Origin: Butyricimonas sp. Marseille-P3923
GTDB lineage: Bacteria > Bacteroidota > Bacteroidia > Bacteroidales > Marinifilaceae
NCBI RefSeq assembly: GCF_900184685.1
Contig: NZ_FXXL01000007.1
Span: forward strand, 620,001 to 684,000
Reading direction: 5' to 3'
Length of the DNA: 64,000 nt
Shown: positions 1 through 64,000 of the stretch, one piece after another
How positions within the stretch are numbered: the stretch's first letter is position 1
How the letters are laid out: each line of letters opens with the position of its first letter
Notes under the pieces: generated by a model
What the model was told of the DNA's origin: nothing
Database searches by the model: none
Seen by the model: the letters and a program-made list of their open reading frames with translations, nothing else
Position numbers and translations under genes: made by a program

Positions 1-258
1 TAACTTCAACCGTTTGTCGGCGGGCAAGGCCGTGCGTACTGCCTGTTCCAGTTTTTGGTTTATCAATACTATTCTTTGATCCACGATGTGATTAAAAATC
101 TCTTCCTTGCTGTTAAAATGCGTGTACAAGGTACGCCTGCTAATCTTGGCGGCGTTGGCGATATCTTTCATCGTGGTCCCGTAGAAACTCATCTCGATGA
201 ACAATTTTTGTGCCACGCTGAGTATTTTATCTTTCGTTATTCGTAGGCTTGTTCTCAT
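1..258 (-). CDS. TetR/AcrR family regulator (N-terminal part only)
   Basis: Reading the minus strand from an ATG at 256-258 gives 86 codons with no stop before the window edge, so the C-terminal ligand-binding part is outside. The visible part is a TetR-type helix-turn-helix: an N-terminal helix (KILSVAQKLFIEMSF), then TTMKDIANAAKISRRTLYTHF, the classic recognition-helix pattern ending in YxHF, then SKEEIFNHIV. TetR proteins are dimeric repressors, usually of nearby efflux or metabolic genes. It is divergent from the YitT-type gene at 594, with a large inverted repeat between them, so it might control that gene or itself; this is inference. Identification of the fold is firm, the ligand is unknown. 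Confidence 0.85.
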   Translation of the reverse strand, partial: MRTSLRITKDKILSVAQKLFIEMSFYGTTMKDIANAAKISRRTLYTHFNSKEEIFNHIVDQRIVLINQKLEQAVRTALPADKRLKL

Positions 259-322
259 TTTAATTTCACAAATTGGAAAAAGTGTGCAATTATAATCAAT
301 AATTCGGGATATGCAAAATTGA

Positions 323-340
323 GGGAAAACAAGTTTTCCC
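323..340. other. Small perfect hairpin upstream of the TetR gene
   Basis: GGGAAAAC, two A, GTTTTCCC: an 8-bp stem directly abutting the first large repeat element. It may be an operator or part of the repeat; no U-tract supports a terminator. Confidence 0.4.
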
Positions 341-490
341 GGTTTATAAGGTTCATAAGGTTTATAAAGTTCATAAAGTGACGGGTGTCCTTCGGACAAG
401 ATTAAAACGGCAGCTCATGCTGCCGTTAGTATAGCGCCCTGTGGGGGGCAATAACTTTATAAACCTTATAAACTTTATGAACTTTATAAC
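341..490. repeat. Family 1 inverted-repeat element, copy A
   Basis: Left arm (341-379) is made of 9-bp units of the type GTTYATAAR; right arm (454-490) is its inverted counterpart. The core holds TGTCCTTCGGAC and CGGCAGCTCATGCTGCCG-type small hairpins and a CCCTGTGGGG stretch. Six further copies are listed below. It sits between the divergent TetR and YitT genes. Confidence 0.85.
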
Positions 491-593
491 TTCCAAAGTG
501 TTAAATTATATTTTTACCCGAAGATATGACAAATGTCATGTTTTCATCCCCCGCCGGGGGGTATATTCGCGCCCGAAATTAAAATCAAAATCA

Positions 594-1517
594 ATGGTAA
601 ATATATTATTAAAAGAAAAGCCGTTTACCCGCGAGTGGTTCAAGACATACGCCTTGTTGGTCGGCGGGGCTTTCGTGTTAGCGCTGGGGTATAGTTGTTT
701 CATGGCACCGTACAAGATTGTTCCGGGAGGAATATACGGTATCACGATCGTGTTGCAGCACATGTGGGGATTTCCGATAGGTATGGCAGCACTCTGCTTC
801 AATTTGCCGTTGAGTTTAATCGGTTTACGGGTATTGGGTTCCGATTTCGGGGTGAAGACATTTATTTGCTTCATTCTGGTTGCCGTGTTCTCCGACAGTC
901 TTCCCGCCTTGTTGCTGACTTTGATGGGTGAACCTATCCCGGTGAGCGGCACGTTGGACCCGTTCAAATTGGGTGATGAAGTGTTGCTTGCTTGTATCTT
1001 CGGTGGGGTGGTCATGGGTATCGGCGTGGGCATGATACTGAAAACCCGCGCGTCCAGCGGCGGTACCGACGTGCTGTCGAATATCCTGCACAAGTGGACG
1101 CATCGCCCGCTGGGGCAGTTGCAGATGTCCGTCGATTCCTGCATCGTGGTTTTTGGTTTCCTCATGTTTCAGGATTGGAAAGTGCCGATGTATTCTTGGT
1201 TGTCCATATTCCTGATGGGAAAGACGATCGATATGATTCTGCAAGGCTTAGACAACGAGAAGAGTTTCTTTATAATCTCCGATAAAGTGGAGGAAATCCG
1301 CACCTATATATTGAACGACCTGCACCGCGGCGGTTCAATCGTGCCGCTTCAAGGGATGTACAATCGTGCCGAGAAGGAGATGATCATGACCATGATAAAC
1401 CGTCGTCAGATGGCTGTTTTACAACAAGCTATCTATAAGATTGACCCGAATGCTTTCGTGACAATCTTTGATGCACATCAGATACTGGGTGAGGGGTTCA
1501 AGAGGTTGGATTCATAG
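594..1517 (+). CDS. YitT family membrane protein (DUF161 + DUF2179)
   Basis: The protein of 307 residues has five to six hydrophobic segments in its first two thirds (for example ALLVGGAFVLALGYSCF and ACIFGGVVMGIGVGMIL), including the family-typical sequence RASSGGTDVLSNIL, followed by a soluble C-terminal DUF2179 domain (FFIISDKVEEIRTYILNDL, then RGGSIVPLQGMY and a basic end). YitT proteins are inner membrane proteins of unsettled function, some proposed as transporters. An in-frame ATG exists at 441, but that extension reads through the right arm of repeat copy A, so the start at 594 (MVNILLKEKPF) is preferred. It is monocistronic as far as can be seen. Confidence 0.85.
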   Translation: MVNILLKEKPFTREWFKTYALLVGGAFVLALGYSCFMAPYKIVPGGIYGITIVLQHMWGFPIGMAALCFNLPLSLIGLRVLGSDFGVKTFICFILVAVFSDSLPALLLTLMGEPIPVSGTLDPFKLGDEVLLACIFGGVVMGIGVGMILKTRASSGGTDVLSNILHKWTHRPLGQLQMSVDSCIVVFGFLMFQDWKVPMYSWLSIFLMGKTIDMILQGLDNEKSFFIISDKVEEIRTYILNDLHRGGSIVPLQGMYNRAEKEMIMTMINRRQMAVLQQAIYKIDPNAFVTIFDAHQILGEGFKRLDS

Positions 1518-1578
1518 AACTATACCTTGTCAGTTGATCAATCTTTTCGCTATAATTGGTACCTCCATTCCCGCCATC

Positions 1579-1633
1579 ATGAACGTATCATGAACCAATC
1601 ATGAACGTAAATTTGCGTTTATGATACGTTCAT
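1579..1633. promoter_or_regulatory. Inverted repeat with repeated ATGAACGTATC-type motif
   Basis: ATGAACGTATCAT (1579-1591) is the exact reverse complement of ATGATACGTTCAT (1621-1633), and related half-sites ATGAAC occur between them (1601). It lies in the 276-bp gap between the YitT-type gene and the small ORF at 1794; it may be an operator or a hairpin at the 3' end of the YitT-type transcript. No U-tract follows. The rest of this gap shows nothing else recognisable. Confidence 0.5.
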
Positions 1634-1793
1634 GAAATGTAAATGCTTGATACGTGTGAGTGGGTAACGGGGAGGTGATGGTTGTTCAATGGCTTGCAAG
1701 AAGTTGATATCGCTTTTTTAATCTTGTAACTTATAAATTGCTATAGGAAAATATTTTTATTAACTTGCGGCGTTTTTAACATGAACGTGAAAG

Positions 1794-2159
1794 ATGATGA
1801 ATAAACGTGACGTCGGTTACCGGGCTAAATTACGCTTTTCCCGTTGGAACAGGAAAGGGTATGCCATTTTCGCCTCGCTGGGGCGGGAGGTGTGCATCGG
1901 GCGGTTGGCGATACATATTTGTGAAATGGCGTTGCGGAAATCATCGAGAAAAGGCGTGATCGTGAATCTCGCGGAGGCGTTCGAACGAATGGTGACGACA
2001 TTCGAGGAATATGCGGAAAAGGTGACGCGGGCGTGTTGCCCGGTGGTTCCCGCGCGTGTCGATGCTATTAATACCGGGAGTTACGGGAATTATGATACGA
2101 GAATGAAGGTACGTCCGGCTGTAAAGGTGGACGTACCTTTTTTATTGAAAACAAATTAA
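1794..2159 (+). CDS. Small basic conserved-looking protein, unknown function
   Basis: 121 residues, strongly basic in the first half, with LRFSRWNRKGYAIFASLGR (residues 13-31) followed by EVCIGRL. I recall small Bacteroidales proteins carrying the same pattern RFSRW-RK-YA-FASLG, but know no function. The C-terminal third is cysteine- and proline-containing and looks low in conservation. The last codons run across a strong terminator hairpin (2106-2143), which is unusual and suggests that the end of the frame may be incidental or that the gene is trimmed at its 3' end. It lies upstream of bioB with a terminator in between, so it is probably not cotranscribed with biotin genes. A seven-codon frame (1781-1804) overlaps its start. 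Confidence 0.6.
   Translation: MMNKRDVGYRAKLRFSRWNRKGYAIFASLGREVCIGRLAIHICEMALRKSSRKGVIVNLAEAFERMVTTFEEYAEKVTRACCPVVPARVDAINTGSYGNYDTRMKVRPAVKVDVPFLLKTN
2106..2143 (+). terminator. Rho-independent terminator overlapping the end of the small ORF
   Basis: AAGGTACGTCC (2106-2116) and GGACGTACCTT (2129-2139) form an 11-bp stem with a 12-nt loop, followed by a T run to 2143. It lies inside the last 18 codons of the frame that ends at 2159. Confidence 0.8.
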
Positions 2160-2246
2160 TTTATGATTTATGAATTACGATTCGCGATTAGAAAAGCGTT
2201 AGCAGACGGGAGGGAATCATAAATCATAAATCCAAAATCTTAAATA
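2158..2246. repeat. Family 3 inverted-repeat element upstream of bioB
   Basis: A left arm with ATTTATGATTTATGAATTACG and a right arm with AATCATAAATCATAAATCC flank a short G/C-richer core. Related elements occur at 7930, 40676, 41078, 48049 and 59460. It ends a few bases before the bioB start. Confidence 0.75.
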
Positions 2247-2252
2247 GATCGG

Positions 2253-3215
2253 ATGATAGAGAAATTGAAACAGAAGGTCTTCGAGGGAGGACAGATCACG
2301 AGGGAGGAAGCGCTGGCACTGGCTGCCGCGGGGGATAAGGCGGCGTTGTATGCTGCCGCGGGGGAGATACGCGATCGGTTTGCCGGGCGTTATTTCGACA
2401 CTTGTTCCATCGTGAACGCGCGGTCGGGACGGTGCTCGGAAAATTGCAAGTGGTGCGCGCAGTCGGCAGTTTTCAAAACACACGTGCAGGAGTACGAGCT
2501 GATTGACGAGGAGAGTTGCGTGGAGTTGGCTCGATTGAACGCGAAATACAAGGTGAACAAGTTTTCGTTTGTCACGAGCGGGCGTGCGCTGTCGGACAAG
2601 AATATCGACCGCCTGTGCGGGTACGCCGAGAGGATAAAACGAGAGATGAATATCAACCTGTGTGCCTCGATGGGGTTGTTGAGCAAAGAACAGTTACGCC
2701 GACTGAAAGAGTCCGGTATAACCCGCTACCATTGTAATCTGGAATCGTCGCCGAGGTTTTTCGCCACGTTGTGCTCGTCACACACGCTAGAGGAGAAGAT
2801 ACAAACGATTCGTGCCGCGCAGGAGGTGGGGATGGAGGTTTGTTCGGGCGGGATTATCGGCATGGGCGAAACGATGGAAGATCGCGTGGAACTTGCCTTG
2901 ACGGTGCGAGAATTGGGCGTGAAGTCAATACCGATGAACGTGTTGAATCCCATACCGGGTACCCCGCTGGAGGGTATGCCGCCGCTCGCGGACGACGAGG
3001 TACTGACCACCGTTGCGGTGTTCCGCTTTATCAACCCGGACGCTTTCCTGCGCTTCGCGGGGGGACGCGTGCTGATCGCCCATATCGAGGAAAAAGCCAT
3101 AAAAGCGGGTATCAACTCCGCCATTCTCGGCGATATGTTGACCACCGTAGGCTCGAAGGTGATGGAGGACATGGAGAAGGTGCAAAGACTAGGGTTTACA
3201 ATTGAAAATGAATGA
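2253..3215 (+). CDS. bioB: Biotin synthase
   Basis: Radical SAM enzyme that inserts sulfur into dethiobiotin, the last step of biotin synthesis. The 320-residue length is normal for BioB. The [4Fe-4S] cysteines are C61, C65 and C68 in GRCSENCKWCAQS; the family also shows here in YHCNLESSPRFF, GGIIGMGET and IPMNVLNPIPGTPLEG, and in LRFAGGR near the C-terminus, which carries the arginine that binds the auxiliary cluster. It opens the biotin operon. Upstream lie a terminator and a family 3 repeat, so a promoter should lie between about 2144 and 2250, but none is obvious. No BirA-type operator was recognised. A family 1 element separates it from bioA. Confidence 0.97.
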   Translation: MIEKLKQKVFEGGQITREEALALAAAGDKAALYAAAGEIRDRFAGRYFDTCSIVNARSGRCSENCKWCAQSAVFKTHVQEYELIDEESCVELARLNAKYKVNKFSFVTSGRALSDKNIDRLCGYAERIKREMNINLCASMGLLSKEQLRRLKESGITRYHCNLESSPRFFATLCSSHTLEEKIQTIRAAQEVGMEVCSGGIIGMGETMEDRVELALTVRELGVKSIPMNVLNPIPGTPLEGMPPLADDEVLTTVAVFRFINPDAFLRFAGGRVLIAHIEEKAIKAGINSAILGDMLTTVGSKVMEDMEKVQRLGFTIENE

Positions 3216-3223
3216 ATGCAAGA

Positions 3224-3366
3224 GTTTATAAGGTTCATAAGGTTTATAAAGTTATAGACCGTCGTGGGGCGCTTTGTTCACGGCAGCTTGAGTTGCCGAT
3301 AAGCCTTGTCCGAAGGACACCCGTCACTTTATGAACCTTATGAACTTTATAAACCTTATAAACTTT
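3224..3366. repeat. Family 1 inverted-repeat element, copy B (bioB-bioA gap)
   Basis: 9-bp-unit arms at 3224-3256 and 3325-3366. The core, in the opposite orientation to copy A, contains CGGCAGCTTGAGTTGCCG and TTGTCCGAAGGACACCCG. It fills nearly the whole gap between bioB and bioA. Confidence 0.88.
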
Positions 3367-3374
3367 TAGTTATA

Positions 3375-4658
3375 ATGAATACGGCAGAATTATTGAAGTT
3401 TGACAGGGAGCACGTGTGGCACCCGTACACGTCGACGATAGATCCGCTCCCGGTGTACCCGGTGAAAAGGGCGGAGGGTGTTTATATCGAACTGGAGGAC
3501 GGTACGCGGCTGATTGACGGTATGTCGTCATGGTGGTGCGCGGTGCACGGGTACAATCACCCGGCGTTGAACGCGGCGGTCGAGGAACAGTTGAAGAGCA
3601 TGTCACACGTCATGTTCGGCGGGTTGACGCACCGTCCGGCGGTGGAACTGGCGGAAAAGCTGCTGGAAATGGCCCCGCGGGGGATGGATAAGGTGTTTTA
3701 CAGCGATTCCGGTTCGGTTGCCGTGGAGGTTGCCATGAAAATGGCTCTGCAATACTGGTACGCTGCCGGGAGAGAGGAGAAACGCTATTTCCTGACGATC
3801 ATGAAAGGGTACCACGGCGACACGTGGAATGCCATGTCGGTATGCGATCCCGTGACGGGGATGCACGGTATTTTCCGGGGGACGCTGCCGATGCAGTATT
3901 TCGTGCATCGACCGGAAGTGCGTTACGGGGAAGTGTGCCTGCCGGAACATATCGAGGAGTTGAAGCAATGCCTGCGCAATAATCACAACCGTATCGCTGC
4001 CGTGATACTGGAGCCGATCGTGCAAGGTGCCGGGGGGATGTGGTTCTACTCGGCGGACTACCTGCGGCAGGTGCGGGAGTTGTGTGACGATTACGGCGTG
4101 TTGCTCGTGTGCGACGAGATCGCTACCGGGTTCGGTCGCACGGGGAAGATGTGGGGGGTGGATCACGCGGGAATCGTGCCGGATATCATGTGTGTCGGCA
4201 AGGCACTCACGGGCGGGTACATGAGTTTTGCCGCCACGATGGCAACGGAGAAGGTGGCAACGTGGATATGCACGGGAAACCCGGGTGTCTTCATGCATGG
4301 TCCCACGTTCATGGGTAACCCGATGGCGTGTGCCGTGGCGAATGCCTCGCTGGACTTGATACGGGGGTATGACCTTACCGAAATGATCGGGCGGATAGAG
4401 AGCCAGTTGCGGGTGGATTTGCTACCCGCGCTCGAGTATCCCAACGTGGCGGACGTGCGCGTGTTGGGGGCTATCGGCGTGGTGGAGATGAAAGATGCCG
4501 TGAACATGGGTGTTCTGCAAGCGGCTTTCGTCAGAGAGGGGGTATGGATACGTCCTTTCGGGCGGCTCGTGTACGTTATGCCGCCGTATATTATTCGGGC
4601 GGAGGAACTGAGGCGGTTGACGTCGGCGTTGTTGCGGGTGATCAAGTATTTCAGGTGA
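3375..4658 (+). CDS. bioA: Adenosylmethionine-8-amino-7-oxononanoate aminotransferase
   Basis: PLP-dependent class III aminotransferase that makes 7,8-diaminopelargonate from KAPA using S-adenosylmethionine as amino donor. At 427 residues it has the usual length. Visible marks: HVWHPYTS near the N-terminus, [14 protein letters not shown], the substrate pocket [17 protein letters not shown], the cofactor-binding [12 protein letters not shown] and the Schiff-base lysine in [10 protein letters not shown]. An in-frame ATG at 3306 lies within repeat copy B and would add 23 repeat-encoded residues, so ATG 3375 ([13 protein letters not shown]) is chosen. It is second in the biotin operon. Confidence 0.96.
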
Positions 4659-4667
4659 GGCGGCAGT

Positions 4668-4870
4668 TTAATTCGCCTTCGGCGAGTTGCATTTGCCCGC
4701 GGGCAAGTTGCAGGTTACATTCGCCTGCGGCGAGTTGAAGGGGATTACCGGTGTTAGAGTTGAATGATGAAAGAATATAATAAGGTGAAGTTATTGGAAG
4801 CGGAAGCAACTTGCAACCTGCAACTTGCCGAAGGCAAATTTAACCTGTAACTTCGCCAAAGGCGAAAAAC
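4668..4870. repeat. Family 2 inverted-repeat element (bioA-bioF gap)
   Basis: Left side: three tandem units of about 21-27 bp, each with its own small palindrome (TTCGCCTTCGGCGAG, TTGCCCGCGGGCAAG, TTCGCCTGCGGCGAG) and linked by GTTGCAGGTTACA. Right side: inverted units (CAACTTGCAACCTGCAACTT, GCCGAAGGC, TTCGCCAAAGGCGAA). The last small palindrome ends about five bases before the bioF ATG. The 210-bp gap holds no gene. Confidence 0.85.
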
Positions 4871-4871
4871 A

Positions 4872-6029
4872 ATGAATAAGGAAAGGTATATTAATAAACT
4901 GGAGAAAATCAAGGAATTCGGGAATTACCGGATGTTGCGGGACGTGCAGCACAACGGTTTTCTGATTCATTATAACGGGCGGGAGATGCTGAATCTCTCG
5001 TCGAACGATTATCTGGGATTGTCTTCCAACCCGGTTTTATACGAGGATTTCAGGAAAGAAACCGACGTGAAACTGTTGAGTTTCAGTGCCGTGTCGTCCA
5101 GACTACTGTCCGGGAACCACGAGTATTACGGGTTGCTGGAGGACGATTTACGGGATTTGTACGGCAAGGAGGCGGCTTTGGTGCTGAACTCCGGGTATCA
5201 CGCGAATATCGGTATTTTGCCGTCATTGGCGGGGAAGCGGGATTTGATCGTGGCGGACAAGCTGGTGCACGCGAGTATCATCGACGGTCTGCGGTTGAGT
5301 GATGCGCAGATGTTGCGTTACCGTCATCTGGATTACGACCACCTGCGGGAACTTCTGTTCAATCACCGGGAGGAGTACGAGAACGTGTTTATCGTGACGG
5401 AATCGATATTCAGCATGGACGGTGACACGGCGGATTTGCAGGAGTTGTGCGACTTGAAGAAGGAGTATGACGCGTTCCTGTACGTTGACGAGGCGCATGC
5501 CGTGGGGGTGCGGGGTACGAACGGGTTGGGATGTAGCGAAGAGCAGGGATGTATTGACGATATCGACTTTATCGTGGGCACTTTCGGCAAGGCGTTTGCC
5601 TCGTACGGGGCTTTCGTGGTGTGTGACGAGTTGTTCAAGGATTACCTTGTCAACACGCAGCGGAGTCTGATTTTCACGACAGCATTGCCCCCGGTGGTGG
5701 TGGCGTGGACGCGGTTCGTGCTGAACCGGATGCCGGACTTTTTCCCGTATCGGCTGAAACTGACGGAGATTGCCGAACAATTGCGGACAACATTGTCCGA
5801 ACGGGGATTCGAGACACGGGGCGATTCGCATATCGTGCCTTTCCTATGCGGGAGCAACGAGAATAGCGTTTACATGTCCGAACTGTTTCAAGATAACGGC
5901 TTTTTCGTGTTGCCCGTGAGGTACCCGACCGTGCCGAAAAACGAGGCTCGTATCCGCTTCTCGCTGAATGCGGCGATACCGGAGGAGGATTACGAGTGTT
6001 TGAGGGAGTTCGTGGAAGTAAGTTTATGA
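4872..6029 (+). CDS. bioF: 8-amino-7-oxononanoate synthase (KAPA synthase)
   Basis: PLP-dependent alpha-oxoamine synthase, condensing pimeloyl thioester with L-alanine to KAPA, the first ring-assembly step. The 385-residue chain shows LNLSSNDYLGLS, the substrate loop SRLLSGNHEYYGLLE, the cofactor-stacking histidine region DKLVHASIIDG, DEAHAVGVRG and the PLP lysine in GTFGKAFASYGAF. Alpha-oxoamine synthases include glycine C-acetyltransferase, but the position between bioA and bioG makes BioF the clear call. Its stop codon lies inside the left arm of repeat copy C. Confidence 0.95.
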   Translation: MNKERYINKLEKIKEFGNYRMLRDVQHNGFLIHYNGREMLNLSSNDYLGLSSNPVLYEDFRKETDVKLLSFSAVSSRLLSGNHEYYGLLEDDLRDLYGKEAALVLNSGYHANIGILPSLAGKRDLIVADKLVHASIIDGLRLSDAQMLRYRHLDYDHLRELLFNHREEYENVFIVTESIFSMDGDTADLQELCDLKKEYDAFLYVDEAHAVGVRGTNGLGCSEEQGCIDDIDFIVGTFGKAFASYGAFVVCDELFKDYLVNTQRSLIFTTALPPVVVAWTRFVLNRMPDFFPYRLKLTEIAEQLRTTLSERGFETRGDSHIVPFLCGSNENSVYMSELFQDNGFFVLPVRYPTVPKNEARIRFSLNAAIPEEDYECLREFVEVSL

Positions 6030-6182
6030 AGTTTGTAAAGTTCATAAAGTTTATAAAGTTCATAAGGTTTATAGACCCCTGCGGGGCGCTTTGTCCACGG
6101 CAGCTTGAGCTGCCGATAAACGCTGTCCGAAGGACACCCGGCACTTTATGAACTTTATAAACCTTATAAACTTTATGAACTA
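6021..6182. repeat. Family 1 inverted-repeat element, copy C (bioF-bioG gap)
   Basis: The left arm begins inside the last codons of bioF; arms of GTTYATAAR units flank the core ACCCCTGCGGGGCGCTTTG, CGGCAGCTTGAGCTGCCG and TGTCCGAAGGACACCCG. Its core is nearly identical to copy D at 6926 but in the opposite orientation (I count about three differences over some 83 bases). Confidence 0.92.
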
Positions 6183-6218
6183 AAAAAAGTGCGAAGCTCG
6201 GTGGGTGGGAAAACAACT

Positions 6219-6264
6219 TGTAACTTGTAACCTGCCAACCTGTAACTTCGCCGAAGGCGAAAAA
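6219..6264. repeat. Family 2 half element before bioG
   Basis: AACTTGTAACTTGTAACCTGCC and a following unit end in TTCGCCGAAGGCGAA, six bases before the bioG ATG. It matches only the right side of the longer element at 4668. Confidence 0.75.
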
Positions 6265-6266
6265 CT

Positions 6267-6911
6267 ATGCGAAGACAGTGGATAACCAAAAAAGGGGGGC
6301 GGTGCTTGACTTTGTTCTTTTGCGGATGGGGGATGGACGAACGTGCCGTGCAACATCTGACGGGAACGGGGGACGTGCTCGCGTTCTATGATTACCGGGA
6401 TATAGCGGGGGAAGAAGCTCCCGTGACGGACGGGTACGATGAAATTCGTGCGGTGGCGTGGTCTATGGGCGTGTGGGCGGCGGCGGTGTTGCTGGAGCGG
6501 TGGAAGTTGCCCGTGACAAGACGGGTGGCGATCAACGGCACGGAGCGTCCCGTGGACGAGCGTTACGGGATTCTCCCGAAGCTTTACCTGTTGACGGAGC
6601 GGGGCATGGACGAGCGGGGACGGGACAAGTTCTTTGCCCGGATGCTGGCGGGACGGGAAGAGATGGCGAGATTCGGGGCAAATAAGCCTCTCCGGGAGTT
6701 GCACGAGCAGGTGGAGGAGTTGCGGGCTATCCGGGAGCAAGCGATGCTGATACGGCCGGAAACGCGGTGGGACAAGGCGTACGTGTCCGCGGGCGACGTG
6801 ATCTTTCCGCCGGAAAGCCAGCGGAACTGGTGGGACGGACGATGCGAAACGGTGAGCATAGAGGGAGGACATTACCCGTTTTACGTGTTGGATAATTGGG
6901 ATGAGATATGA
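6267..6911 (+). CDS. bioG: Pimeloyl-ACP methyl ester esterase, BioG type
   Basis: Alpha/beta hydrolase of the DUF452/BioG family, which releases pimeloyl-ACP from its methyl ester and so ends the BioC-initiated fatty acid detour. The protein has 214 residues. The probable catalytic triad is visible: S66 in AVAWSMGVWA, D177 in SAGDVIFPPE and H202 in EGGHYPF. The N-terminal FFCGWGMDE fits the oxyanion-hole region of this family. It takes the place of BioH. The gene is bracketed by two inverted, near-identical family 1 elements (6021-6182, 6926-7088). Confidence 0.9.
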   Translation: MRRQWITKKGGRCLTLFFCGWGMDERAVQHLTGTGDVLAFYDYRDIAGEEAPVTDGYDEIRAVAWSMGVWAAAVLLERWKLPVTRRVAINGTERPVDERYGILPKLYLLTERGMDERGRDKFFARMLAGREEMARFGANKPLRELHEQVEELRAIREQAMLIRPETRWDKAYVSAGDVIFPPESQRNWWDGRCETVSIEGGHYPFYVLDNWDEI

Positions 6912-6925
6912 TGGAAAGGGGGTTA

Positions 6926-7088
6926 AAAGTTTATAAGGTTTATAAGGTTCATAAAGTGACGGGTGTCCTTCGGACAATGTTTATCGGCAGCTCAAGCTGC
7001 CGTGGACAAAGCGCCCCGCAGGGGTCTATAAACCTTATGAACTTTATAAACTTTATAAACCTTATAAACTTTATGAATTTCATGAAAT
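6926..7088. repeat. Family 1 inverted-repeat element, copy D (bioG-bioC gap)
   Basis: Left arm of GTTTATAAG units, core TGTCCTTCGGACA, CGGCAGCTCAAGCTGCCG and CGCCCCGCAGGGG, right arm ACCTTATGAACTTTATAAAC and more units. It runs almost to the bioC start, and the ATG-containing unit ATGAATTTCATGAAATTTG just before bioC looks like a decayed extra unit. Confidence 0.92.
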
Positions 7089-7094
7089 TTGAAC

Positions 7095-7874
7095 ATGATG
7101 GAAATAAATAAAGAAAAAGTGCGGAAACATTTCCGGCGCAGTATGGGAAGTTATGACGAGAACGCGCGGGTACAGCGGGCAGTGGTCGGACGGCTGTGTC
7201 CTATGGCTGTGGCAGCGGTGGAACGGATGCCCCGGAAGATACTGGAAGTGGGATGCGGGACGGGATTGTTGACCGTTTTGTTGAGGCAGGCTTTTCCGGG
7301 GAGCGAGTTGCACGTGAACGATCTCGTGGAGGATTTGTGCCGCGGGACGGCTGTCGCTAACGGGATTCCGGAGGGATGTTGCATACCGGGTGATATCGAG
7401 CGGGCGGAACTACCCGGCGGGTATGACCTTATTGTTTCGGCTTCCACGTTCCAGTGGTTCACCGACCCGGAGGCTACTTTTTGCGAGTTGGCGGAGAATC
7501 TGAATGATGGCGGTTGCATGATATTCAGTTCGTTCGGTAAGCATAACTTGCGCGAGATACGGCAAACCACGGGCGGCGGTTTGGCATACCGCACGAAGGA
7601 GGAGTTGCGGGATTTGTTGAGTCCCTGTTTCACGGTGGAACGGATGGAGGAAGAGTTTCATGTTCTTGAATTTGATAATCCCCTGTCGGTTTTGCAGCAT
7701 CTGAAACGAACGGGCGTGAACGTTTCTTCCGACCGTTCCGTGTGGACGAAAGGACGGGTGAATGCCTTTATCGACGAGTATAATACCCGCTTCACGGTGG
7801 AAGGAAAGGTGATATTGACTTATCACCCGCTTTACTTCGTGTGCAGGAGGAAACAATTGAAAATTGAAAGTTGA
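7095..7874 (+). CDS. bioC: Malonyl-ACP O-methyltransferase
   Basis: SAM-dependent methyltransferase that caps malonyl-ACP as a methyl ester so it can be extended by fatty acid synthesis to pimeloyl-ACP methyl ester. The 259-residue protein starts with the BioC-typical KVRKHFRRSMGSYDENARVQ, then motif I ILEVGCGTGLLT, and DLIVSASTFQWFTDPEA further on. Tandem ATGs at 7095 and 7098 follow a TTG at 7089; the ATG at 7095 is taken. Context between bioG and bioD makes the call secure. Confidence 0.94.
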   Translation: MMEINKEKVRKHFRRSMGSYDENARVQRAVVGRLCPMAVAAVERMPRKILEVGCGTGLLTVLLRQAFPGSELHVNDLVEDLCRGTAVANGIPEGCCIPGDIERAELPGGYDLIVSASTFQWFTDPEATFCELAENLNDGGCMIFSSFGKHNLREIRQTTGGGLAYRTKEELRDLLSPCFTVERMEEEFHVLEFDNPLSVLQHLKRTGVNVSSDRSVWTKGRVNAFIDEYNTRFTVEGKVILTYHPLYFVCRRKQLKIES

Positions 7875-7958
7875 AAATTGAAAATGAAAAATGAACTCCT
7901 CCGTCTGCTTCGAAGCCGGGAGGGAGTTCAATCTAAAATCATAAATCATAAATCATAA
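7856..7958. repeat. Composite family 4 / family 3 repeat (bioC-bioD gap)
   Basis: It begins with GAAAATTGAAAGTTGAAAA units that overlap the end of bioC, continues with a G/C-rich middle containing ACTCCTCCGTCTGCTTCG, and ends with AATCATAAATCATAAATC. The middle motif reappears inverted at about 11665-11690. Confidence 0.75.
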
Positions 7959-8645
7959 ATGGGAACAGTTTATTTTGTCAGTGGAATAGATACGGATGCC
8001 GGGAAGTCGGTGGTGACCGGGTTGTTGGCTCGTTCTTTGAGAAGGAAAGGGGTAAACGTGATTACCCAGAAGTTTATTCAGACGGGATGCCGGGGGATAT
8101 CGGAAGATATTCTGAAACATCGCGAGATTATGGGGATGGAGCCGCAACCCGCGGACGAGGACGGTACGACTTGTCCCTACGTGATGACCTATCCCGCCTC
8201 GCCGCATTTGGCAGCCGAGATTGATCGAGTGACACTCGACATGGGGCGCATTGCCGGGGTAACCGGGAAGTTGCGGGCTATGTACGACACGGTATTGCTG
8301 GAAGGAGCCGGGGGACTGTACGTGCCGGTGACGAGGGAGTATTTCACGATAGACTACGTGTGTGAACAAAAGCTTCCGTTGATTTTGGTAACATCCTCTA
8401 AACTAGGAAGTATTAACCACACGTTGATGAGCCTTGAGTTGTGCCGTGCGCGGGGAATTGAGTTGGCTTGTCTGGTGTATAACCGTTTCCCGAACGACAG
8501 CAAGTGGATCACGAATGATTCGATCACGATATTCCGGCAATACTTGAAAGAACATTTCCCGACGACGGCATTGATCGAGGTGCCCGTGGTACACGGGACG
8601 GATTACCCGGACGTGGACGTTAGCGCCTTGGAGGGACGGAAATGA
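7959..8645 (+). CDS. bioD: Dethiobiotin synthetase
   Basis: ATP-dependent carboxylase closing the ureido ring of dethiobiotin from 7,8-diaminopelargonate. Within 228 residues are the P-loop GIDTDAGKSVVTG (residues 9-21), the switch-like LLEGAGGLYVPV and VTSSKLGSINHTL, all typical of BioD. The start codon follows directly on the family 3 repeat. The last codons overlap the next gene by four bases (ATGA type), so the U32 protein is probably cotranscribed and translationally coupled. Confidence 0.95.
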   Translation: MGTVYFVSGIDTDAGKSVVTGLLARSLRRKGVNVITQKFIQTGCRGISEDILKHREIMGMEPQPADEDGTTCPYVMTYPASPHLAAEIDRVTLDMGRIAGVTGKLRAMYDTVLLEGAGGLYVPVTREYFTIDYVCEQKLPLILVTSSKLGSINHTLMSLELCRARGIELACLVYNRFPNDSKWITNDSITIFRQYLKEHFPTTALIEVPVVHGTDYPDVDVSALEGRK

Positions 8646-10450
8646 GGAAACTGGAATTGTTATCCCCGGCAAAGAATGTCGAGGTGGCGATAGCCGCTAT
8701 CAACAACGGGGCGGATGCCGTGTACATCGGCGGACCCGCTTTCGGGGCGCGTCAGGCGGTAGGCAACACGGTGGAAGAGATCGCGCGGGTGGCGGAGTAC
8801 GCTCACCGCTTTTATTGCAGGGTGTTCGTGACTTTGAACACGATACTTTATGATGATGAACTGGCGGAGGTGGAACGGTTGATTCATGCGCTGTATCGGG
8901 TTGGCGCGGATGCTATTATCGTGCAAGACCCGGCTATATTGAAACTGGATATACCGCCTATTGCCCTGCATGCCAGTACGCAGATGCATAATTACGATCT
9001 GGAACGCGTGAAGTTTCTCGATAGGTTGGGATTTCAGCGTATCGTGTTGGCGAGGGAATTATCCCTAGAGCAATTGCGGGCAATCCGGCGGGAGGTGAAA
9101 GCGGAGTTGGAGTATTTCGTGCATGGGGCTTTGTGTGTCAGTTTAAGCGGGCAGTGTTATATCTCTCATTATCTGACAGGAAGGTCTGCCAACAGGGGCG
9201 AGTGCGCGCAGGCTTGCCGGATGCGGTGGACGGTGGCGGATAGTGACGGGCAGGTGCTGGTGAAGGACAAACACGTGCTTTCACTTAAAGATTTAAATTT
9301 ATCCGCTTACTTGCGTGATTTGGTGGATATTGGAATTGATTCGTTCAAGATAGAGGGGCGGTTGAAAGAAGCGGATTACGTGGCGAACGTCACGAGGTAT
9401 TATTCTGCCCGGTTGGACGGGATTATCGCTGGAAGCGAGGGATTGTCCCGCGTGGGAAACGGGCACGTGAACGCGGGATTCGATGCCGATCCGGAACGAA
9501 GTTTCAACCGGGGGTACACGGATTATTTTATTGCCGGGCGGAAACAGGGCATCGTGAACATGGATACCCCGAAGTCCACGGGGAAGAAAGTGGCGGTGGT
9601 GAAACAGGCGAAAGGAAATTTGTTGGTCGTGGAGGCGCTGGAAACGATACATAATGCCGACGGCTTGTGCTATTTTGACGGGCAAGAGTTGCGGGGGATC
9701 AAGGTGAACACGGCGGAAGGCAATCGACTGACGTGCAACGAGCGGGTGACCGTGATGCCGGGGACGGTGTTGTACCGGAATTACGATCACGAGTTTGTAA
9801 GTCGTTTGTCCAAAGCGGTTTCAGTGCGTAAGATTCAAGTAAGAATTGACGTGTACACGGAGGAGGATCATCTCGTGCTGGTTGCCGAGGACGAAGCAGG
9901 CGTGGCGGTGACACTGCGTAGTGACGAGGTGTTCGAGAGGGCGACAAACGCGGCTCAGGCGGAACGAATTGTCGGGCAGTTGGGCAAAAGCGGTAATACG
10001 CGCTATGATTGTTGCCCGGTAGAGTATCATGGTGATACGGTACTTTTTATCCCGTCGGCGGTGGTGAACGGTTACCGGGGGCGGTTGCTGGACTTGTTGA
10101 CCGAGGAACGGGAGAAGCAACGGGAACGTTGGGTACAGGCGCCGTTGAACCGGGATGCGGTGTACGCGGGAGAGGCGGATTGGCGGTTGAACGTGGTGAA
10201 CAGGTTGTCGGGGACATTCTACCGCGAACACGGGACGGCAGAGCCGGAAGCGGGTTTCGAGGTCGCCCGGAACCGTTCGGGACGTGCCGTGATGACCACG
10301 CGCTATTGCCTGTTGTTTGAACTGGGAATGTGCCGCAAGTCGGGCAAGGATAAGGCGTTGAAGTATCCCCTTTACCTTTCCAATAACTTGGGCAGATTCC
10401 GGCTTGAGTTCGATTGCGAACGTTGCTTTATGAAGGTGGTTTCGCCGTGA
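8642..10450 (+). CDS. U32 family protein (RlhA/TrhP-like)
   Basis: 602 residues. The N-terminal half is a U32 barrel: ELLSPAKNVEVAIAAINNGA, DAVYIGG, LHASTQMHNYD, VLARELSLEQL, then FVHGALCVSLSGQCYIS and RGECAQACRMRW, whose cysteines probably bind an iron-sulfur cluster as in RlhA and TrhP. The C-terminal part has further cysteines (LGMCRKSG, FDCERCFM). The family was named as peptidase U32, but the characterised bacterial members RlhA and TrhP hydroxylate 23S rRNA or tRNA with prephenate. Which RNA is the target here cannot be told. It overlaps bioD by four bases. Confidence 0.85.
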   Translation: MRKLELLSPAKNVEVAIAAINNGADAVYIGGPAFGARQAVGNTVEEIARVAEYAHRFYCRVFVTLNTILYDDELAEVERLIHALYRVGADAIIVQDPAILKLDIPPIALHASTQMHNYDLERVKFLDRLGFQRIVLARELSLEQLRAIRREVKAELEYFVHGALCVSLSGQCYISHYLTGRSANRGECAQACRMRWTVADSDGQVLVKDKHVLSLKDLNLSAYLRDLVDIGIDSFKIEGRLKEADYVANVTRYYSARLDGIIAGSEGLSRVGNGHVNAGFDADPERSFNRGYTDYFIAGRKQGIVNMDTPKSTGKKVAVVKQAKGNLLVVEALETIHNADGLCYFDGQELRGIKVNTAEGNRLTCNERVTVMPGTVLYRNYDHEFVSRLSKAVSVRKIQVRIDVYTEEDHLVLVAEDEAGVAVTLRSDEVFERATNAAQAERIVGQLGKSGNTRYDCCPVEYHGDTVLFIPSAVVNGYRGRLLDLLTEEREKQRERWVQAPLNRDAVYAGEADWRLNVVNRLSGTFYREHGTAEPEAGFEVARNRSGRAVMTTRYCLLFELGMCRKSGKDKALKYPLYLSNNLGRFRLEFDCERCFMKVVSP

Positions 10451-10454
10451 GGGG

Positions 10455-10775
10455 TTAGTGGACTAATTTCAGTCCCACGACACCCGCCAGTATGAGCGTG
10501 ACGAATAATAGGCGAAGGACGCTTGCCGAGTCGTGAAAGAATAATATCCCTAGCAAGACGGTTCCCACGGCACCGATACCCGTCCATACCACGTACGCGG
10601 TGCCTATCGGGATGCTTTTTTGGGCAAGGTACAGGAGATAGCCGCTGCATCCCATGGAAACGATGGAAAGTGCGATGAAAAGGTAAAAGTGTTTCTCGTG
10701 AACACCCGCTAATTTGAACCCGAGAGGCCAGCCTATTTCCAGTAGTCCGGCACAAACCAATAAAATCCAAGGCAT
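10455..10775 (-). CDS. SMR family exporter, Gdx/SugE-like
   Basis: 106 residues forming four membrane helices, the standard small multidrug resistance design; these proteins work as antiparallel dimers. The essential proton- and substrate-binding glutamate is E13 in GLLEIGW. The sequence IPIGTAYVVWTGIGAVGTV is that of the Gdx/SugE branch, known to export guanidinium, more than of EmrE. No guanidine riboswitch was recognised upstream. It is divergent from the Crp/Fnr gene at 10909; a minus-strand TACCTTTG element (10801-10808) lies 26 bases before its start. Confidence 0.88.
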   Translation of the reverse strand: MPWILLVCAGLLEIGWPLGFKLAGVHEKHFYLFIALSIVSMGCSGYLLYLAQKSIPIGTAYVVWTGIGAVGTVLLGILFFHDSASVLRLLFVTLILAGVVGLKLVH

Positions 10776-10800
10776 AGTTGTTTTCGTTAATGTTACAGGG

Positions 10801-10808
10801 CAAAGGTA
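10801..10808 (-). promoter_or_regulatory. Probable -7 element of the SMR gene
   Basis: TACCTTTG on the minus strand fits the Bacteroidota -7 consensus TAnnTTTG; no good TTG at the right distance upstream. Confidence 0.5.
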
Positions 10809-10859
10809 GGGCGTCGACGCGGGGAATTACTTGATATTTATCAATTAATCGACACGGGC

Positions 10860-10889
10860 TTGCGATTCAATTGTAAAAGTATAATTTTG
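10860..10889 (+). promoter_or_regulatory. Promoter of the Crp/Fnr gene
   Basis: TTG (10860-10862), 19-bp spacer, TAATTTTG (10882-10889): the Bacteroidota primary sigma consensus. The leader before the ATG at 10909 would be only about a dozen bases. Confidence 0.6.
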
Positions 10890-10908
10890 TGGAAAACTTG
10901 AAACAGAT

Positions 10909-11466
10909 ATGAGCGTGATGGCAGGAATGGAGAACTTTCTCCCGGGGAACGTGGGGAAACGGTTGGCATCTCTCGTGACGGCGGTGCGTTACCCGAGGGG
11001 ACACGTGTTGTTCAGTCGGGATAAGCCGGAGAGGAATATCTATATCATCGGGCAAGGGATCGCACGGGCGTACACGGAGGGCGACGGGAAGGACGTGACT
11101 ATCTGGTTCGGGCTGGAAGGGGACGTTATTATCTCTGCCCGCGGGTATGTGTACGGGGAAAAGGGATACGAAACGATGGAGTTGTTGGAGGATGCAGTTT
11201 TGTACCGGATTGAATGGCAGGGACTTTTCGAACTTTATCATCACGATATAGAGGTGTGTAACTGGGCACGGCAGTTGCTGGAACGGGAGTTCGTGAAGAC
11301 GGAACAACGGCTGATATCGCATTTGTCCGAAACGGCTTCGGAACGATACCTGCGCTTGACACGGGAGAAACCGGGGATTGTCCGACGGGTGCAGTTGCAG
11401 TATATCGCTTCTTATCTTGGGATTACTTCCGAGCATTTGAGTCGAATTAGGGGGAAGAAAAAGTGA
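10909..11466 (+). CDS. Crp/Fnr family transcriptional regulator
   Basis: 185 residues: an N-terminal cyclic-nucleotide-binding-like barrel (RYPRGHVLFSRDKPERNIYI, GQGIARAYTEGDGKDVTIWF) and a C-terminal helix-turn-helix (VQLQYIASYLGITSEHLSRI). No Fnr-type cysteine cluster is seen and the phosphate-binding arginine motif of true Crp is absent, so the ligand is unknown. It resembles the Bacteroidota group of short Crp-like regulators. Divergent from the Gdx-like exporter, which it might control (inference). Confidence 0.85.
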   Translation: MSVMAGMENFLPGNVGKRLASLVTAVRYPRGHVLFSRDKPERNIYIIGQGIARAYTEGDGKDVTIWFGLEGDVIISARGYVYGEKGYETMELLEDAVLYRIEWQGLFELYHHDIEVCNWARQLLEREFVKTEQRLISHLSETASERYLRLTREKPGIVRRVQLQYIASYLGITSEHLSRIRGKKK

Positions 11467-11486
11467 CGGGCGGGTTAAAAGTTATT

Positions 11487-11690
11487 TTAAACTCCCTCTA
11501 TAAACAGAGGGAGAGCTGAGTTACTTACTGTCTTTGGTAAGATTCACTAGCTCCTCCTCTGTTTATAGAGGAAACCATCGATTAAGCGAGGGCAGAAAGA
11601 GAGCTTGCTCTCGGTTTGCCGAGCGGGAGCTGGTTCGAGACCGGCTTCCGGGCTCACTTGGATGCGAAGCAGACGGAGGAGTTTTTAGAA
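11487..11690. repeat. Multi-hairpin intergenic repeat (310-bp gap)
   Basis: CCTCTATAAACAGAGG (11495-11510) is answered by its reverse complement CCTCTGTTTATAGAGG (11556-11571). Then follow small hairpins around AGAGCTTGCTCT, CGGTTTGCCG, GGTTCGAGACC and CGGCTTCCG, and CGAAGCAGACGGAGGAGT, which is the inverse of the motif in the repeat at 7856. No protein gene is credible in 11467-11777; a weak TATCTTGC element near 11744 could serve the next gene. Confidence 0.65.
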
Positions 11691-11777
11691 GAAAAAGACT
11701 TTCGATACGCCCTCATTATTTGCATTATTAATAGATTTTGATTATCTTGCAGAGTTTTATATAGGGTATAATTTGTT

Positions 11778-12962
11778 ATGAGATTAAAGAGTCGATATTT
11801 TATTCAATATATTTTGTGTGTCGCTTTCTTTTTCATGGTGTCTTGTGAGAAGGATGAGAATGAACCGGAGAAGGTGAGGACGTTGATGGTGTATCTAGCT
11901 GGAAATAATAATCTTTCCGGTCATTTGAAAAATAATATCAAGGATATGGCGAGCGCGTGGAAAAAGAGTTATAACGGGGATATCGTGATCTTTTTTGACG
12001 GCAACGGGAGCGCCCCCCAGTTGTTGACGTTTAAAGTCAAAGACGGGGTGGTGGAACAGGAAGTGCTTAAAACGTATGACGAGTTAAATTCCGCTTCCCC
12101 GGAAACGCTGAAGCAGGTAGTAAAAGATATGCAGGCGTTATATCCTTCTGATTCTTACGGGATGATTTTCGGATCGCACGCCACGGGTTGGATACCGTCT
12201 TCTTTGTTGGGACGAGCGGAGAGGTCTTTGTATCAAATAGAGAATCCTCTCACGAGAAGTTTTGCCACTGACGGGGCTTCAACTATGGATATCCGTGATA
12301 TGGCAGCGGCAATCCCGGATGGAATGGATTTTATCGTGTTTGACGCTTGTCTGATGTCGTCTATTGAAACTCTATACGAGTTTCGGAATAAAGCCAAGTA
12401 TGTCATCGCCTCCCCGGCAGAAACACCTGCTCCCGGTTTTCCTTATGCCAAGATGATGCCTTATTTTTGGAGGGAAGGTGATCGGTTGGAGAGTGATTTG
12501 GAAGAGGTGTGCAAGATATTTTACGAGTATTATAATACTTACAATTCGTCTGACCGTTTCGGTACGATAGCTTTAATCAACATGTCGGAGTTGGATAATT
12601 TATATGATTTGACTTGTCAAGTGTTGGAAGGAAAAGCACCGGAGGCAGCCCAAATGGGCAAGGAGGACGTGTATAATTACCCGAAAGTGGAATATGATAA
12701 ATATGACCGCTTTTTTGATTTAAGGGAATATATCAGGTATATGACGGTGAATGACGCAGCTCTCCGTGCGGCTTACGAGGATTTGTTGGGAAAGGTGGTT
12801 TTGTATAAAGCGGTGACTGATCCTTTTTATCGAACGACAATCCCGGTAGAGAAGTTCAGTGGTATTAGTACTTATATTCCCCGAAGTGAATGGTATGGCG
12901 AAACGAACGCTTACTGGAAGTTCCCGTGGGCGGGAGTTTACGGTAAGGATGCTACGGAATAG
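11778..12962 (+). CDS. Clostripain family (C11) cysteine peptidase, lipoprotein
   Basis: 394 residues. A lipoprotein signal ends at FFMVSC (C23), followed by an acidic stretch typical of surface or periplasmic lipoproteins. The peptidase domain has YLAGNNNL, the catalytic histidine H134 in FGSHATGW and the catalytic cysteine C191 in VFDACLMSSIE. C11 peptidases cut after arginine or lysine and are common, often exported, in gut Bacteroidales. The natural substrate is unknown. Its last 25 bases overlap the 3' end of the convergent M20 gene, which leaves no room for a separate terminator. Confidence 0.9.
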   Translation: MRLKSRYFIQYILCVAFFFMVSCEKDENEPEKVRTLMVYLAGNNNLSGHLKNNIKDMASAWKKSYNGDIVIFFDGNGSAPQLLTFKVKDGVVEQEVLKTYDELNSASPETLKQVVKDMQALYPSDSYGMIFGSHATGWIPSSLLGRAERSLYQIENPLTRSFATDGASTMDIRDMAAAIPDGMDFIVFDACLMSSIETLYEFRNKAKYVIASPAETPAPGFPYAKMMPYFWREGDRLESDLEEVCKIFYEYYNTYNSSDRFGTIALINMSELDNLYDLTCQVLEGKAPEAAQMGKEDVYNYPKVEYDKYDRFFDLREYIRYMTVNDAALRAAYEDLLGKVVLYKAVTDPFYRTTIPVEKFSGISTYIPRSEWYGETNAYWKFPWAGVYGKDATE

Positions 12963-14068
12963 AATACCCGGGCTCCGGTTTCGATGAGTTCGTCCGGGAA
13001 ATCGTAGTGCGGGGAGTGAAGCGGGGGACAGTTTTCGCCGGCTCCCAAACCGAACATGGCTCCTTTGTATTGTTGGGTGAATAGCCCGAAGTCTTCGCCC
13101 CAGCTAAAGGGGTTTTCCACTTTCACGTAATTGAAACATTCGCGAAGGGCGGCACTTTTGATTGTTGCCACTGCCTGCTTGTCGTTTTCGTTGGCGGAGA
13201 AAGGTTCAAGCCACGTGATTTCGTGTTGCAGACCGGGAGTGTTTTCACAGTCGGCAATAACCAAATGTTTTAGTTTTTCCGTGTATTCGTTTAACCGACG
13301 GTCGGTTTTGGCACGGAGTGTAGCTCGGATAACGCTGTTCCCGGCGGATACACCGTATGCTTCTTCACCGACATGTATTTCCACGATCGTGGCGAGGAAA
13401 TAGTCGTCGGATTGTATGTTCGTGTTATTCCAGCGTTGCAGTTCCTCGACGATGTGGAGGGTGGCGGGAATCGGGCTGATGCCATTCCGGGGTTCGGCGG
13501 CGTGGGAGGTCTTTCCGGTGAGAGCAATGGAAACACTGACGACGGCGCAGGTGAAACTGCCTTCTTTGCAGAGTACGGCAGAGGTCGGTGCTCCCGGTAT
13601 GTTGTGGAGGGCGAATACCCGGTCGATGGCATAGTAATCAAGTATTTTCGTGTCGAGTACGGCCTTGGAACCGCTACCGTTTTCTTCGGCGGGTTGGAAG
13701 AGCAGTAGTATGCGGCCTTGTTGCAGGGGATGGTCGTGCAACATTTGCGCAAAACGCAAGAGGATTGTCGTGTGTCCGTCGTGTCCGCATTTGTGGGCTA
13801 CGCCGAGGTTTTGGGAATGGTACGGGAGTTCGTCAGGTTCCTGTACCGCCACGGCGTCCATGTCCGCACGGAAAAGGAGCGTCTGACCGTTTTCGGAGAA
13901 GAAATATTCCGCCAGTAGCCCGTGTCCGCCAACGTGGCGGATGATCTTGGTCGGGGCGAAAGGTTGTAGTTGTTCCTCGATGAAACGGGCGGTGTTGCTC
14001 TCCCGTCCGGACAGTTCCGGGTGTTGGTGGAGATGGTGGCGTATGTTGTAAAACGTGTTTTCCTGCAT
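12938..14068 (-). CDS. M20 family amidohydrolase
   Basis: 376 residues, the usual length of M20D amidohydrolases (hippurate, N-acyl-amino acid and indole-conjugate hydrolases). Metal ligands are visible in LLFRADMDAVAVQEP, HKCGHDGHTT, the catalytic pair in FQPAEENGSGS and the histidine in GKTSHAAEP of the dimerisation domain; VLCKEGSFTC and SWGEDFGLF complete the family pattern. No signal peptide, so cytoplasmic. Substrate cannot be told. A minus-strand TACCTTTG element lies at 14089-14096. Confidence 0.9.
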   Translation of the reverse strand: MQENTFYNIRHHLHQHPELSGRESNTARFIEEQLQPFAPTKIIRHVGGHGLLAEYFFSENGQTLLFRADMDAVAVQEPDELPYHSQNLGVAHKCGHDGHTTILLRFAQMLHDHPLQQGRILLLFQPAEENGSGSKAVLDTKILDYYAIDRVFALHNIPGAPTSAVLCKEGSFTCAVVSVSIALTGKTSHAAEPRNGISPIPATLHIVEELQRWNNTNIQSDDYFLATIVEIHVGEEAYGVSAGNSVIRATLRAKTDRRLNEYTEKLKHLVIADCENTPGLQHEITWLEPFSANENDKQAVATIKSAALRECFNYVKVENPFSWGEDFGLFTQQYKGAMFGLGAGENCPPLHSPHYDFPDELIETGARVFYSVASLP

Positions 14069-14088
14069 GACTTGTTTTTTTGATTGGA

Positions 14089-14096
14089 CAAAGGTA
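14089..14096 (-). promoter_or_regulatory. Probable -7 element of the M20 gene
   Basis: TACCTTTG on the minus strand, 20 bases before the start codon. On the plus strand a similar TACCTTTA at about 14298-14305 may serve the DUF2157 gene. Confidence 0.45.
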
Positions 14097-14331
14097 AGGG
14101 TTAAAGTTTAAATTTGAACCCCGAACAGTTACCAATTGAGTTCTTTTAGAGAGGTTGTTTTGATGAATTATCGTTTTGTATTTGTTCTGTAACCGTTTCG
14201 AAACGGTTGAACAACGGTTAAACACTGAATGAACAACGAGGCGACGGGATGACGTGGATAGAAATCTGCCTGAAACGCAGTTGGTATCGAAAAATTATTA
14301 CCTTTACGACGAATTATAAAACAGAATAGCG

Positions 14332-15399
14332 ATGAAGTTGAATAAAACTCAGGGTGATTTTCTGCGGGGGGTGATAGAGCGTTGGGAAGCGGAAGGAACA
14401 ATCACGACAGATACTGCTAATCGGTTGAAAACAAGTTACACGGTGCGTCCGTTCGAGTGGAAAGAGTTGGCAAAGTACTCGTTTTGGATAGCGGTTGTAT
14501 GTGGCGTTATTGCCGTGGGATCGGTGCTTGCCGATCATTTTATCATGAATTTTCTGGAAAAGCTGTTCCTTTCTTCTTACGGGTTGGCGAGCGGGGTGTT
14601 TGCCGTGCTTGCGGCGTTGACGTATTACTGGGGGTGGAAGAGGCGGCAGCGGTTGCCATACAAGATATTCAGCAATGAAACGATTCTTTTTATCGGCGTG
14701 GTGTTTACAGCCGTGTCGATAGGGTATTTGGGAGCCGCTGTTGATAACGGGAGCGGGCATTTTTCGTTGTTATTGTTGCTGGCGGCGTTGGTCTACGGGT
14801 TTCTGGGACTCCGGTTCTCGTCTTCCATGGTATGGGTGTTTGCCTTGCTTTCACTGGGAGGCTGGTTTGGTGCGGAAACAGGTTACCTGACGGATTGGGG
14901 ACATTACTTTTTGGGGATGAATTATCCTACCCGTTTTGCGGCTTTCGGGGCGGCAATCCTGTTGTGCCGTTTCGCGGTGCGGGGGAAACGCTGGTTTACC
15001 GATGTAGACCACGCGACTTACGTGGTAGGGATGCTTTACTTGTTTATTTCCCTGTGGTTGCTGTCCATATTCGGGGATACGCGTAGTTTTGCCCGTTGGT
15101 ATAGCACGCGGCAGATTGAGCTTTGGTACTGGAACGGTTTGACGTTGGCAGCTTCGGCGATTGCGGCGTATATCGGTCTTAGACGGGACGATGCGGTGGC
15201 ACGGGGATTCGGGATATCTTTCTTTCTTCTGGGGATATACACGTTGTATTTCACGTTGTTGTGGGACGTGATGCACGTGGCATTATTCTTTTTTGTTCTG
15301 GCAGTATCTTTCTGGCTGTTGGGACGTAAAGCCGAGAAAATATGGAGTCTTGAGTTTTTCGCCCGGGATGCCCGTAAAGTAAAAGAAGACATGAATTGA
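14332..15399 (+). CDS. DUF2157-like membrane protein
   Basis: 355 residues with a soluble N-terminal segment of about 40 residues (LRGVIERWEAEGTITTDTAN, like the DUF2157 start) and then about ten hydrophobic helices, ending in a basic tail. Inner membrane, function unknown. It is followed after seven bases by the YqaA-like gene, so the two probably form an operon. Confidence 0.7.
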   Translation: MKLNKTQGDFLRGVIERWEAEGTITTDTANRLKTSYTVRPFEWKELAKYSFWIAVVCGVIAVGSVLADHFIMNFLEKLFLSSYGLASGVFAVLAALTYYWGWKRRQRLPYKIFSNETILFIGVVFTAVSIGYLGAAVDNGSGHFSLLLLLAALVYGFLGLRFSSSMVWVFALLSLGGWFGAETGYLTDWGHYFLGMNYPTRFAAFGAAILLCRFAVRGKRWFTDVDHATYVVGMLYLFISLWLLSIFGDTRSFARWYSTRQIELWYWNGLTLAASAIAAYIGLRRDDAVARGFGISFFLLGIYTLYFTLLWDVMHVALFFFVLAVSFWLLGRKAEKIWSLEFFARDARKVKEDMN

Positions 15400-15406
15400 A
15401 AGAAGT

Positions 15407-15877
15407 ATGGATACACTCGTAAGCTTGGGATACTGGGGACTTTTTATCGGCTCGTTTCTTGCCTCGACGGTTATACCGATGAGCGCGGACGTGTTGCTGG
15501 TAGGCGTGTTGGCGTTGGGAGGAAACGTGTGGTGGTGTCTGGCGATTGCCACGGTGGGCAATTGGTTGGGCGGGCTTACCTCGTACTGGATTGGCTGGCT
15601 GGGGCGTTGGGATTGGATGGAACGGTGGTTCAAGGTGAAGCGCAAGCAGTTGGAAAAGCAAAAAGGATATATCGACCGCTACGGCGTGTGGCTGGCGTTG
15701 TTCACTTGGTTGCCTCTGGTGGGAGATTTGTTCGCTATCGCTCTGGGGTTTTATCGTATCCGTCCGAAAATGTCCGCTTTCTATATGCTGGTGGGACGGT
15801 TTGCCCGGTTCGTGGTGTGGGTGCTTCTTTACTTGAAATACGCTGATCGCTTTGTCGAGTGGATTAGTAAAAATTAG
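15407..15877 (+). CDS. YqaA/DedA-like membrane protein (VTT domain)
   Basis: 156 residues with four to five membrane segments. The sequence FLASTVIPMSADVLLVGVLA and the GNWLGGLTSYWIGWLG stretch are typical of the YqaA branch of the SNARE-associated/DedA (VTT) superfamily, whose members are thought to move or scramble lipids; the later WLPLVGDLFAIALGFYRI holds the conserved second re-entrant region. Cotranscribed with the preceding DUF2157-like gene by spacing. Confidence 0.82.
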   Translation: MDTLVSLGYWGLFIGSFLASTVIPMSADVLLVGVLALGGNVWWCLAIATVGNWLGGLTSYWIGWLGRWDWMERWFKVKRKQLEKQKGYIDRYGVWLALFTWLPLVGDLFAIALGFYRIRPKMSAFYMLVGRFARFVVWVLLYLKYADRFVEWISKN

Positions 15878-16075
15878 CACAAGGCAACAGGAAGTTAAGT
15901 TTTCCGGGTGGAATGTGTCTTACTTTTTTAAATGATTGTCTTATTATTTTATGTGATTTGTCTTACTTTGTTTGAAAATAATCTGTTTTCAAAAAAAGAT
16001 ACATCAAGTGTATTTGATTCTTCCGGTGTATTTGTTTACTAATATATAGCTACTTGTTATGTGTTGTTTTGATTA

Positions 16076-16105
16076 TTTTGTCCGAATAATTTTATTCGGA
16101 CAAAA
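16076..16105. promoter_or_regulatory. 30-bp near-perfect palindrome
   Basis: TTTTGTCCGAATAA, two T, TTATTCGGACAAAA. It lies in the 317-bp gap 15878-16194, about 90 bases before the outer membrane protein gene. Symmetric A/T ends allow it to be a bidirectional terminator or an operator. The same gap repeats TTGTCTTA-like motifs at about 15918, 15938 and 15959. Confidence 0.55.
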
Positions 16106-16194
16106 ACGAGCGCAATCTGCTTTTCTGTGAAATTGTATTCCCGTAATTTTACAAATGTGAATAAACAACATAACAAATCTAAAATTGAAGTACT

Positions 16195-16707
16195 ATGAAA
16201 AATCAAATGAAAAAAGTTATTTTATTACTGGTAATGATGGTGTCTGTTTTATGCGTGAACGCGCAAAAGAAAGGCGATATGGCGGCAGGTGCGCATTTCG
16301 TTTACGGAACCAGCAGTGATATAAGTAATTTCGGGCTGGGGTTGAAATTCCAGTGGAATGTCACGGATGTTATCCGGTTGGAACCCAGTTTTAATTTTTT
16401 CTTCCCGAAAGACGAAGGTTTGGGTTTTAAGTATAACATGACCGATTTCAACGCGAACGTGCATTATCTTTTCCCGTTGAAGAACGAGAAGTTTCTGTTT
16501 TATCCTTTGGCAGGGTTGAGTTACATGAACGTGAGCGTGAAAGTACTCGGAGTGAAGGCGTCGGATGGTAAATTCGGTTTTAACATCGGTGGTGGCGGCG
16601 AGTACCGCTTGTCGGATGTACTTTCTTTGAACTTGGAAATCAAGTACCAGATTATTGCGGACTTTAACCGCCCGGTATTCGGGTTGGGTGTGAAGTATAG
16701 ATTCTAA
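16195..16707 (+). CDS. Small outer membrane beta-barrel protein
   Basis: 170 residues with a signal peptide ending at CVNAQ and then alternating beta-strands; the sequence ends in ...GLGVKYRF with terminal phenylalanine, the usual outer membrane insertion signal. The layout GLGLKFQWNVTDVIRLEPSF fits the eight-stranded OmpA/OmpW-like barrel group (porin family). No OmpA peptidoglycan domain. Its stop overlaps the next start in TAATG, so the two are translationally coupled. Confidence 0.85.
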   Translation: MKNQMKKVILLLVMMVSVLCVNAQKKGDMAAGAHFVYGTSSDISNFGLGLKFQWNVTDVIRLEPSFNFFFPKDEGLGFKYNMTDFNANVHYLFPLKNEKFLFYPLAGLSYMNVSVKVLGVKASDGKFGFNIGGGGEYRLSDVLSLNLEIKYQIIADFNRPVFGLGVKYRF

Positions 16708-17741
16708 TGACTACTAACAGAATGATTATGAAACGCGTACTTTTTTGTTTACTGGCGATTTTTGTCATGGGCTCCTTCGGGAGTCTCATGACAGGATGTA
16801 GCGATGATGATGAGAAACCGGGGATACTGGAAGAAAAGTATTTCATGGTACTCGATGCTACTTATGTACGGGGTGGTTTCCCGGCGGCAACGTCGGAACT
16901 TTCCGTGGGACAGGTGAATATCAACAAGAATGTTTTGGCAGGCGGTTCTTCCGTGGTAACGATCAATTCGGAAGAGGAGGTTTCGGAAATTTATGTGGCG
17001 GTGTCCGGCGAGACAGAGGGGTATTATCGTTTTGATCCGACGATATCTCGCGCGGGGACTAACATGTATAACGTGATTCTGCTTGTGAGCCAGAATCTGG
17101 AGGGTGATTTTACGATACGGATTGCCACAAAAACAGTAAATGGAGAGATCACGAAGGAGTTCACGAAAAACGTGAAATATATAGCCGCAGGGACGGGAGC
17201 GTTGCAGGTGAGTCTTTCTTTTGACAACGAGAAGGATGTTGATTTGTATTTGGTAAAACCGGATGGCGCGGTGATTTATTACGGTAACCGGGATAATTAT
17301 CGGGAGAGTGACGATGAAACCGAAGGGACAGAAGAGGTGATTTACGGGTTAGACGTGGATTCGAATGCCGGATGTGGTATTGACGGGATTAATAACGAGA
17401 ATATTTTTTACCCGGACGGATACGTGCAATCGGGTAAATACGAGGTGTGGGTGAATATGTACCAGAATTGCGACAAGTCAATAGCCACGAATTGGGTGGT
17501 GACGGCTATTTATAAGGGTGCATTGCTGTCGCCGACATGGGGACAAAATCCTGTCACGGGTGTATTCCCTGTGAATACGCCGAGCAATAGTATCGGTTCT
17601 GACTTGAACGATTTGTCTGTAAAGGTTATGGAATTTTCGATTTCCGATGGTTTGCGGGCTGTAATGAGTTTGAACGGAAAGAAACTGAAACCGTTACCCG
17701 AATCGGCGAAGTTGAAATTGCAGCAAGCTAAACAAAGATAA
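16707..17741 (+). CDS. Lipoprotein with YfaP-like (DUF2135-like) region, unknown function
   Basis: A lipoprotein signal ends in SLMTGC followed by SDDDE, an acidic run typical of export to the cell surface in Bacteroidota. An ATG at 16728 (MKRVLFCLL) could be the true start, placing the lipid cysteine at residue 24. The middle (DVDLYLVKPDGAVIYYGN, then a long loop and SGKYEVWVNMYQNC) resembles the YfaP/DUF2135 beta-sandwich. The N-terminal part may be an immunoglobulin-like sandwich. Coupled to the barrel gene upstream. No function can be given. Confidence 0.7.
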   Translation: MTTNRMIMKRVLFCLLAIFVMGSFGSLMTGCSDDDEKPGILEEKYFMVLDATYVRGGFPAATSELSVGQVNINKNVLAGGSSVVTINSEEEVSEIYVAVSGETEGYYRFDPTISRAGTNMYNVILLVSQNLEGDFTIRIATKTVNGEITKEFTKNVKYIAAGTGALQVSLSFDNEKDVDLYLVKPDGAVIYYGNRDNYRESDDETEGTEEVIYGLDVDSNAGCGIDGINNENIFYPDGYVQSGKYEVWVNMYQNCDKSIATNWVVTAIYKGALLSPTWGQNPVTGVFPVNTPSNSIGSDLNDLSVKVMEFSISDGLRAVMSLNGKKLKPLPESAKLKLQQAKQR

Positions 17742-17755
17742 CAAAGGAGGGCGTA

Positions 17756-18154
17756 ATGAAAAGACTATTGATACTAACCCTATTCGCGCTTCTTTTCTTT
17801 GGATTCGTTTCATGCGGGGGAAGCGCCACGAACAAGTCTTTGAAAGCGATTGACGAGATAACGACGAAGGCGGAAAAAGAGAAAGACAAGTTGACCGACG
17901 AGGATTGGAAGAAGTTGGGGAAGGAGATGGAAACTCATCTTGAAACGTTGAACAAGGCGATTGATGATGACGAGTTGGGCATGATGGATAGGTTGAAGTG
18001 CGTGGGGATCGTGGCACGGTGGACGAAAATTGCGGTGGAGAAGGGATTGGAGAAGGTGGAGAAAGAAACAGGTATGTCTGCCGAGGAGTTGGGAAAAGAA
18101 TTGGAAAAAGCCGCTTCCGAACTGGAGAAGGCAACAGGGGAGATGAATGACTAA
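17756..18154 (+). CDS. Small helical lipoprotein, unknown function
   Basis: 132 residues. Lipobox FGFVSC, then a charged, almost wholly helical chain rich in K, E and D with heptad-like spacing (EEL-KELEKAASELEKA). Probably a periplasmic coiled-coil lipoprotein. It follows the preceding lipoprotein by 14 bases and precedes the Yip1-like gene by 18 bases, so it belongs to the same run. Confidence 0.7.
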   Translation: MKRLLILTLFALLFFGFVSCGGSATNKSLKAIDEITTKAEKEKDKLTDEDWKKLGKEMETHLETLNKAIDDDELGMMDRLKCVGIVARWTKIAVEKGLEKVEKETGMSAEELGKELEKAASELEKATGEMND

Positions 18155-18172
18155 TGTTTAAAATTTGAAATT

Positions 18173-18754
18173 ATGAATCTGATAGACAGGGCTAAGAATA
18201 TCTTGTTTTCCCCGAAGACGGAATGGGAGAAGATTCAAGGAGAAACGATGCCTCATGTTAAAATGTTGACTACTTATTTGTTGTGGTTGGCGCTGATACC
18301 TGCGGTTGCCGCTTTTATCGGCTGGGGGGTGATCGGGCATAAGGTGTTGTTCGTGCGGGTGGCAGGTTTCGGGTTGGGCATCCGCTATGCCTTGATGCAG
18401 TTTGTTTCGGTGATCGGGGGGGCATACCTGACGGCGTTGGCGTTCTATCTGGTGGCTCCTCATTTCGGTGCGAAGAAGGATTTTGATAAGGCTTTCCAGC
18501 TGGCTGCATATTGTTACACGGCGGTTTGCGCGGGTGGTGTTTTCTATATAATGTGGAGTTTGAGTTTTCTTGCGGGGATTGCCGGGCTTTACGGTTTGTA
18601 TATCCTTTGGTTGGGTGTGAAACCTATGCTAGAGGTACCCGAAGAAAAAGTGACGAACTATTTTATAGTGGCTCTTTTGTGTATGGTGGTGATCTCCATT
18701 GTACTGGGGGCTATATTGGGTGCGGTGACAGGTGTGGGAGCGACGCTAGTGTAA
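18173..18754 (+). CDS. Yip1 family membrane protein
   Basis: 193 residues. The N-terminal RAKNILFSPKTEWEKIQGE is the standard opening of bacterial Yip1 proteins, followed by five hydrophobic segments. The function of the bacterial family is not known. Inner membrane. Last gene of the run starting at 16195, followed by a hairpin. Confidence 0.8.
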   Translation: MNLIDRAKNILFSPKTEWEKIQGETMPHVKMLTTYLLWLALIPAVAAFIGWGVIGHKVLFVRVAGFGLGIRYALMQFVSVIGGAYLTALAFYLVAPHFGAKKDFDKAFQLAAYCYTAVCAGGVFYIMWSLSFLAGIAGLYGLYILWLGVKPMLEVPEEKVTNYFIVALLCMVVISIVLGAILGAVTGVGATLV

Positions 18755-18762
18755 CTGGTTAA

Positions 18763-18810
18763 GAAAAGAAGGTGTGTCACGGTTTCGCGACACGTGGCAC
18801 AGGCTTCTTT
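18763..18810 (+). terminator. Probable terminator after the Yip1 gene
   Basis: Outer stem AAAGAAG / CTTCTTT with an inner hairpin GTGTC (18774-18778) / GACAC (18789-18793); the downstream T run is weak. Confidence 0.5.
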
Positions 18811-18838
18811 CATGAGGTATCTAGTAAAAATATGAACG

Positions 18839-19375
18839 ATGAAGAATTATTCTGAACAAGAGGAGTATTCCGGGGTACCTAAAGGTTGTTGGGGACGTGT
18901 ATTACGTTACTTGATGATTCCGTTTAAGGTTTTTAGAAAAAGGAGGGATGGTACGGGACAGGGAGAGAAGCAATCCTGTCGGGGGGAGGCGGATAAGTGT
19001 GTAAATACTCGTTCATCTTTAAGCCGGACGGATATGGAAGGGTATTGCGAGAAAGTGGTGGCTTATTTGCAAGAGAGTGAGATATACAAGGAACCGGATA
19101 TTTCGGTGGCATACGTGGCGAAGGCTACCGGTATTTCAAGTATAATCATATCTCAATCGATAAACACACTTTTAGGGAAGAATTTTTTTAATTTGATAAA
19201 CGGAATGAGGGTGGAAGAGATCAAACGGATGTTGCTGGACGGGTGTCAGAATAAATATTCCATCGAACAGATAGCCCGCATGTGCGGTTTTCGTTCCCGA
19301 TCTTCTTTCTATCTTGCTTTTAATAAGATAGAGGGGGTGACACCCACGGAATGGTTGAAGAAAAACAAAAAATAA
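18839..19375 (+). CDS. AraC-type DNA-binding protein (short form)
   Basis: 178 residues. The first 65 are basic and unlike any domain I know; the last 110 form an AraC-type double helix-turn-helix (DISVAYVAKATGIS, SIEQIARMCGFRSRSSFYLAF, then GVTPTEWLKK). It has no ligand domain and no membrane segments. Its DNA-binding part is plainly similar to that of the membrane AraC protein at 21507 (NFFNLINGMRV against NFFELINEMRV, then similar helices), so these look like paralogues. Its end overlaps the upstream frame of the next gene. Confidence 0.85.
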   Translation: MKNYSEQEEYSGVPKGCWGRVLRYLMIPFKVFRKRRDGTGQGEKQSCRGEADKCVNTRSSLSRTDMEGYCEKVVAYLQESEIYKEPDISVAYVAKATGISSIIISQSINTLLGKNFFNLINGMRVEEIKRMLLDGCQNKYSIEQIARMCGFRSRSSFYLAFNKIEGVTPTEWLKKNKK

Positions 19376-19389
19376 ATCTAAATGAAGTG

Positions 19390-20754
19390 ATGAGAAAGAT
19401 ATGGATATTCCTCACGTGTTTTATGTTGGCGGTGAATCTCGCTTACGGTCAGTCGTGGGGTGAAAAGATAATAAAAAAGGCTGGTAAGCGGGCAGAAGAG
19501 AGAGCGAAGCAGAAAGTGGAGGACAAGGTGAACAAGAAAGTGGACAAGACCGTGGATGACGCTTTTGATGAGGCGGGGAATGCCGTGAAAGGAAATAAAG
19601 ATAAAAAAGACAAAACGGAGAAGAAGGAAGAGGTGAAGGTAAAACCCGTCGCAACAAAAGCGGAGAGTGGTCAGCGAATGAAGCAAGGTCCGCGGGGACC
19701 GGTAAAAAGGACGGAGGTAGGTAAAATATTGCCTTCCGAAAGTATCGACGTTGCGGAAAGTAGTGGTGGTGTCTTATCGGGGGGAGGGGAAATTTCGATT
19801 GCCGTGTATAACGTTGCCAATAGGTCGTTCTATATTTACAAAGACGGTAAGCGAACAGGGCCTTACACGAAGTCCGAGATGAAGGCTCAATTGCCTGCCG
19901 ATAGAGTCAAGTACGTGAATGCCAACGTGACGAGGAAGGTTCGGGCTTCCCAAAAGCCGTTGCAGGACGGTTATGTTGTCGAGGAAGGCAAGAAATACGG
20001 CCCGCTCGAGGGAGAGCTCTATTATCTTTACGAGAACGAGGATAAAAGTGCTTTTATCGCTGTGGTGTATAACATGAATGCCCCGTTGGCGTTTGTTACC
20101 CCGTTAGCCGGGGTGGTGAAGACCGACAAGTATATGCAATATGACTTGGAAGTGCTCACGAACGAGAGTGGCAAAGTCCTTTTATTGAGTATACCGCTTA
20201 CAAGCACGAATCCGCAAAAACAGATGGAGAAGCAGATGGAATATAATCAAATACAGATGGAGAAGATGAAACCTATCATTGATTTGACGAAGAAGATGCA
20301 GGGCGCCAGCAAGGAAGAACAGATGAAAGTGCTTGCGGATATAAAACGAAAGAAAGAAGAACTCGAAAAGGAACTCAAGGAGATCGCTCCCGATCAGCTT
20401 GTTTTCGAGAAATATATCTATACTCTTGATGGTAGAGGGTACGGGCCTTACGCGAAGGATGCCATGATATGTTTTTCCCGCTCCGGGGGAGAGCATTGGG
20501 CCGCGATGTTTAACGGCACGTTGCGAATAGACGGGGTGGAGATGCAAGTGCCGGGAGAAATTTACCCGACGAGTGATATACTTTGGATTTCCCCGGACGG
20601 GCAGCGGTTTGCCTTGAAAGAATATGATAAGATCGCCTTTTCCGACGGGAAGGAGTATCCCTACCCGATGCACGTGACGTACGAGAACGGTGAATTGATC
20701 TGGTTATGCATGGAAAACAAGGAAAGTATAGTAAGGTATTCTTTGGACTTTTAA
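19390..20754 (+). CDS. Exported protein with repeated GPY motifs, unknown function
   Basis: The start at 19390 gives a signal peptide (MRKIWIFLTCFMLAVNLAYG); an earlier ATG at 19351 would bury it. After cleavage comes a lysine/glutamate-rich helical stretch of about 75 residues, then a region with repeated short patterns: YKDGKRTGPYTKSEM, EGKKYGPLEGEL and DGRGYGPYAKDAM, which resemble the turn of GYF_2-like or WG-like repeats. A coiled-coil segment (EKQMEYNQIQMEKM...) lies between the second and third. Probably periplasmic. It lies between two paralogous AraC-type regulators. Function unknown. Confidence 0.65.
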   Translation: MRKIWIFLTCFMLAVNLAYGQSWGEKIIKKAGKRAEERAKQKVEDKVNKKVDKTVDDAFDEAGNAVKGNKDKKDKTEKKEEVKVKPVATKAESGQRMKQGPRGPVKRTEVGKILPSESIDVAESSGGVLSGGGEISIAVYNVANRSFYIYKDGKRTGPYTKSEMKAQLPADRVKYVNANVTRKVRASQKPLQDGYVVEEGKKYGPLEGELYYLYENEDKSAFIAVVYNMNAPLAFVTPLAGVVKTDKYMQYDLEVLTNESGKVLLLSIPLTSTNPQKQMEKQMEYNQIQMEKMKPIIDLTKKMQGASKEEQMKVLADIKRKKEELEKELKEIAPDQLVFEKYIYTLDGRGYGPYAKDAMICFSRSGGEHWAAMFNGTLRIDGVEMQVPGEIYPTSDILWISPDGQRFALKEYDKIAFSDGKEYPYPMHVTYENGELIWLCMENKESIVRYSLDF

Positions 20755-21467
20755 CGGGATACGGAGTCGCTATCCTGCTATCTTTCGCGTGTGATTGCCG
20801 AAGTCGAAGGGAAGGGAATGAAGAACGCTACGATGAGCTGTTTCGGGCGGAGTATTCGGACGCATTGACTTTTCTTGACTGTAACCTTTGGATAGCGGAC
20901 TCCGCCACCCGTTGGGGTGTCGATCCGGATGTGGTTCGTGCCACGGTGTTTCCCGAATTGTTGCGTTACTCTGCGCTTCAAGACCAGATAGAGATCTCTT
21001 GTCTGAAAACGCTTTACGTGCAGTTCGGGGAGAAGTATGCTAATTTCTCGATCGGGCGTTTCCAGATAAAGCCTTCTTTCGCCGAGAAGCTGGAACGATT
21101 GTGGATGCATGACACCGTGAAACGCAGTCCGGATGTTCGTTTTGACACGACGACTTCTGCGCGTGCCCGCAAGGAACGTATCAACCGGTTGGAAACCTTG
21201 GAAGGTCAGGTTAGGTACATCTGTTTGTTCATGCGCTTGTTGCCTGAACTGCATCCGGGGATAGACCGTTTGGACGCCGAGGCACGATTACGGTTTTATG
21301 CTACGGCATACAACTATTCTTTCACGGCAGAATATGATGCCATACAGGTGGAAGCGTATAGAAAGCGTTTCTTTATATCTATGTTTGCTTATCCCGGAAT
21401 GAAGTATTATAATTATTCGGATATTGTTCTTTTTTATTATTCGAATTTGAATAACCATGTTCCATAG
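20706..21467 (+). CDS. Exported protein, possibly lysozyme-like
   Basis: 253 residues, beginning 49 bases inside the previous gene in another frame. An N-terminal hydrophobic segment ends in LLSFAC, so it may be a lipoprotein or a signal-anchored protein. The part WGVDPDVVRATVFPELLRYS, with a glutamate in FPEL, followed by YANFSIGRFQIKPSFAEKLE, is reminiscent of lytic transglycosylase folds, where a catalytic glutamate precedes a G-[RL]-[FM]-QI-P loop. That reading is inference from motif shape alone. Coupled with the preceding gene. Confidence 0.55.
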   Translation: MHGKQGKYSKVFFGLLTGYGVAILLSFACDCRSRREGNEERYDELFRAEYSDALTFLDCNLWIADSATRWGVDPDVVRATVFPELLRYSALQDQIEISCLKTLYVQFGEKYANFSIGRFQIKPSFAEKLERLWMHDTVKRSPDVRFDTTTSARARKERINRLETLEGQVRYICLFMRLLPELHPGIDRLDAEARLRFYATAYNYSFTAEYDAIQVEAYRKRFFISMFAYPGMKYYNYSDIVLFYYSNLNNHVP

Positions 21468-21506
21468 GAATTTTTGAAAAAAATTGTATATTAGCAAAAT
21501 TAGTGT

Positions 21507-22658
21507 ATGGATTGGATGACAAATGAAGATTTATTGATTATAATTGTGAATTCCGGCTGTATCACCTTGTTGGTGGTTATGGCTATCGTGTTGGGCGCCG
21601 CTATTCGAATGAAAAGCGGCGGGGGGTTCGCGGTGCTGATCGTGGCGACGACAGTTCCGGTCTATATTTATAATTTGTCCCGTTCCGTGGAGTTTTACGG
21701 TGTAGCGGAGATAGCCGTTTATCCCGCTTGTTTCATGAATGTCTTGTTGTTGCCCGTGTTGTGGTTGTTCGTCCGGGGGCAATTGGATAAGACATTCAAG
21801 TTTACCGCCGGATATTGGTGGCATTTTATTCCGGCTTGTATTTCTTTATTGGATATGTTGAGCTATTACCTGCCGATGTCGAGAGAGGAATTTATCGAGG
21901 ATATGCTCGAACAGGCTAACGGTGTGGAGAATTTCGTGGCTCTAGTGAATGACTTTATCGTATTATTTCAGCTTGTGTTTTATTTCATTCTTATTTTCCG
22001 ATTCCTGCGTCGGATAAAGCAGGCGTTGCAGGATAATTATTCCGATAGTGATTACTTGACGATCGGGTGGCTTCCCCGTACGGTAACTTTATTCGGGATT
22101 TTGTTCGTTATCGTGTTCGTTACTTATCTGATTTCGCCTCGGACTGATGTATGGCTGATCCCGATACTGAATGTCATAGCGATGAGTTATTTGACGTATA
22201 ATTATATCGTTTATCCGGTTGCGGGGTATATCTGTCGTCTGGATTCTTCTGTTTCGGAGGTGAAAAGGGCTTCTAAAACATTGTGGCAAACCGTTGATTT
22301 GGATATCGGTCAAATGAAATTGAATTGCGCTCGGGTAATTGATATATTGAATTCTACCCATATTTACAGGAATCCCGATCTCTCGCTGGATATGTTGTCG
22401 AGAGAGACGGGGATAGGGAAAGGTGCTATTTCCCGTTCGATAAACGGTTATTTGCAGAAGAACTTCTTTGAATTGATTAACGAGATGCGGGTACGAGAGG
22501 CAAAGCGAATGCTATTGCTATTGAAGTCGAACAATTACACGATAGACAGTATCTACCGGGAATGCGGTTTTCATTCCCGGTCTACCTTTTTCCTCGCGTT
22601 CAAGAAAGTGGAGGGTACATCTCCAGCCCGTTGGTTGAATGAAAAAGAAAAATATTGA
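21507..22658 (+). CDS. Membrane-bound AraC family regulator
   Basis: 383 residues: about seven hydrophobic helices in the first 240 residues, then a cytoplasmic AraC-type double helix-turn-helix (DLSLDMLSRETGIG, YTIDSIYRECGFHSRSTFF, GTSPARWLNEK). Such seven-helix-plus-AraC proteins are common in Bacteroidota and are thought to sense signals in or across the membrane. It is separated by only 39 bases from the lysozyme-like gene. The DNA-binding part matches the short AraC protein at 18839, which suggests the two recognise similar sites. Confidence 0.88.
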   Translation: MDWMTNEDLLIIIVNSGCITLLVVMAIVLGAAIRMKSGGGFAVLIVATTVPVYIYNLSRSVEFYGVAEIAVYPACFMNVLLLPVLWLFVRGQLDKTFKFTAGYWWHFIPACISLLDMLSYYLPMSREEFIEDMLEQANGVENFVALVNDFIVLFQLVFYFILIFRFLRRIKQALQDNYSDSDYLTIGWLPRTVTLFGILFVIVFVTYLISPRTDVWLIPILNVIAMSYLTYNYIVYPVAGYICRLDSSVSEVKRASKTLWQTVDLDIGQMKLNCARVIDILNSTHIYRNPDLSLDMLSRETGIGKGAISRSINGYLQKNFFELINEMRVREAKRMLLLLKSNNYTIDSIYRECGFHSRSTFFLAFKKVEGTSPARWLNEKEKY

Positions 22659-22665
22659 GTTGGTT

Positions 22666-23451
22666 TTACCAGCTACCACTGGAACCGCCGCCACCGAATG
22701 AACCACCGCCAAATCCCCCGAACGAGCCGCCGCCACTGCTAAAGCCGCCGAAGCCACCACTGCTGCTACCGCCGCCAAAACCGCCCATGGGGAAGATAAA
22801 GAAGCCTCCGCCGGAGGAACGTCCCGGTGAATATCCGCCGCCACCTCGCCGCCGGAAAATGAAGGACAGTAATACCGCTAAAATGATAAAGCCGATGACA
22901 AAATCAATCCACCCGCCACTCTCGCTTTTCTTCTGGTATTCGTCCGCCGTGTATTCTCCTTTCGAGAGATCCATGATCACGTCGAGAGCCTTGTTTACAC
23001 CCCTGTAATATTCTCCTTGCTGAAAAGAGGGGATGATTTCGTTACGTATGATACGGGATGCGATGACGTCAGGAATGACTCCTTCTAACCCGTAACCGAC
23101 GGAGATGGCTACTTCGCCTCGTTCTCTGCCGCTCTTGGGTTTTATCAGGAGCACGATACCGTTGTCCTTGCCTTTTTGTCCCACGCCCCATTGTTCTCCC
23201 AAGCGGGCGGCGTAATCGTTGATATCATAACCGTTTAGCGTGGGAACGGTGACTACCGCTATCTGCGTGGATGTGCTGTCGTTGAAATTCCTTAGCTTTC
23301 TTTCCAGTGTATTTTGTTCCTGTTTGCTGAATAGTCCGGTGAAATCGTTCACGATACGCCGGGGTTTCATGGGGTCGGGAATGTTCTGTGCCCCGGTGAT
23401 ATAGCTTATGCCCGCGATAAGGGTAAGTAATATGAATAGTCTTTTTATCAT
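22666..23451 (-). CDS. TPM domain protein, YgcG family
   Basis: 261 residues from ATG 23451 (MIKRLFILLTLIAGISYIT, signal peptide). The TPM domain follows: VNDFTGLFSKQEQNTLERKL, TSTQIAVVTVPTLNG, RLGEQWGVGQKGKDNGIVLL, VGYGLEGVIPD. Then come one membrane helix and a tail of about 70 residues made almost wholly of glycine and serine. The Gly/Ser tail is a usual feature of this family. TPM proteins work outside the inner membrane; some act in photosystem repair or as phosphatases, the rest are unknown. It forms an operon with the second TPM protein and LemA. Confidence 0.88.
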   Translation of the reverse strand: MIKRLFILLTLIAGISYITGAQNIPDPMKPRRIVNDFTGLFSKQEQNTLERKLRNFNDSTSTQIAVVTVPTLNGYDINDYAARLGEQWGVGQKGKDNGIVLLIKPKSGRERGEVAISVGYGLEGVIPDVIASRIIRNEIIPSFQQGEYYRGVNKALDVIMDLSKGEYTADEYQKKSESGGWIDFVIGFIILAVLLSFIFRRRGGGGYSPGRSSGGGFFIFPMGGFGGGSSSGGFGGFSSGGGSFGGFGGGSFGGGGSSGSW

Positions 23452-23458
23452 TGTTGTT

Positions 23459-23896
23459 CTAGTTACTGAATGAAATATCATCGGGAAGTTCGTTCACGTC
23501 ATCCTCTTGGTAGGGGAAATACGCTTTTAATTGTTCCCCGGCAGTAATCACAGCTTCGCAAATACCTTCGGTGATCGCTCCCTGTTTGAATTTCTCGACC
23601 ATGTTTGTTTTGATCGAGTCCCAGAATCCGGTGGGTACTTTGGAATTAATCCCGGCATCGCCGAGAATGGCTAATTTGTGATCGAGTAGAGCAACGTAAA
23701 TCAATACCCCGTTGCGAAGTGCCGTTTTGTGCATCTTCAATTCGGCGAACACGTCCGCCGCCCGGTCGAGTACTTCTATCTTGCTGCGATTCTCGATATG
23801 CACCCGGATTTCTCCGGAAGTATCTTTCTCCGCCTTTTGTATGGCAGCTACCATGGCTTCTTTTTGTTCTTTGGTGAATGCTTTCTCGGGAGACAT
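23459..23896 (-). CDS. TPM domain protein without membrane anchor
   Basis: 145 residues with no signal peptide: AIQKAEKDTSGEIRVHIENR, LRNGVLIYVALLDHKLAILGD and the closing VITAGEQLKAYFPYQ are the TPM pattern. It precedes the YgcG-type gene by seven bases. Two TPM proteins with LemA in a row is a recurrent arrangement in Bacteroidota. Confidence 0.85.
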   Translation of the reverse strand: MSPEKAFTKEQKEAMVAAIQKAEKDTSGEIRVHIENRSKIEVLDRAADVFAELKMHKTALRNGVLIYVALLDHKLAILGDAGINSKVPTGFWDSIKTNMVEKFKQGAITEGICEAVITAGEQLKAYFPYQEDDVNELPDDISFSN

Positions 23897-23902
23897 GAGT
23901 TG

Positions 23903-23935
23903 ATTTTAAATTTTAGATTTTAGATTTTGGATTCC
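23903..23935. repeat. Short family 3-like A/T repeat
   Basis: TTTTAAATTTTAGATTTTAG and following units of about 10 bp, between lemA and the second TPM gene. Confidence 0.45.
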
Positions 23936-23957
23936 AACTGCACGGGATTTCGCTTTT

Positions 23958-24548
23958 TTAGAATTTTACTTCCGGTGCTTTTTCCGCCCCGGCGGTAGCC
24001 TCGAAGTAAGGTTTCACGGTGAAGCCGAACATGTTGGCGAGGATGTTTTTCGGGAATGAACGGATGTAAGCGTTATAGCTTTTCACGTCCTCGTTGAATT
24101 TCCGTCTTTCCACGGCAATACGGTTCTCGGTACCTTCCAGTTGAGCTTGCAAATCCCGGAAGTTTTCGTTTGCCTTGAGGTTGGGGTATTGTTCCGATAT
24201 AGCCATCAAGCGGGAGAGGGCAGAGGAGAGTTCGCCCTGCATGCTGTTGAATTGTCGGATGGTCTTCTCGTCAAGCTGATCAAAATTGATTCTCATTTGG
24301 GTTGCTTTTGCGCGGGCTTCCACAACTTGAGTCAGCGTGTTTTGCTCGTGTTCGGCGTATCCTTTCACCGTGTTCACGAGGTTAGGGATTAAGTCTAAAC
24401 GGCGTTGGTATTGGTTTTCCACGTTCGACCATTGTGATGATACTCCCTCGCTACGAGTTACCATTTGATTGTAACTTCCTTTAAACCACATGAAAATACC
24501 AATCAGGATAATGACAATTATTCCGATTACAATATAACTCTTCTTCAT
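23958..24548 (-). CDS. lemA: LemA family protein
   Basis: 196 residues: one N-terminal membrane helix (VIGIIVIILIGIFMWF), the conserved LemA core SQWSNVENQYQRRLDLIPNL, TVKGYAEHEQNTLTQV and NEDVKSYNAYIRSFP, ending close to the C-terminus. Helical periplasmic-side domain. LemA is of unknown function but is regularly found beside TPM proteins, as here, where it opens the operon. Confidence 0.93.
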   Translation of the reverse strand: MKKSYIVIGIIVIILIGIFMWFKGSYNQMVTRSEGVSSQWSNVENQYQRRLDLIPNLVNTVKGYAEHEQNTLTQVVEARAKATQMRINFDQLDEKTIRQFNSMQGELSSALSRLMAISEQYPNLKANENFRDLQAQLEGTENRIAVERRKFNEDVKSYNAYIRSFPKNILANMFGFTVKPYFEATAGAEKAPEVKF

Positions 24549-24612
24549 TTTTTTGCTTTTATTTTAGTAATACAATTAATGTGACAAATATAATATTTTT
24601 CAATTTCTTCTA

Positions 24613-24951
24613 TCAGAAACCATGCCGTTTTAGCAGGGCTTCAAGTTCTTTTCCGGTAATATTTTCCTTTTCGGCTTTGTCGTAGATATAGAGAAGATTG
24701 ATAACTCCTTCCTCGACGTTTAGAATAATAGTATAAGTAATTACCCGTGCCCCGTGGCTTTTTCCTTTCCCTTTCGAACGAATAGCCATACGAACTTTGC
24801 GCAGACCTTTTCCTAAATCTATGCCGGAGTCCGGGTGCTCAAGTAATTCTTGCTGTAAGGCAATAAGATCGTTTCTTAAAGAATGGTATCGTTTACTTAA
24901 TCGTTTGAACTCTCGATCGAAATCTTCAAATGTTCGGATTTTATAATTCAT
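24613..24951 (-). CDS. RelE/ParE-like toxin
   Basis: 112 residues. The opening MNYKIRTFEDFDREFKRLSK and the pattern of basic residues (GKGLRKVRMAIRSKGKGKSH) followed by INLLYIYDKAEKENIT are typical of RelE-type mRNA interferases or ParE-type toxins in Bacteroidota. Its start overlaps the end of the antitoxin gene by eleven bases, the standard arrangement. An ATG at 24963 would add four residues. Confidence 0.8.
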   Translation of the reverse strand: MNYKIRTFEDFDREFKRLSKRYHSLRNDLIALQQELLEHPDSGIDLGKGLRKVRMAIRSKGKGKSHGARVITYTIILNVEEGVINLLYIYDKAEKENITGKELEALLKRHGF

Positions 24952-25252
24952 CGAGAAGTTCATTTATGTCCCTGAATCTACTCTTTTTGCCTTCACGTTC
25001 TTCTTTGAGGGCGATCAAACCTCTCTCTATTCCCGCTAAAATCTCTTCTTTACCGATAGTTTCTTTCTCGACCGCTTTCTTTTGGCGGCGGATATATTTC
25101 ACCAAACGTTTGAGTGCTATCATATCGTTAAGTTGTTTGATATCATCTATTAACTCCTGTTTCAAGATATTCATTTCCCCGTAAGCGATAGCGGGTTCGC
25201 TGACTTCATTTTCCGCCGGAGGGGGCATTTTGTATGTTTTCTTTTTTGCCAT
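24941..25252 (-). CDS. Antitoxin of the RelE-like pair
   Basis: 103 residues, highly charged, with a helical segment LIDDIKQLNDMIALKRLVKYI and a C-terminal LEEL-type tail (SRFRDINELLDEL) that would wrap the toxin. It has no clear DNA-binding fold that I can see in the first half. It comes first and overlaps the toxin, as expected for type II pairs. Start ATG 25252 is taken rather than the weaker extension to 25282. Confidence 0.7.
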   Translation of the reverse strand: MAKKKTYKMPPPAENEVSEPAIAYGEMNILKQELIDDIKQLNDMIALKRLVKYIRRQKKAVEKETIGKEEILAGIERGLIALKEEREGKKSRFRDINELLDEL

Positions 25253-25309
25253 AGTAATGATCCTCGTGGTCTTAATAATCACAAAGATACGAAATATATC
25301 CGAAAAGTG

Positions 25310-26731
25310 TTATGCTTTTTCCCGTATTACCCGGTCATAGATGTAAAGTAACACGGTTGTGCCTAATCCTATGGCTAGAATTACCATCCAAATATTAGAG
25401 GGAGAGTATTGTTGCCAAAGGAGATCGGTCAATTCCTTGTGTCCCATGTGGAGTTGTTGCGCCACGTTGTCAAAATAGGCGTTACTGGATAACCTTTCGG
25501 GGATAGCCAAGCCTTTGGCTTCGGCGAATTGGCGGGTGATAACCACTTTGTCGGACATATTCTGGTACACCATACCGGAGATAATCCCCGCGAAAACACT
25601 ACCGATAAACACGGGAATAAAGGAGTATCCCATGTAAAGGGCTTTCTTGTCATGCGGGGCGATACGTCCGATGTATTCCGTGATCTTGGGTGAGCCTGCC
25701 ATTTCTCCCAGCGAGAAGACGAGTATCGCCACGAGCGTGAAGAGTACGTTTTGGGAAAACAATGTTAATGCCATACCTATGGAACACACAAGAAAGCCTG
25801 ACATCATTGATTTCAACGGTTTCATGCGCATCACGATGCTTGATACTGCGATTTGGAAAATGATGATATACAAGGCATCGAAGTTTGTCACGAATTCGGC
25901 GTCCAATACTCCCGGTGCGGGACTGTAATTATTACTGATAAATGGAATATACTCGTGGAAAAAGTTGTAAAGCACGCTGGTATCCACCCACTGAGAGATA
26001 AACACGGGCAGCGTGAAGAATAACTGGTAATACATAGTCCAAAAACCTGCCACGATAAGCAGGAACACGAGAAATTTGACATCCCGTACGATGCTGAACA
26101 TATTACGGAATATATCCCCGAAAGTCTTTGCCAGCGAGGTTTGTTCCACTTTTCCACGGTGAGGTTCCTTGTAAAAGAACAGCAGGATGAAATTCAACGC
26201 GATCATCCCTGCCGAAACGTAGAACACGAGATGCGATGATCCTTTAAATAGTAATGTTACCATAGGACCGAAGAAAGCACCGATGTTCACCATCATGTAG
26301 TAAACGCCGAATCCTATTGATGCCGTTTCATCAGTGGTTGTTTTGGCTATGGTTGCCGATATTACCGGTTTGAATAATGCGGCACCCACGGCAAGATAAA
26401 GATACATGAGAAATACTCCCGTGAATGTTGAGAACAAGGGTAAGAGGATAAATGCCGAGGTGTAAATCACGAAAGCGAGTGCCAGTATTTTTTTGTACCC
26501 GTAACGGTCGGCAATTGCCCCGGTCAACACGGGTAGGAAGTAGAGTATTCCAGTGCCCACGCCCATGAGGATACCTTTCTGGCTCTGCGTGAATTCCAGA
26601 CCGCCCGCGTCGGAGGAACTGGTGAGGTAATTGGCAAATAGCATGAAAAATCCATACCATGCCCAACGTTCGAATAACTCAATAGTGTTTGCCACCCAGA
26701 AGGTGCGGGGAAATTTACTGAAAAAACTCAT
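25310..26731 (-). CDS. MFS transporter of the POT (proton-dependent oligopeptide) type
   Basis: 473 residues, about twelve to fourteen membrane helices. The start region FWVANTIELFERWAWYGFF resembles the ExxERFxYY motif of proton-coupled peptide transporters, here as ELFERWAWYG, so the proton-coupling residues are mostly kept. GAIADRYGYKKILA is the MFS loop 2-3 motif and FALGEMAGSPKITEYIGRIA-like sequence near residue 340 matches POT helix regions. Substrate probably di- or tripeptides. ATG 26731 is chosen over 26755. Confidence 0.8.
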   Translation of the reverse strand: MSFFSKFPRTFWVANTIELFERWAWYGFFMLFANYLTSSSDAGGLEFTQSQKGILMGVGTGILYFLPVLTGAIADRYGYKKILALAFVIYTSAFILLPLFSTFTGVFLMYLYLAVGAALFKPVISATIAKTTTDETASIGFGVYYMMVNIGAFFGPMVTLLFKGSSHLVFYVSAGMIALNFILLFFYKEPHRGKVEQTSLAKTFGDIFRNMFSIVRDVKFLVFLLIVAGFWTMYYQLFFTLPVFISQWVDTSVLYNFFHEYIPFISNNYSPAPGVLDAEFVTNFDALYIIIFQIAVSSIVMRMKPLKSMMSGFLVCSIGMALTLFSQNVLFTLVAILVFSLGEMAGSPKITEYIGRIAPHDKKALYMGYSFIPVFIGSVFAGIISGMVYQNMSDKVVITRQFAEAKGLAIPERLSSNAYFDNVAQQLHMGHKELTDLLWQQYSPSNIWMVILAIGLGTTVLLYIYDRVIREKA

Positions 26732-26740
26732 TATTTTAGG

Positions 26741-26852
26741 TTTTGCCTTCGGCAAGTTACAAGTTGCATTGCCTTCGGCAGTTACAGGTTACAAATTCGA
26801 AGAGATTGTCTAAACCTGTAACTGTGAAAGCAATGTAACTCGCCGTAGGCGA
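26741..26852. repeat. Family 2 inverted-repeat element (between ackA and the POT gene)
   Basis: TTTTGCCTTCGGCAAGTTAC and GTTACAGGTTACA on one side, ACCTGTAACTG and TCGCCGTAGGCGAA on the other. It lies between ackA and the downstream transporter gene on the minus strand. Confidence 0.8.
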
Positions 26853-26853
26853 A

Positions 26854-28053
26854 TTATTTAACCAAATTCATCGTATCTGTCGCGATAACTAATTCTTCAT
26901 CGGTAGTGATGCTCATCACGATCACTTTAGAGTCAGACATGGATAACATTTTGTCTTTTCCGCGAGTGCCTTTGTTGGCAGCCGTGTCGAAATGAATACC
27001 CATGTATTCCATGTTACGGCATACTTGTTCGCGTACCTCATCGTCGTTCTCTCCGATGCCACCCGTGAATACGATCAAGTCTACGCCGTTCAGTACGGCC
27101 GCATAACTACCCACGTATTTTTTCACGTCGTAAGAAAGGATGTCAAGAGCCAAACGGGCTTTCTCGTTACCTTCGCTTGCGGCAGTTTGCAGGTCACGAC
27201 AGTCTGAAGATACCTCGGACACTCCTTGTAATCCGGATTTTTTGTTTACCAAGTCGTTTGCTTGAGCTGTGGTTAGTCCTTCTTTGTCGCAGATATACAA
27301 CAATGCACCGAGGTCGAGATCACCCGTACGGGTACCCATGATCACCCCCGCGTTGGGAGTGAAGCCCATAGAGGTGTCGACGGATTTACCTTTGTTGATA
27401 GCGGTAATGGATGAGCCGTTACCGAGGTGGCAGGTGATAATCTTTTTCTCTTCGATGTTCCAGCCTAGAATGTTGCATGCCTTTTGAGCCACGAATTTGT
27501 GAGATGTCCCGTGGAAGCCGTAACGACGTACCCGGTATTGCTCGTAATATTTGTAGGGCAGACCGTAAATGAATGCCTCTTTCGGTAGTGTCTGGTGGAA
27601 CGAGGTATCGAATACGGCTACTTGCGGAACGCCCGGCAGTAGTTTTTCCATTGTCTCGATTCCGGTCAGGTTTGCCGGGTTATGCAACGGAGCCAACTCG
27701 CAGCAAGCGGCGATTTTATCTTTAGCATCTTTGTCCACGATAACGCTTTTGGCAAAGAATTCCCCCCCGTGTGCCACGCGGTGTCCCACGGCATTAATAT
27801 CGGTCAGAGCCTTGATCACCCCGTGTTTCGGGTCAACAAGTGCTTTCAGAATCAAGTCAATACCGACGGTGTGATCCTTGATTGGTTCTTCCACCACGTA
27901 TTTATCTTTTCCTTCCGGTTTGTGTGTGAAGCTTCCTACCGGTAGACCGATTTTTTCTACCAATCCTTTTGCCAGTAACGTTGGCTCTCCTTCCATGTCT
28001 AACAACTGGTATTTTATGGAGGAACTACCGCAGTTTAATACTAATATGTTCAT
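26854..28053 (-). CDS. ackA: Acetate kinase
   Basis: 399 residues, normal length. It makes ATP and acetate from acetyl phosphate and ADP. The first phosphate-binding loop is LVLNCGSSSIKYQL, with further marks VGHRVAHGGEFF, VFDTSFHQTLP, RYGFHGTSHKFV, CHLGNGSSITA and GGIGENDDEVR. It follows pta on the minus strand, with a short family 1 element in the gap of about 130 bases. Together they form the fermentative acetate pathway. Confidence 0.97.
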   Translation of the reverse strand: MNILVLNCGSSSIKYQLLDMEGEPTLLAKGLVEKIGLPVGSFTHKPEGKDKYVVEEPIKDHTVGIDLILKALVDPKHGVIKALTDINAVGHRVAHGGEFFAKSVIVDKDAKDKIAACCELAPLHNPANLTGIETMEKLLPGVPQVAVFDTSFHQTLPKEAFIYGLPYKYYEQYRVRRYGFHGTSHKFVAQKACNILGWNIEEKKIITCHLGNGSSITAINKGKSVDTSMGFTPNAGVIMGTRTGDLDLGALLYICDKEGLTTAQANDLVNKKSGLQGVSEVSSDCRDLQTAASEGNEKARLALDILSYDVKKYVGSYAAVLNGVDLIVFTGGIGENDDEVREQVCRNMEYMGIHFDTAANKGTRGKDKMLSMSDSKVIVMSITTDEELVIATDTMNLVK

Positions 28054-28063
28054 TATATTTGAT

Positions 28064-28178
28064 TTTATAAAGTTTTTAAAGTCCGTGAAATATTTAGTTC
28101 GTAAAGTTTATAAGGTTTATAAAGTTCATAAAGTAAACTTGCTTTATGAACCTTATGAACTTTATAATTTTATAAACT
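28064..28178. repeat. Family 1 inverted-repeat element, copy G (coreless)
   Basis: Arms of GTTTATAAG/GTTCATAAA units (about 28097-28134) and their inverse (28142-28178), joined by a short A/T loop. The G/C-rich three-hairpin core of the other copies is absent. It lies between pta and ackA. Confidence 0.85.
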
Positions 28179-28181
28179 GAT

Positions 28182-29183
28182 TTATTTTGCTGCAGCTTGA
28201 TTTACCGTGATAGCCACTAGGTTTACGATATCACTAACCGAACAACCTCTTGACAGGTCGTTGATTGGGGCTGCCATACCTTGTAGCACGGGTCCAACAG
28301 CTTCGATGCCCGCGATGCGTTGCACGAGTTTATAGCTGATGTTACCTACTTCGAGGCTGGGGAAGATAAGCACGTTGGCTTTTCCGGCCACGGGACTGCC
28401 CGGGGCTTTGCTTGCACCCACGGAAGCTACCAGTGCGGCGTCTGCCTGCATTTCGCCGTCGATCATTACGTCGGGAGCCATTGCTTTTGCCAGTTCGGTT
28501 GCTTTTACTACTTTATCTACCAGTTCGTTCTTTGCCGATCCTTTGGTGGAGAAGCTCAACATGGCCACTCTCGGCTCGATTTTAGCGATAGCTCTTGCGG
28601 TTCCGGCAGTAGCCACGGCTATTTGAGCCAATTCTTCAGCGGTGGGGTTAGGCAACACGGCACAGTCGGCGCACACGATTAACCCGTTTTCCCCGTATTC
28701 CGGTTTGTTGGTCAACAGGAGGAAAGCCCCTGATACGACAGACATTCCCGGTAGCGTCTTCACGATTTGTAACGCCGGGCGCAATACGTCTCCGGTAGCG
28801 TTCTTCGCTCCGGCGACTTCACCGTCCGCATCACCGCTTTTGATCATCAAAGTTGTCAGATAAAGCGGATCAACAACAAGTTTCAATGCTTGTTCCTTTG
28901 TCATCCCTTTACTCTTGCGGAGTTCAACCAACAAGTCGGCATAAGCCTCTTTTTTTTCGTGGTTCTCGGGATCGATGATTGTTGCTTTACCGATATTTTT
29001 TAACTCGAATTTCTCCGCCAAAGCCTTAATTTCCTCCGGTTTCCCGATTAGGATAATTTGTGCGATACCTTCACCCAAAAGGATATCGGCAGCTTGTAAC
29101 GTACGTTCTTCGGTTCCTTCCGGAAGTACAATTCTTTTATTGTACTTCTTGGCGTTTTCTTTGATTTGTTCAAGGAGATTCAT
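28182..29183 (-). CDS. pta: Phosphate acetyltransferase
   Basis: 333 residues, the short single-domain form without the DRTGG domain. It converts acetyl-CoA and phosphate to acetyl phosphate. Visible marks: RIVLPEGTEERTLQAADI, DPLYLTTLMIKSGDADGEVAGA, NVLIFPSLEVGNISYKLVQR and the closing GMAAPINDLSRGCSVSDIVN. ATG 29183 (MNLLEQIKEN) is used; the extension to 29228 is unlikely. First gene of the pta-ackA operon. Confidence 0.96.
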   Translation of the reverse strand: MNLLEQIKENAKKYNKRIVLPEGTEERTLQAADILLGEGIAQIILIGKPEEIKALAEKFELKNIGKATIIDPENHEKKEAYADLLVELRKSKGMTKEQALKLVVDPLYLTTLMIKSGDADGEVAGAKNATGDVLRPALQIVKTLPGMSVVSGAFLLLTNKPEYGENGLIVCADCAVLPNPTAEELAQIAVATAGTARAIAKIEPRVAMLSFSTKGSAKNELVDKVVKATELAKAMAPDVMIDGEMQADAALVASVGASKAPGSPVAGKANVLIFPSLEVGNISYKLVQRIAGIEAVGPVLQGMAAPINDLSRGCSVSDIVNLVAITVNQAAAK

Positions 29184-29306
29184 TGTCTTTATCTGTTTTG
29201 TAATTGTTATTCGCAATCGTTGCCGCAAAAGTATGAATAATTCATCAAATTACACGTGTTTTGCTATTTATTGTTTGCAATTTTCAATGAATTTGCAAGA
29301 TTGAGA

Positions 29307-29771
29307 TTACAAAATTAATGAACTCACTTTAAAGCGTACTCGCAATACTCCTTCGTTGAAATCGTGTGATATTATACGGAATGTACCGATTTCCGCTGTG
29401 TTCGTCACGTGTTCGCCGATACAGGCACATTGATCGTAATCACCGATACGGATAACGCGTACTGTATCTACGCTTGGGTCGGGCAGGCGTTCGATGCTGA
29501 TACTTGAAGGTACTTTGTCTTTCGGGTAGAAAATTTCTTCCACGTTGATGTTCTGTTGAATAATGTCGTTCACCGCTTGTTCTACCGTGGCTATATCCTC
29601 GGGAGTGGGAGAGGTGGTGAAATAATAGTCACACTTGGACTTCTTTTTCTCGATATGCGCCGAGAAAGCCCGTTCGCAATGGAAGTATTTTACCATTTGC
29701 GAGTTTAGTATGTGTTCCGCCGTGTGCATGGCAGGCGAGGAGTATACCTTGTTCGGTTCGTTGATGTTCAT
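29307..29771 (-). CDS. AlaX-like alanyl-tRNA editing protein
   Basis: 154 residues corresponding to the second half of the alanyl-tRNA synthetase editing domain. The zinc ligands are H16 and H20 in MHTAEHIL and C117 and H121 in CACIGEHV. Free-standing AlaX proteins hydrolyse Ser-tRNA(Ala) or Gly-tRNA(Ala). The lack of the glycine-rich N-terminal part makes it an AlaX-S-like type. Cytoplasmic. Confidence 0.8.
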   Translation of the reverse strand: MNINEPNKVYSSPAMHTAEHILNSQMVKYFHCERAFSAHIEKKKSKCDYYFTTSPTPEDIATVEQAVNDIIQQNINVEEIFYPKDKVPSSISIERLPDPSVDTVRVIRIGDYDQCACIGEHVTNTAEIGTFRIISHDFNEGVLRVRFKVSSLIL

Positions 29772-29899
29772 GTTTTTAATATTGCAAATTTTGTAGTTTG
29801 TGATGTTCCATCGCGAATATAATTAAATAATTTACGATACGCGAATTATTTGATTACAAGTTAATAGGTCACAAGTCGGTAAAAAAATAACTGTTTCTT

Positions 29900-29929
29900 T
29901 TGGATTTATCAAAAAGATACTTACCTTTA
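29900..29929 (+). promoter_or_regulatory. Promoter of the rod-shaped small RNA
   Basis: TTG (29900-29902), 19-bp spacer, TACCTTTA (29922-29929), close to the Bacteroidota consensus with the last G replaced. Transcription would begin near 29935. Confidence 0.55.
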
Positions 29930-29934
29930 CAGCG

Positions 29935-30113
29935 AGAATCAAATGTTACAACCGTTCACGGTAAAAATACATAATGAATACCGGGGATAAGCGCGAGACA
30001 CACTTAGGAAGTTTTACTTTCATAACATGATCGAATCGATACGCCTTAGACCTTATATCGGCCCTTGATATACTTCCAAACCCTCCACTCGCCATTCCCC
30101 GGTTTCTTTTTTT
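29935..30113 (+). ncRNA. ssrS: Rod-shaped small RNA, candidate 6S RNA
   Basis: A closing stem ACCGGGGA (29980-29987) / TCCCCGGT (30096-30103) continues as GCGAG (29993-29997) / CTCGC (30088-30092), then GGAAGT (30007-30012) / ACTTCC (30071-30076), a large one-sided bubble, and an apical hairpin CGATA/TATCG. Eight T residues follow, so the closing stem doubles as terminator. A 5' hairpin ACCGTTCACGGT (29951-29962) precedes it. A single long rod with a bubble in the middle is the 6S RNA plan. No protein frame is credible in the 470-bp gap. The 6S name is inference; SRP RNA and tmRNA signatures are absent. Confidence 0.55.
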
Positions 30114-30149
30114 TAGTCTAAATCACATGTTATAATAGAATTTATTGCC

Positions 30150-30182
30150 TATCTTTGCACCTTGAGCGGGTAAAAATACCCG
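30150..30182 (+). promoter_or_regulatory. fabG -7 element and leader hairpin
   Basis: TATCTTTG (30150-30157) matches the -7 consensus; no exact TTG lies 19-20 bases upstream. The transcript would carry a hairpin CGGGTA-AAAA-TACCCG at 30167-30182, about 60 bases before the fabG ATG. Confidence 0.55.
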
Positions 30183-30243
30183 TGGGGAAGAATCGCCTTT
30201 TGGGTGTGTCCCCTTTAATTTAGGTTTAAATAAAACTGTAATT

Positions 30244-30990
30244 ATGAAGTTATTAGAAGGAAAAACAGCCATTGTAACCGGGGCATCAAGAGGTATCGGT
30301 AAAGCTGTGGCAATGGAGTTTGCCAGACAAGGCGCTAATATTGCTTTTACCGACTTAAGGTATGACGAAATCGCACAAGAGACAGAGAAAGAGATTGCTG
30401 CCTTGGGCGTGAAAGCGAAAATGTACGCTTCCAACGCTGCCGATTTTGCTGCTACAAGTGCTACCGTGGACGAGATTGTTAAAGAATTCGGACGAATTGA
30501 CATACTTGTAAATAATGCCGGAATCACGAAAGATACTTTGTTAATGCGCATGAGCGAAGAACAATGGGATGCCGTGATTAACGTGAACCTCAAATCCGTG
30601 TTCAATTTCACGAAAGCTGTTTCTGCCGTCATGTTACGCCAGAAATCGGGTTCTATTATCAGCATGAGTTCCGTGGTGGGAGTAAGCGGTAACGCCGGGC
30701 AGGCTAACTATGCCGCTTCCAAAGCAGGTATCATCGGCTTTACCAAGAGCGTGGCGAAAGAATTAGGTTCTCGCAACATCCGTGCTAACGCCGTGGCTCC
30801 GGGATTTATCATCACGGACATGACCGCTCAATTGTCCGAGGACGTGCGGAAAGAATGGGCTGCTAAAATTCCATTGAAAAGAGGCGGAACGCCGGAAGAT
30901 ATCGCTAAAGTATGCGTGTTCCTCGCTTCCGATTTGTCCTCTTACGTGACAGGACAGACCATCCACGTTTGCGGTGGAATGAATATGTAG
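30244..30990 (+). CDS. fabG: 3-oxoacyl-[ACP] reductase
   Basis: 248-residue short-chain dehydrogenase that reduces beta-ketoacyl-ACP with NADPH in fatty acid elongation. The cofactor loop is VTGASRGIGKAVA, the NNAG motif is in VNNAGITKDTLLMRM (the sequence typical of FabG rather than general SDRs), and the catalytic S, Y and K are in ISMSSVVG and NYAASKAGIIG. The C-terminus VTGQTIHVCGGMNM is FabG-like. It stands alone, not in a fab cluster. It could also support the BioC/BioG pathway, as FabG acts on methylated intermediates. Confidence 0.95.
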   Translation: MKLLEGKTAIVTGASRGIGKAVAMEFARQGANIAFTDLRYDEIAQETEKEIAALGVKAKMYASNAADFAATSATVDEIVKEFGRIDILVNNAGITKDTLLMRMSEEQWDAVINVNLKSVFNFTKAVSAVMLRQKSGSIISMSSVVGVSGNAGQANYAASKAGIIGFTKSVAKELGSRNIRANAVAPGFIITDMTAQLSEDVRKEWAAKIPLKRGGTPEDIAKVCVFLASDLSSYVTGQTIHVCGGMNM

Positions 30991-30991
30991 A

Positions 30992-31062
30992 CATCGCCGA
31001 AGGCGAGTTACAAGTTGCAGGTTATCAGGTTACAAGTTGTACCTGTAACCTGCAACTTGTAT
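30992..31062. repeat. Family 2 element after fabG
   Basis: TCGCCGAAGGCGAG, then GTTGCAGGTTATCAGGTTAC and the inverse ACCTGTAACCTGCAACTTG: a hairpin that could end the fabG transcript. The rest of the gap to 31389 holds a promoter-like site (31304) and a terminator (31348), no gene. Confidence 0.75.
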
Positions 31063-31303
31063 CACTCCACGTACATGTACCAACTACTGGAAAAATCAAC
31101 TTGATTTTCCCCAGCGAAAAAGATATACACGTGGATTATGTGGTATATTAGAACTCGGACAGAATTCGAAGGTGATTCTATAGTGATACAGTTGTGTGTA
31201 CTGATTATGTCGGATTCCGTACGGGACATCGGTTACCTGAAGGTGTGTTTATGTCTTAAATAGATGTGTTTGTGAAAACACGTGTGCTCTTTATGAAATA
31301 TGG

Positions 31304-31334
31304 TTGGAAAAGGGTAAAGCGGAAAGTATCTTTG
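31304..31334 (+). promoter_or_regulatory. Promoter-like site facing the blaR1-like 3' end
   Basis: TTG (31304-31306), 20-bp spacer, TATCTTTG (31327-31334): an exact Bacteroidota consensus on the plus strand with no plus-strand gene after it. It would give RNA antisense to the end of the BlaR1-like gene. Confidence 0.45.
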
Positions 31335-31347
31335 TATTGAAAAATAA

Positions 31348-31373
31348 GAAATGGGACGGGAACGTCCCATTTC
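31348..31373 (-). terminator. Terminator of the blaI-blaR1-like operon
   Basis: GAAATGGGACG (31348-31358) and CGTCCCATTTC (31363-31373) form an 11-bp stem with a 4-nt loop. On the minus strand it is followed by TTATTTTTC, a fair T tract. Confidence 0.8.
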
Positions 31374-31389
31374 TCACCTTGTGTGATTG

Positions 31390-33189
31390 TTATTGTGCTT
31401 TTTTCATGTGGATGGAGAGGTTCGGGGCGGTTTTGATTTTTACTTTTTTCATACCGGGAGCGGTAACAGTAAGTTTATCGTTTTTCCCGGTGACAAGTAA
31501 AAATTTACCGTCCTTGTCTGTATTTGTTTGAACTCCTTGAGTCGAAACAGTTGCTCCTGCAATCGGGTTACCGTCTTGGTCAAGAATTGTACCTGATGCT
31601 TCTATTACGGAGGGACTGGTTACAACTTTAACCTCAGACATTCTGAGACGAAAATGAGGACGTTCGTCTTGCTTTGTAACGCTAAAATAACTTTCTCCCT
31701 GTAACTGAATCTCTCTTCCGTTTGGTTGAATTTCTTGAGAAACAAGATCCGTTTGTGCTGATAGTTTCACCTTTGTTCCGTCTGCAAGAGTAATTATTGA
31801 GTCTTGAGCAGATAAAACACGTATCGGGGAAAATGTGATAAAATCTTTCACCAACTCGACGTTGACAACCCCGTGCCTACCTTTCTCGCCATAAACGGAA
31901 GTGGCAGCTTTATCTTTGAGAATGGTTATTGATTTGACTATTTGGGGAGGAAGCGAGCGGAATGCTTTCTGATCTACTTCTTGTCCCTCTACAATAAATA
32001 AAGGTGTGTCAAGGGATTCGTCACTGATACGGCTTGATATGATGTACGTTCCCCCGTCGATAATGGTATCCCTAATTAACATGTGTGAAGAGCGGGAGAG
32101 GGTATCCTTGCGAATTGTGAGTGTAACCAAGGAGTCGTTGGTGGAGGTAGTGGTAATGTAAACCACACCATCTTTTGCAGAGGTCTTCACGGTCGTCTTG
32201 GTTGTCAGAGTGTCTTGTTCCGGAATGGGATTATTTGCCGTTTTTGTTTCCAGAATTGAAGTAAAATCATTAACTTTGATTGCTGAAATCTCGTTTAGTT
32301 CGCCGGAGATTTCGGGACGGGCGAAAGCGGTTAAGGCGATTACCGCCAACGGAAGTACATACAGGTACTTTGCACGAGCCCACGGACTGGATTTTTCTTT
32401 TAACATCATAGTGATTCGTTTTTTAAGTTTACTGTGATTAAAGCTGTTGGCCATAGAGTAGAGCCTTGTGCCGACAGCTTTTTTTATTAATAATAATTGA
32501 TATTGTTTTGCGTTGATGCCTTGGCGGATAACCGAGTCGTCAGCCTCGTATTCGTGAATGGTCTGCAATTCCTGTTTAAGCAGCCAAGAGGCGGGGTTGA
32601 ACCATTGGAAACAGATACAAAGGTCTGAAATCAACAAGTCAACGGAATGGCGGTTACGTATATGTGCCATCTCGTGAGCGAGGATTTCCTTGCTATTCTC
32701 TGTCTGATCTTTTTCCGAGATCACGATGTATTTCATCCAGCTGAAGGGGGCGATATCTTTGTCGTGTACAATCAATATAGTCCCTTTTTCCAACTTTTCT
32801 TTCCGTCCGCGGCGTACCAGACAGAGCATGTGTGCGAGCGAGTATGCGGTACGTCCGAAAAAGAAAAGAATCCCGAGAAAGTAAACCAGCAGAGCGAGCA
32901 ATATCCACACGGGGATGGATGGTGTTACCATAGCGACCGACGTGGTCTGTATGACATCGTCAACCTGCATGATGTATTGCTCGAAGTTTACAAGAGTTTG
33001 CTGAATCTCGGTATTATCGTGAATGGTTATTTCACAGAAGGGGATAACAAGAGATAATACCAGTATGCCGCATAGAGCGAGCCGGTTGAAACGGTGAAAT
33101 GTTTCTTTGCTGAGCAGCAACCTGTAAAACAGATAAAATGCTGCCAGACAAACGGATGCTTTCAGTATGTAGACGAAAAAAGTTCCCAT
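31390..33189 (-). CDS. BlaR1/MecR1-type M56 peptidase with mosaic C-terminal region
   Basis: 599 residues. Residues 1-290 are the sensor: three to four membrane helices and the M56 zinc metalloprotease motif HEMAH (172-176) with the third ligand region HEYEADD (212-218); these proteins cut the BlaI repressor after a signal. After the last helix (about 275-290) the usual penicillin-binding domain is missing. Instead come a linker, a SusC-plug-like segment (396-450: PLFIVEGQEV, KSITILKDKAATSVYG), a FecR-like segment (464-505: IITLADGTKVKLSAQ, REIQLQGESYFSV) and a carboxypeptidase-regulatory-like sandwich (532-590: GTILDQDGNPIAGATVSTQG). Plug-like tails on M56 proteins are known in Bacteroidota; the FecR-like part is less familiar to me. 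It follows the BlaI-like gene by three bases. Confidence 0.85.
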   Translation of the reverse strand: MGTFFVYILKASVCLAAFYLFYRLLLSKETFHRFNRLALCGILVLSLVIPFCEITIHDNTEIQQTLVNFEQYIMQVDDVIQTTSVAMVTPSIPVWILLALLVYFLGILFFFGRTAYSLAHMLCLVRRGRKEKLEKGTILIVHDKDIAPFSWMKYIVISEKDQTENSKEILAHEMAHIRNRHSVDLLISDLCICFQWFNPASWLLKQELQTIHEYEADDSVIRQGINAKQYQLLLIKKAVGTRLYSMANSFNHSKLKKRITMMLKEKSSPWARAKYLYVLPLAVIALTAFARPEISGELNEISAIKVNDFTSILETKTANNPIPEQDTLTTKTTVKTSAKDGVVYITTTSTNDSLVTLTIRKDTLSRSSHMLIRDTIIDGGTYIISSRISDESLDTPLFIVEGQEVDQKAFRSLPPQIVKSITILKDKAATSVYGEKGRHGVVNVELVKDFITFSPIRVLSAQDSIITLADGTKVKLSAQTDLVSQEIQPNGREIQLQGESYFSVTKQDERPHFRLRMSEVKVVTSPSVIEASGTILDQDGNPIAGATVSTQGVQTNTDKDGKFLLVTGKNDKLTVTAPGMKKVKIKTAPNLSIHMKKAQ

Positions 33190-33192
33190 AAG

Positions 33193-33561
33193 TTATTCGT
33201 TTTGGTGTGCTTTTTCTACTTCGGCTATAAGTTGTTTCAGTTCTTCCAGAGAGATGTCTTCTTCTTGTACCAGTGAAGAAACAGCATTGAGGTACGAGTT
33301 GTTGAAATACTTGTTGATCACGTTCTTTAAAGTACCTTTTCTAAATTCTTCTTCACTGATGACGGCATGGTATTGATAGGTGTTACCAAAAGCCTCGTGC
33401 CCGAGAAATCCTTTTTCTTCCAGACCCCGCACGATGGTGGAGAGGGTATTGAAATGCGGTTTGGGATCTTCGTAATAGGCGAGTAATTGTCTCACGAATA
33501 GAGAACCTTCCTTCCAGAAAAATCCCATGATTTCTTCTTCTTTTGCTGTTAGTCCTTTCAT
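33193..33561 (-). CDS. BlaI/MecI/CopY family repressor
   Basis: 122-residue winged-helix repressor. The opening LTAKEEEIMGFFWKEGSLFV and HFNTLSTIVRGLEEKGFLGH hold the recognition helix; the C-terminal half is the dimerisation and cleavage region (FFNNSYLNAVSSLVQEEDIS). It represses its own operon and is expected to be cut by the membrane peptidase encoded next. A palindrome at 33584-33602 is a likely operator. Confidence 0.92.
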   Translation of the reverse strand: MKGLTAKEEEIMGFFWKEGSLFVRQLLAYYEDPKPHFNTLSTIVRGLEEKGFLGHEAFGNTYQYHAVISEEEFRKGTLKNVINKYFNNSYLNAVSSLVQEEDISLEELKQLIAEVEKAHQNE

Positions 33562-33583
33562 AGTTTTTATCTTTTACGCAAAG

Positions 33584-33602
33584 TAACTAAAAGTTTTAGT
33601 TA
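33584..33602. promoter_or_regulatory. Likely BlaI-like operator
   Basis: TAACTAAAA-G-TTTTAGTTA, a perfect palindrome 23 bases upstream of the repressor start. A weaker related site AACTA-N7-TAGTT lies at about 33606-33622. The rest of the 263-bp gap holds the promoter of the NfeD-like gene. Confidence 0.6.
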
Positions 33603-33733
33603 TTCAACTAATTCTCATAGTTAATAATTTGCTAATATTCTATAAAATAATACATATAACTGATAATTAACAAGTAAGTGTGTATGCCCGTGTACGAGCA
33701 TGCGGCTTCTTCGGACTTTATGGATTGATTTTA

Positions 33734-33763
33734 TTGGAATGCTTGTAAAAATGTTTATATTTG
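33734..33763 (+). promoter_or_regulatory. Promoter of the nfeD-flotillin operon
   Basis: TTG (33734-33736), 19-bp spacer, TATATTTG (33756-33763): full consensus. Leader of about 55 bases before the ATG at 33825. Confidence 0.7.
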
Positions 33764-33824
33764 TCTAGTTGTGCGTGCGTGAGGATATTAAGGAATGTAT
33801 GTAGTGTAATTTAAAATTATTGTC

Positions 33825-34397
33825 ATGGAAGAATGGTGGAATGCTTTAGGTTTATTTATGCAGTCGGTGTGGTGTATCACGTTGTTTGCTAGTTTGGTAT
33901 TTGTTATACAGACCATAATGACTTTCGTTGGAATGGATGCCGACGGGGGGATGGATGTTGATTTGGATGTCGATTCGTCGGGTGACGGGGACGGACCTTT
34001 TCAATTATTCACGTTCCGTAATTTTATTAATTTCCTGTTGGGATTCGGTTGGTCGATAATTTCTTTTCAAGGGGCGATAGAGAATCAGTTTTTGTTGATT
34101 CTTCTGGCTGCCGTGATCGGGGTATTGCTGGTTATGGCCGTGATGGCTATTTTCCGGTTTATGAGCAAGATGGAGCAGAGTGGAACGATTCAGATGGCAA
34201 ATGCTGTCGGGTGCAAGGGAAACGTGTATTTAAAGATTCCGGCAGATAAGCGGGGAGAAGGCAAAGTGCAAATCTCCGTTCAAGGGGCTATCCGGGAATT
34301 TGATGCTATTACTTTGGGTGAGGAGTTGGAAACGGGAGCCCCGATTAAAGTGGTGGAGGTGGTGAATGACAGCACCTTGTTGGTGGAGCGTTTTTAA
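33825..34397 (+). CDS. NfeD/YuaF-like membrane protein
   Basis: 190 residues: membrane helices at about 14-36, 64-84 and 88-112, an acidic loop (GMDADGGMDVDLDVDSSGDG) and a C-terminal OB-fold-like domain (GCKGNVYLKIPADKRGEGKV, GAPIKVVEVVNDSTLLVERF). This is the short NfeD form that accompanies flotillin genes (YuaF with YuaG in Bacillus). It precedes the flotillin gene by 32 bases. Confidence 0.85.
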   Translation: MEEWWNALGLFMQSVWCITLFASLVFVIQTIMTFVGMDADGGMDVDLDVDSSGDGDGPFQLFTFRNFINFLLGFGWSIISFQGAIENQFLLILLAAVIGVLLVMAVMAIFRFMSKMEQSGTIQMANAVGCKGNVYLKIPADKRGEGKVQISVQGAIREFDAITLGEELETGAPIKVVEVVNDSTLLVERF

Positions 34398-34429
34398 AGA
34401 ATACTATTTAATTATTTAACAGCTATAAT

Positions 34430-35881
34430 ATGGAATCTATGGAAGGTAGTTTGTATTTGATCGTCGCGATAGCGGCGGTCTTGTTCGTGACGTTTGCGGC
34501 AATATTGTCCCGTTACAAACGTTGTCCGTCGGACAAGGTATTGGTCGTGTACGGTAAGACCGGGAAAAACGCGGCGGGAGGTGTGAGTTCGGCCCGTTGT
34601 ATTCATGGTGGTGCGGCATTTATATGGCCGGTGTTCCAGAGTTACGCTTTTCTGGACTTGACGCCTATTTCTATCGAGTGCAATTTGACAAACGCGTTGA
34701 GTAAACAAAATATCCGTGTGGATGTACCGTGTCGGTTCACCGTGGGTATTTCTACCGAATCGGACAGTATGACGAACGCTGCCGAACGTTTGCTGGGGCA
34801 ACGGTTGGAGAATATTCAGGATTTGGCGAAAGATATTCTTTTCGGTCAATTGCGTCTGGTGATTGCCACCATGGATATCGAGGAAATCAATTCCGACCGG
34901 GACAAGTTTCTGGCTAACGTGAGTGCCAACGTCGAGGCGGAGTTGCGTAAGATCGGTTTGAAACTGATAAACGTGAACGTGACGGATATTCGCGACGAAT
35001 CGGGTTATATCGAGGCTCTCGGAAAAGAAGCGGCGGCGAAGGCTATCAATGATGCCAAGAAGAGCGTGGCGGAGCAGAACCGTTTCGGTGAGATCGGTAA
35101 AGCCGAGGCAGACCGGGATAAAGATATACGTATCGCGGAAACCGTGCGGGATACCCGTATCCGGACGGCGGAAGCTAACGCCACTGCCGTGGATGGAGAG
35201 AATAATGCCAAGATTTTGATAGCGGATTCGGATGCTATCCGCCGGGAACGGGAGGCAGAGGCTGCCCGTAAGGCGATTGCCGCCGAGAAAGTGCAAGCCG
35301 CTAGAGCTTTGGAAGAGGCTTACATGGCTGAGAAGGAAGCCGAGATAGCCCGCGCCGAAAGGGAGAAAGCTACACAAGCCGCCAATATCGTGGTTCCCGC
35401 GCAGATTGACAAGGAGAAAGCGATTATCGACGCCGAGGCAGAAGCCGAACGTTTGCGCAGGTTGGCAAAAGGGGAGGCTGACGCAATCTTTGCCAAGATG
35501 GACGCCGAGGCACGGGGTATATACGAGGTATTGACCAAGCAAGCCGAGGGATACGCCCGGATCGTGAAAGCCGCTGCCGGCGATCCGGACAAGGCGGTGA
35601 TGATGTTGATTACCGATAAGTTGCCGGAACTCGTGAAAACGCAGGTGGAAGCGGTTAAGAATATCAAGATTGACAAGGTTACCGTTTGGGACGGGAATAA
35701 TGCCGGAAACGGTAATACTTCCACCGCTAATTTTATCTCCGGAATGATGAAATCCGTGCCCCCGTTAAACGATTTATTTAACATGGCGGGATTGAATTTA
35801 CCCACTTATTTGAAAGGGACTCCGACGGAAGACGTGAAAGTTGAAGAGAAGCCACTGGAAGATGTTTCAAGTGAAAGCTAA
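34430..35881 (+). CDS. Flotillin-like SPFH protein
   Basis: 483 residues: one N-terminal membrane helix (LIVAIAAVLFVTFAAIL), an SPFH domain (SDKVLVVYGKTGKNAAGG, GGAAFIWPVFQ, then VNVTDIRDESGYIEALGKEA) and a long alanine/glutamate-rich coiled coil (about 190-370) with EAERLRRLAKGEADAIFAKM, ending in a flexible acidic tail. Flotillins oligomerise on the cytoplasmic face of the inner membrane and organise membrane domains. Paired with the NfeD-like gene. Confidence 0.92.
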   Translation: MESMEGSLYLIVAIAAVLFVTFAAILSRYKRCPSDKVLVVYGKTGKNAAGGVSSARCIHGGAAFIWPVFQSYAFLDLTPISIECNLTNALSKQNIRVDVPCRFTVGISTESDSMTNAAERLLGQRLENIQDLAKDILFGQLRLVIATMDIEEINSDRDKFLANVSANVEAELRKIGLKLINVNVTDIRDESGYIEALGKEAAAKAINDAKKSVAEQNRFGEIGKAEADRDKDIRIAETVRDTRIRTAEANATAVDGENNAKILIADSDAIRREREAEAARKAIAAEKVQAARALEEAYMAEKEAEIARAEREKATQAANIVVPAQIDKEKAIIDAEAEAERLRRLAKGEADAIFAKMDAEARGIYEVLTKQAEGYARIVKAAAGDPDKAVMMLITDKLPELVKTQVEAVKNIKIDKVTVWDGNNAGNGNTSTANFISGMMKSVPPLNDLFNMAGLNLPTYLKGTPTEDVKVEEKPLEDVSSES

Positions 35882-35909
35882 CTTTTAGCTTCGTTTTTCG
35901 TTAACTAAT

Positions 35910-35954
35910 ATTATCTTTGTGGTATACTTTAAAGAGGTATATCACAAAGATAAT
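35910..35954. promoter_or_regulatory. Inverted repeat carrying a -7 element on each arm (tsaE upstream)
   Basis: ATTATCTTTGTG (35910-35921) and CACAAAGATAAT (35943-35954) are perfect reverse complements. Each arm contains TATCTTTG, so either strand could be transcribed; the plus-strand copy lies about 55 bases before tsaE. As RNA the whole repeat could also end the flotillin transcript. Confidence 0.55.
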
Positions 35955-35976
35955 GTACTTTTAAATAAAATAGATT

Positions 35977-36390
35977 ATGCGTTGGATAATTGACGGCGTG
36001 GACGACTTGAAGAGAGTGGCAAAGGAATTTCTGGAATTTACCGGGAAAGACACGATATATGCATTATACGGTCCCATGGGAGTGGGAAAAACGACTTTCG
36101 TGAAGGCTGTTGCCGAGCAGCTTGGGATAGAGGATGATGTAAATTCACCCACTTTTGCTATCGTGAACGAATATCTGACGGCACGGGGGGATTCGGTTTT
36201 CCATTTTGACTTCTATCGTGTGAAGAACGTGGAGGAGGCGATGGATTTCGGGTACGAGGAGTATTTTTATAGCGGGAACCGTTGTTTTATCGAGTGGCCG
36301 GAGATGATTGAATCGTTATTGCCGGAGAACACGTTAATTTGCCGTTTTACCGAACTGGAAGACGGGCGGAGAGAATTGACGATAGATTAA
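35977..36390 (+). CDS. tsaE: tRNA threonylcarbamoyladenosine biosynthesis ATPase
   Basis: 137 residues, normal size. TsaE works with TsaB and TsaD to put the t6A modification on tRNAs. The P-loop is LYGPMGVGKTTFVKA, followed by VNSPTFAIVNEY, HFDFYRVKN and CFIEWPEMIESLLP, the standard family pattern. Next to it lies the alanine-dehydrogenase-like gene, a pairing I recall from other Bacteroidota. Confidence 0.96.
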   Translation: MRWIIDGVDDLKRVAKEFLEFTGKDTIYALYGPMGVGKTTFVKAVAEQLGIEDDVNSPTFAIVNEYLTARGDSVFHFDFYRVKNVEEAMDFGYEEYFYSGNRCFIEWPEMIESLLPENTLICRFTELEDGRRELTID

Positions 36391-36416
36391 AATTATAAAT
36401 ACTAAATCAGAATCGC

Positions 36417-37637
36417 ATGGATAATTCGGGTAAAATGTTAGGCGCACAGATAAACAGGGAATGGTTTTTGTACCAAGAGAAGGAAGTCTTCGGGGAACGC
36501 CGTCATAAGCGAATGACTATCGGGTTGCCGGATGAAACGGGGCGTCGGGAGAACCGGGTTTGCCTGACACCCGAAGCCGTGGGAGTCTTGGTAGACTTTG
36601 GGCATTCTATTCTTGTCCAGCGGGGTGCGGGGGAGCAGGCGCATTATCATGATAGGGACTATGCGGATGCCGGGGCGCAAATGGTGGATACCCGCGAGGA
36701 GGTTTACACGTCTGATGTTATTTTGAAACCGACACCCGTGATGCAAGAGGATGTGGAGGTGATGCGTGACCGTCAGGTGATTCTGTCCCCGATAGAACTG
36801 TTCGAGTTACGGAAAGAAGCTATCGTGGAGATGATGCAGAAGAAAGTTACCGCTATCGGTTTTGATATATTGAAAGGGGAGAACGGGACTTATCCGGTGG
36901 TGGAGATGATGAGCGAGATTTCGGGAAACTCGGCGATCATGATTGCCAGCGAGTACCTAAGTAATTCCCGCGAGGGGAAAGGTATCCTGTTGGGAGGGAT
37001 TACCGGGGTGACGCCTGCCGAGGTGGTTATTCTCGGAGCCGGAACTCTTGGCGAGTACGCTGCCCGGACGGCTTTGGCTCTGGGGGCGGAGGTGAAAGTG
37101 TTCGATCATTCTCTGGATAGGTTGCGACGTCTGAATCATTGCTTGGGACAACGGGTGTACACGTCCGTGTTCCATAAACCGGTGTTGGAACGGGCATTAT
37201 TGTCTGCCGACGTGCTGATCGGGGCTTTGCGTTTCTTTGACGATGATTTGGGAATCACGGTTTCCGAGGAACAGGTAAAGTTGATGAAACAGGGGGCAGT
37301 GATCGTGGATATGTCCATCGAACATGGCGGATGTATAGAAACTTCCGGTCCCACGACTCACGATAATCCCACGTACATGTACAACGGCGTGATTCATTAT
37401 TGTGTGCCGAACGTGCCTTCACGGGTTGCTCGGACGGCATCTATCGCTTACAGTAACTTGTTTATCCCGCTATTCGAGAAGATTGCCCGCGGTGGGGGAT
37501 TCAATCCCGCTATCAAGAGTGATGCCGGGTTACGACACGGGGTATATATATATAACGGTGTACTGACCAAAAAGATTATTGCCGATAAATACGGTTTGGT
37601 TTCCAGAGATATAGATCTGTTGCTGGCGGCATTTTAG
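36417..37637 (+). CDS. Alanine dehydrogenase-like protein (AlaDh/PNT family)
   Basis: 406 residues. After an N-terminal extension of about 30 residues comes the AlaDh/PNT fold: TIGLPDETGRRENRVCLTPE, RGAGEQAHYHDRDYADAGA, the lysine in VILKPTPV, GGITGVTPAEVVILGAGTLG with the nucleotide-binding glycines, and IVDMSIEHGGCIETS. True alanine dehydrogenases have about 370 residues and KEIKNNEFRV-type starts; the opening PDETGRRENRV differs, so substrate (alanine or another amino acid) is uncertain. Its end overlaps the convergent gmhB by four bases. Confidence 0.8.
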   Translation: MDNSGKMLGAQINREWFLYQEKEVFGERRHKRMTIGLPDETGRRENRVCLTPEAVGVLVDFGHSILVQRGAGEQAHYHDRDYADAGAQMVDTREEVYTSDVILKPTPVMQEDVEVMRDRQVILSPIELFELRKEAIVEMMQKKVTAIGFDILKGENGTYPVVEMMSEISGNSAIMIASEYLSNSREGKGILLGGITGVTPAEVVILGAGTLGEYAARTALALGAEVKVFDHSLDRLRRLNHCLGQRVYTSVFHKPVLERALLSADVLIGALRFFDDDLGITVSEEQVKLMKQGAVIVDMSIEHGGCIETSGPTTHDNPTYMYNGVIHYCVPNVPSRVARTASIAYSNLFIPLFEKIARGGGFNPAIKSDAGLRHGVYIYNGVLTKKIIADKYGLVSRDIDLLLAAF

Positions 37638-38173
37638 AGTGATTCTTTTAAAATGCTGTCAATTACTTGGGTTAAATCACTGTTTTTCTTGATCTTGATA
37701 CCTCGTATTCCGGCAGCTTCCGCGGCTTCGATATCCCGTCCGCCATCGCCGATCAACAGGGAAGCGGATTTGTCGATATCAAATTCCCGTATGGCTTGCT
37801 CGATCATGCCGGGGGCGGGTTTTCGGCAGGAGCAGGGAGCCACGCTGTCATGGTGAGGGCAATAGTATATTTTGTCGATACGTGCCCCGTGCTTTTCAAG
37901 TTCCGTGCGCATGTAGGCGTGTACCGCCTCGACATCTTCAATGGTATATTCTCCTTTGGCCACGCCGCCTTGATTGGTTACCACGATAACCAGATAACCC
38001 GCTTCGTTCAATCGGCGGATGCCGTCGATAACACCGGGGTTGAAAACGAAATCTTCTTTTTTATAAATATAGTAGTGACCTTCATCGGAGTTTATCGTAC
38101 CGTCCCGGTCTAGGAATATGGCTCGTGATTTATGTTCGCCTTTGGCAGGTTGCAGGACTGTAATCTTTTCCAT
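37634..38173 (-). CDS. gmhB: D-glycero-beta-D-manno-heptose-1,7-bisphosphate 7-phosphatase
   Basis: HAD-IIIA phosphatase of about 180 residues, acting in ADP-heptose synthesis for the lipopolysaccharide core. HAD motif I is FLDRDGTIN, motif II VTNQGGVAKGEY, the zinc loop ligands are in YYCPHHDS and PCSCRKPAPGM, and motif IV is LIGDGGRDIEAAEAAG. Other GmhB proteins often have GD-x-x-x-D with R before D, here GDGGRD, which is compatible. ATG 38173 (MEKITVLQPAK). It follows holA by two bases. Confidence 0.9.
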   Translation of the reverse strand: MEKITVLQPAKGEHKSRAIFLDRDGTINSDEGHYYIYKKEDFVFNPGVIDGIRRLNEAGYLVIVVTNQGGVAKGEYTIEDVEAVHAYMRTELEKHGARIDKIYYCPHHDSVAPCSCRKPAPGMIEQAIREFDIDKSASLLIGDGGRDIEAAEAAGIRGIKIKKNSDLTQVIDSILKESL

Positions 38174-38175
38174 TC

Positions 38176-39186
38176 TCAATGCATTATTTTGAATATCAAT
38201 TCTCTCAATAGTTGACCGTCGGAGATGTTGACGTTGCCGACACCTTTAGATTTGAGGTCATATTCTCTTAGCCATGATATGATGTTGGCACATTTCATGG
38301 CGTTGTATCTTTTAGCGCCTTCCGTGTAATCTTTCATGAAGTAGGGGTTTATTCCCAGTATCTTTGCCATTTCCTGCGGGCTTGGGGTACTTTTCTTCTG
38401 GTAATGGTACGTGAGCAGGTTCAGAAAATAGCGGAACAGCATGGTGATCGTGAGAACCAAGGGATTGTTCTTGGGGTTTGCCTCGAAGTAGTTCACGATA
38501 CGGTTGGCTTTCAGGTGATCCATGGCAACGATAGCCGCGGTGAGTTCGAACGTGTTGAACTCTTTGCTGATACCCGTGTGTTCTTCGACAAGGTTTTCCT
38601 TGATCTCTCCGCCGCCGGGAAGTAGCAGCATGAGTTTATCCAGTTCATTCGCTACTTTGCTAAGGTCATTGCCCAGACTATCCGCCAATATATTCGCGGC
38701 TTTCGGGGAGATCATGCATTTCTTCTCTTTGCAATATGACACGATCCAGTCGGGAATCTTGTTGTCGTAAAGTTTTGCCGAGTCAAAATAGACACAGTTG
38801 GGAGAAGAAGCCAATTTCTTGAACACCCCTTTGCGTTTGTCCGGCTTTTTGTTTTTATATAAAAATACCAGTATCGTGGTCGGTTGGAAATGGTCGACAT
38901 AAGGAAGCAGATTCTCGAAATCCCGGATATTCTGGGCTTCCTTTACGATAACGACTTGTCTTTGTGCCATCATCGGGAAACGTCGGGCGGTATCGGTCAC
39001 GGTGGTCATGGATACGTCATTCCCGTATAAAATAGTTTGGTTGAACGCCTTTTCATCTTCCGTGAGCGCACTCTTCTCTATTTTATTCGCTATTTCATCC
39101 AAGAAATAGGGCTCTTCGCCTGATAAAAAGTAAATTGGGAAATATTTCCCTTTCTTTATATCCGCAATAATCTCTTCGTATTTCAT
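38176..39186 (-). CDS. holA: DNA polymerase III delta subunit
   Basis: 336 residues, the normal size. It opens the sliding clamp as part of the clamp loader. Typical stretches: YFPIYFLSGEEPYFLDEIAN, NQTILYGND, ARRFPMMAQRQVVIVKEAQN and the three-helix C-terminal collar (ANRIVNYFEANPKNNPLV, LGINPYFMKDYTEGAKRY). As in other delta subunits the ATP-binding residues are degenerate. Upstream of gmhB on the minus strand, likely one operon. Confidence 0.94.
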   Translation of the reverse strand: MKYEEIIADIKKGKYFPIYFLSGEEPYFLDEIANKIEKSALTEDEKAFNQTILYGNDVSMTTVTDTARRFPMMAQRQVVIVKEAQNIRDFENLLPYVDHFQPTTILVFLYKNKKPDKRKGVFKKLASSPNCVYFDSAKLYDNKIPDWIVSYCKEKKCMISPKAANILADSLGNDLSKVANELDKLMLLLPGGGEIKENLVEEHTGISKEFNTFELTAAIVAMDHLKANRIVNYFEANPKNNPLVLTITMLFRYFLNLLTYHYQKKSTPSPQEMAKILGINPYFMKDYTEGAKRYNAMKCANIISWLREYDLKSKGVGNVNISDGQLLRELIFKIMH

Positions 39187-39206
39187 AAAGGCAAAGATAC
39201 TATTTT

Positions 39207-39374
39207 AGTTTATAAAGTTTGTAAGGTTTATAAAGTTTATAAGGTTCATGTACTCTTGCGAGGCACTTTGTCCACGGTAGCATAGCTGCCGATAAATCTT
39301 GTCCGAAAGCCTCCCGTGACCTTATAGACTTTACAAACTTTATAAACCTTATGAACTTTATAAACTTTACAAAC
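39207..39374. repeat. Family 1 inverted-repeat element, copy F (diverged)
   Basis: Arms of TTTATAAAG-type units at both ends; the core is decayed: CTTGCGAGGCACTTTGTCC, CGGTAGCATAGCTGCCG, TTGTCCGAAAGCCTCCCG. It separates holA and the DUF4294 gene on the minus strand, and its last arm overlaps the end of the DUF4294 frame. Confidence 0.85.
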
Positions 39375-39942
39375 CCTTTTCTATCTGCCGTACCACCTCC
39401 TCTATCTCCTTGTCCCTTCCTTCCGGTTCGTAATCGGCTTTGAGGTTATTGCCGAAGAGGAGGGCGAGAGATTGCCAGAAATAGGCGTTCACGCTTCCCT
39501 TATATTCCTTGATATGATGAAACGAAGAGTTATTTGTTTCCCGGTAGATTAGACGCACGAGTATTTTTCCTTGCGTGACGGTCAGGCTCATGAGAGGTTT
39601 TTTGAATGTCTTCATGAGTTGTTTGTATTCTTCTTTGATAATTCGTTCTTTTTCCCGTTTCGAGTGCGCTTGCGCGAGCAGTGCTTCAATCTCGTTAATC
39701 TTTGCGGCGGCTATTTTCGCGTAAGGGAGAGCCTTGCGGACGTTGTGTACCAGTCGATGATTGCGTTTTTGCTGGCGGGCGTATTTGCGTGCGTTGATCC
39801 TTTCCGCGAACACATTGACCTCATCCAGAGTGACATGGGGCAACGTATCCCTGCCGATAACGATGGAGGGTACGATACTTTGTGCCTTCGCGAAGGTGTT
39901 AATAAATAAAGATAGGAGTAATATGATGAATGTTTTGTACAT
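39367..39942 (-). CDS. DUF4294 exported protein
   Basis: 191 residues with a signal peptide ending at TFAKAQ, then IVIGRDTLPHVTLDEVNVFA and the helical, basic middle RKYARQQKRNHRLVHNVRKA, and the family-typical SLTVTQGKILVRLIYRETN and SVNAYFWQSLALLFGNNLK. This is the DUF4294 pattern of Bacteroidota; role unknown, periplasm expected. Its last codons lie in the arm of repeat copy F. Confidence 0.9.
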   Translation of the reverse strand: MYKTFIILLLSLFINTFAKAQSIVPSIVIGRDTLPHVTLDEVNVFAERINARKYARQQKRNHRLVHNVRKALPYAKIAAAKINEIEALLAQAHSKREKERIIKEEYKQLMKTFKKPLMSLTVTQGKILVRLIYRETNNSSFHHIKEYKGSVNAYFWQSLALLFGNNLKADYEPEGRDKEIEEVVRQIEKGL

Positions 39943-40014
39943 TTTTTTATCTTTGCATTAACGCTTTATTGATACAAATTTAGTGATATATTTGACTTGT
40001 AAAAACGAAAACCA

Positions 40015-40605
40015 GTGGAAAAGGAATTTCAGGATCTGTTTCAGATACGTCATAATAATGACCGTGTTGAAGTTGGGAAGGTATTGATTGCCGAACCTTT
40101 TCTGGAGGGGAAGTATTTTAACCGTTCCGTGGTCTATATAGTGGAGCATGATGATTCGGGAAGCGTGGGGTTTGTTTTGAACAAGCCGTTACCTTACACG
40201 GCGTCCGAATTGGTGAAGGAATTGGATGGGGTGTATTTCCCGGTGTATATCGGGGGACCGGTAGAACGTAACCAATTGTATTACATTCACCGGAGAAACG
40301 ATATCCCCGATTCGGTACGGATAGCGGACGGGATATACTGGGGCGGAGATTTTAAGGCAGTGACGGAGATGTTACAAGCCGGAAAGATATTGCAAGAGGA
40401 AATTCGTTTCTTTGCCGGTTATAGCGGCTGGACGGAAACGCAATTGGACAATGAACTGAAAGAAAACTCGTGGATGGTGGGTACGATTTCCGCGGACGTG
40501 TTGTTTACCGTTCCGAATAGCGGACTATGGGAACAGGTCATGAGTTCTTTGGGTGGCAAGCACAAATTGTGGGCGAATTTCCCGGAAGACCCGATTCTTA
40601 ACTAA
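40015..40605 (+). CDS. yqgE: YqgE/AlgH family protein
   Basis: 196 residues, GTG start. The family marks are VLIAEPFLEGKYFNRSVVYI, GSVGFVLNKPL, YIGGPVERNQLYYIH and FAGYSGWTETQLDNELKENSW. YqgE proteins (UPF0301) are widespread and cytoplasmic, with no settled function; AlgH of Pseudomonas is linked to alginate regulation. No in-frame ATG gives the full domain, so GTG 40015 is chosen. Confidence 0.93.
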   Translation: MEKEFQDLFQIRHNNDRVEVGKVLIAEPFLEGKYFNRSVVYIVEHDDSGSVGFVLNKPLPYTASELVKELDGVYFPVYIGGPVERNQLYYIHRRNDIPDSVRIADGIYWGGDFKAVTEMLQAGKILQEEIRFFAGYSGWTETQLDNELKENSWMVGTISADVLFTVPNSGLWEQVMSSLGGKHKLWANFPEDPILN

Positions 40606-40718
40606 TTGAAAATGGAGAATTGAAAATTGAAAATAAAAAAGGTTTGATGGTTAGATTTTTCGAGAGGGAGAGCACGAGCGGGGGAATCATAAATCTAAAA
40701 TCATAAATCATAAATATA
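40606..40718. repeat. Composite family 4 / family 3 repeat before rnpB
   Basis: Starts with GAAAATGGAGAATTGAAAAT units at the yqgE stop, has a middle with CGAGAGGGAGAGCACGAGC, and ends with AATCATAAATCATAAAT just before the RNase P RNA. Confidence 0.7.
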
Positions 40719-40721
40719 AAA

Positions 40722-41066
40722 AGGCAGTTCGTTCTATCGCTGTCCCGCGAGGGAGAGAGGAAAGTCCGGGCAACGCAGGGCATCGTGCTTCCTAACGGGA
40801 AGGTATTCGAAAGGATACAGTAGTGTAACAGAAAACAACCGTTCCGTTCGCGGAACAAGGGTGAAAAGGTGGGGTAAGAGCCCACCGGTATCCCGGGCGA
40901 CCGGGGTAGCCGTACGCCTCACGAGTTGCAAGACCATGTATACCGGCAATTAAGGTTTGCCCGATCGATGCCGGGGGGTAGGTCGCTAGAGCCGCGAAGT
41001 GATTCGCGGAGTAGATAAATGATAGAAACCGAAAGGTACAGAACCCGGCTTATAGAACTGCCTTTT
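40722..41066 (+). ncRNA. rnpB: RNase P RNA (bacterial class A)
   Basis: The catalytic RNA of RNase P, which makes tRNA 5' ends. The ends pair as the P1 stem (AGGCAGTTC and GAACTGCCT), followed by a T tract. The universally conserved core GAGGAAAGTCCGGGC lies near the 5' end, with ACAGAA, the P-region GGTAAGAGCCCACC, TAGATAAATGATAG and the 3' core AGAACCCGGCTTATAG. Length of about 345 nt is normal. It is flanked on both sides by family 3 repeats. Confidence 0.96.
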
Positions 41067-41077
41067 TTTATTTAAAA

Positions 41078-41187
41078 CTTATTAAGTTACGATTTATGAA
41101 TTACGATTTACGATTAAAAGAGCATAGGCATTTCGGTTAAATCATAAGTCATAAATCAAGAAATCATAAATCAAGAAATTAAAATAG
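41078..41187. repeat. Family 3 inverted-repeat element after rnpB
   Basis: ACGATTTATGAATTACGATT on the left, AATCATAAGTCATAAATC and AATCATAAATCAAGAAAT on the right, around a short core. It ends a few bases before the sdaA start. Confidence 0.75.
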
Positions 41188-41192
41188 AGGAC

Positions 41193-42401
41193 GTGAAATC
41201 AATCAGAGAAATATTTAGAATAGGGTATGGACCTTCATCCAGCCATACAATGGGACCGGGACGTGCGGCACTTTTCTTCAAGGAGAGAAATCCCGATGCG
41301 GAGCGTTATCGGGTGACTTTATTCGGCAGCTTGGCTCTCACGGGCGTGGGGCATGGTACGGACGTGGCAATCCAGAAAATGATAGATCGTCCCGACGACA
41401 CGGAAATCGTGTGGGAATCCGACAAATCTTTGCCGCATCACCCGAACGGGATGCTGTTCGAGGCGTTGAACAACGGGGAGGTTGCGGATCGTTGGGAGGT
41501 ATATAGTGTCGGGGGCGGAGCCTTATGGGATGAACAGGGGACTTTCAACTCGGACGACATATACCCGGACACGAAGATGACCGATATCTTGGATTGGTGC
41601 AAGTCCGAGGGGCGTTCTTTCGTGGAATACGTGGAATTGCACGAGGGACAGGAAATATTCGATTACCTCGAGGAAGTGTGGCGGGTAATGGTGGACAGTA
41701 TCCACAACGGGTTGGAGAACGAGGGCGTGTTGCCCGGCAATTTGCGGTTAGCCCGCAAGGCTTGCTCGTATCACGTGCGGGCTCAACAATCCGCGGGAAC
41801 CTTGCGCCACATGGGAATGGTGTTTGCTGCGGCTTTGGCAGTGGCGGAGGAGAACGCTGCCGGGGGCAAGATCGTGACGGCTCCCACTTGTGGTTCCGCG
41901 GGAGTGGTTCCTTCCGTGCTGTATTTCTTGAAACATGACCAGAACATAAGTGACAAACGAATCATAAAAGGATTGGCGACAGCCGGGTTGATCGGTAACA
42001 TCGTGAAGACCAACGGTTCTATTTCCGGTGCGGAAGTAGGGTGTCAAGGCGAACTGGGAACGGCTTGCGCGATGGCGGCAGGTGCCGCCGCCCAGATTCT
42101 CGGCGGTTCCCCGATGCAGATAGAGTACGCGGCTGAAATGGGATTCGAGCATAACTTGGGATTGACCTGTGACCCGGTAGGCGGTTACGTGCAAATCCCT
42201 TGTATCGAGCGTAACGCGTTCATTTCCCAGAAAGCGCGGGAGTGTGCCATTTACTCGTTGTTCTCCGACGGGCGGCACAAAGTGTCGTTTGACGACGTTG
42301 TCGAAACGATGATGCAAACGGGCTGCGACATGCAGGCAAAATACAGGGAAACAAGCCTTGGAGGATTGGCACGTATATACAGGGCGCCGTTGAAGAAGTG
42401 A
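41193..42401 (+). CDS. sdaA: L-serine ammonia-lyase, single-chain iron-sulfur type
   Basis: 402 residues, GTG start. Converts serine to pyruvate and ammonia. The N-terminal beta domain has IGYGPSSSHTMGPGRAALFF; the alpha domain has IVTAPTCGSAGVVPSVLYF, NGSISGAEVGCQGELGTACA, LGLTCDPVGGYVQIPCIERN, whose cysteines hold the [4Fe-4S] cluster that replaces PLP. Such fused serine dehydratases are usual in Bacteroidales. It is followed by the bifunctional nuclease gene after 65 bases. Confidence 0.95.
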   Translation: MKSIREIFRIGYGPSSSHTMGPGRAALFFKERNPDAERYRVTLFGSLALTGVGHGTDVAIQKMIDRPDDTEIVWESDKSLPHHPNGMLFEALNNGEVADRWEVYSVGGGALWDEQGTFNSDDIYPDTKMTDILDWCKSEGRSFVEYVELHEGQEIFDYLEEVWRVMVDSIHNGLENEGVLPGNLRLARKACSYHVRAQQSAGTLRHMGMVFAAALAVAEENAAGGKIVTAPTCGSAGVVPSVLYFLKHDQNISDKRIIKGLATAGLIGNIVKTNGSISGAEVGCQGELGTACAMAAGAAAQILGGSPMQIEYAAEMGFEHNLGLTCDPVGGYVQIPCIERNAFISQKARECAIYSLFSDGRHKVSFDDVVETMMQTGCDMQAKYRETSLGGLARIYRAPLKK

Positions 42402-42466
42402 TTTCGCGGGGGAAACCATGCCGGGTTTAAACTCGTAGATCAAGAATCTAAAATGATACAGGTTTT

Positions 42467-43054
42467 ATGGATAGAATCAGATTAAAAGTTTTCGGGCTGT
42501 CATACCAGAGTATGTCGACCACGGGGGCATATGCGTTAGTACTCGCGGAAGAACACGACGCCTTCCGTATTCCCATTATTATCGGGATAGCGGAGGCGCA
42601 GTCGATCGCCATACAGTTGGAACACCTCGATTCGCAACGCCCCCTCACGCATGATCTGGTAAAGAATCTGGCGGATAGTCTGGGAGCTACCTTGGAAGAA
42701 GTTTCTATTTATCACTGGGAAGCGGGTATCTTTTATTCGGAATTGCGTTTCCGTCGCGGGGAGGAGATACTGAAGATAGATTCGAGGACTTCGGATGCCG
42801 TGGCCCTTGCGTTGCGCTACAATTGCCCGATTTACATCACGAGGGAGGTGATTATCCAAACGGCAATACCTATAGCCGACACGAGTATTATAAAAGAACA
42901 CTTGGAAAAAGTACAGGCGGAGATAGCAAAAGTGAAAGAATCGGAATTAACGGAGGAAGATTTGCAACGTTTGTTGGAAGAAGCCGTAAAGAATGAAGAT
43001 TACGAGAATGCGTCCCGGTACAGGGATTTGTTGAAATCTCGAAAAGGCGAATAA
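42467..43054 (+). CDS. Bifunctional nuclease family protein with UVR motif
   Basis: 195 residues. Residues 1-130 are the BFN (DUF151) domain: LVLAEEHDAFRIPIIIGIAEA, RPLTHDLVKNLADSLGATLE, IDSRTSDAVALALRYNCPIY. The C-terminus has a UvrB/UvrC-type motif (LQRLLEEAVKNEDYENASRYR). Plant relatives show DNase and RNase activity, the bacterial role is unknown. Pgi follows after 15 bases, so they are probably cotranscribed. Confidence 0.92.
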   Translation: MDRIRLKVFGLSYQSMSTTGAYALVLAEEHDAFRIPIIIGIAEAQSIAIQLEHLDSQRPLTHDLVKNLADSLGATLEEVSIYHWEAGIFYSELRFRRGEEILKIDSRTSDAVALALRYNCPIYITREVIIQTAIPIADTSIIKEHLEKVQAEIAKVKESELTEEDLQRLLEEAVKNEDYENASRYRDLLKSRKGE

Positions 43055-43069
43055 TAAAATACAGAAACA

Positions 43070-44365
43070 ATGAATCGCGTTAAACTTGACTACTCGAAAG
43101 TATTGCCGTTCGTGGGAGAGAAAGAGATCTCTGCGCGAAGGGAAAAAGCATCACAGGCATTGAAAGGCTTGGAAAACGGAACGTGTAAAGGAAGTGAATT
43201 TCTTGGATGGCTGGATCTTCCGGCACGGATCACGAGTGAAGAACTGGATCGGATAGAGGCGTGTGCTGCGCGACTGAGGGCGGAAACGGACGTGGTGGTC
43301 ATTGTCGGCATCGGCGGCTCGTACTTGGGTGCCAAGGCGGTGATCGAGTCGATGGCGGGCAGCTTCGACGCCTTCTCCGGTACAAAGGTCGTTTTTGCCG
43401 GGCATAACGTCAGCGAGGATTACTTGTACGAGTTGCAGGAGTTTTTGAAAGACAAGAAATTCGGGATATGCGTCATATCCAAATCGGGAACCACCACCGA
43501 GCCGGCAGTTGCTTTCCGTTTGTTGAAAGAACAATTAATCGGGCAGGAAGGGGTGCAGGTTTCCCGTCAGCGTATCGTGGCGATCACGGACGAGCGGAAA
43601 GGGGCTTTGCGCGCTCTGGCGGACAAGGAAGGATACCAAACGTTTGTTATCCCGGATAATGTCGGGGGACGTTACTCCGTGCTGACTCCCGTGGGATTAC
43701 TGCCTGTTGCCATTGCCGGGCATGATATCCGGGCGTTGGTGAAAGGTGCCGCCGACATGAGAACGTACGGCAAAGAGAACGGGGCTGAACTGTCCGCCAC
43801 CTATGCCGCCGTGCGCAATGCTTTGTACGAGAAAGGGTACACGATTGAGATCACTGTCAACTTCAACCCGAAACTGCATTACGTGGCGGAATGGTGGAAA
43901 CAGTTGTACGGGGAAAGCGAGGGAAAAGAACACAAAGGCATATTCCCCGCTAGCGTGGATTTCACGACAGACCTGCATTCCATGGGACAATATATTCAAG
44001 AAGGACGCCGGGATTTGTTTGAAACGGTGCTCTCTGTCGAGAAGACGAAACACCAGTTGCTGGTGCCTTGTGACGCCCACGATTTGGATAAATTGAACTA
44101 TCTGGCGGGCAAACGCATCGACGAAGTGAACAAGATGGCGGAACTGGGAACCCAACTGGCTCACGTGGACGGGGGCGTGCCTAATATCCGTGTCGTGATA
44201 CCCGAATTGACGGAATATTACTTGGGACAACTGTTCTACTTCTACGAGCTGGCTTGCGGCATATCCGGCGGCATCCTCGGCGTGAACACCTTCGACCAGC
44301 CGGGCGTGGAAGCGTACAAAAATAATATGTTCATGCTTCTGGGAAAACCGGGGTACGGGAAGTAA
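43070..44365 (+). CDS. pgi: Glucose-6-phosphate isomerase
   Basis: 431 residues, the shorter form seen in Firmicutes and Bacteroidota. It interconverts glucose-6-phosphate and fructose-6-phosphate. Substrate loop [14 protein letters not shown], phosphate-binding [31 protein letters not shown] and the C-terminal base region [13 protein letters not shown] are all present. Confidence 0.96.
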
Positions 44366-44381
44366 TCACCTTCGGCGAGTT

Positions 44382-44440
44382 GAGGAACTACCACCCCTAG
44401 CCCCTCCTTACACCGAAGGGGCTAGGGGTGGTAGTTCCTC
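44382..44440. terminator. 24-bp perfect hairpin after pgi
   Basis: Left arm 44382-44405 (GAGGAACTACCACCCC...), 11-nt loop, right arm 44417-44440, perfectly complementary. No T tract follows, so it may be an intergenic repeat that also works as a terminator. A bit of family 2 (TTCGGCGAGTTG) precedes it, and family 4 units (TTTTCAATTTTCCATTTTC) follow up to 44474. Confidence 0.65.
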
Positions 44441-44524
44441 ATTTTCAATTTTCCATTTTCAACTTTCAATTATTTTGTAACTTTTCACTATACTTGTTCG
44501 TCATATCGATAAACAAGATTCTGT

Positions 44525-45691
44525 ATGTTAAAAAAGTTACTGATAGCGTGCGTCGTTTTTTGTACCGGGGTGGCGGAAACCCGGGCACAGGCGAAGGATT
44601 ACCGGATTCACGGGGAGATATATACCGTGATGAACACGACGGTAAGCGGTTATATTTACTGGGGAAGGAATTTATACTGGACGGATATATTCTCTGCGTC
44701 CAAGCCGGAAAATCCTTATACCCGTTACGTGAACGAGGTTGTACCTGTCGCCCACCAGTTTGCCTGTCGCTTCGGGAACATCAAGCGGATTCGCGTGATC
44801 GGGGATAACCGGATCGAATTGGAGATACGCGACGGGCATATCATCGAACTGGAGGATTGGTTGCCATCCGGCAACAGGGGCAGCTTGAGGATAGAGGCGG
44901 ACAAGGAAACCGCTATCGCGTGGGATCTTATCAGCGAGATCGTTTTTAGCGCGGCCCCCGACACGGCGAGGGAACCCGCCGATACGCCTATCACGGGTAC
45001 GGTGGAAACACCTCACGGGCGGTACACGGGCATCGTGCAATGGGACAGGGACGAAAATTCGTTGTCCCACGTGTTGGACGGGCGTTCGGGAACGAGCGGT
45101 ATCACTATCGCTTTCAAGAATATACGAAGCATCGCGTCGTCGGGAAATTCATGTCAGGTGGTGTTGAACAGCGGACGGGAGTTCGTCCTGTGGGGCGAGA
45201 ATGACGTGGACGAGAGAAACCGGGGAATCGTGGTGAATATGCCGTCCGTGGGGCAGGTCGTCGTGGGATGGGCGGATTTCAAGACGTTCAAAAGCATCCC
45301 GTTGAATCAGGTAAACCTGCTGAAGTATAGCGATTTCATGTTGCCCCGGCGGATACGGGGCACGGTGGAGCTGAAACGGGACGAGGTACTGGAAGGCGTG
45401 CTGGCGTACGATCTGGACGAGGCGATGGATTTCGAGCTGTTGGACGGGCGGAACGGTAACGTGGCGTATCGTATTCCTTTCCGGAATATCCGGGTTATAG
45501 AGCCGAAGAATCACAAGTACACGTGGCTGCAACTCGGCAACGGCGGCGAGCTGGTGTTGGGTGAAGAGCGCGACGTGACCTTTGACAACGACGGCATACT
45601 CGTGTTCGACGCGAAAGGCGCGGCGAGGTACGTCCGTTGGCGCGACGTGAAGCGGGTTTCCTTGCCGGCAAAAGAGGAGGGGAATGAATAG
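44525..45691 (+). CDS. Exported beta-rich repeat protein, first gene of the ECF operon
   Basis: 388 residues with a signal peptide ending at TRAQA. The mature part shows a pattern seen about three times: a strand reading G-[TI]-V, a WD or YDLDE turn, an LDGR-G turn, an I-FKNIRSI or I-PFRNIRVI strand, and a strand with L-NGGE-VL or LNSGREFVLWG followed by a DV---N-GI-V motif. It is therefore probably a repeated small beta domain in the periplasm or on the surface. No family recognised. Its end overlaps the sigma factor start by eight bases, so the two are translationally coupled. Confidence 0.7.
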   Translation: MLKKLLIACVVFCTGVAETRAQAKDYRIHGEIYTVMNTTVSGYIYWGRNLYWTDIFSASKPENPYTRYVNEVVPVAHQFACRFGNIKRIRVIGDNRIELEIRDGHIIELEDWLPSGNRGSLRIEADKETAIAWDLISEIVFSAAPDTAREPADTPITGTVETPHGRYTGIVQWDRDENSLSHVLDGRSGTSGITIAFKNIRSIASSGNSCQVVLNSGREFVLWGENDVDERNRGIVVNMPSVGQVVVGWADFKTFKSIPLNQVNLLKYSDFMLPRRIRGTVELKRDEVLEGVLAYDLDEAMDFELLDGRNGNVAYRIPFRNIRVIEPKNHKYTWLQLGNGGELVLGEERDVTFDNDGILVFDAKGAARYVRWRDVKRVSLPAKEEGNE

Positions 45692-46169
45692 GGTGGAATA
45701 TAACCGGGCGGTGGATGCGTTCTCCGATGACGTGTATCGTTTTATACACAAGATGTGCAGGTCGAGGGAAATGGCGGAAGACATCGTGCAGGACAGTTAC
45801 CTGAAACTGTGGGAGGAGGTCGCCCGCGTCGATTACGGGAAAGCCAAGGCTTTCCTCTTCAGCACGTCCTATCACCGGATGATCGATATCCTGCGGCGCG
45901 AGAACAAGTTCGGGGACATCGAGTCCGTCGGCGACCGGGTGGAGGATACGTCGCCCGCCTACACGGGATTGCGGGAGGTGCTGGAATCGGCTTTGGCGAA
46001 ATTGCCGCCGGTACAGAAAACCGTCGTTCTGCTGCGGGATTACGAGGCGTATTCCTATCAAGAGATAGCGGAGATCACGGGACTGAACGAATCGCAAGTG
46101 AAAGTGTACATCTTTCGGGCGAGGGCATTTATGAAGGAGTTTATCCGTCGACCGGACGTGGTCGTTTAA
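45684..46169 (+). CDS. ECF-type RNA polymerase sigma factor
   Basis: 161 residues, with only region 2 (AFSDDVYRFIHKMCRSREMA, EDIVQDSYLKLWE, AKAFLFSTSYHRMIDILRRE) and region 4 (ALAKLPPVQKTVVLLRDYEA, YSYQEIAEITGLNESQVKVY), as in ECF sigma factors. It should steer RNA polymerase to a few envelope-related promoters. It lies between an exported protein and an anti-sigma-like membrane protein. Confidence 0.94.
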   Translation: MNRVEYNRAVDAFSDDVYRFIHKMCRSREMAEDIVQDSYLKLWEEVARVDYGKAKAFLFSTSYHRMIDILRRENKFGDIESVGDRVEDTSPAYTGLREVLESALAKLPPVQKTVVLLRDYEAYSYQEIAEITGLNESQVKVYIFRARAFMKEFIRRPDVVV

Positions 46170-46181
46170 GCGGGAGAAGAT

Positions 46182-47096
46182 ATGATAACGAGAGAGAATT
46201 ACGAGATTTATTTCATGGATTACCTCGACGGTGTGCTGCCGGGGGAGTGCCGCGAGGAGTTGCGGGCGTTTCTGCTGGCGAATCCCGATCTGGAGGAGTT
46301 GTTGGACGGGATGGACGGCGTGCGCCTGCAACCGGAACGGGATGTGTTCGGGAAAAAGGAAGAATTGAAGCGGCACGCGTCCGCGAGGGAACTGGCCTAC
46401 TATGCCATAGCCGAGGCGGAAGGCGTGATAACAGAGGAAGAGCGGCAATGGGTACGCGATAACGCGGGGGAGGATGAATTCGGGAGGGAAGTGGCGGCGT
46501 ACCGTGCGACACGGGTGCAACCTGACCGCGGGCAGGTGTTCGGGAGGAAAGACGCGACGCGTCGTTACCCGGCGGTGATCGTCTGGATGAAGCGTTACGC
46601 GGGAGTCGCCGCGGTTGCCATTTTTGCAGTGGTACTTGTTTTGTATATCACGAGGGAGCGGGAATTTTCCCCGGACAGCCTGCCGCAGCTTACGGCGCGA
46701 ACCGAACCGGTTTCCTTGCCGGAACTCCCTGCGCGGGTGACGGAACCGGAGAAGATGGAACCCCGGCAAGAGGATAAGCCGCGAGTTGATATCGTTCCCG
46801 TCACGACACCCGCCGTGCCGACGGAACGGGTGGAACCCGTCAACTTGATCGAGAGCGCGAAAAACATCGTCGTTCACGCCGAGATACTGCCGCCGCGACC
46901 GAATGAAATGCTGGTTTCCCCCTACGAGGGCGTGCGGGTAAGGCTGGAAGTGAAGGAACAGCGTCCCCGCCCGCTCCGCGTCATCGCTCCCGATCTCGAG
47001 AGTTCGGACAATATTCTCAGCTCGATCGTCAACGCGGGAAGAAACGTGGTGAGCCGATTCAGGAACAGGGAGGAAAAAGATGAAGATCGCCTGTAA
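46182..47096 (+). CDS. Anti-sigma factor-like membrane protein
   Basis: 304 residues. The N-terminal part NYEIYFMDYLDGVLPGECRE, with FLLANPDLEELLDG, is the cysteine-free anti-sigma fold common in Bacteroidota. One membrane helix lies at about 139-157 (AGVAAVAIFAVVLVLYI), and the rest (about 145 residues, proline-rich) would face the periplasm, ending in a basic and acidic tail. No FecR domain, so the input is probably not a TonB receptor. It begins 12 bases after the sigma gene. Confidence 0.8.
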   Translation: MITRENYEIYFMDYLDGVLPGECREELRAFLLANPDLEELLDGMDGVRLQPERDVFGKKEELKRHASARELAYYAIAEAEGVITEEERQWVRDNAGEDEFGREVAAYRATRVQPDRGQVFGRKDATRRYPAVIVWMKRYAGVAAVAIFAVVLVLYITREREFSPDSLPQLTARTEPVSLPELPARVTEPEKMEPRQEDKPRVDIVPVTTPAVPTERVEPVNLIESAKNIVVHAEILPPRPNEMLVSPYEGVRVRLEVKEQRPRPLRVIAPDLESSDNILSSIVNAGRNVVSRFRNREEKDEDRL

Positions 47097-47153
47097 CAAT
47101 CGGGGGTGTTCAACCGTCATGTGATAAAAGAAAATAATCTAAAGAAAAAGAAT

Positions 47154-48050
47154 ATGAAAAAGGTGGTTGTATATGTAATGTTTATGGTGTGCGTGCTGCC
47201 CGTGTCGGCACGGAGAGATACTGTCGTTATCCGCGACAACTGGCGCGTGGACACGATCCGGCAGAAAAGCGAAAAGGTCGATACCGTCGTCCGGGAATCG
47301 GAAATGATTATCTGGGACAACACGGTGAGAGAGTCGGGGAGAAGACCGAGGCGCTATTCCGAGGTTCCCTTGAAAACGGTAAGGGAGGAGAACCGGCGTG
47401 CTCTACGGCACCTCTTCCGGGGACACTGGAGCGGTTTCTATTTCGGGTTCGTGAATTTCGCCAACACGGACTATTCCAAGTACGGGGGGGACGATTTCAT
47501 GGAATTGGACTGGGGAAATTCTTTCGCCATGCAGTTCAATCTCTTCTCCCACGGCATGGGGGTGAACGAGCGGCGGACTCTCGGCGTGGTGACGGGAATC
47601 GGGTTCGAGTATCAACGGCTTTGTTTCGACCGGAATATCACGATACGTAAAGACGAACACGGTATGTTGCGCCCCCTTCCCTTGGACGAACTGGGAATCG
47701 GCAACACAAAAAGAAGCACTTTCAAGACGCTCTACATGACGATACCGCTTCTCGTGGAATGGCAATTCCCCGCGTCCGTGCACCGGAGAGCTTACCTGTC
47801 TACCGGGGTTGTCGGTGGCGTGCGGCTTCACTCGAAGACGAAAATCGTGTACAAGGACGAGAACGGCGACAAGCACCGGAAGAAAAACTCGGACAGCTAC
47901 GGCATGATTCCCTTGAAGGCCGATTGGACGGTACGTGCCGGGTATCGCGGCGTGTGCCTCTGGGGAAATTACACGTTGACCAACATGTTTAAAAAGAGCA
48001 AATCCCCTGAATTGCACCCGTACACGATCGGGGTAGGGTTCACGTTTTAA
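47154..48050 (+). CDS. Outer membrane beta-barrel protein of the ECF operon
   Basis: 298 residues from ATG 47154: signal peptide MKKVVVYVMFMVCVLPVSA, a charged periplasmic stretch of about 85 residues, and then alternating strands (GHWSGFYFGFVNFANTDY, VTGIGFEYQRLCFDR, LSTGVVGGVRLHSKTKIVY) ending in HPYTIGVGFTF. It is the usual form of a small barrel of the porin family with an N-terminal extension. The longer frame from 47106 lacks a signal peptide and is not used. Last gene of the operon. Confidence 0.8.
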   Translation: MKKVVVYVMFMVCVLPVSARRDTVVIRDNWRVDTIRQKSEKVDTVVRESEMIIWDNTVRESGRRPRRYSEVPLKTVREENRRALRHLFRGHWSGFYFGFVNFANTDYSKYGGDDFMELDWGNSFAMQFNLFSHGMGVNERRTLGVVTGIGFEYQRLCFDRNITIRKDEHGMLRPLPLDELGIGNTKRSTFKTLYMTIPLLVEWQFPASVHRRAYLSTGVVGGVRLHSKTKIVYKDENGDKHRKKNSDSYGMIPLKADWTVRAGYRGVCLWGNYTLTNMFKKSKSPELHPYTIGVGFTF

Positions 48051-48150
48051 TTTATGATTTATGATTTACGATTTATGATTGAAGGATTGCCGAAGCGAAG
48101 TAGTACTCCAATCATAAATCAAGAAATCGTGAATCATAAATCGTGAATCA
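48049..48150. repeat. Family 3 inverted-repeat element between convergent genes
   Basis: TTTATGATTTATGATTTACG at 48051 and AATCATAAATCAAGAAATCG at 48111, around a core with GCCGAAGCGAAGT. It spans the gap between the outer membrane gene and the convergent DUF6266-like gene and may act as a bidirectional terminator. Confidence 0.78.
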
Positions 48151-48822
48151 CGGGATCACCGGTTCGATAACTTCCGCTTTCACGTACCTGCTATCGGAGT
48201 ACGCGCTCCAGTCGGGCGACGTGAAGAACGGGTAGAGATGCACGGTTTCCGTTTCCGGGTGGGCGGAGTCGGGGAGGGCGATTCGCGCGAAACACTCGCC
48301 GCGGGTGAAGGATGTCATGATGAATTGCGGCGAATCGGGGCGCGAGTCATAGAAAAATCCCAGTGCCAGAGAGTCATTCGGGTTCGCTCGCCCGTACTCG
48401 CGGGCGGGTGCGTTCCAGTAGAGAAAAAACGTCCACCCCTCGCGGTTCACCCGCGTATCCCTCGGTGGCACGAGATCGCCCTTGCAGAAGTGGAAATCGG
48501 GAAAGTAATCCACGCCCTGCAACTTCAAGTCGAGCACGGGATAATTGAGCTTCCTGAAAATATCCAAGTAGGTTAGGCTGAAACACTCCCCGTACATGTT
48601 CCACGCGAAGTAGAGCACCGGGGAGAGCCGGAAAAAGTTGACAGGAAACGTTCCCGTTATCTCCATGGCGTCCCTCGCCACTTGTTGTTTCTCCGTGGCG
48701 GGTCGCTCCACTTTCTCCCGCTTGGCTGGCATGGCGCATAGTTTATCGTTCCGGTAATAATATCTTATCCCGTTCAGGATAAAACTCTTGCGCGTCGGGT
48801 CGGATTGATTTTTTCTTCCCAT
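48148..48822 (-). CDS. DUF6266-like protein
   Basis: 224 residues, no signal peptide. The N-terminal GIRYYYRNDKLCAMPAKREK, then RPATEKQQVARDAM, the central WTFFLYWNAPAREYGRANPN and the end VHLYPFFTSPDWSAYSDSRY follow the plan I recall for DUF6266 proteins of Bacteroidota (N-terminal PTEKQ motif, NDK/NDS-x-L--V-Y strand, C-terminal Y-x-F-x-S---YSDS-Y). No function is known. Divergent from the second such gene at 49238; the pair is separated by 415 bases. Confidence 0.5.
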   Translation of the reverse strand: MGRKNQSDPTRKSFILNGIRYYYRNDKLCAMPAKREKVERPATEKQQVARDAMEITGTFPVNFFRLSPVLYFAWNMYGECFSLTYLDIFRKLNYPVLDLKLQGVDYFPDFHFCKGDLVPPRDTRVNREGWTFFLYWNAPAREYGRANPNDSLALGFFYDSRPDSPQFIMTSFTRGECFARIALPDSAHPETETVHLYPFFTSPDWSAYSDSRYVKAEVIEPVIP

Positions 48823-49237
48823 GGCTATCGAATTAAACGGTTACACTAATCCCCTCTTTATCTCGTACCATGTAAAAATAAACAATTATTTTGAATTAAC
48901 AAAGTACTTATCAGAAAATGTTATCAACTTGTTAATAAGTTCTGCATGAGTTCTGCATAAGTAAGCCACGCGGGATACGACCGGTTTTAGGCTGTATATT
49001 GTTGTACACGTGTTGTTTACATGGTGTTTTACATAGTCGTGTGAAAGAGTGGTATTAAGAATTAAAAAATATTAATATTTAACATCAAATTCCATTGGAA
49101 ATGAAAATAATAGTTCTAACTTGTGATTGGAAAAGAACATAAATCTTCCCTGTAAATCGCGGAAAGATGCGCGTGCACTTCCTGTCCTGCCGGACGGTTA
49201 GTGCCGGACTTTTATTAACTGTTTAAAATTAAAAACT

Positions 49238-50287
49238 ATGAGAAAGAGAATTGTAGGATGCTCAAGCGTGCGAGGCACGTTGCTTGACCAAGTACATTAC
49301 CCCCACCCGTTTGAACCGGGTGTGACCGTGGTGCGCCTCTTGTCGAACAAGAAAGTGAAGCTGAACGAAACCGTGGCGAAGAACGATGCCGCCTTCGGCG
49401 GGTTGGGCAGGGAAGGCGGTTACCTGTTGCCGGGGGCGAAAGTGGGTTTCCCGTACACCGGGCGGGAGGCTTCCGGGCATTCCCGTTTCGTGGGCGTGAA
49501 CGCCGTGACGGGCGTGTCAACGGCGGTAAAGATAGACCCGGAAACCCCGTACGATCCCGAGCAGAGCGTGTCGAAACAATACACTTACCTGATCGATTAC
49601 CCGAACCTGATTCTTGCCGCGGGCAAAGTGCCGCCGATTGCCGTGACCGTGACGCTCGACAGGGAAGCGCGTAAAATTTCCTGCGTGCAGGCAGCGGACA
49701 CGACGTTGGGAACAAACCGTAACCCGGACGACGTGGGGTATTGCGTGTTATACGACCCGACGAGCAAAACGTGCATCGTGCAGCGATTGCGCGCGCGGTC
49801 GGAGGAAGGATCGACCTCGACGGCGATTCCCGCGAACGTCAATCTCGACACGCTTTTCGCTTACGTTTTCACCGCTCGCGCCAACGGGAAACCGACGTCC
49901 GATTCCGAGTGCAAGCTGCAAGGTGATTCCAACCTCGTGGCAATCAATCGTATCGCTAAAGATATGAAGTTGAAGTTCCCGCTTGCCGGGGCGATTGATA
50001 AACTGAATGCCGCCGTCGACATGGAACTGGCAAGACGGGCAACCGAACGCGAGCGACTCCGGGAGGCGGAGGAAGAAAAACGAGAAGAGGAGAAAGCGAG
50101 AAGGATAGCGAGCGGGGAGAACGCGGCGGTTGCCGCGGAGGAAAGGGACGCACTTCTTGATAGTATCCTCGATGACGTGTCCGGTGTCGCGGACGCCCCC
50201 GACGAACACGCCCGGCAATTCGACGAGAGAATGCAGGTACTCGCCGACACGATCTTCACCTTGAAGAAAAAGCACGAGAGCGGTTGA
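49238..50287 (+). CDS. DUF6266-like protein with C-terminal coiled coil
   Basis: 349 residues, no signal peptide. Residues about 110-235 carry TYLIDYPNLILAAGKVPP, PDDVGYCVLYDPTSKTCIV and LFAYVFTARANGKPTSDSEC, the same layout as in DUF6266 proteins. The last 110 residues form a strongly charged coiled coil (ARRATERERLREAEEEKREE) and an acidic tail. The N-terminal 100 residues are unlike the other gene. The 415-base gap upstream (48823-49237) is A/T-rich, has a doubled AGTTCTGCAT motif near 48940, and shows no other feature. Function unknown. Confidence 0.55.
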   Translation: MRKRIVGCSSVRGTLLDQVHYPHPFEPGVTVVRLLSNKKVKLNETVAKNDAAFGGLGREGGYLLPGAKVGFPYTGREASGHSRFVGVNAVTGVSTAVKIDPETPYDPEQSVSKQYTYLIDYPNLILAAGKVPPIAVTVTLDREARKISCVQAADTTLGTNRNPDDVGYCVLYDPTSKTCIVQRLRARSEEGSTSTAIPANVNLDTLFAYVFTARANGKPTSDSECKLQGDSNLVAINRIAKDMKLKFPLAGAIDKLNAAVDMELARRATERERLREAEEEKREEEKARRIASGENAAVAAEERDALLDSILDDVSGVADAPDEHARQFDERMQVLADTIFTLKKKHESG

Positions 50288-50307
50288 AATGTAACTTTTC
50301 AAACATG

Positions 50308-50335
50308 ATAAAGGTATGCCCCGGCATACCTTTAT
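50308..50335. terminator. Bidirectional terminator between convergent genes
   Basis: ATAAAGGTATGCC and its complement GGCATACCTTTAT (50308-50335) around two C: a strong palindrome with A/T-rich flanks on both sides. It overlaps the last codons of hydF on the minus strand. Confidence 0.8.
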
Positions 50336-51528
50336 TTCGTTTGGAAAACCTCCGTTGCCCGGTGGAATATCCCGTGCAGGTAGGCGATGGTCATTCCGTA
50401 GTTGCTGACGGGGATGCCGGCTTCGATGGCGGGTTGGAGGCGGTTTTTAAGTTGTTTGCCCGTGATCATGCAACCGCCGCACTGGATGACCATGGCGTAG
50501 TCGGTGATGGGGCGGGTGATGGCGTCCAGTCCCGCGATGAAATCGAATTGAAAGTTTTTGCCCGTGTAATCCTGTAACCAACGGGGGATTTTGTGCCGTC
50601 CGATGTCCTCGCATGACACGTGGTGGGAGCAGGATTCGAGCATGAGCACGCGATCGCCCTCTTGCAGTCGTTCTATCCGGGGAGTACCTTTCATGTAAGC
50701 GTCGAAGTTCCCCTTGTGGCGTGCCAGCACGATGCTGAAACTTGTCAGCGGTATTTCGGGCGGAACGAGTGCCGCTACTTTTTTAAATACTTGACTGTCC
50801 GTGATTGCGAGGCGGGGACGTATCCCGGTATTCGCGAGGAAACGGGTGATCTCTTCCGGTTGCAGGACGATGGCGGTGGCGTGGTTGTCGAGTATGTCGC
50901 GGAGCATTTGTACTTGTGGAAGGATCATGCGTCCGGCGGGAGCCTCGGAGTCTATCGGGGTGACGAGCAACACGATGTCACCCGGGGCAATCAAGTCGCC
51001 GACGAGCGATCGCGGGCTGTCGTTTTCCGCGTGCCACACGCTTTTCAAGGCATCCAGAACGGGAGTGGTATCCGTGTCGCGTGTCGAGAAGTCGATGACC
51101 GGACAACTGTATTCCCGCGCGAGGCGTTCCTTCAATGCCGGCGAGAGGGGAGCTTCGTCCTTTTTGTTGTGAATGATAAGGAAGGGGAGTTCCTGTTTCT
51201 TGAAACGCCCGGCGAGTTGCCGCTCGTGTTCCCCGAATTGATTGCCCGCGATGACAAGGATGGCGATGTCGGCTTGCGAGATGGCGTCACGTGTTTTCGC
51301 GACGCGTGCTTCACCCAGTGCGCCGGAATCGTCAACGCCTGCCGTGTCGATAAATATGACCGACGCGAAGCCGGGAATCTCGTAGCTTCTTTTCACGAGG
51401 TCGGTAGTCGTTCCGGCAACGTCCGAAACGATAGCGATATTCTGGCCTGTCAAGGTGTTGATCAAGGAACTTTTTCCACTGTTGCGGCGACCTAACAGGA
51501 TGATGTGTAGTTTGTTGTCTTTGCCCAT
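50332..51528 (-). CDS. hydF: [FeFe]-hydrogenase maturation GTPase
   Basis: 398 residues. HydF is the scaffold that, with the radical SAM enzymes HydE and HydG, builds and delivers the two-iron subcluster of [FeFe] hydrogenase. GTPase motifs: GRRNSGKSSLIN, TTTD in VAGTTTDL, DTAGVDD and IHNKKD. The iron-sulfur ligands are visible as C-x-H in LESCSHH and CGGC in VIQCGGCM. Neither hydE nor hydG is in this window. The organism should make H2 or use it. Confidence 0.94.
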   Translation of the reverse strand: MGKDNKLHIILLGRRNSGKSSLINTLTGQNIAIVSDVAGTTTDLVKRSYEIPGFASVIFIDTAGVDDSGALGEARVAKTRDAISQADIAILVIAGNQFGEHERQLAGRFKKQELPFLIIHNKKDEAPLSPALKERLAREYSCPVIDFSTRDTDTTPVLDALKSVWHAENDSPRSLVGDLIAPGDIVLLVTPIDSEAPAGRMILPQVQMLRDILDNHATAIVLQPEEITRFLANTGIRPRLAITDSQVFKKVAALVPPEIPLTSFSIVLARHKGNFDAYMKGTPRIERLQEGDRVLMLESCSHHVSCEDIGRHKIPRWLQDYTGKNFQFDFIAGLDAITRPITDYAMVIQCGGCMITGKQLKNRLQPAIEAGIPVSNYGMTIAYLHGIFHRATEVFQTK

Positions 51529-51536
51529 GGGGGAGA

Positions 51537-51690
51537 GTTTATAAGGTTTATAAAGTTTGTAAGGTTTATAAGGTTCATAAAGTTCATAAAGTAACGGGAG
51601 TTCTTCGGACAGTGTTTATCGGCAGCTCAAGCTGCCGTGGACAAAGCGCCCCGCAGGGGTCTATAAACCTTATAAACTTTATGAACTGTT
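51537..51690. repeat. Family 1 inverted-repeat element, copy E
   Basis: Arms of GTTTATAAG/GTTCATAAA units; core with TTCTTCGGACAGTG, CGGCAGCTCAAGCTGCCG and CGCCCCGCAGGGG, nearly identical to copy D (6926). It sits between the response regulator and hydF on the minus strand. Confidence 0.9.
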
Positions 51691-52842
51691 TTATCTGTAC
51701 ATTTTCACGTCTTCCCGGGTGATGGTATTTCCGCCGAGAATGACCAACCGTTCCACGACGTTGCGTAGTTCACGAATATTACCCGTCCATTCGCACTCCT
51801 TGAGGGCGTCGATAGCGTCCGCGTCGATGCTTTTCGGGGCGATGCCCATTTCGGTGCAGATGTCTGTCAGGAAATGGGGAACCAGTATTTCGATATCTTC
51901 CAACCGTTGATTTAATGGCGGGACGTCGATGATGATGACGCTTAGGCGGTGGTAGAGGTCTTCCCGGAAATTACCCCGCTTGATTTCTTCTTTCAGGTTT
52001 TTGTTCGTGGCTGCGATTACGCGTACGTCAACGTTGATGTCCGCATCACCGCCCACGCGGGTTATTTTCTGCTCCTGCAAGGCGCGTAACACTTTTGCTT
52101 GTGCGCTGAGGCTCATGTCGCCGATCTCGTCCAGAAAGAGGGTGCCGCCGGTGGCTAACTCGAACTTTCCTTTCTTTTGCTTGATGGCGGAGGTGAAAGA
52201 ACCTTTCTCGTGCCCGAACAATTCGCTCTCGATCAGTTCGGAGGGAATAGCGGCACAGTTTACTTCCACGAAAGTGCTTTCTTTCCGGTGACTGAGCTCG
52301 TGCAACTGGTGGGCTACCAGTTCTTTGCCGCAGCCGTTAGGTCCCGTGACGAGCACACGGGCATCGGAGGCTGCCACTTTCTCGATTATGGAGCGCACGC
52401 GGTTGAGTGCGTCGGATTGACCGATCATCTCGTATCGCTTGCTGACTTTGTTTTTCAGCGTTTTGGTTTCGTGTATCAGCAAGTGTTTGTCTGTCGCATT
52501 CTTTATGGTGATCAACAACCGGTTCAAGTCCAGTGGTTTCTCGATAAAGTCGTAGGCTCCTTTCTTGATGGCCTCGATTGCCGTGTCTATCGTTCCGTGT
52601 CCCGATATCATGATAACCGGGGTGTCGGCGGAAAACTCTTTGATACGTTCCAGTACTTCGATGCCCTCCATTTTGGGCATTTTTATATCGCAAAATACAA
52701 TATCCGGTTTCTCCGATTTCACTGCCACGAGTCCTTCCATGCCGTTCTCGGCAAGCACGATTTCGTGTCCCTCGTACTGGAGAATATCTTTCATGGAATT
52801 GCGGATACTCCTCTCGTCGTCAATCACAAGTATTTTTGTCAT
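51691..52842 (-). CDS. Sigma-54-type response regulator lacking a DNA-binding domain
   Basis: 383 residues from ATG 52842 (MTKILVIDDERSIRNSM); the reading frame continues upstream but through repeats. Receiver domain with D52 in DIVFCDIKMPKMEG, then the AAA+ domain: Walker A VTGPNGCGKELVAHQ, GHEKGSFTSAIKQKKGKFEL in place of the GAFTGA loop, Walker B GTLFLDEIGDMS. The protein ends right after the AAA+ lid (NVVERLVILGGNTITRED), so no Fis-type helix-turn-helix is present. Such truncated members occur in Bacteroidota. The sensor kinase is not next to it. What it regulates is unknown; it might act without DNA contact. Confidence 0.88.
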   Translation of the reverse strand: MTKILVIDDERSIRNSMKDILQYEGHEIVLAENGMEGLVAVKSEKPDIVFCDIKMPKMEGIEVLERIKEFSADTPVIMISGHGTIDTAIEAIKKGAYDFIEKPLDLNRLLITIKNATDKHLLIHETKTLKNKVSKRYEMIGQSDALNRVRSIIEKVAASDARVLVTGPNGCGKELVAHQLHELSHRKESTFVEVNCAAIPSELIESELFGHEKGSFTSAIKQKKGKFELATGGTLFLDEIGDMSLSAQAKVLRALQEQKITRVGGDADINVDVRVIAATNKNLKEEIKRGNFREDLYHRLSVIIIDVPPLNQRLEDIEILVPHFLTDICTEMGIAPKSIDADAIDALKECEWTGNIRELRNVVERLVILGGNTITREDVKMYR

Positions 52843-52904
52843 AGTACATCTTTTTTGTCTCACGGCAAATTTAGTATTTATTTTTGGATATGGGAAGGGG
52901 TGAG

Positions 52905-53112
52905 ACAAAAGTTGCAGGTTACATTCGCCTTCGGCGAGTTGCAGGTTACAACCAAAATAAAGTTTTACCCGCGGCGAAACTTTATTTTGATTATTCCCGG
53001 GAAATAAGTATTTTTGAGTGATTTTATAACTTGCCGAAGGTAAATGCAACTTGCAACTCGCCGCACGGCGGCGAATGTAACTTGCAACTTTTGCCGAAGG
53101 CAAAACTTAATA
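52905..53112. repeat. Family 2 inverted-repeat element with internal hairpin
   Basis: Left units TTCGCCTTCGGCGAG and GTTGCAGGTTACA; right units AACTTGCCGAAGG, CAACTTGCAACTCGCCG and TTGCCGAAGGCAA. In between, AAAATAAAGTTT (52954-52965) pairs with AAACTTTATTTT (52977-52988). It fills the gap between the divergent response regulator and patatin genes and must contain their promoters. Confidence 0.82.
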
Positions 53113-53116
53113 AACT

Positions 53117-55306
53117 ATGAAGCGGTCTTTGGTTTTTCTTCTTGTATTGTTTCTTGTATTGGATGTTCAGGCGCAGCGCAAAAAGGTGGGGTTGGTGTTA
53201 AGTGGCGGCGGGGCGAAAGGAGTGGCGCATATCGGTGTGTTGAAGGTGCTGGAAGAGGCGGGTATCCCGATAGATTATATCGCGGGCACGAGTATGGGGG
53301 CTCTCGTGGGGGCTTTGTACTCGATCGGTTATGACGCGCGCACGATGGATAGTCTGGTGAGGGCGCAGGACTGGATGTTTTTGTTGAGTGATAAAGTGTA
53401 TCGTTATAACCTGCCTTTCTCGGAGAAAGAGGAAACGGAGAAATATCTTGTTTCCGTGCCGATTAAGAACAATCGCGAGCTGAAGATCCCGTCGGGGTTT
53501 ATCAGCGGACAGAATATATTCAACCTGTTTTCCGATTTGACGATAGGGTATCACGATTCGCTTGATTTCCACCGGTTGCCGATCCCGTTCGCTTGCGTGG
53601 CAAGTAATCTGGTGGACGGCAAGGAGGTGGTGCAGGATCGCGGGACTTTGCCGCTTGCCATGCGCGCGAGTATGGCTATCCCGGGGGTGTTCGCCCCGGT
53701 GAGAAGGGACGGGATGGTGCTGGTAGACGGGGGAATATCGAATAATTTCCCGGTGGATATAGCGAAAGAAATGGGTGCTGATATTATCATCGGGGTGGAC
53801 GTGCAGGCGGAATTGAAAGACGCTTCCGGTCTGGAGTCGGTGACGGGAATTATCGACCAGATGACCTCGTTTCTGGGAATCCAGAAGTACGAGGAAAACA
53901 AGAAGATGGTAAACGTGTATATCAAACCGGACGTGTACCCGTACTCTGCCGCCAGTTTCTCGACCCGGGCAGTCGATACCTTGATTATGCGGGGGGAAGA
54001 AGTTGCCCGTGCCCAATGGGACGAGTTGATGAAGCTGAAACGCGAACTGGGAATACCGGAGAGTAAGAATGCCGCGGATACGGAGGATAAAGTGGTGCTT
54101 CTGAACGATACGCTCACGATAGATGAAGTACACTTGACGGGGATTGATGCGCGGGACGAGAAATGGTTGAGAAAGAAGATACGGATCAAGAATTATAGCC
54201 GCATCACGTTAAATGACCTGCATCACGCGATAGCCGAGTTGTACGGTATCGGGGCTTTCTCCAGCGTGAGCTACAAGTTGAGCGGGGGACCGGTGTATGA
54301 CTTGGAACTGATTCTGAAACAGAAGCCCATGAGTTCGTTGAATCTCGGGTTCCGTTTCGACTCGGAGGAGATGGCGGCGATATTGTTGAACACGACGATA
54401 TCGCACAAGGAGTTGCGGGGGTCCCGCCTTTCGCTGACCGGGCGATTGAGTATGAATCCTTACGTGAAGTTGAATTATTCCCTCGGGAATACTTTCCTGC
54501 GGAGGTTCGAGCTGGGGTACACGTTCAAGTATAATAATCTGGATATTTACCACAAGGGGAAAAAGCAGGATAATATAGAGTACGCTTACCACAAGGTGGA
54601 GTTGGGCGGTTCGGATATTTATTTCCGGAATTTCAAGATGCAGATCGGGGCGCGTTACGAGTATTTCAATTACGAGTCGTTCCTGTTCTCGGATCGGGAT
54701 CATAATATTAGGGTAAAACCGGAAGGGTTTTTCAGCTACTACGGGTTGGCGCATCTGGAAACATTCGACAAGCGTTATTACCCCACGAGAGGGATCTCGT
54801 TGAAAGTCGATTATTCGCTTTACACGGATAATTTCCTGACGTACAATGACGGTGCGCCGTTCTCGGCGATAGGTTTGGATTTCGAGAGCGTGTTGTCCAT
54901 TACCCGGCGCGTGAAGTTTATTCCCTCGATATACGGTCGGGTATTGATCGGGAATAATATCCCTTATCCTTACTTGAATTGCATGGGAGGTGACGTTGCC
55001 GGACGGTATGTCGACCAGCAGTTGCCGTTCCTCGGTATCCAGCATCTGGAGATATTCGACAATTCGCTGGTGGTGGCTAAAATCATGTTGCGCTATAATC
55101 TCGGGCGGAATCATTATATATCTTTGTCCGGGAATTACGCCAAGCAGGATGCCAATTTCTTTGACGTGTTCGGGGGCGATGATATTATTGGCGGGGGTGT
55201 GGGATACTCGTACGATAGTTTCGTGGGACCGATTGACGTCACTTTCTCGCTGTCGGATTGGTCGAAGAAACTAGGGTTCTACTTTAATTTGGGATATTAC
55301 TTTTAA
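53117..55306 (+). CDS. Patatin-like phospholipase autotransporter (type Vd-like)
   Basis: 729 residues. Signal peptide to about residue 20 (LDVQA-Q), then a patatin domain: GGGAKG (31-36), nucleophile S59 in GTSMG and catalytic D204 in VDGGISNN. After about residue 330 comes a POTRA-like piece (TIDEVHLTGIDARDEKWLRK to ISYKLSGGPVYDLELI-like) and then about 300 residues of beta-strands ending in FYFNLGYYF. Patatin-POTRA-barrel order and length fit type Vd autotransporters (PlpD of Pseudomonas, FplA of Fusobacterium). Whether the phospholipase is released is not visible. ApbE and an Omp85-like gene follow closely. Confidence 0.88.
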   Translation: MKRSLVFLLVLFLVLDVQAQRKKVGLVLSGGGAKGVAHIGVLKVLEEAGIPIDYIAGTSMGALVGALYSIGYDARTMDSLVRAQDWMFLLSDKVYRYNLPFSEKEETEKYLVSVPIKNNRELKIPSGFISGQNIFNLFSDLTIGYHDSLDFHRLPIPFACVASNLVDGKEVVQDRGTLPLAMRASMAIPGVFAPVRRDGMVLVDGGISNNFPVDIAKEMGADIIIGVDVQAELKDASGLESVTGIIDQMTSFLGIQKYEENKKMVNVYIKPDVYPYSAASFSTRAVDTLIMRGEEVARAQWDELMKLKRELGIPESKNAADTEDKVVLLNDTLTIDEVHLTGIDARDEKWLRKKIRIKNYSRITLNDLHHAIAELYGIGAFSSVSYKLSGGPVYDLELILKQKPMSSLNLGFRFDSEEMAAILLNTTISHKELRGSRLSLTGRLSMNPYVKLNYSLGNTFLRRFELGYTFKYNNLDIYHKGKKQDNIEYAYHKVELGGSDIYFRNFKMQIGARYEYFNYESFLFSDRDHNIRVKPEGFFSYYGLAHLETFDKRYYPTRGISLKVDYSLYTDNFLTYNDGAPFSAIGLDFESVLSITRRVKFIPSIYGRVLIGNNIPYPYLNCMGGDVAGRYVDQQLPFLGIQHLEIFDNSLVVAKIMLRYNLGRNHYISLSGNYAKQDANFFDVFGGDDIIGGGVGYSYDSFVGPIDVTFSLSDWSKKLGFYFNLGYYF

Positions 55307-55312
55307 GGTTTT

Positions 55313-56302
55313 ATGAAGAGATTGGGGATTATTATTTGCGTGTTAATAGCATGCGCGGGATGTCAACGGAACATGTACCGGTTTACCGAGGGAACGGTGT
55401 ACGGTACTACCTATCATATATCTTACAAGAGTGACAAGGATTACGCGGCGGAGATACGCCGGGAGATGGAGCGCGTGAACGAATCGCTTTCCATGTTTAA
55501 CAAGAAATCGACGATAGCCCGCCTGAACCGGGGGGTGACAGACCGGACGGATTCGCTGTTCGTGAGATTGTTCACGAAGGCGGCAGAGATACACGCGAAG
55601 ACAGGGGGTGCGTTCGATATCACCGTGGCACCGCTGGTGAACGCGTGGGGATTCGGTTACAAGAACGAGCGGTTGCCGTCGGCGGAGAAAGTGGACTCGT
55701 TGCTGCAATACGTGGGGATGGAGAAGTTGAAAATAGAGGACGGCCGGCTTGTCAAGGCGGTCGAGGGCATCCAGATGGATGCCAGTTCGATAGCCAAAGG
55801 GTTGGGCGTGGATCTGGTAGCGGAATTTCTCGAGGGGCAGGGTGTACGGGATTACATGGTGGAGATTGGCGGGGAAGTTCGGGTGAAGGGACAAAGTAAT
55901 AAATCCCGCCCGTGGCATATCGGTATCGACAAACCGATAGATGACGAGGCGGCTTCTCGCAGGGAGTTGCAATTCGTGCTGGAAATGGGAGAGGGTGCGT
56001 TGGCGACATCGGGTAATTATCGCAGGTTTTACGTCGTGGACGGGAAAAAATATTCCCACACGATAAACCCCAAGACGGGTTTTCCTGTCCAACAGGATAT
56101 ACTGGGGGCTTCCGTGTACGCTCCCACGTGTATGGAAGCGGATGCTTACGCCACGGCTTTTATGGTGCTGGGTATGGAGAAAGCGAAGGAAATAGTGGAG
56201 GCCAATCCTAGCGTGGAGGCTTGTTTTATATATCAAAATGAACAGGGAGAGCGTGAAGCGTGGGTGTCTGAAAAGTTGAAAACATTGATATTGAAAGATT
56301 AG
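55313..56302 (+). CDS. apbE: FAD:protein FMN transferase, lipoprotein
   Basis: 329 residues. Lipobox IACAGC (C17) places it in the periplasm or membrane. It attaches FMN to threonine or serine in redox proteins such as Nqr and Rnf. Family features: GTVYGTTYHISY, LSMFNKKSTIARLNRG, HAKTGGAFDITVAPLVNAWG, DASSIAKGLGVDLVAEFLE, YMVEIGGEVRVKG, YSHTINPKTGFPVQ, and CMEADAYATAFMVLG. It follows the patatin gene by six bases. Confidence 0.96.
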   Translation: MKRLGIIICVLIACAGCQRNMYRFTEGTVYGTTYHISYKSDKDYAAEIRREMERVNESLSMFNKKSTIARLNRGVTDRTDSLFVRLFTKAAEIHAKTGGAFDITVAPLVNAWGFGYKNERLPSAEKVDSLLQYVGMEKLKIEDGRLVKAVEGIQMDASSIAKGLGVDLVAEFLEGQGVRDYMVEIGGEVRVKGQSNKSRPWHIGIDKPIDDEAASRRELQFVLEMGEGALATSGNYRRFYVVDGKKYSHTINPKTGFPVQQDILGASVYAPTCMEADAYATAFMVLGMEKAKEIVEANPSVEACFIYQNEQGEREAWVSEKLKTLILKD

Positions 56303-56311
56303 TTCTGTCAG

Positions 56312-58219
56312 GTGAAAGTAATGATTCGTTTATTGATATTGGTTCTAGCATGGGTTTTACTCGTGGAAAGTCGCGCCGGAGCGAGACCTTTATCAGGAAA
56401 CGCATGCTTGTCGCTATCGCGGGACACGGTGAAACAAAACAGTAAAATCTTCCTGCCCGACAGTCTGATTCAAGACACACTCCGGTACGAGTATTCCAAG
56501 ATTAAAAAGGTGGCTTACCGTCGTAAATGGACGAAGGAGCTTTACAAGATGATATTCGTTAATCCCCGGAAATATAATATCGATATTGTTGAAACGGAGA
56601 ATAGTGAAGACCGTTATAAGCCGTACCGGGGAAAAATGATCCGGGAGATTCGTGTCAAGGTGTTGCCTCCTTTCGGGACGAGTGTCAATGACACGATTAA
56701 TTACGGGCAGGATAGCTTGCAGTGGATTCTTGCCCTCGCCAATTCCATTCATCAGAAGTCCGCCGAGCGGGTGATTAAAAAGCAAATGACGGTGAAACCG
56801 GGGATGTATATCGATCCCTTCGAGTTGGTTCAGAACGAGCAATTGCTGAAGGAAATGTCCAATGTCGACGATGCCTTGATAGGGATCGAGCGAGTGGTGG
56901 GCGATACGACGATGGTCGATCTGGTGGTGGTGTGCAAGGACGAGTTCTCGTGGACGGGAGAAGTGTGGAGTAATTTCTTGAATTCCGTGGACATGGGTAT
57001 CGAAACCAAGAACTTGTTCAAGTTGGGGCATATGGTACATTACGAGGCCAGTTACCGTGGGCGTAAAGACCAGAAGTGGGGAAATCTGATCGAGTACAAG
57101 GCGGCGAATGTCGTGGGAACGCACATGGATTTCTACGGGATGTACGAGAATACCTTTAATCAAGAAGTCTTGCGCGTGCAAATGGATAAACGATTCCTGA
57201 CATACAAGACGAAATGGGCGGGGGGAGCCGCTTTTAGCCGGGTGTATTCGTCCAAAACGTTGGTGGACAGGGATATTGCGAAGCCGATAGAGTCGTTTAA
57301 TTATCAGTTATGGGATTTTTGGGGAGGGACATCTTTTTACTTGAACGAGAAATTCAGCTATAACCGGATATTTTACCTGACGGGACGTTACACGGGTACC
57401 AACTTCGTGGATCGTCCGCTGGTGACGAGTGATTCGAATCATTTTTATTACGACCGCAACCGGATCATGGGGGCTTTGACATTCACGAAAATAAAGTATT
57501 TTAAAGCGAATTTGATCTATGATTTCGGGCGCACGGAGGATATCCCTTCCGGTTTGTCCGGCACGTTGCTTTTCGGTTACGAGAAAAGTGATTTCACGGA
57601 GTACGGTTATCTCGGCACGGAATGGCATTACTCGTGGTTTGACAAATACAAGGATAACTTTTACTCGTGGTACGCGGCATTGGGTTCTTTCTGGAACGGC
57701 TACACGGCGGAAAGCGGCGTGTTTAAGGCCGGTGCGCAGTTTATCAGCCCGCTGTACGAGTTGTCCCGGTATCGGTTACGTTTTTACAGTAACATGGATT
57801 ACGTGCTGGGATTCAAGCGGAATCCCGACGATTATATCTATTTCGAAGATGCGAATATACGGGGTTTCGATACCGATACGATACGGGGTAAACAACGTCT
57901 TTCCGGTTCCGTGTCGACAACACTTTTCCTGCCGTATATCAAGCGGGGATTCCGGGCATCCGTGACTACTTTCGTGGATTGGGGGGTACTTGCCAGAGAG
58001 GATAAATCGATATTTAAAAGTCAGTCGTACTGGGGGATAGGGTTCAGTCTGAATTTGCGTAATGATAATTTGATTCTAAAGAATTTAAGCATACGTTTTG
58101 CTTTTTACCCGAAGGTTCCGCCTGACGCCCACTTGATCGAGGTGGATGCCTCGAGCCGACGGAAAACAGGGTTTTATGATTACCGAGTCTATAAACCGGA
58201 CGCGATTAAATACGAGTAG
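56312..58219 (+). CDS. Omp85-like outer membrane protein
   Basis: 635 residues with an N-terminal signal segment. A POTRA-like piece (about 110-215: IREIRVKVLPPFGTS, HQKSAERVIKKQMTVKPGMY, DPFELVQNEQLLKEM) is followed by about 400 residues of alternating strands. IRGF (516-519) with a following GKQRL matches the [VI]RG[FY] loop motif that marks the Omp85 superfamily. The C-terminus AFYPKVPPDAHLIEVD... extends past the barrel. It may export or insert another outer membrane protein, perhaps with the neighbouring patatin protein. It begins nine bases after apbE. Confidence 0.75.
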   Translation: MKVMIRLLILVLAWVLLVESRAGARPLSGNACLSLSRDTVKQNSKIFLPDSLIQDTLRYEYSKIKKVAYRRKWTKELYKMIFVNPRKYNIDIVETENSEDRYKPYRGKMIREIRVKVLPPFGTSVNDTINYGQDSLQWILALANSIHQKSAERVIKKQMTVKPGMYIDPFELVQNEQLLKEMSNVDDALIGIERVVGDTTMVDLVVVCKDEFSWTGEVWSNFLNSVDMGIETKNLFKLGHMVHYEASYRGRKDQKWGNLIEYKAANVVGTHMDFYGMYENTFNQEVLRVQMDKRFLTYKTKWAGGAAFSRVYSSKTLVDRDIAKPIESFNYQLWDFWGGTSFYLNEKFSYNRIFYLTGRYTGTNFVDRPLVTSDSNHFYYDRNRIMGALTFTKIKYFKANLIYDFGRTEDIPSGLSGTLLFGYEKSDFTEYGYLGTEWHYSWFDKYKDNFYSWYAALGSFWNGYTAESGVFKAGAQFISPLYELSRYRLRFYSNMDYVLGFKRNPDDYIYFEDANIRGFDTDTIRGKQRLSGSVSTTLFLPYIKRGFRASVTTFVDWGVLAREDKSIFKSQSYWGIGFSLNLRNDNLILKNLSIRFAFYPKVPPDAHLIEVDASSRRKTGFYDYRVYKPDAIKYE

Positions 58220-58291
58220 ATCAACGGTATTTCGATACACTTTTTAACTAGATTCGTTTTAAATAGGCTTCCGAAATTCCCCGAGAAGTTG

Positions 58292-58299
58292 TATCTTTG
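58292..58299 (+). promoter_or_regulatory. -7 element of the antiporter gene
   Basis: TATCTTTG, 21 bases before the ATG at 58321; no exact TTG upstream. Confidence 0.5.
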
Positions 58300-58320
58300 C
58301 GATAAATTAATTTGGAGAGG

Positions 58321-59454
58321 ATGAAGAAGGTTTTTTTGTTTTCTATTTTTTTACTTTGCGGCTTATTTTTTTCTCAAATACTCCCGTCCGCCATGGGAGA
58401 AATGTACGGGAGTTTTTATAGTGTATGTAAATGGCTGATGTTTATCTGCCTCGCGTTTATCATGATAAACGTCGGACGGGAGTTCGAGTTGGATAAGACG
58501 AAATGGAGATCTTATACCACCGATTATTTTATCGCCATGGCGACTGCCGCCGTACCTTGGTTACTGATCGCTTTCTATTATATTTTCTTTTTGGACACGG
58601 GGCTTTCGTGGCAGAATAACTTGCTGATCAGCCGGTTTGCCGCCCCGACGTCAGCAGGGATATTGTTCACGATGCTGGCTGCCGCCGGACTGAAACGGGA
58701 GTGGATTTACAAGAAGACACAGGTACTTGCCATATTTGACGATTTGGATACGATTCTTTTGATGATTCCTTTGCAGATATTAATGATTGGTTTCAAGTGG
58801 CAGTTGTTCGTGATTATACTGGTCGTTTGCGTGCTTCTGATCTTCGGATGGAAGCGTTTGAGTTCGCTGAATCTGCCACAGTCGTGGAGGGCTATTTTGC
58901 TTTATTCCGTGTGTATCGTGGCAGCGTTCGAGAGCGTGTACCTGATCACGAAATCGCTCATGGGACAGGACGGGGCAATTCATATCGAGGTGTTGTTGCC
59001 CGCTTTCGTGCTGGGGATGGTGATGAAGACGGTTCACAAGCATTCGCGCGAGGAAGAGAGGGCGTCCAGCTTTATTTCCTACTTGTTTATGTTCCTCGTG
59101 GGATTGAGTACGCCGATTTTTATCGGTCTGGAAACCGGAGGCGACAGTATGCCCGGGTGGGGGGTGCTTATCTTTCACGTGATTGTAGTGACGGTGCTTT
59201 CTAATCTGGGAAAGATGTTCCCGCTGTTTTTCTATCGTGACCGGAAGATACAGGAACGGTTGGCTCTGTCAATCGGTATGTTTACCCGCGGTGAAGTGGG
59301 AGCGGGGATTATCGTGATTGCCATGGGTTACCAGTTGGGCGGTCCGGCATTGATTATCTCTATCCTTAGTCTGGTGCTGAATCTCGTGTTGACCGGATTC
59401 TTCGTGGTTGCCGTGAAACGTATCTCGCAGAGCGTGTATGGGGTTAAAGAATAG
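58321..59454 (+). CDS. Cation:proton antiporter (CPA family)
   Basis: 377 residues with about twelve membrane helices. The helix with LAIFDDLDTILLMIPLQ has the paired acidic residues expected of CPA2/NhaA-like antiporters; MINVGREFELDKTKWRSY, RFAAPTSAGILFTMLAAAGL and GMFTRGEVGAGIIVIAMG are other family-type stretches. Probably Na+ or K+/H+ exchange across the inner membrane. ATG 58321 is preferred to the TTG at 58312. Confidence 0.85.
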   Translation: MKKVFLFSIFLLCGLFFSQILPSAMGEMYGSFYSVCKWLMFICLAFIMINVGREFELDKTKWRSYTTDYFIAMATAAVPWLLIAFYYIFFLDTGLSWQNNLLISRFAAPTSAGILFTMLAAAGLKREWIYKKTQVLAIFDDLDTILLMIPLQILMIGFKWQLFVIILVVCVLLIFGWKRLSSLNLPQSWRAILLYSVCIVAAFESVYLITKSLMGQDGAIHIEVLLPAFVLGMVMKTVHKHSREEERASSFISYLFMFLVGLSTPIFIGLETGGDSMPGWGVLIFHVIVVTVLSNLGKMFPLFFYRDRKIQERLALSIGMFTRGEVGAGIIVIAMGYQLGGPALIISILSLVLNLVLTGFFVVAVKRISQSVYGVKE

Positions 59455-59459
59455 TTTTT

Positions 59460-59588
59460 GGATTTATGATTTTAGATTTCTTGATTGAAGATTTAGGAAT
59501 TTAATGATTTGAACGGAAATCAATTAATAACTTATTTGTTATCAATTAGGTTAGAGTGTCAATCGTAAATCAAGAAATCATAAATCAA
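59460..59588. repeat. Family 3 element after the antiporter gene
   Basis: GGATTTATGATTTTAGATTT on the left, AATCGTAAATCAAGAAATCA on the right; a central TTAATAACTTATTTGTTATC has its own dyad. It separates convergent genes and may terminate both. Confidence 0.72.
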
Positions 59589-59855
59589 TCAGTTGTTCTT
59601 TATTTTCTTGATTAAGGCGTACATTCTCCACCACAAGTAGGCGATAAGTAACACGGATATCGTGTAGATGATTCGGTTGTCGATGTCTATAAACCGTTTG
59701 AACATCAACGGTACCGCTCTTACTGTGTTCCACGGGTTTATTCCTTGCCACGAGAAGCGTACTTCGGTTGGGGACGCGATGATGGAAATGATACTGAATG
59801 CCGCAACAAGAGCGACGAGCGATATGATTAGAGAGGTTTTGTCTATATTTTTCAT
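59589..59855 (-). CDS. Small membrane protein, unknown function
   Basis: 88 residues with two membrane helices (LIISLVALVAAFSIISIIA and YTISVLLIAYLWWRMYAL) separated by a polar stretch and ending in KKIKNN. It starts six bases after the pbp1A stop codon and is probably cotranscribed with it. Not assigned to a family. Confidence 0.6.
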   Translation of the reverse strand: MKNIDKTSLIISLVALVAAFSIISIIASPTEVRFSWQGINPWNTVRAVPLMFKRFIDIDNRIIYTISVLLIAYLWWRMYALIKKIKNN

Positions 59856-59861
59856 TTGCAT

Positions 59862-62219
59862 TTATTTTTTATCTTTTTTCTTGAACAGGTCGCCGATTTT
59901 CTTGAAGAAACCTTTCTTTTTCGGTTGCTCCGTTTCGGGGGCGACTTCTTCGTGGTGTTTCACTTTTTCAAGCTTCCGGTTAGTCAATCTATCCAGTATA
60001 TTTATATTTTCTTTAAAGGTGGGGACTTCCAGTTCTTTTTGAGTACTCATAGGCGGTACGGGGAACGAGAGATTCTCCCAATAGCTGTACGTGCTGCTCT
60101 TCAAACAATCCTGCATGAACAAACCGAAGATGGGGAGTGCCATGTTCGCACCTTGTCCCAAAGAGGTAGATTTAAAATGGATGCGGGAGTTGTTAGCCCC
60201 GACGCGTATCCCCACGACGATGCGGGGGGTGTAACCGATAAACCAGCCGTCGGCTTGATTCTGGGTGGTTCCGGTCTTTCCGGCGATAGCCATATTCAAC
60301 CCGTAATTATTGATAAGGCGCTTGCCGGTTCCTTCTTGAATGACAGCCGTGAGCATGGATGACATCAAGTGAGCTTCTTCGGAGGGTAAAACCCGTTCTT
60401 TGCGGGGAGGTTCCGCCTCGTATATAATCCGTCCTTCCCGGTCTTTGATCGAAACCAAATAGTAAGGTTCCGTGAGAACTCCGTTGTTTGCATAACATAA
60501 ATAGGGGAGAACCATTTCTTTTAACGGAATGTTCGCCGCACCCAAGGCTATGGAAGGAACAGCGGGCAGGTCGCTTTGTATTCCCAGACGGCGGGCATGT
60601 GCTATCGTGGTATCTATTCCCGTCTGGAGAAGTACTTCCACGGCTATCGTGTTGATAGATTGACTTAATGCCCCTTTCAGCGTGTAGAATCCCCCGTATC
60701 GGTTGTTCGAGTTCCGGGGAGTCCAGTTGTCATATTCTGGGTAGCTTTTTTGTTCATCCTTGTAATAGGCATCCACTCGGGCTCCATGCTCAACGGCGGC
60801 ACTGTAAACGACAGGTTTAAAGACTGAACCCACTTGACGTGGCGCCAGTACTTGATCGTACTGGAAATACTTGAAGTCCAATCCGCCAATCCATACTTTT
60901 ACTTTTCCGGTATGCGGCTCTATGGCGATCATGCCGGGGTGAAGTATTTTCAAGTAGTGCTTAATGGAGTCGATCGGGGACATCTGCATTTCCACCTCTC
61001 CTTGATAGGCGCTGTAAATAGTCATGCATTTCTTCTCATTTAGAGCGGCAAGAATGGCTTTTTCGCCCAATCCCTGTTGTTTCAGTGATTTGTAAGCCGT
61101 GCTTTCCCGGATGGCTTTATCGAGGATATCGGGTTCTTTATACCACGGGTCTTGTTTGTCCCAATGCGTGTAGAAAGAGTTTTGCAAAGATTTCATGTGG
61201 GTGTGCATGGCGTCTTCCGCGTAACGCTGCATCTCGGCATCGAGTGTCGAGGTGAGAATCAGACCGTCCTTGTATAAATCGTAATTCGTGCTGTTTGCCT
61301 CGTTGTATTTGGCAATCAGCTTCATGGCATCCTGCCTGATTTGTTCACGCAGGTAGGGGGCTAATCCCGAATAATGATTCAAGGGTTTGTAACGGAGTTC
61401 CAGCTTCTCCTTTTTCAGTTGCTCGGCCTCGGCTTCCGTGAGGTAATCGTATTTCTCCATTTGGGCAATCACCGTGTTGCGCCGCTGTAACATACGGTCG
61501 GGATGTATGCGGGGATTGTAGTAGGAGGGGCCTTTTAATAAACCTATCAACGTGGCGGCTTCCGGAATTGTGAGTTGTGTTGCCGTCGTGGAGAAGTATT
61601 TTTGCGCGGCACTCTCGATGCCGAATGTTCCTTCCCCGAAGGATACGGTGTTCAAATATAAAGTGAGTATCTCGTCTTTCGAGTACAGTTTTTCCAACCG
61701 GTGGGCGGTGATGATTTCTTTGATTTTGATGACCGGAAGCATCAGACTGCTCCGGTATTCGCGGGGGAAAAGGTTCTTTGCCAACTGTTGGCTGATCGTG
61801 CTACCGCCACCGGAACTCCTGTCACCGAGTAACAGTGTCTTGAAGAGAACGCGGAGCATGCTGATTTTGTCAAATCCCTTGTGTTCATAAAAGCGGACAT
61901 CTTCGGTTGCAATCAGGGCATTAACTGCATTGCGGGAAATTTCGCCGAACGGGACATTCGTGCGGTTCTCCACGTAATATTTCCCAAGCAGTTCGCCGTC
62001 CGAACTGTACAGGGAGGAAGCCTCGAAATTCCGTATCTCCCTTAAATCCTGATAATCCGGGATTTTACCCCACATGCCGTAATAAACACAACACACGAAC
62101 AGACCGACCAGAAAAACACATAGTAAAGCGGTTAAAAGCAAGGTTTTGACGACTCGCTTTAAGAAGCTCTTTTTCTGTTTCTTGGGTTTCCTTTTCTGTA
62201 CTTTTTTTCTTTTCTCCAT
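59862..62219 (-). CDS. Penicillin-binding protein 1A (transglycosylase/transpeptidase)
   Basis: 785 residues from ATG 62219. A basic cytoplasmic start, one membrane helix (LLLTALLCVFLVGLFVCCVYY), then the GT51 glycosyltransferase (EDVRFYEHKGFD, GGGSTISQQLAKNLFPRE, KDEILTLYLNTVSFGEGTFG) and the transpeptidase: active-site serine in GSVFKPVVYS, the SxN-type LSQSINTIAVE, and KTG in AGKTGTTQNQADGWFIGYTP. The last 60 residues are lysine-rich and charged (KKKGFFKKIGDLFKK). It builds and cross-links peptidoglycan in the periplasm. Confidence 0.96.
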   Translation of the reverse strand: MEKRKKVQKRKPKKQKKSFLKRVVKTLLLTALLCVFLVGLFVCCVYYGMWGKIPDYQDLREIRNFEASSLYSSDGELLGKYYVENRTNVPFGEISRNAVNALIATEDVRFYEHKGFDKISMLRVLFKTLLLGDRSSGGGSTISQQLAKNLFPREYRSSLMLPVIKIKEIITAHRLEKLYSKDEILTLYLNTVSFGEGTFGIESAAQKYFSTTATQLTIPEAATLIGLLKGPSYYNPRIHPDRMLQRRNTVIAQMEKYDYLTEAEAEQLKKEKLELRYKPLNHYSGLAPYLREQIRQDAMKLIAKYNEANSTNYDLYKDGLILTSTLDAEMQRYAEDAMHTHMKSLQNSFYTHWDKQDPWYKEPDILDKAIRESTAYKSLKQQGLGEKAILAALNEKKCMTIYSAYQGEVEMQMSPIDSIKHYLKILHPGMIAIEPHTGKVKVWIGGLDFKYFQYDQVLAPRQVGSVFKPVVYSAAVEHGARVDAYYKDEQKSYPEYDNWTPRNSNNRYGGFYTLKGALSQSINTIAVEVLLQTGIDTTIAHARRLGIQSDLPAVPSIALGAANIPLKEMVLPYLCYANNGVLTEPYYLVSIKDREGRIIYEAEPPRKERVLPSEEAHLMSSMLTAVIQEGTGKRLINNYGLNMAIAGKTGTTQNQADGWFIGYTPRIVVGIRVGANNSRIHFKSTSLGQGANMALPIFGLFMQDCLKSSTYSYWENLSFPVPPMSTQKELEVPTFKENINILDRLTNRKLEKVKHHEEVAPETEQPKKKGFFKKIGDLFKKKDKK

Positions 62220-62314
62220 CACGTGTTTATTTGCGGTGTAAAAGTAGAAATATATTTTTATTTTACGGATGAAAAATTATTTCGATATTTCCTTTTTTCA
62301 TAGGGATTTAAATA

Positions 62315-62322
62315 TACCTTTG
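62315..62322 (+). promoter_or_regulatory. -7 element of adk
   Basis: TACCTTTG; leader of about 60 bases to the ATG at 62391. The TTG part is not exact. Confidence 0.5.
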
Positions 62323-62390
62323 TGGCACAGTTTACAAAAACGAAATAAATAACAAATTAACTACGTAAAAAGAAACAAAAGTATATTGTC

Positions 62391-62963
62391 ATGCTGAATA
62401 TCGCATTGTTTGGCCCTCCGGGAGCCGGAAAAGGAACTCAGGCAAAGAAGATTGTCGAGAAGTACAATTTGGCTCATCTGTCCACGGGGGACATGATTCG
62501 TAAAGAAATTGCCGAAGGTTCGGATTTCGGTAAAATGGCCGCCGGAATAATTAATAAAGGCGAGTTATTATCCGACGAGTTCGTGGTAGCGTTAATCGTG
62601 AATAGTATAGAACATCATAAGGATGTAAACGGATTTTTGTTCGACGGTTTCCCAAGAACTGTCAGACAAGCCGAGATTCTTGACGAAATGCTTGCAAAAA
62701 CGGGACATCCGTTGAGTGCTTTAATTAGTATTGATGTTCCTCACGATGAGTTAATGCGCCGTATGTTAGAGCGTGCGAAGATAGAGGGACGTTCCGATGA
62801 TAATGAAGAGGTTATCGAGAATCGTTTTCGGGAATACAAGGCGAAGACTTTGCCGGTTGCCGACCACTACAAGAACCAGAAAAAGCATCATACAGTAAAT
62901 GGCTTTGCCACGGTAGAAGAGGTTTTCCAATCCATTGCGGGTATTTTGGAAGGGGTAAAGTAA
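62391..62963 (+). CDS. adk: Adenylate kinase
   Basis: 190 residues, the short-lid form. It equilibrates ATP, ADP and AMP. P-loop FGPPGAGKGTQAKK, AMP-binding LSTGDMIRKEI, FLFDGFPRTVRQAE and the lid arginines in RMLERAKIEGRSDDNEEVIENR are visible. The zinc-ligand cysteines of the long form are absent. Monocistronic, ended by a strong terminator. Confidence 0.98.
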   Translation: MLNIALFGPPGAGKGTQAKKIVEKYNLAHLSTGDMIRKEIAEGSDFGKMAAGIINKGELLSDEFVVALIVNSIEHHKDVNGFLFDGFPRTVRQAEILDEMLAKTGHPLSALISIDVPHDELMRRMLERAKIEGRSDDNEEVIENRFREYKAKTLPVADHYKNQKKHHTVNGFATVEEVFQSIAGILEGVK

Positions 62964-62980
62964 AGCAAGTAAAGTATAAT

Positions 62981-63019
62981 AAAAAAGCGATTGAAACTCT
63001 ATGTTTCAATCGCTTTTTT
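62981..63019. terminator. Bidirectional terminator between adk and the MFS gene
   Basis: AAAAAAGCGATTGAAAC (62981-62997) and GTTTCAATCGCTTTTTT (63003-63019), a 17-bp stem with a 5-nt loop. It overlaps the stop codon of the convergent MFS gene. Confidence 0.92.
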
Positions 63020-64000
63020 ATTGTATCCCGGGTTCTTGCGGCTTATAATGCCACTGTAAGATAAGGAATAATAGTCCGGGAATAAAAATAATGACAGCCG
63101 TGGCTTGCAATGCCACGGAAAGGGAATATAGATCATGTAGCCATCCCACGAGCGGAGCCATGGCTGCAAACATTAAACGGATAACGAAATTCCGGATAGA
63201 AAGAACCGTTGCCCGCATTTCGGAGAACGTGATCTGGTTGATATATCCTTTTAGAATGGGGGTGGCAAATCCTCTCACGATATAGAAAAAGAAGAGGAAT
63301 ACCAATCCCGTGTAAGATATGTTGAACGATACCGCCACGTATCCCCCTATGATAAAGAACAGGATAAATGCGTACATCCTGTTGCTTCCCAGTTTTTGGT
63401 CCAGTCGGTCGGAGTAGAGTGCCGATATACCCACGGTCAGGTTCAATATCGTCCAGATGATGCCGAACCAAGAGGTCGGAGTATCCAGTTCTATCAGCAG
63501 GGGTTGGACAAACCACGCCATGGTCAGCGTGGCAGCCCCGATGACACCGGAAAACATGATATTATAACATAGTTCTTTGTTGGTGAAGAGGGAATATTTG
63601 ATGATTTTCACGATATTGGCAAACGAGTTTTCTATTCTTGTCTTTGCCGCGTGTTCCGTGAGCATAAAGGCTGCCGGAATACCGATAAAGGCAATCCCGC
63701 TTTGCACGTAGAAAGGAAGACGTAGGGAATAGGTCGCCAACAACCCGCTGAAAATACCGGCAAAGGCTTCCGAGAAATTACCGATCATGGTTACACGTCC
63801 CTCGTATTTCAAGTAACTTTCTTCTTTACGGTAATGAATCATCGTGTCGTAAAGCAGTGCCGAATCGGCGCCCGATACCAGACTCTGACCGAAACCGAGC
63901 AGGATTTCCGATATGAAGAACGCGACAAACGTGTCCGCAAGGGAGTAGTTGGTAAACCCGAAGAAGCAAAGGATACATCCGGCAATCAAGCAATTCCTTC
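63018..64000 (-). CDS. MFS transporter (C-terminal part, cut by the window end)
   Basis: About 325 residues are visible, open at the window edge. Ten or so hydrophobic segments and MFS-type polar loops (SDRLDQKLGSNRMYA, GRVTMIGNFSEAFAG). The part GFGQSLVSGADSALLYDTMI resembles MFS transporters of the DHA1-like or unclassified Bacteroidota group. N-terminus is outside the window. Substrate unknown. Confidence 0.75.
   Translation of the reverse strand, partial: RNCLIAGCILCFFGFTNYSLADTFVAFFISEILLGFGQSLVSGADSALLYDTMIHYRKEESYLKYEGRVTMIGNFSEAFAGIFSGLLATYSLRLPFYVQSGIAFIGIPAAFMLTEHAAKTRIENSFANIVKIIKYSLFTNKELCYNIMFSGVIGAATLTMAWFVQPLLIELDTPTSWFGIIWTILNLTVGISALYSDRLDQKLGSNRMYAFILFFIIGGYVAVSFNISYTGLVFLFFFYIVRGFATPILKGYINQITFSEMRATVLSIRNFVIRLMFAAMAPLVGWLHDLYSLSVALQATAVIIFIPGLLFLILQWHYKPQEPGIQ

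Follow-up and report, generated by a model that had tools for sequence, protein, structure and literature searches.

Gene-less palindromic elements of a Butyricimonas genome share their arms with an IVP/S23p gene and may be relatives of intervening sequences

Introduction

A 64,000-nucleotide stretch of the Butyricimonas sp. Marseille-P3923 genome (contig NZ_FXXL01000007.1, positions 620,001 to 684,000; hereafter the window) holds seven palindromes, family 1, and raises the question of what kind of element these are and how such an element could spread. A preliminary description had filed them as non-autonomous elements of MITE or REP type. We arrive at another reading, for which we put the chances at about even: family 1 comprises the gene-less members of an insert class to which the IVP/S23p intervening-sequence elements belong as the members with a gene. 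Passages of PMC4990558 give the intervening sequences (IVS) of rRNA a 28-bp terminal stem, an S23p gene, heptameric tandem repeats and excision by RNase III; the same passages call IVS origin and function unclear, and name mobility aided by the IVS ORF only as theory. That the arms of a hairpin family from a gut bacterium are those of an IVP gene gives a hint of how this old, unexplained insert class spreads, and dozens of gene-less copies, together with a candidate partner gene whose arms match theirs, make the question of IVS mobility testable.

Results

All seven copies described for the window were found at their coordinates (Table 1); six share a core of about 80 nt, the exception being 28064-28178, which is arms only. 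The three hairpin words reported for the core are exact in some copies, the remaining copies carrying variants: TGTCCTTCGGACA or its complement occurs at 386, 3307, 6124 and 6964; CGGCAGCTCAAGCTGCCG at 6098 (reverse), 6985 and 51620; and CCCCGCAGGGG at 6076 (reverse), 7014 and 51649. The core is found genome-wide and is not confined to the seven loci. The genome has at least 78 distinct two-armed elements, parsed from 90 loci, with a recognisable core in 51; BLAST with copy 6926-7088 gave at least 95 rows (40 of 169 candidates scored) and a covariance model at least 147 rows over the two strands together (150 scored out of 2293 candidates). The arms are inverted arrays of 2-8 units of a tandem 9-mer, GTYYRTAAR (also framed RGTYYRTAA), and three 9-mer units at up to 3 mismatches were matched 34 times in the window, against 0 times in 100 shuffles. 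Boundaries are consistent end to end across copies, with terminal inverted repeats as in a MITE and an outer base R at 75 of 78 left ends. The description of the family as gene-less, palindromic and dispersed, with members in either orientation, was borne out. Among named genomes, only Butyricimonas synergistica matched the core pattern (the source genome was possibly left out there), and the congener G004 is nearly free of core-like copies, with 8 short rows.

Table 1. Family-1 elements of the window, hairpins of the best core copy, and state of the element sites in congeners
Feature	Position	Strand	Description	Site in congeners
family-1 element	341..490	+	core with hairpins 1 and 2, degenerate hairpin 3; upstream of YitT-family gene	absent in 5/5
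family-1 element	3224..3366	-	full core; flanked by radical-SAM/BATS (bioB-like) and class-III aminotransferase (bioA-like) genes	absent in 5/5
family-1 element	6021..6182	-	full core; stop codon of class-I/II aminotransferase (bioF-like) gene inside first 9-mer	filled in G001; absent in G002-G005
family-1 element	6926..7088	+	full core; bioG on one side, methyltransferase gene on other	absent in 5/5
family-1 element	28064..28178	.	arms only; acetate kinase and phosphotransacetylase genes either side	absent in 4/4 examined
family-1 element	39207..39374	-	degenerate core	
family-1 element	51537..51690	+	full core; hydF-like and sigma-54 regulator genes either side	
core hairpin 1, best copy	6964..6976	+	stem GTCC / GGAC	
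core hairpin 2, best copy	6978..7008	+	extended stem TGTTTA / TGGACA around CGGCAGC / GCTGCCG	
core hairpin 3, best copy	7014..7024	+	CCCC / GGGG	

The MITE and REP filing has partial support, the family being dispersed, palindromic and gene-less. Like MITEs, the elements are small, non-coding and multicopy with terminal inverted repeats, and an ordinary MITE that owes its movement to an undetected DDE-type transposase would also have both orientations and consistent ends; family-1 ends, however, are tandem 9-mer arrays. Target-site duplications, which the preliminary description had proposed to look for, were not in excess: in the flanks of 78 elements direct repeats were no commoner than in shuffled flank pairs, and the longest shared flank words were like those of shuffled pairs, except at 6926..7088, which alone among the parsed copies is flanked by a direct repeat of 10 bp (ATGATGGAAA). 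It had been right that no transposase is near, none being among the 17 proteins scanned near copies, and a transposase with matching ends was not found among these or in a genome-wide search for Y1_Tnp. The MITE reading is not supported, and we allow it a slim chance. A REP/BIME family dispersed by TnpA-REP would likewise be palindromic and intergenic, at gene ends and often between codirectional genes, with no general target-site duplication; family 1, in contrast, is of about 115-170 bp with long AU-rich arms, and Y1_Tnp/RAYT (PF01797) had no match in this 99.99% complete genome, while the same search was positive in 5/14 control genomes. This reading is disfavoured to the point of being scarcely credible. 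The partner found in place of a transposase is an IVP/S23p gene bounded by arms of the same kind.

The claim that all copies lie between genes was correct as to intergenic location and incomplete, since in most cases a neighbour's stop codon abuts or lies within the outer arm: 47 of 74 elements lie within -8..+5 of a stop codon (gene-context counts are from codon-scored ORFs). IVP elements also show the contact, more weakly (in a count omitting L273, L278, L279 and L295). Rfam at gathering scores detected no rRNA in the window or at 20 further copy loci, and copies outside the rRNA-scanned loci are situated between predicted ORFs. Location inside rRNA genes, which marks the IVS, was thus not seen for family 1, and we therefore name these elements relatives of IVS and not rRNA IVS.

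The stop-codon position would also suit a host function, in which intercistronic hairpins protect or modulate mRNA, a role proposed for REP sequences, and IVP is an RNA- or DNA-binding regulon protein. Unit positions 1, 2, 6, 7 and 8, moreover, are fixed and change more slowly than flanks between congeners G001 and G003 (over 541 such sites 3 changes vs 2.5% in flanks, 14 sites). We hold this reading to be quite improbable, for among the 24 site-species states read at five window sites in congeners the element is present in only one, core orientation relative to genes is unbiased (19 sense, 23 antisense), wobble pairs outside two columns have no strand bias, and cores can flip (both below). 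Copy 6926-7088, the sole copy folded, gave -67.6 kcal/mol with z -9.6 as + strand RNA and z -8.0 as the opposite strand, and covariation in an alignment of 76 of the 92 listed cores reached 39 cells vs 15.2 shuffled. Selection at the RNA level was considered because two conserved U-G columns looked strand-specific, and was dropped when GU and AC proved balanced outside them (69 GU vs 89 AC over 20 pairs with the two columns excluded). Covariation here need not imply RNA function, since the wobbles have no general strand bias, and caution is advised that in such palindromes it can originate at the DNA level. Of the known Rfam families, only RNase P was detected in the window and none at the 20 copy loci when gathering scores were applied; in L001, L018 and L220, searched at relaxed E-values, no copy matched a family above its gathering score.

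One long element of the genome with family-1 arms encodes IVP/S23p (PF05635), the 23S-rRNA-intervening-sequence protein, and the same arms flank the gene in four congeners, this genome counted, the orthologues being in G001, G002 and G003. Arms are thus shared between gene-less copies and gene-bearing members, and complementary arms bound the insert in family 1 as in IVS/IVP elements. The G002 IVP arms are partly of GTC type, as are 5 of 6 G002 copies examined and some copies of the source genome. The IVP element is without the core of about 80 nt, a point against the IVP reading. Four of the seven IVPs so armed are orthologues at one inherited locus adjoining a guanylate-kinase motif, and hence no recent IVP movement is seen; a four-helix gene adjoining guanylate kinase is also among the Flavobacterium entries listed in PMC5524665.

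The repeat unit is associated with one IVP clade. Eight IVPs are at least 60% identical to that of Butyricimonas, and 7 of them, representing four independent loci, have GTYYRTAAR units at their flanks, against 0 of 71 other IVPs; the eight include L222, a broken gene with 73 residues aligned at 63% and no units, and the count omits L273, L278 and L295, which repeat fetched loci, and L291, which has 0 units and is not shown to be a repeat. In G046 the units run in the same direction on both sides of the IVP gene and are not inverted, and the G105 IVP match spans 58 residues. Inverted short repeats occur beside most of the IVP genes sampled among relatives: in 42 of 50 parsed loci the flanks beat every one of the 15-30 control windows taken from that locus, and in 8 they do not. 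The sample (best-scoring per genome among the matches listed, plus 20 picked from the list) includes several congeners with the same arms and omits L233 and L243, which lie at contig ends, and L271, which gave no intact frame. The arm score was at least 14 in 28 of these 50 loci, at most 10 for 49 window genes and at most 13 for 12 other genes of IVP loci. Between genera, IVP similarity and arm similarity are correlated (r=0.337; 0/1000 permutations as high). All four IVP arm types of the genome recur in the window, two of them as inverted pairs, against 3 matches in total for 13 foreign types. Among the papers listed in literature searches, titles and abstract openings yielded no account of family-1 elements or of IVP genes bounded by inverted tandem repeats.

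These links bear upon a reading in which the arms come first: across Bacteroidales, host replication and recombination would create short tandem repeats at gene ends and turn them over, and IVP genes and cores would be passengers lodged within or between these repeats. In its favour, the examined stretches of G095, G100 and G103 have tandem 9-mer arrays with neither core nor IVP gene. In G103 (97% complete) the arms match exactly at 70 places and the best IVP is 51-52% identical with one GTYYRTAAR unit beside it, and G095 (70% complete) has 30 exact arm matches and no IVP match; such arm-rich genomes without the Butyricimonas IVP clade, or without any IVP match, count against our preferred IVP reading. 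G004 speaks for the IVP reading, having few core-like copies (above) and no IVP of this clade, in a comparison of 6 species. The GTT/GTC class is common to both arms of an element (r=0.81) and differs between species at the same site, which the arms-first reading accommodates, template switching being known to homogenise arms and invert spacers (PMC8604942). It would not predict, however, the link of one repeat unit to one IVP clade in four families or the IVP-arm correlation; identical adjacent units, moreover, are scarcer than expected (24/418 vs 14.3%), and we think this reading rather unlikely. Mirror copying of Y4/R9 variants between arms gave no signal.

In a comparison confined to core-bearing pairs matched on both flanks, one clean in-place inversion of the core was found between two close species (L188/L202). 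The core is therefore able to flip in place at this site, the inverted segment being the whole core of about 80-100 bp with inner arm units, and family 1 is a bacterial case of an entire hairpin core inverting in place. The hairpin-associated inversions ascribed to template switching in PMC8604942 are alike in that a spacer inverts between inverted repeats and arms are homogenised; theirs, however, are of 2-5 bp in yeast genes.

Discussion

The class we envisage would consist of two inverted short-tandem-repeat arrays (here RGTYYRTAA, 2-8 units) around a variable filling, which may be a four-helix-bundle IVP gene, the three-hairpin core or a short spacer of unrelated sequence. Elements would settle at cistron ends, the outer repeat typically touching the stop codon, where transcripts may tolerate a long AU-rich stem. 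IVP would recognise the arms and help gene-less copies to spread in trans, and we infer in this sense that IVP may move family-1 elements; template switching between arms could homogenise them and flip the core.

Likeness to the Coxiella burnetii 23S rRNA IVS with S23p/IVP, as portrayed in passages of PMC4990558, extends to arms that pair with each other as a long stem and bound the insert, short tandem repeats within an arm, a four-helix-bundle gene (in the gene-bearing form) and no transposase known. Family 1 differs in lying between protein genes, in its dozens of copies per genome and in the conserved three-hairpin core in place of the gene; in rRNA, stems of this kind are cut by RNase III. 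We put forward tentatively, as a possibility, the wider proposal that a widespread Bacteroidota class, free of transposases and with locus-specific inverted short-tandem-repeat arms, has IVP four-helix-bundle proteins as its mobility or recognition factors; in this class each IVP clade would have its cognate repeat, gene-less palindromes would spread in trans into cistron ends, and rRNA IVS would be the rRNA-inserted members. When the generality of gene-less copies was probed with one further arm type, 7 of the 56 family genomes gave matches, and 4 of the 5 matches in that arm type's own genome lie at the IVP gene itself.

Copies, arms and core of family 1

All seven copies proposed for the window were present (see table), six sharing the core and the seventh, 28064-28178, consisting of arms only. 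The arms are inverse to each other as described, but rather than plain A/T-rich sequence they are inverted arrays of the 9-mer GTYYRTAAR, whose units tolerate transitions at fixed positions. Searching the whole genome (5.3 Mb) for the core showed a large family reaching far beyond the seven window loci, with at least 147 covariance-model rows over the two strands together, from scoring 150 of 2293 candidates. From 90 loci we parsed 78 distinct two-armed elements, and a core could be recognised in 51 of them; the arms stood 4-102 bases apart in all except one (384 bases), and in some elements the interval held just hairpin 1 or an unrelated spacer. The arm class, GTT or GTC, was common to the two arms of an element (r=0.81), and neighbouring identical units were scarce (24/418 vs 14.3% expected). 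A composite subtype, at the centres of loci L014, L018, L020, L022-L024, L085, L088, L089, L102 and L115, has the family-1 core and arms with a small GAGCTTTCAGCTC-like hairpin within one of the arms. Except at L115, these elements are also flanked, on one side or on both, by an outer 29-bp hairpin resembling GGGCGAAAAGCGTTTTGACGCGTTTGCCC.

The core alignment used 76 of 92 listed sequences, from five species. Both-sided changes occurred in 14/20 pairs of the three hairpins and in 39 cells; shuffling gave 8.3 ± 1.7 pairs and 15.2 cells, and slid controls no more than 10 and 22. This covariation is no proof of RNA function, because G-U and A-C wobbles (69 and 89) were balanced outside two U-G columns, as expected if the palindromes were maintained by DNA-level copying. 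No Rfam family reached gathering score at any copy in the window or at 20 copy loci, nor at a copy in loci L001, L018 and L220 at relaxed E-values.

Coordinates of family-1 copies and other features (window positions unless a contig or locus is named)
Feature	Coordinates	Observation
Family-1 copy	341-490	Site without element in all five congeners
Family-1 copy	3224-3366	Site without element in all five congeners
Family-1 copy	6021-6182	Site filled in G001 only, among five congeners
Family-1 copy	6926-7088	Site without element in all five congeners
Family-1 copy	28064-28178	Site without element in the four congeners read
Family-1 copy	39207-39374	Site not found in congener stretches examined
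Family-1 copy	51537-51690	Site not found in congener stretches examined
PF05635-bearing element with family-1 arms	G000 C2:605445-605865	Pfam 2.6e-35
RNase P RNA gene	40721-41068	Between inverted GATTTAT-type 7-mer arrays (40685-41115)
Inverted pairs, GATTTAT and GTTGCAA types	48050-48148, 59467-59587, 4666-4844, 52906-53093	Types as around two other own IVP genes
Cobalamin riboswitch	L220 1-134	Upstream in IVP locus
Perfect 25-bp inverted repeat	44381-44441	11-nt loop
Dispersed repeat	11491-11656

Ends, sites and inversion of the core

The ends are consistent, with a purine outside the first GTT in 75/78 left ends. Placement between genes, claimed for all copies, was borne out by gene calls from a simple codon score (59/78 codirectional, 11 divergent, 7 convergent, one unassigned), with the qualification that the outer end is often at a stop codon: it lay -8 to +5 bases from one in 47/74 cases and -8 to +44 in 69/74, and start codons lay -8 to +5 from the outer end in 8/81. 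The element may itself supply part of this contact, because TAA occurs in one reading frame of the arm. Cores lay in either orientation to the abutting gene without bias (19 sense, 23 antisense; 27 and 30 with simpler gene calls). In E. coli, REP sequences near stop codons affect translation.

Site comparison with congeners covered five window sites, and at several of these the element seems to have taken the place of the old spacer instead of splitting it. The longest words common to left and right flanks were no longer than in shuffled pairs; a 10-bp flanking repeat occurred at 6926-7088 alone (0.05 such expected). The preliminary description had suggested a MITE or REP type; inverted ends and consistent boundaries agree with this, but the filing is disfavoured because target duplications and a Y1 transposase, the sole transposase family searched genome-wide, are lacking.

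Orthologous sites are present between species. At 15 sites both flanks were matched between the congeners G001 and G003 (flank identities 93-99%), and core orientation was kept at 14 and inverted at one, L188/L202. These two cores share copy-specific features and are each other's best match (0.90 identity), and the pair is an inversion in place that takes in the inner arm unit. Among more distant pairs 8/18 rows, which are not independent, were inverted; for several of these the core similarity fits a flip or a new insertion alike. Template switching at inverted repeats, as described in PMC8604942, homogenises arms and inverts spacers, and is the likely cause of the arm sharing and the core flip. 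Unit variants at Y4 and R9 were not mirrored between the two arms, which differs from what arm copying by itself would leave.

IVP genes between inverted arrays

The own genome carries a gene for a 23S rRNA-intervening sequence protein (IVP; PDB relative 2gsc, E 5e-10) with family-1 arms. Its orthologues in G001 and G003 (84% protein identity) and G002 (66%) have arms of the same kind, partly of GTC type in G002, a type found also in 5/6 gene-less G002 copies examined and in some own copies. Beside these Butyricimonas orthologues lies what we take to be a guanylate kinase motif. The other three own IVP genes lie between inverted arrays of AATTGAA, GTTGCAA and GATTTAT, types with 3, 3 and 10 hits elsewhere in the window; among them GATTTAT alone gave inverted pairs within 450 bases there, and a repeat search of the window found GTTGCA-like inverted pairs too. 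Thirteen foreign arm types had 3 window hits in total.

PF05635 was present in 68/96 relatives, own included. The inverted-repeat match of the IVP flanks beat all control windows from its own locus in 42/50 parsed loci, which are not all independent, some being congeners with the same arms. Flank scores were 14 or more in 28/50, at most 10 for 49 window genes distant from family-1 copies, and 7-13 for 12 other genes of IVP loci. The arm repeat varies between IVP loci, and protein similarity followed arm similarity between genera (41 loci, r=0.337; 0/1000 permutations as high). Among IVPs sharing 60% or more identity with the Butyricimonas protein, 7/8 were flanked by GTYYRTAAR units, vs 0/71 of the others; the eighth, at L222, is broken. 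Of these seven, four are orthologous and occupy a single Butyricimonas locus, and three come from three other families (genomes G046, G099 and G105), where the guanylate-kinase motif was absent in the stretches read, two being cut by contig ends. Visual inspection places the G099 gene between ABC-transporter genes; the G046 units run the same way on both sides, not inverted; and the G105 match spans 58 residues. Arm ends of IVP elements lay within 10 bases of a stop codon in 32/66 and of a start in 16/52. When gene-less copies were sought with one further IVP arm type, 7/56 family genomes gave matches, and in the genome from which that type came 4/5 matches fell at the IVP gene itself.

Distribution and proposed relation to intervening sequences

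Among named genomes the core pattern matched a single contig, from Butyricimonas synergistica, a species of the window's genus. The covariance model matched 8/59 genomes, namely the own one, each of the five congeners and, with two short rows apiece, two genomes from a further genus of the family. At one common setting G002 gave 44 rows, G005 34 and G004 8, mostly short. Exact three-unit arm matches occurred in 12/393 genomes of the order, own included, and the foreign genomes G103, G095 and G100 had 70, 30 and 11. At 20 foreign arm loci (about 370 bases each read) tandem arrays or arms were seen and the family-1 core was not. Loci L146, L152 and L156, from three other families of the order, hold long 9-mer arrays of about 18, 23 and 40 units, with no core in the part read.

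Published rRNA intervening sequences are described in PMC4990558 as having complementary ends, in some an S23p gene, and tandem heptamers upstream of the gene, with excision by RNase III and an unclear origin. The anatomy of family-1 and IVP elements matches this account, and on this ground we interpret family 1 as intercistronic, gene-less relatives of IVP elements. Direct evidence covers the arms, their association with IVP genes, the position and one core flip; on this reading the IVP would recognise the arms, gene-less copies would spread in trans, and RNase III would cut the stems. Weak support for the IVP link comes from G004, where the model gave 8 short rows and IVPs of this clade are absent, and from G005, whose copies are weaker and whose IVP is only 53% identical. 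Against it, G103 has many arms yet lacks an IVP of the clade, no IVP at all was seen in G095 (70% complete), the armed Butyricimonas IVP occupies one inherited locus, and this reading offers no origin for the core.

Within the window, the stretch at 11491-11656 is another dispersed repeat: about 82 bp of it recur at 88-93% identity in many places in G001 and G003, with at least one match in G002 among the matches listed.
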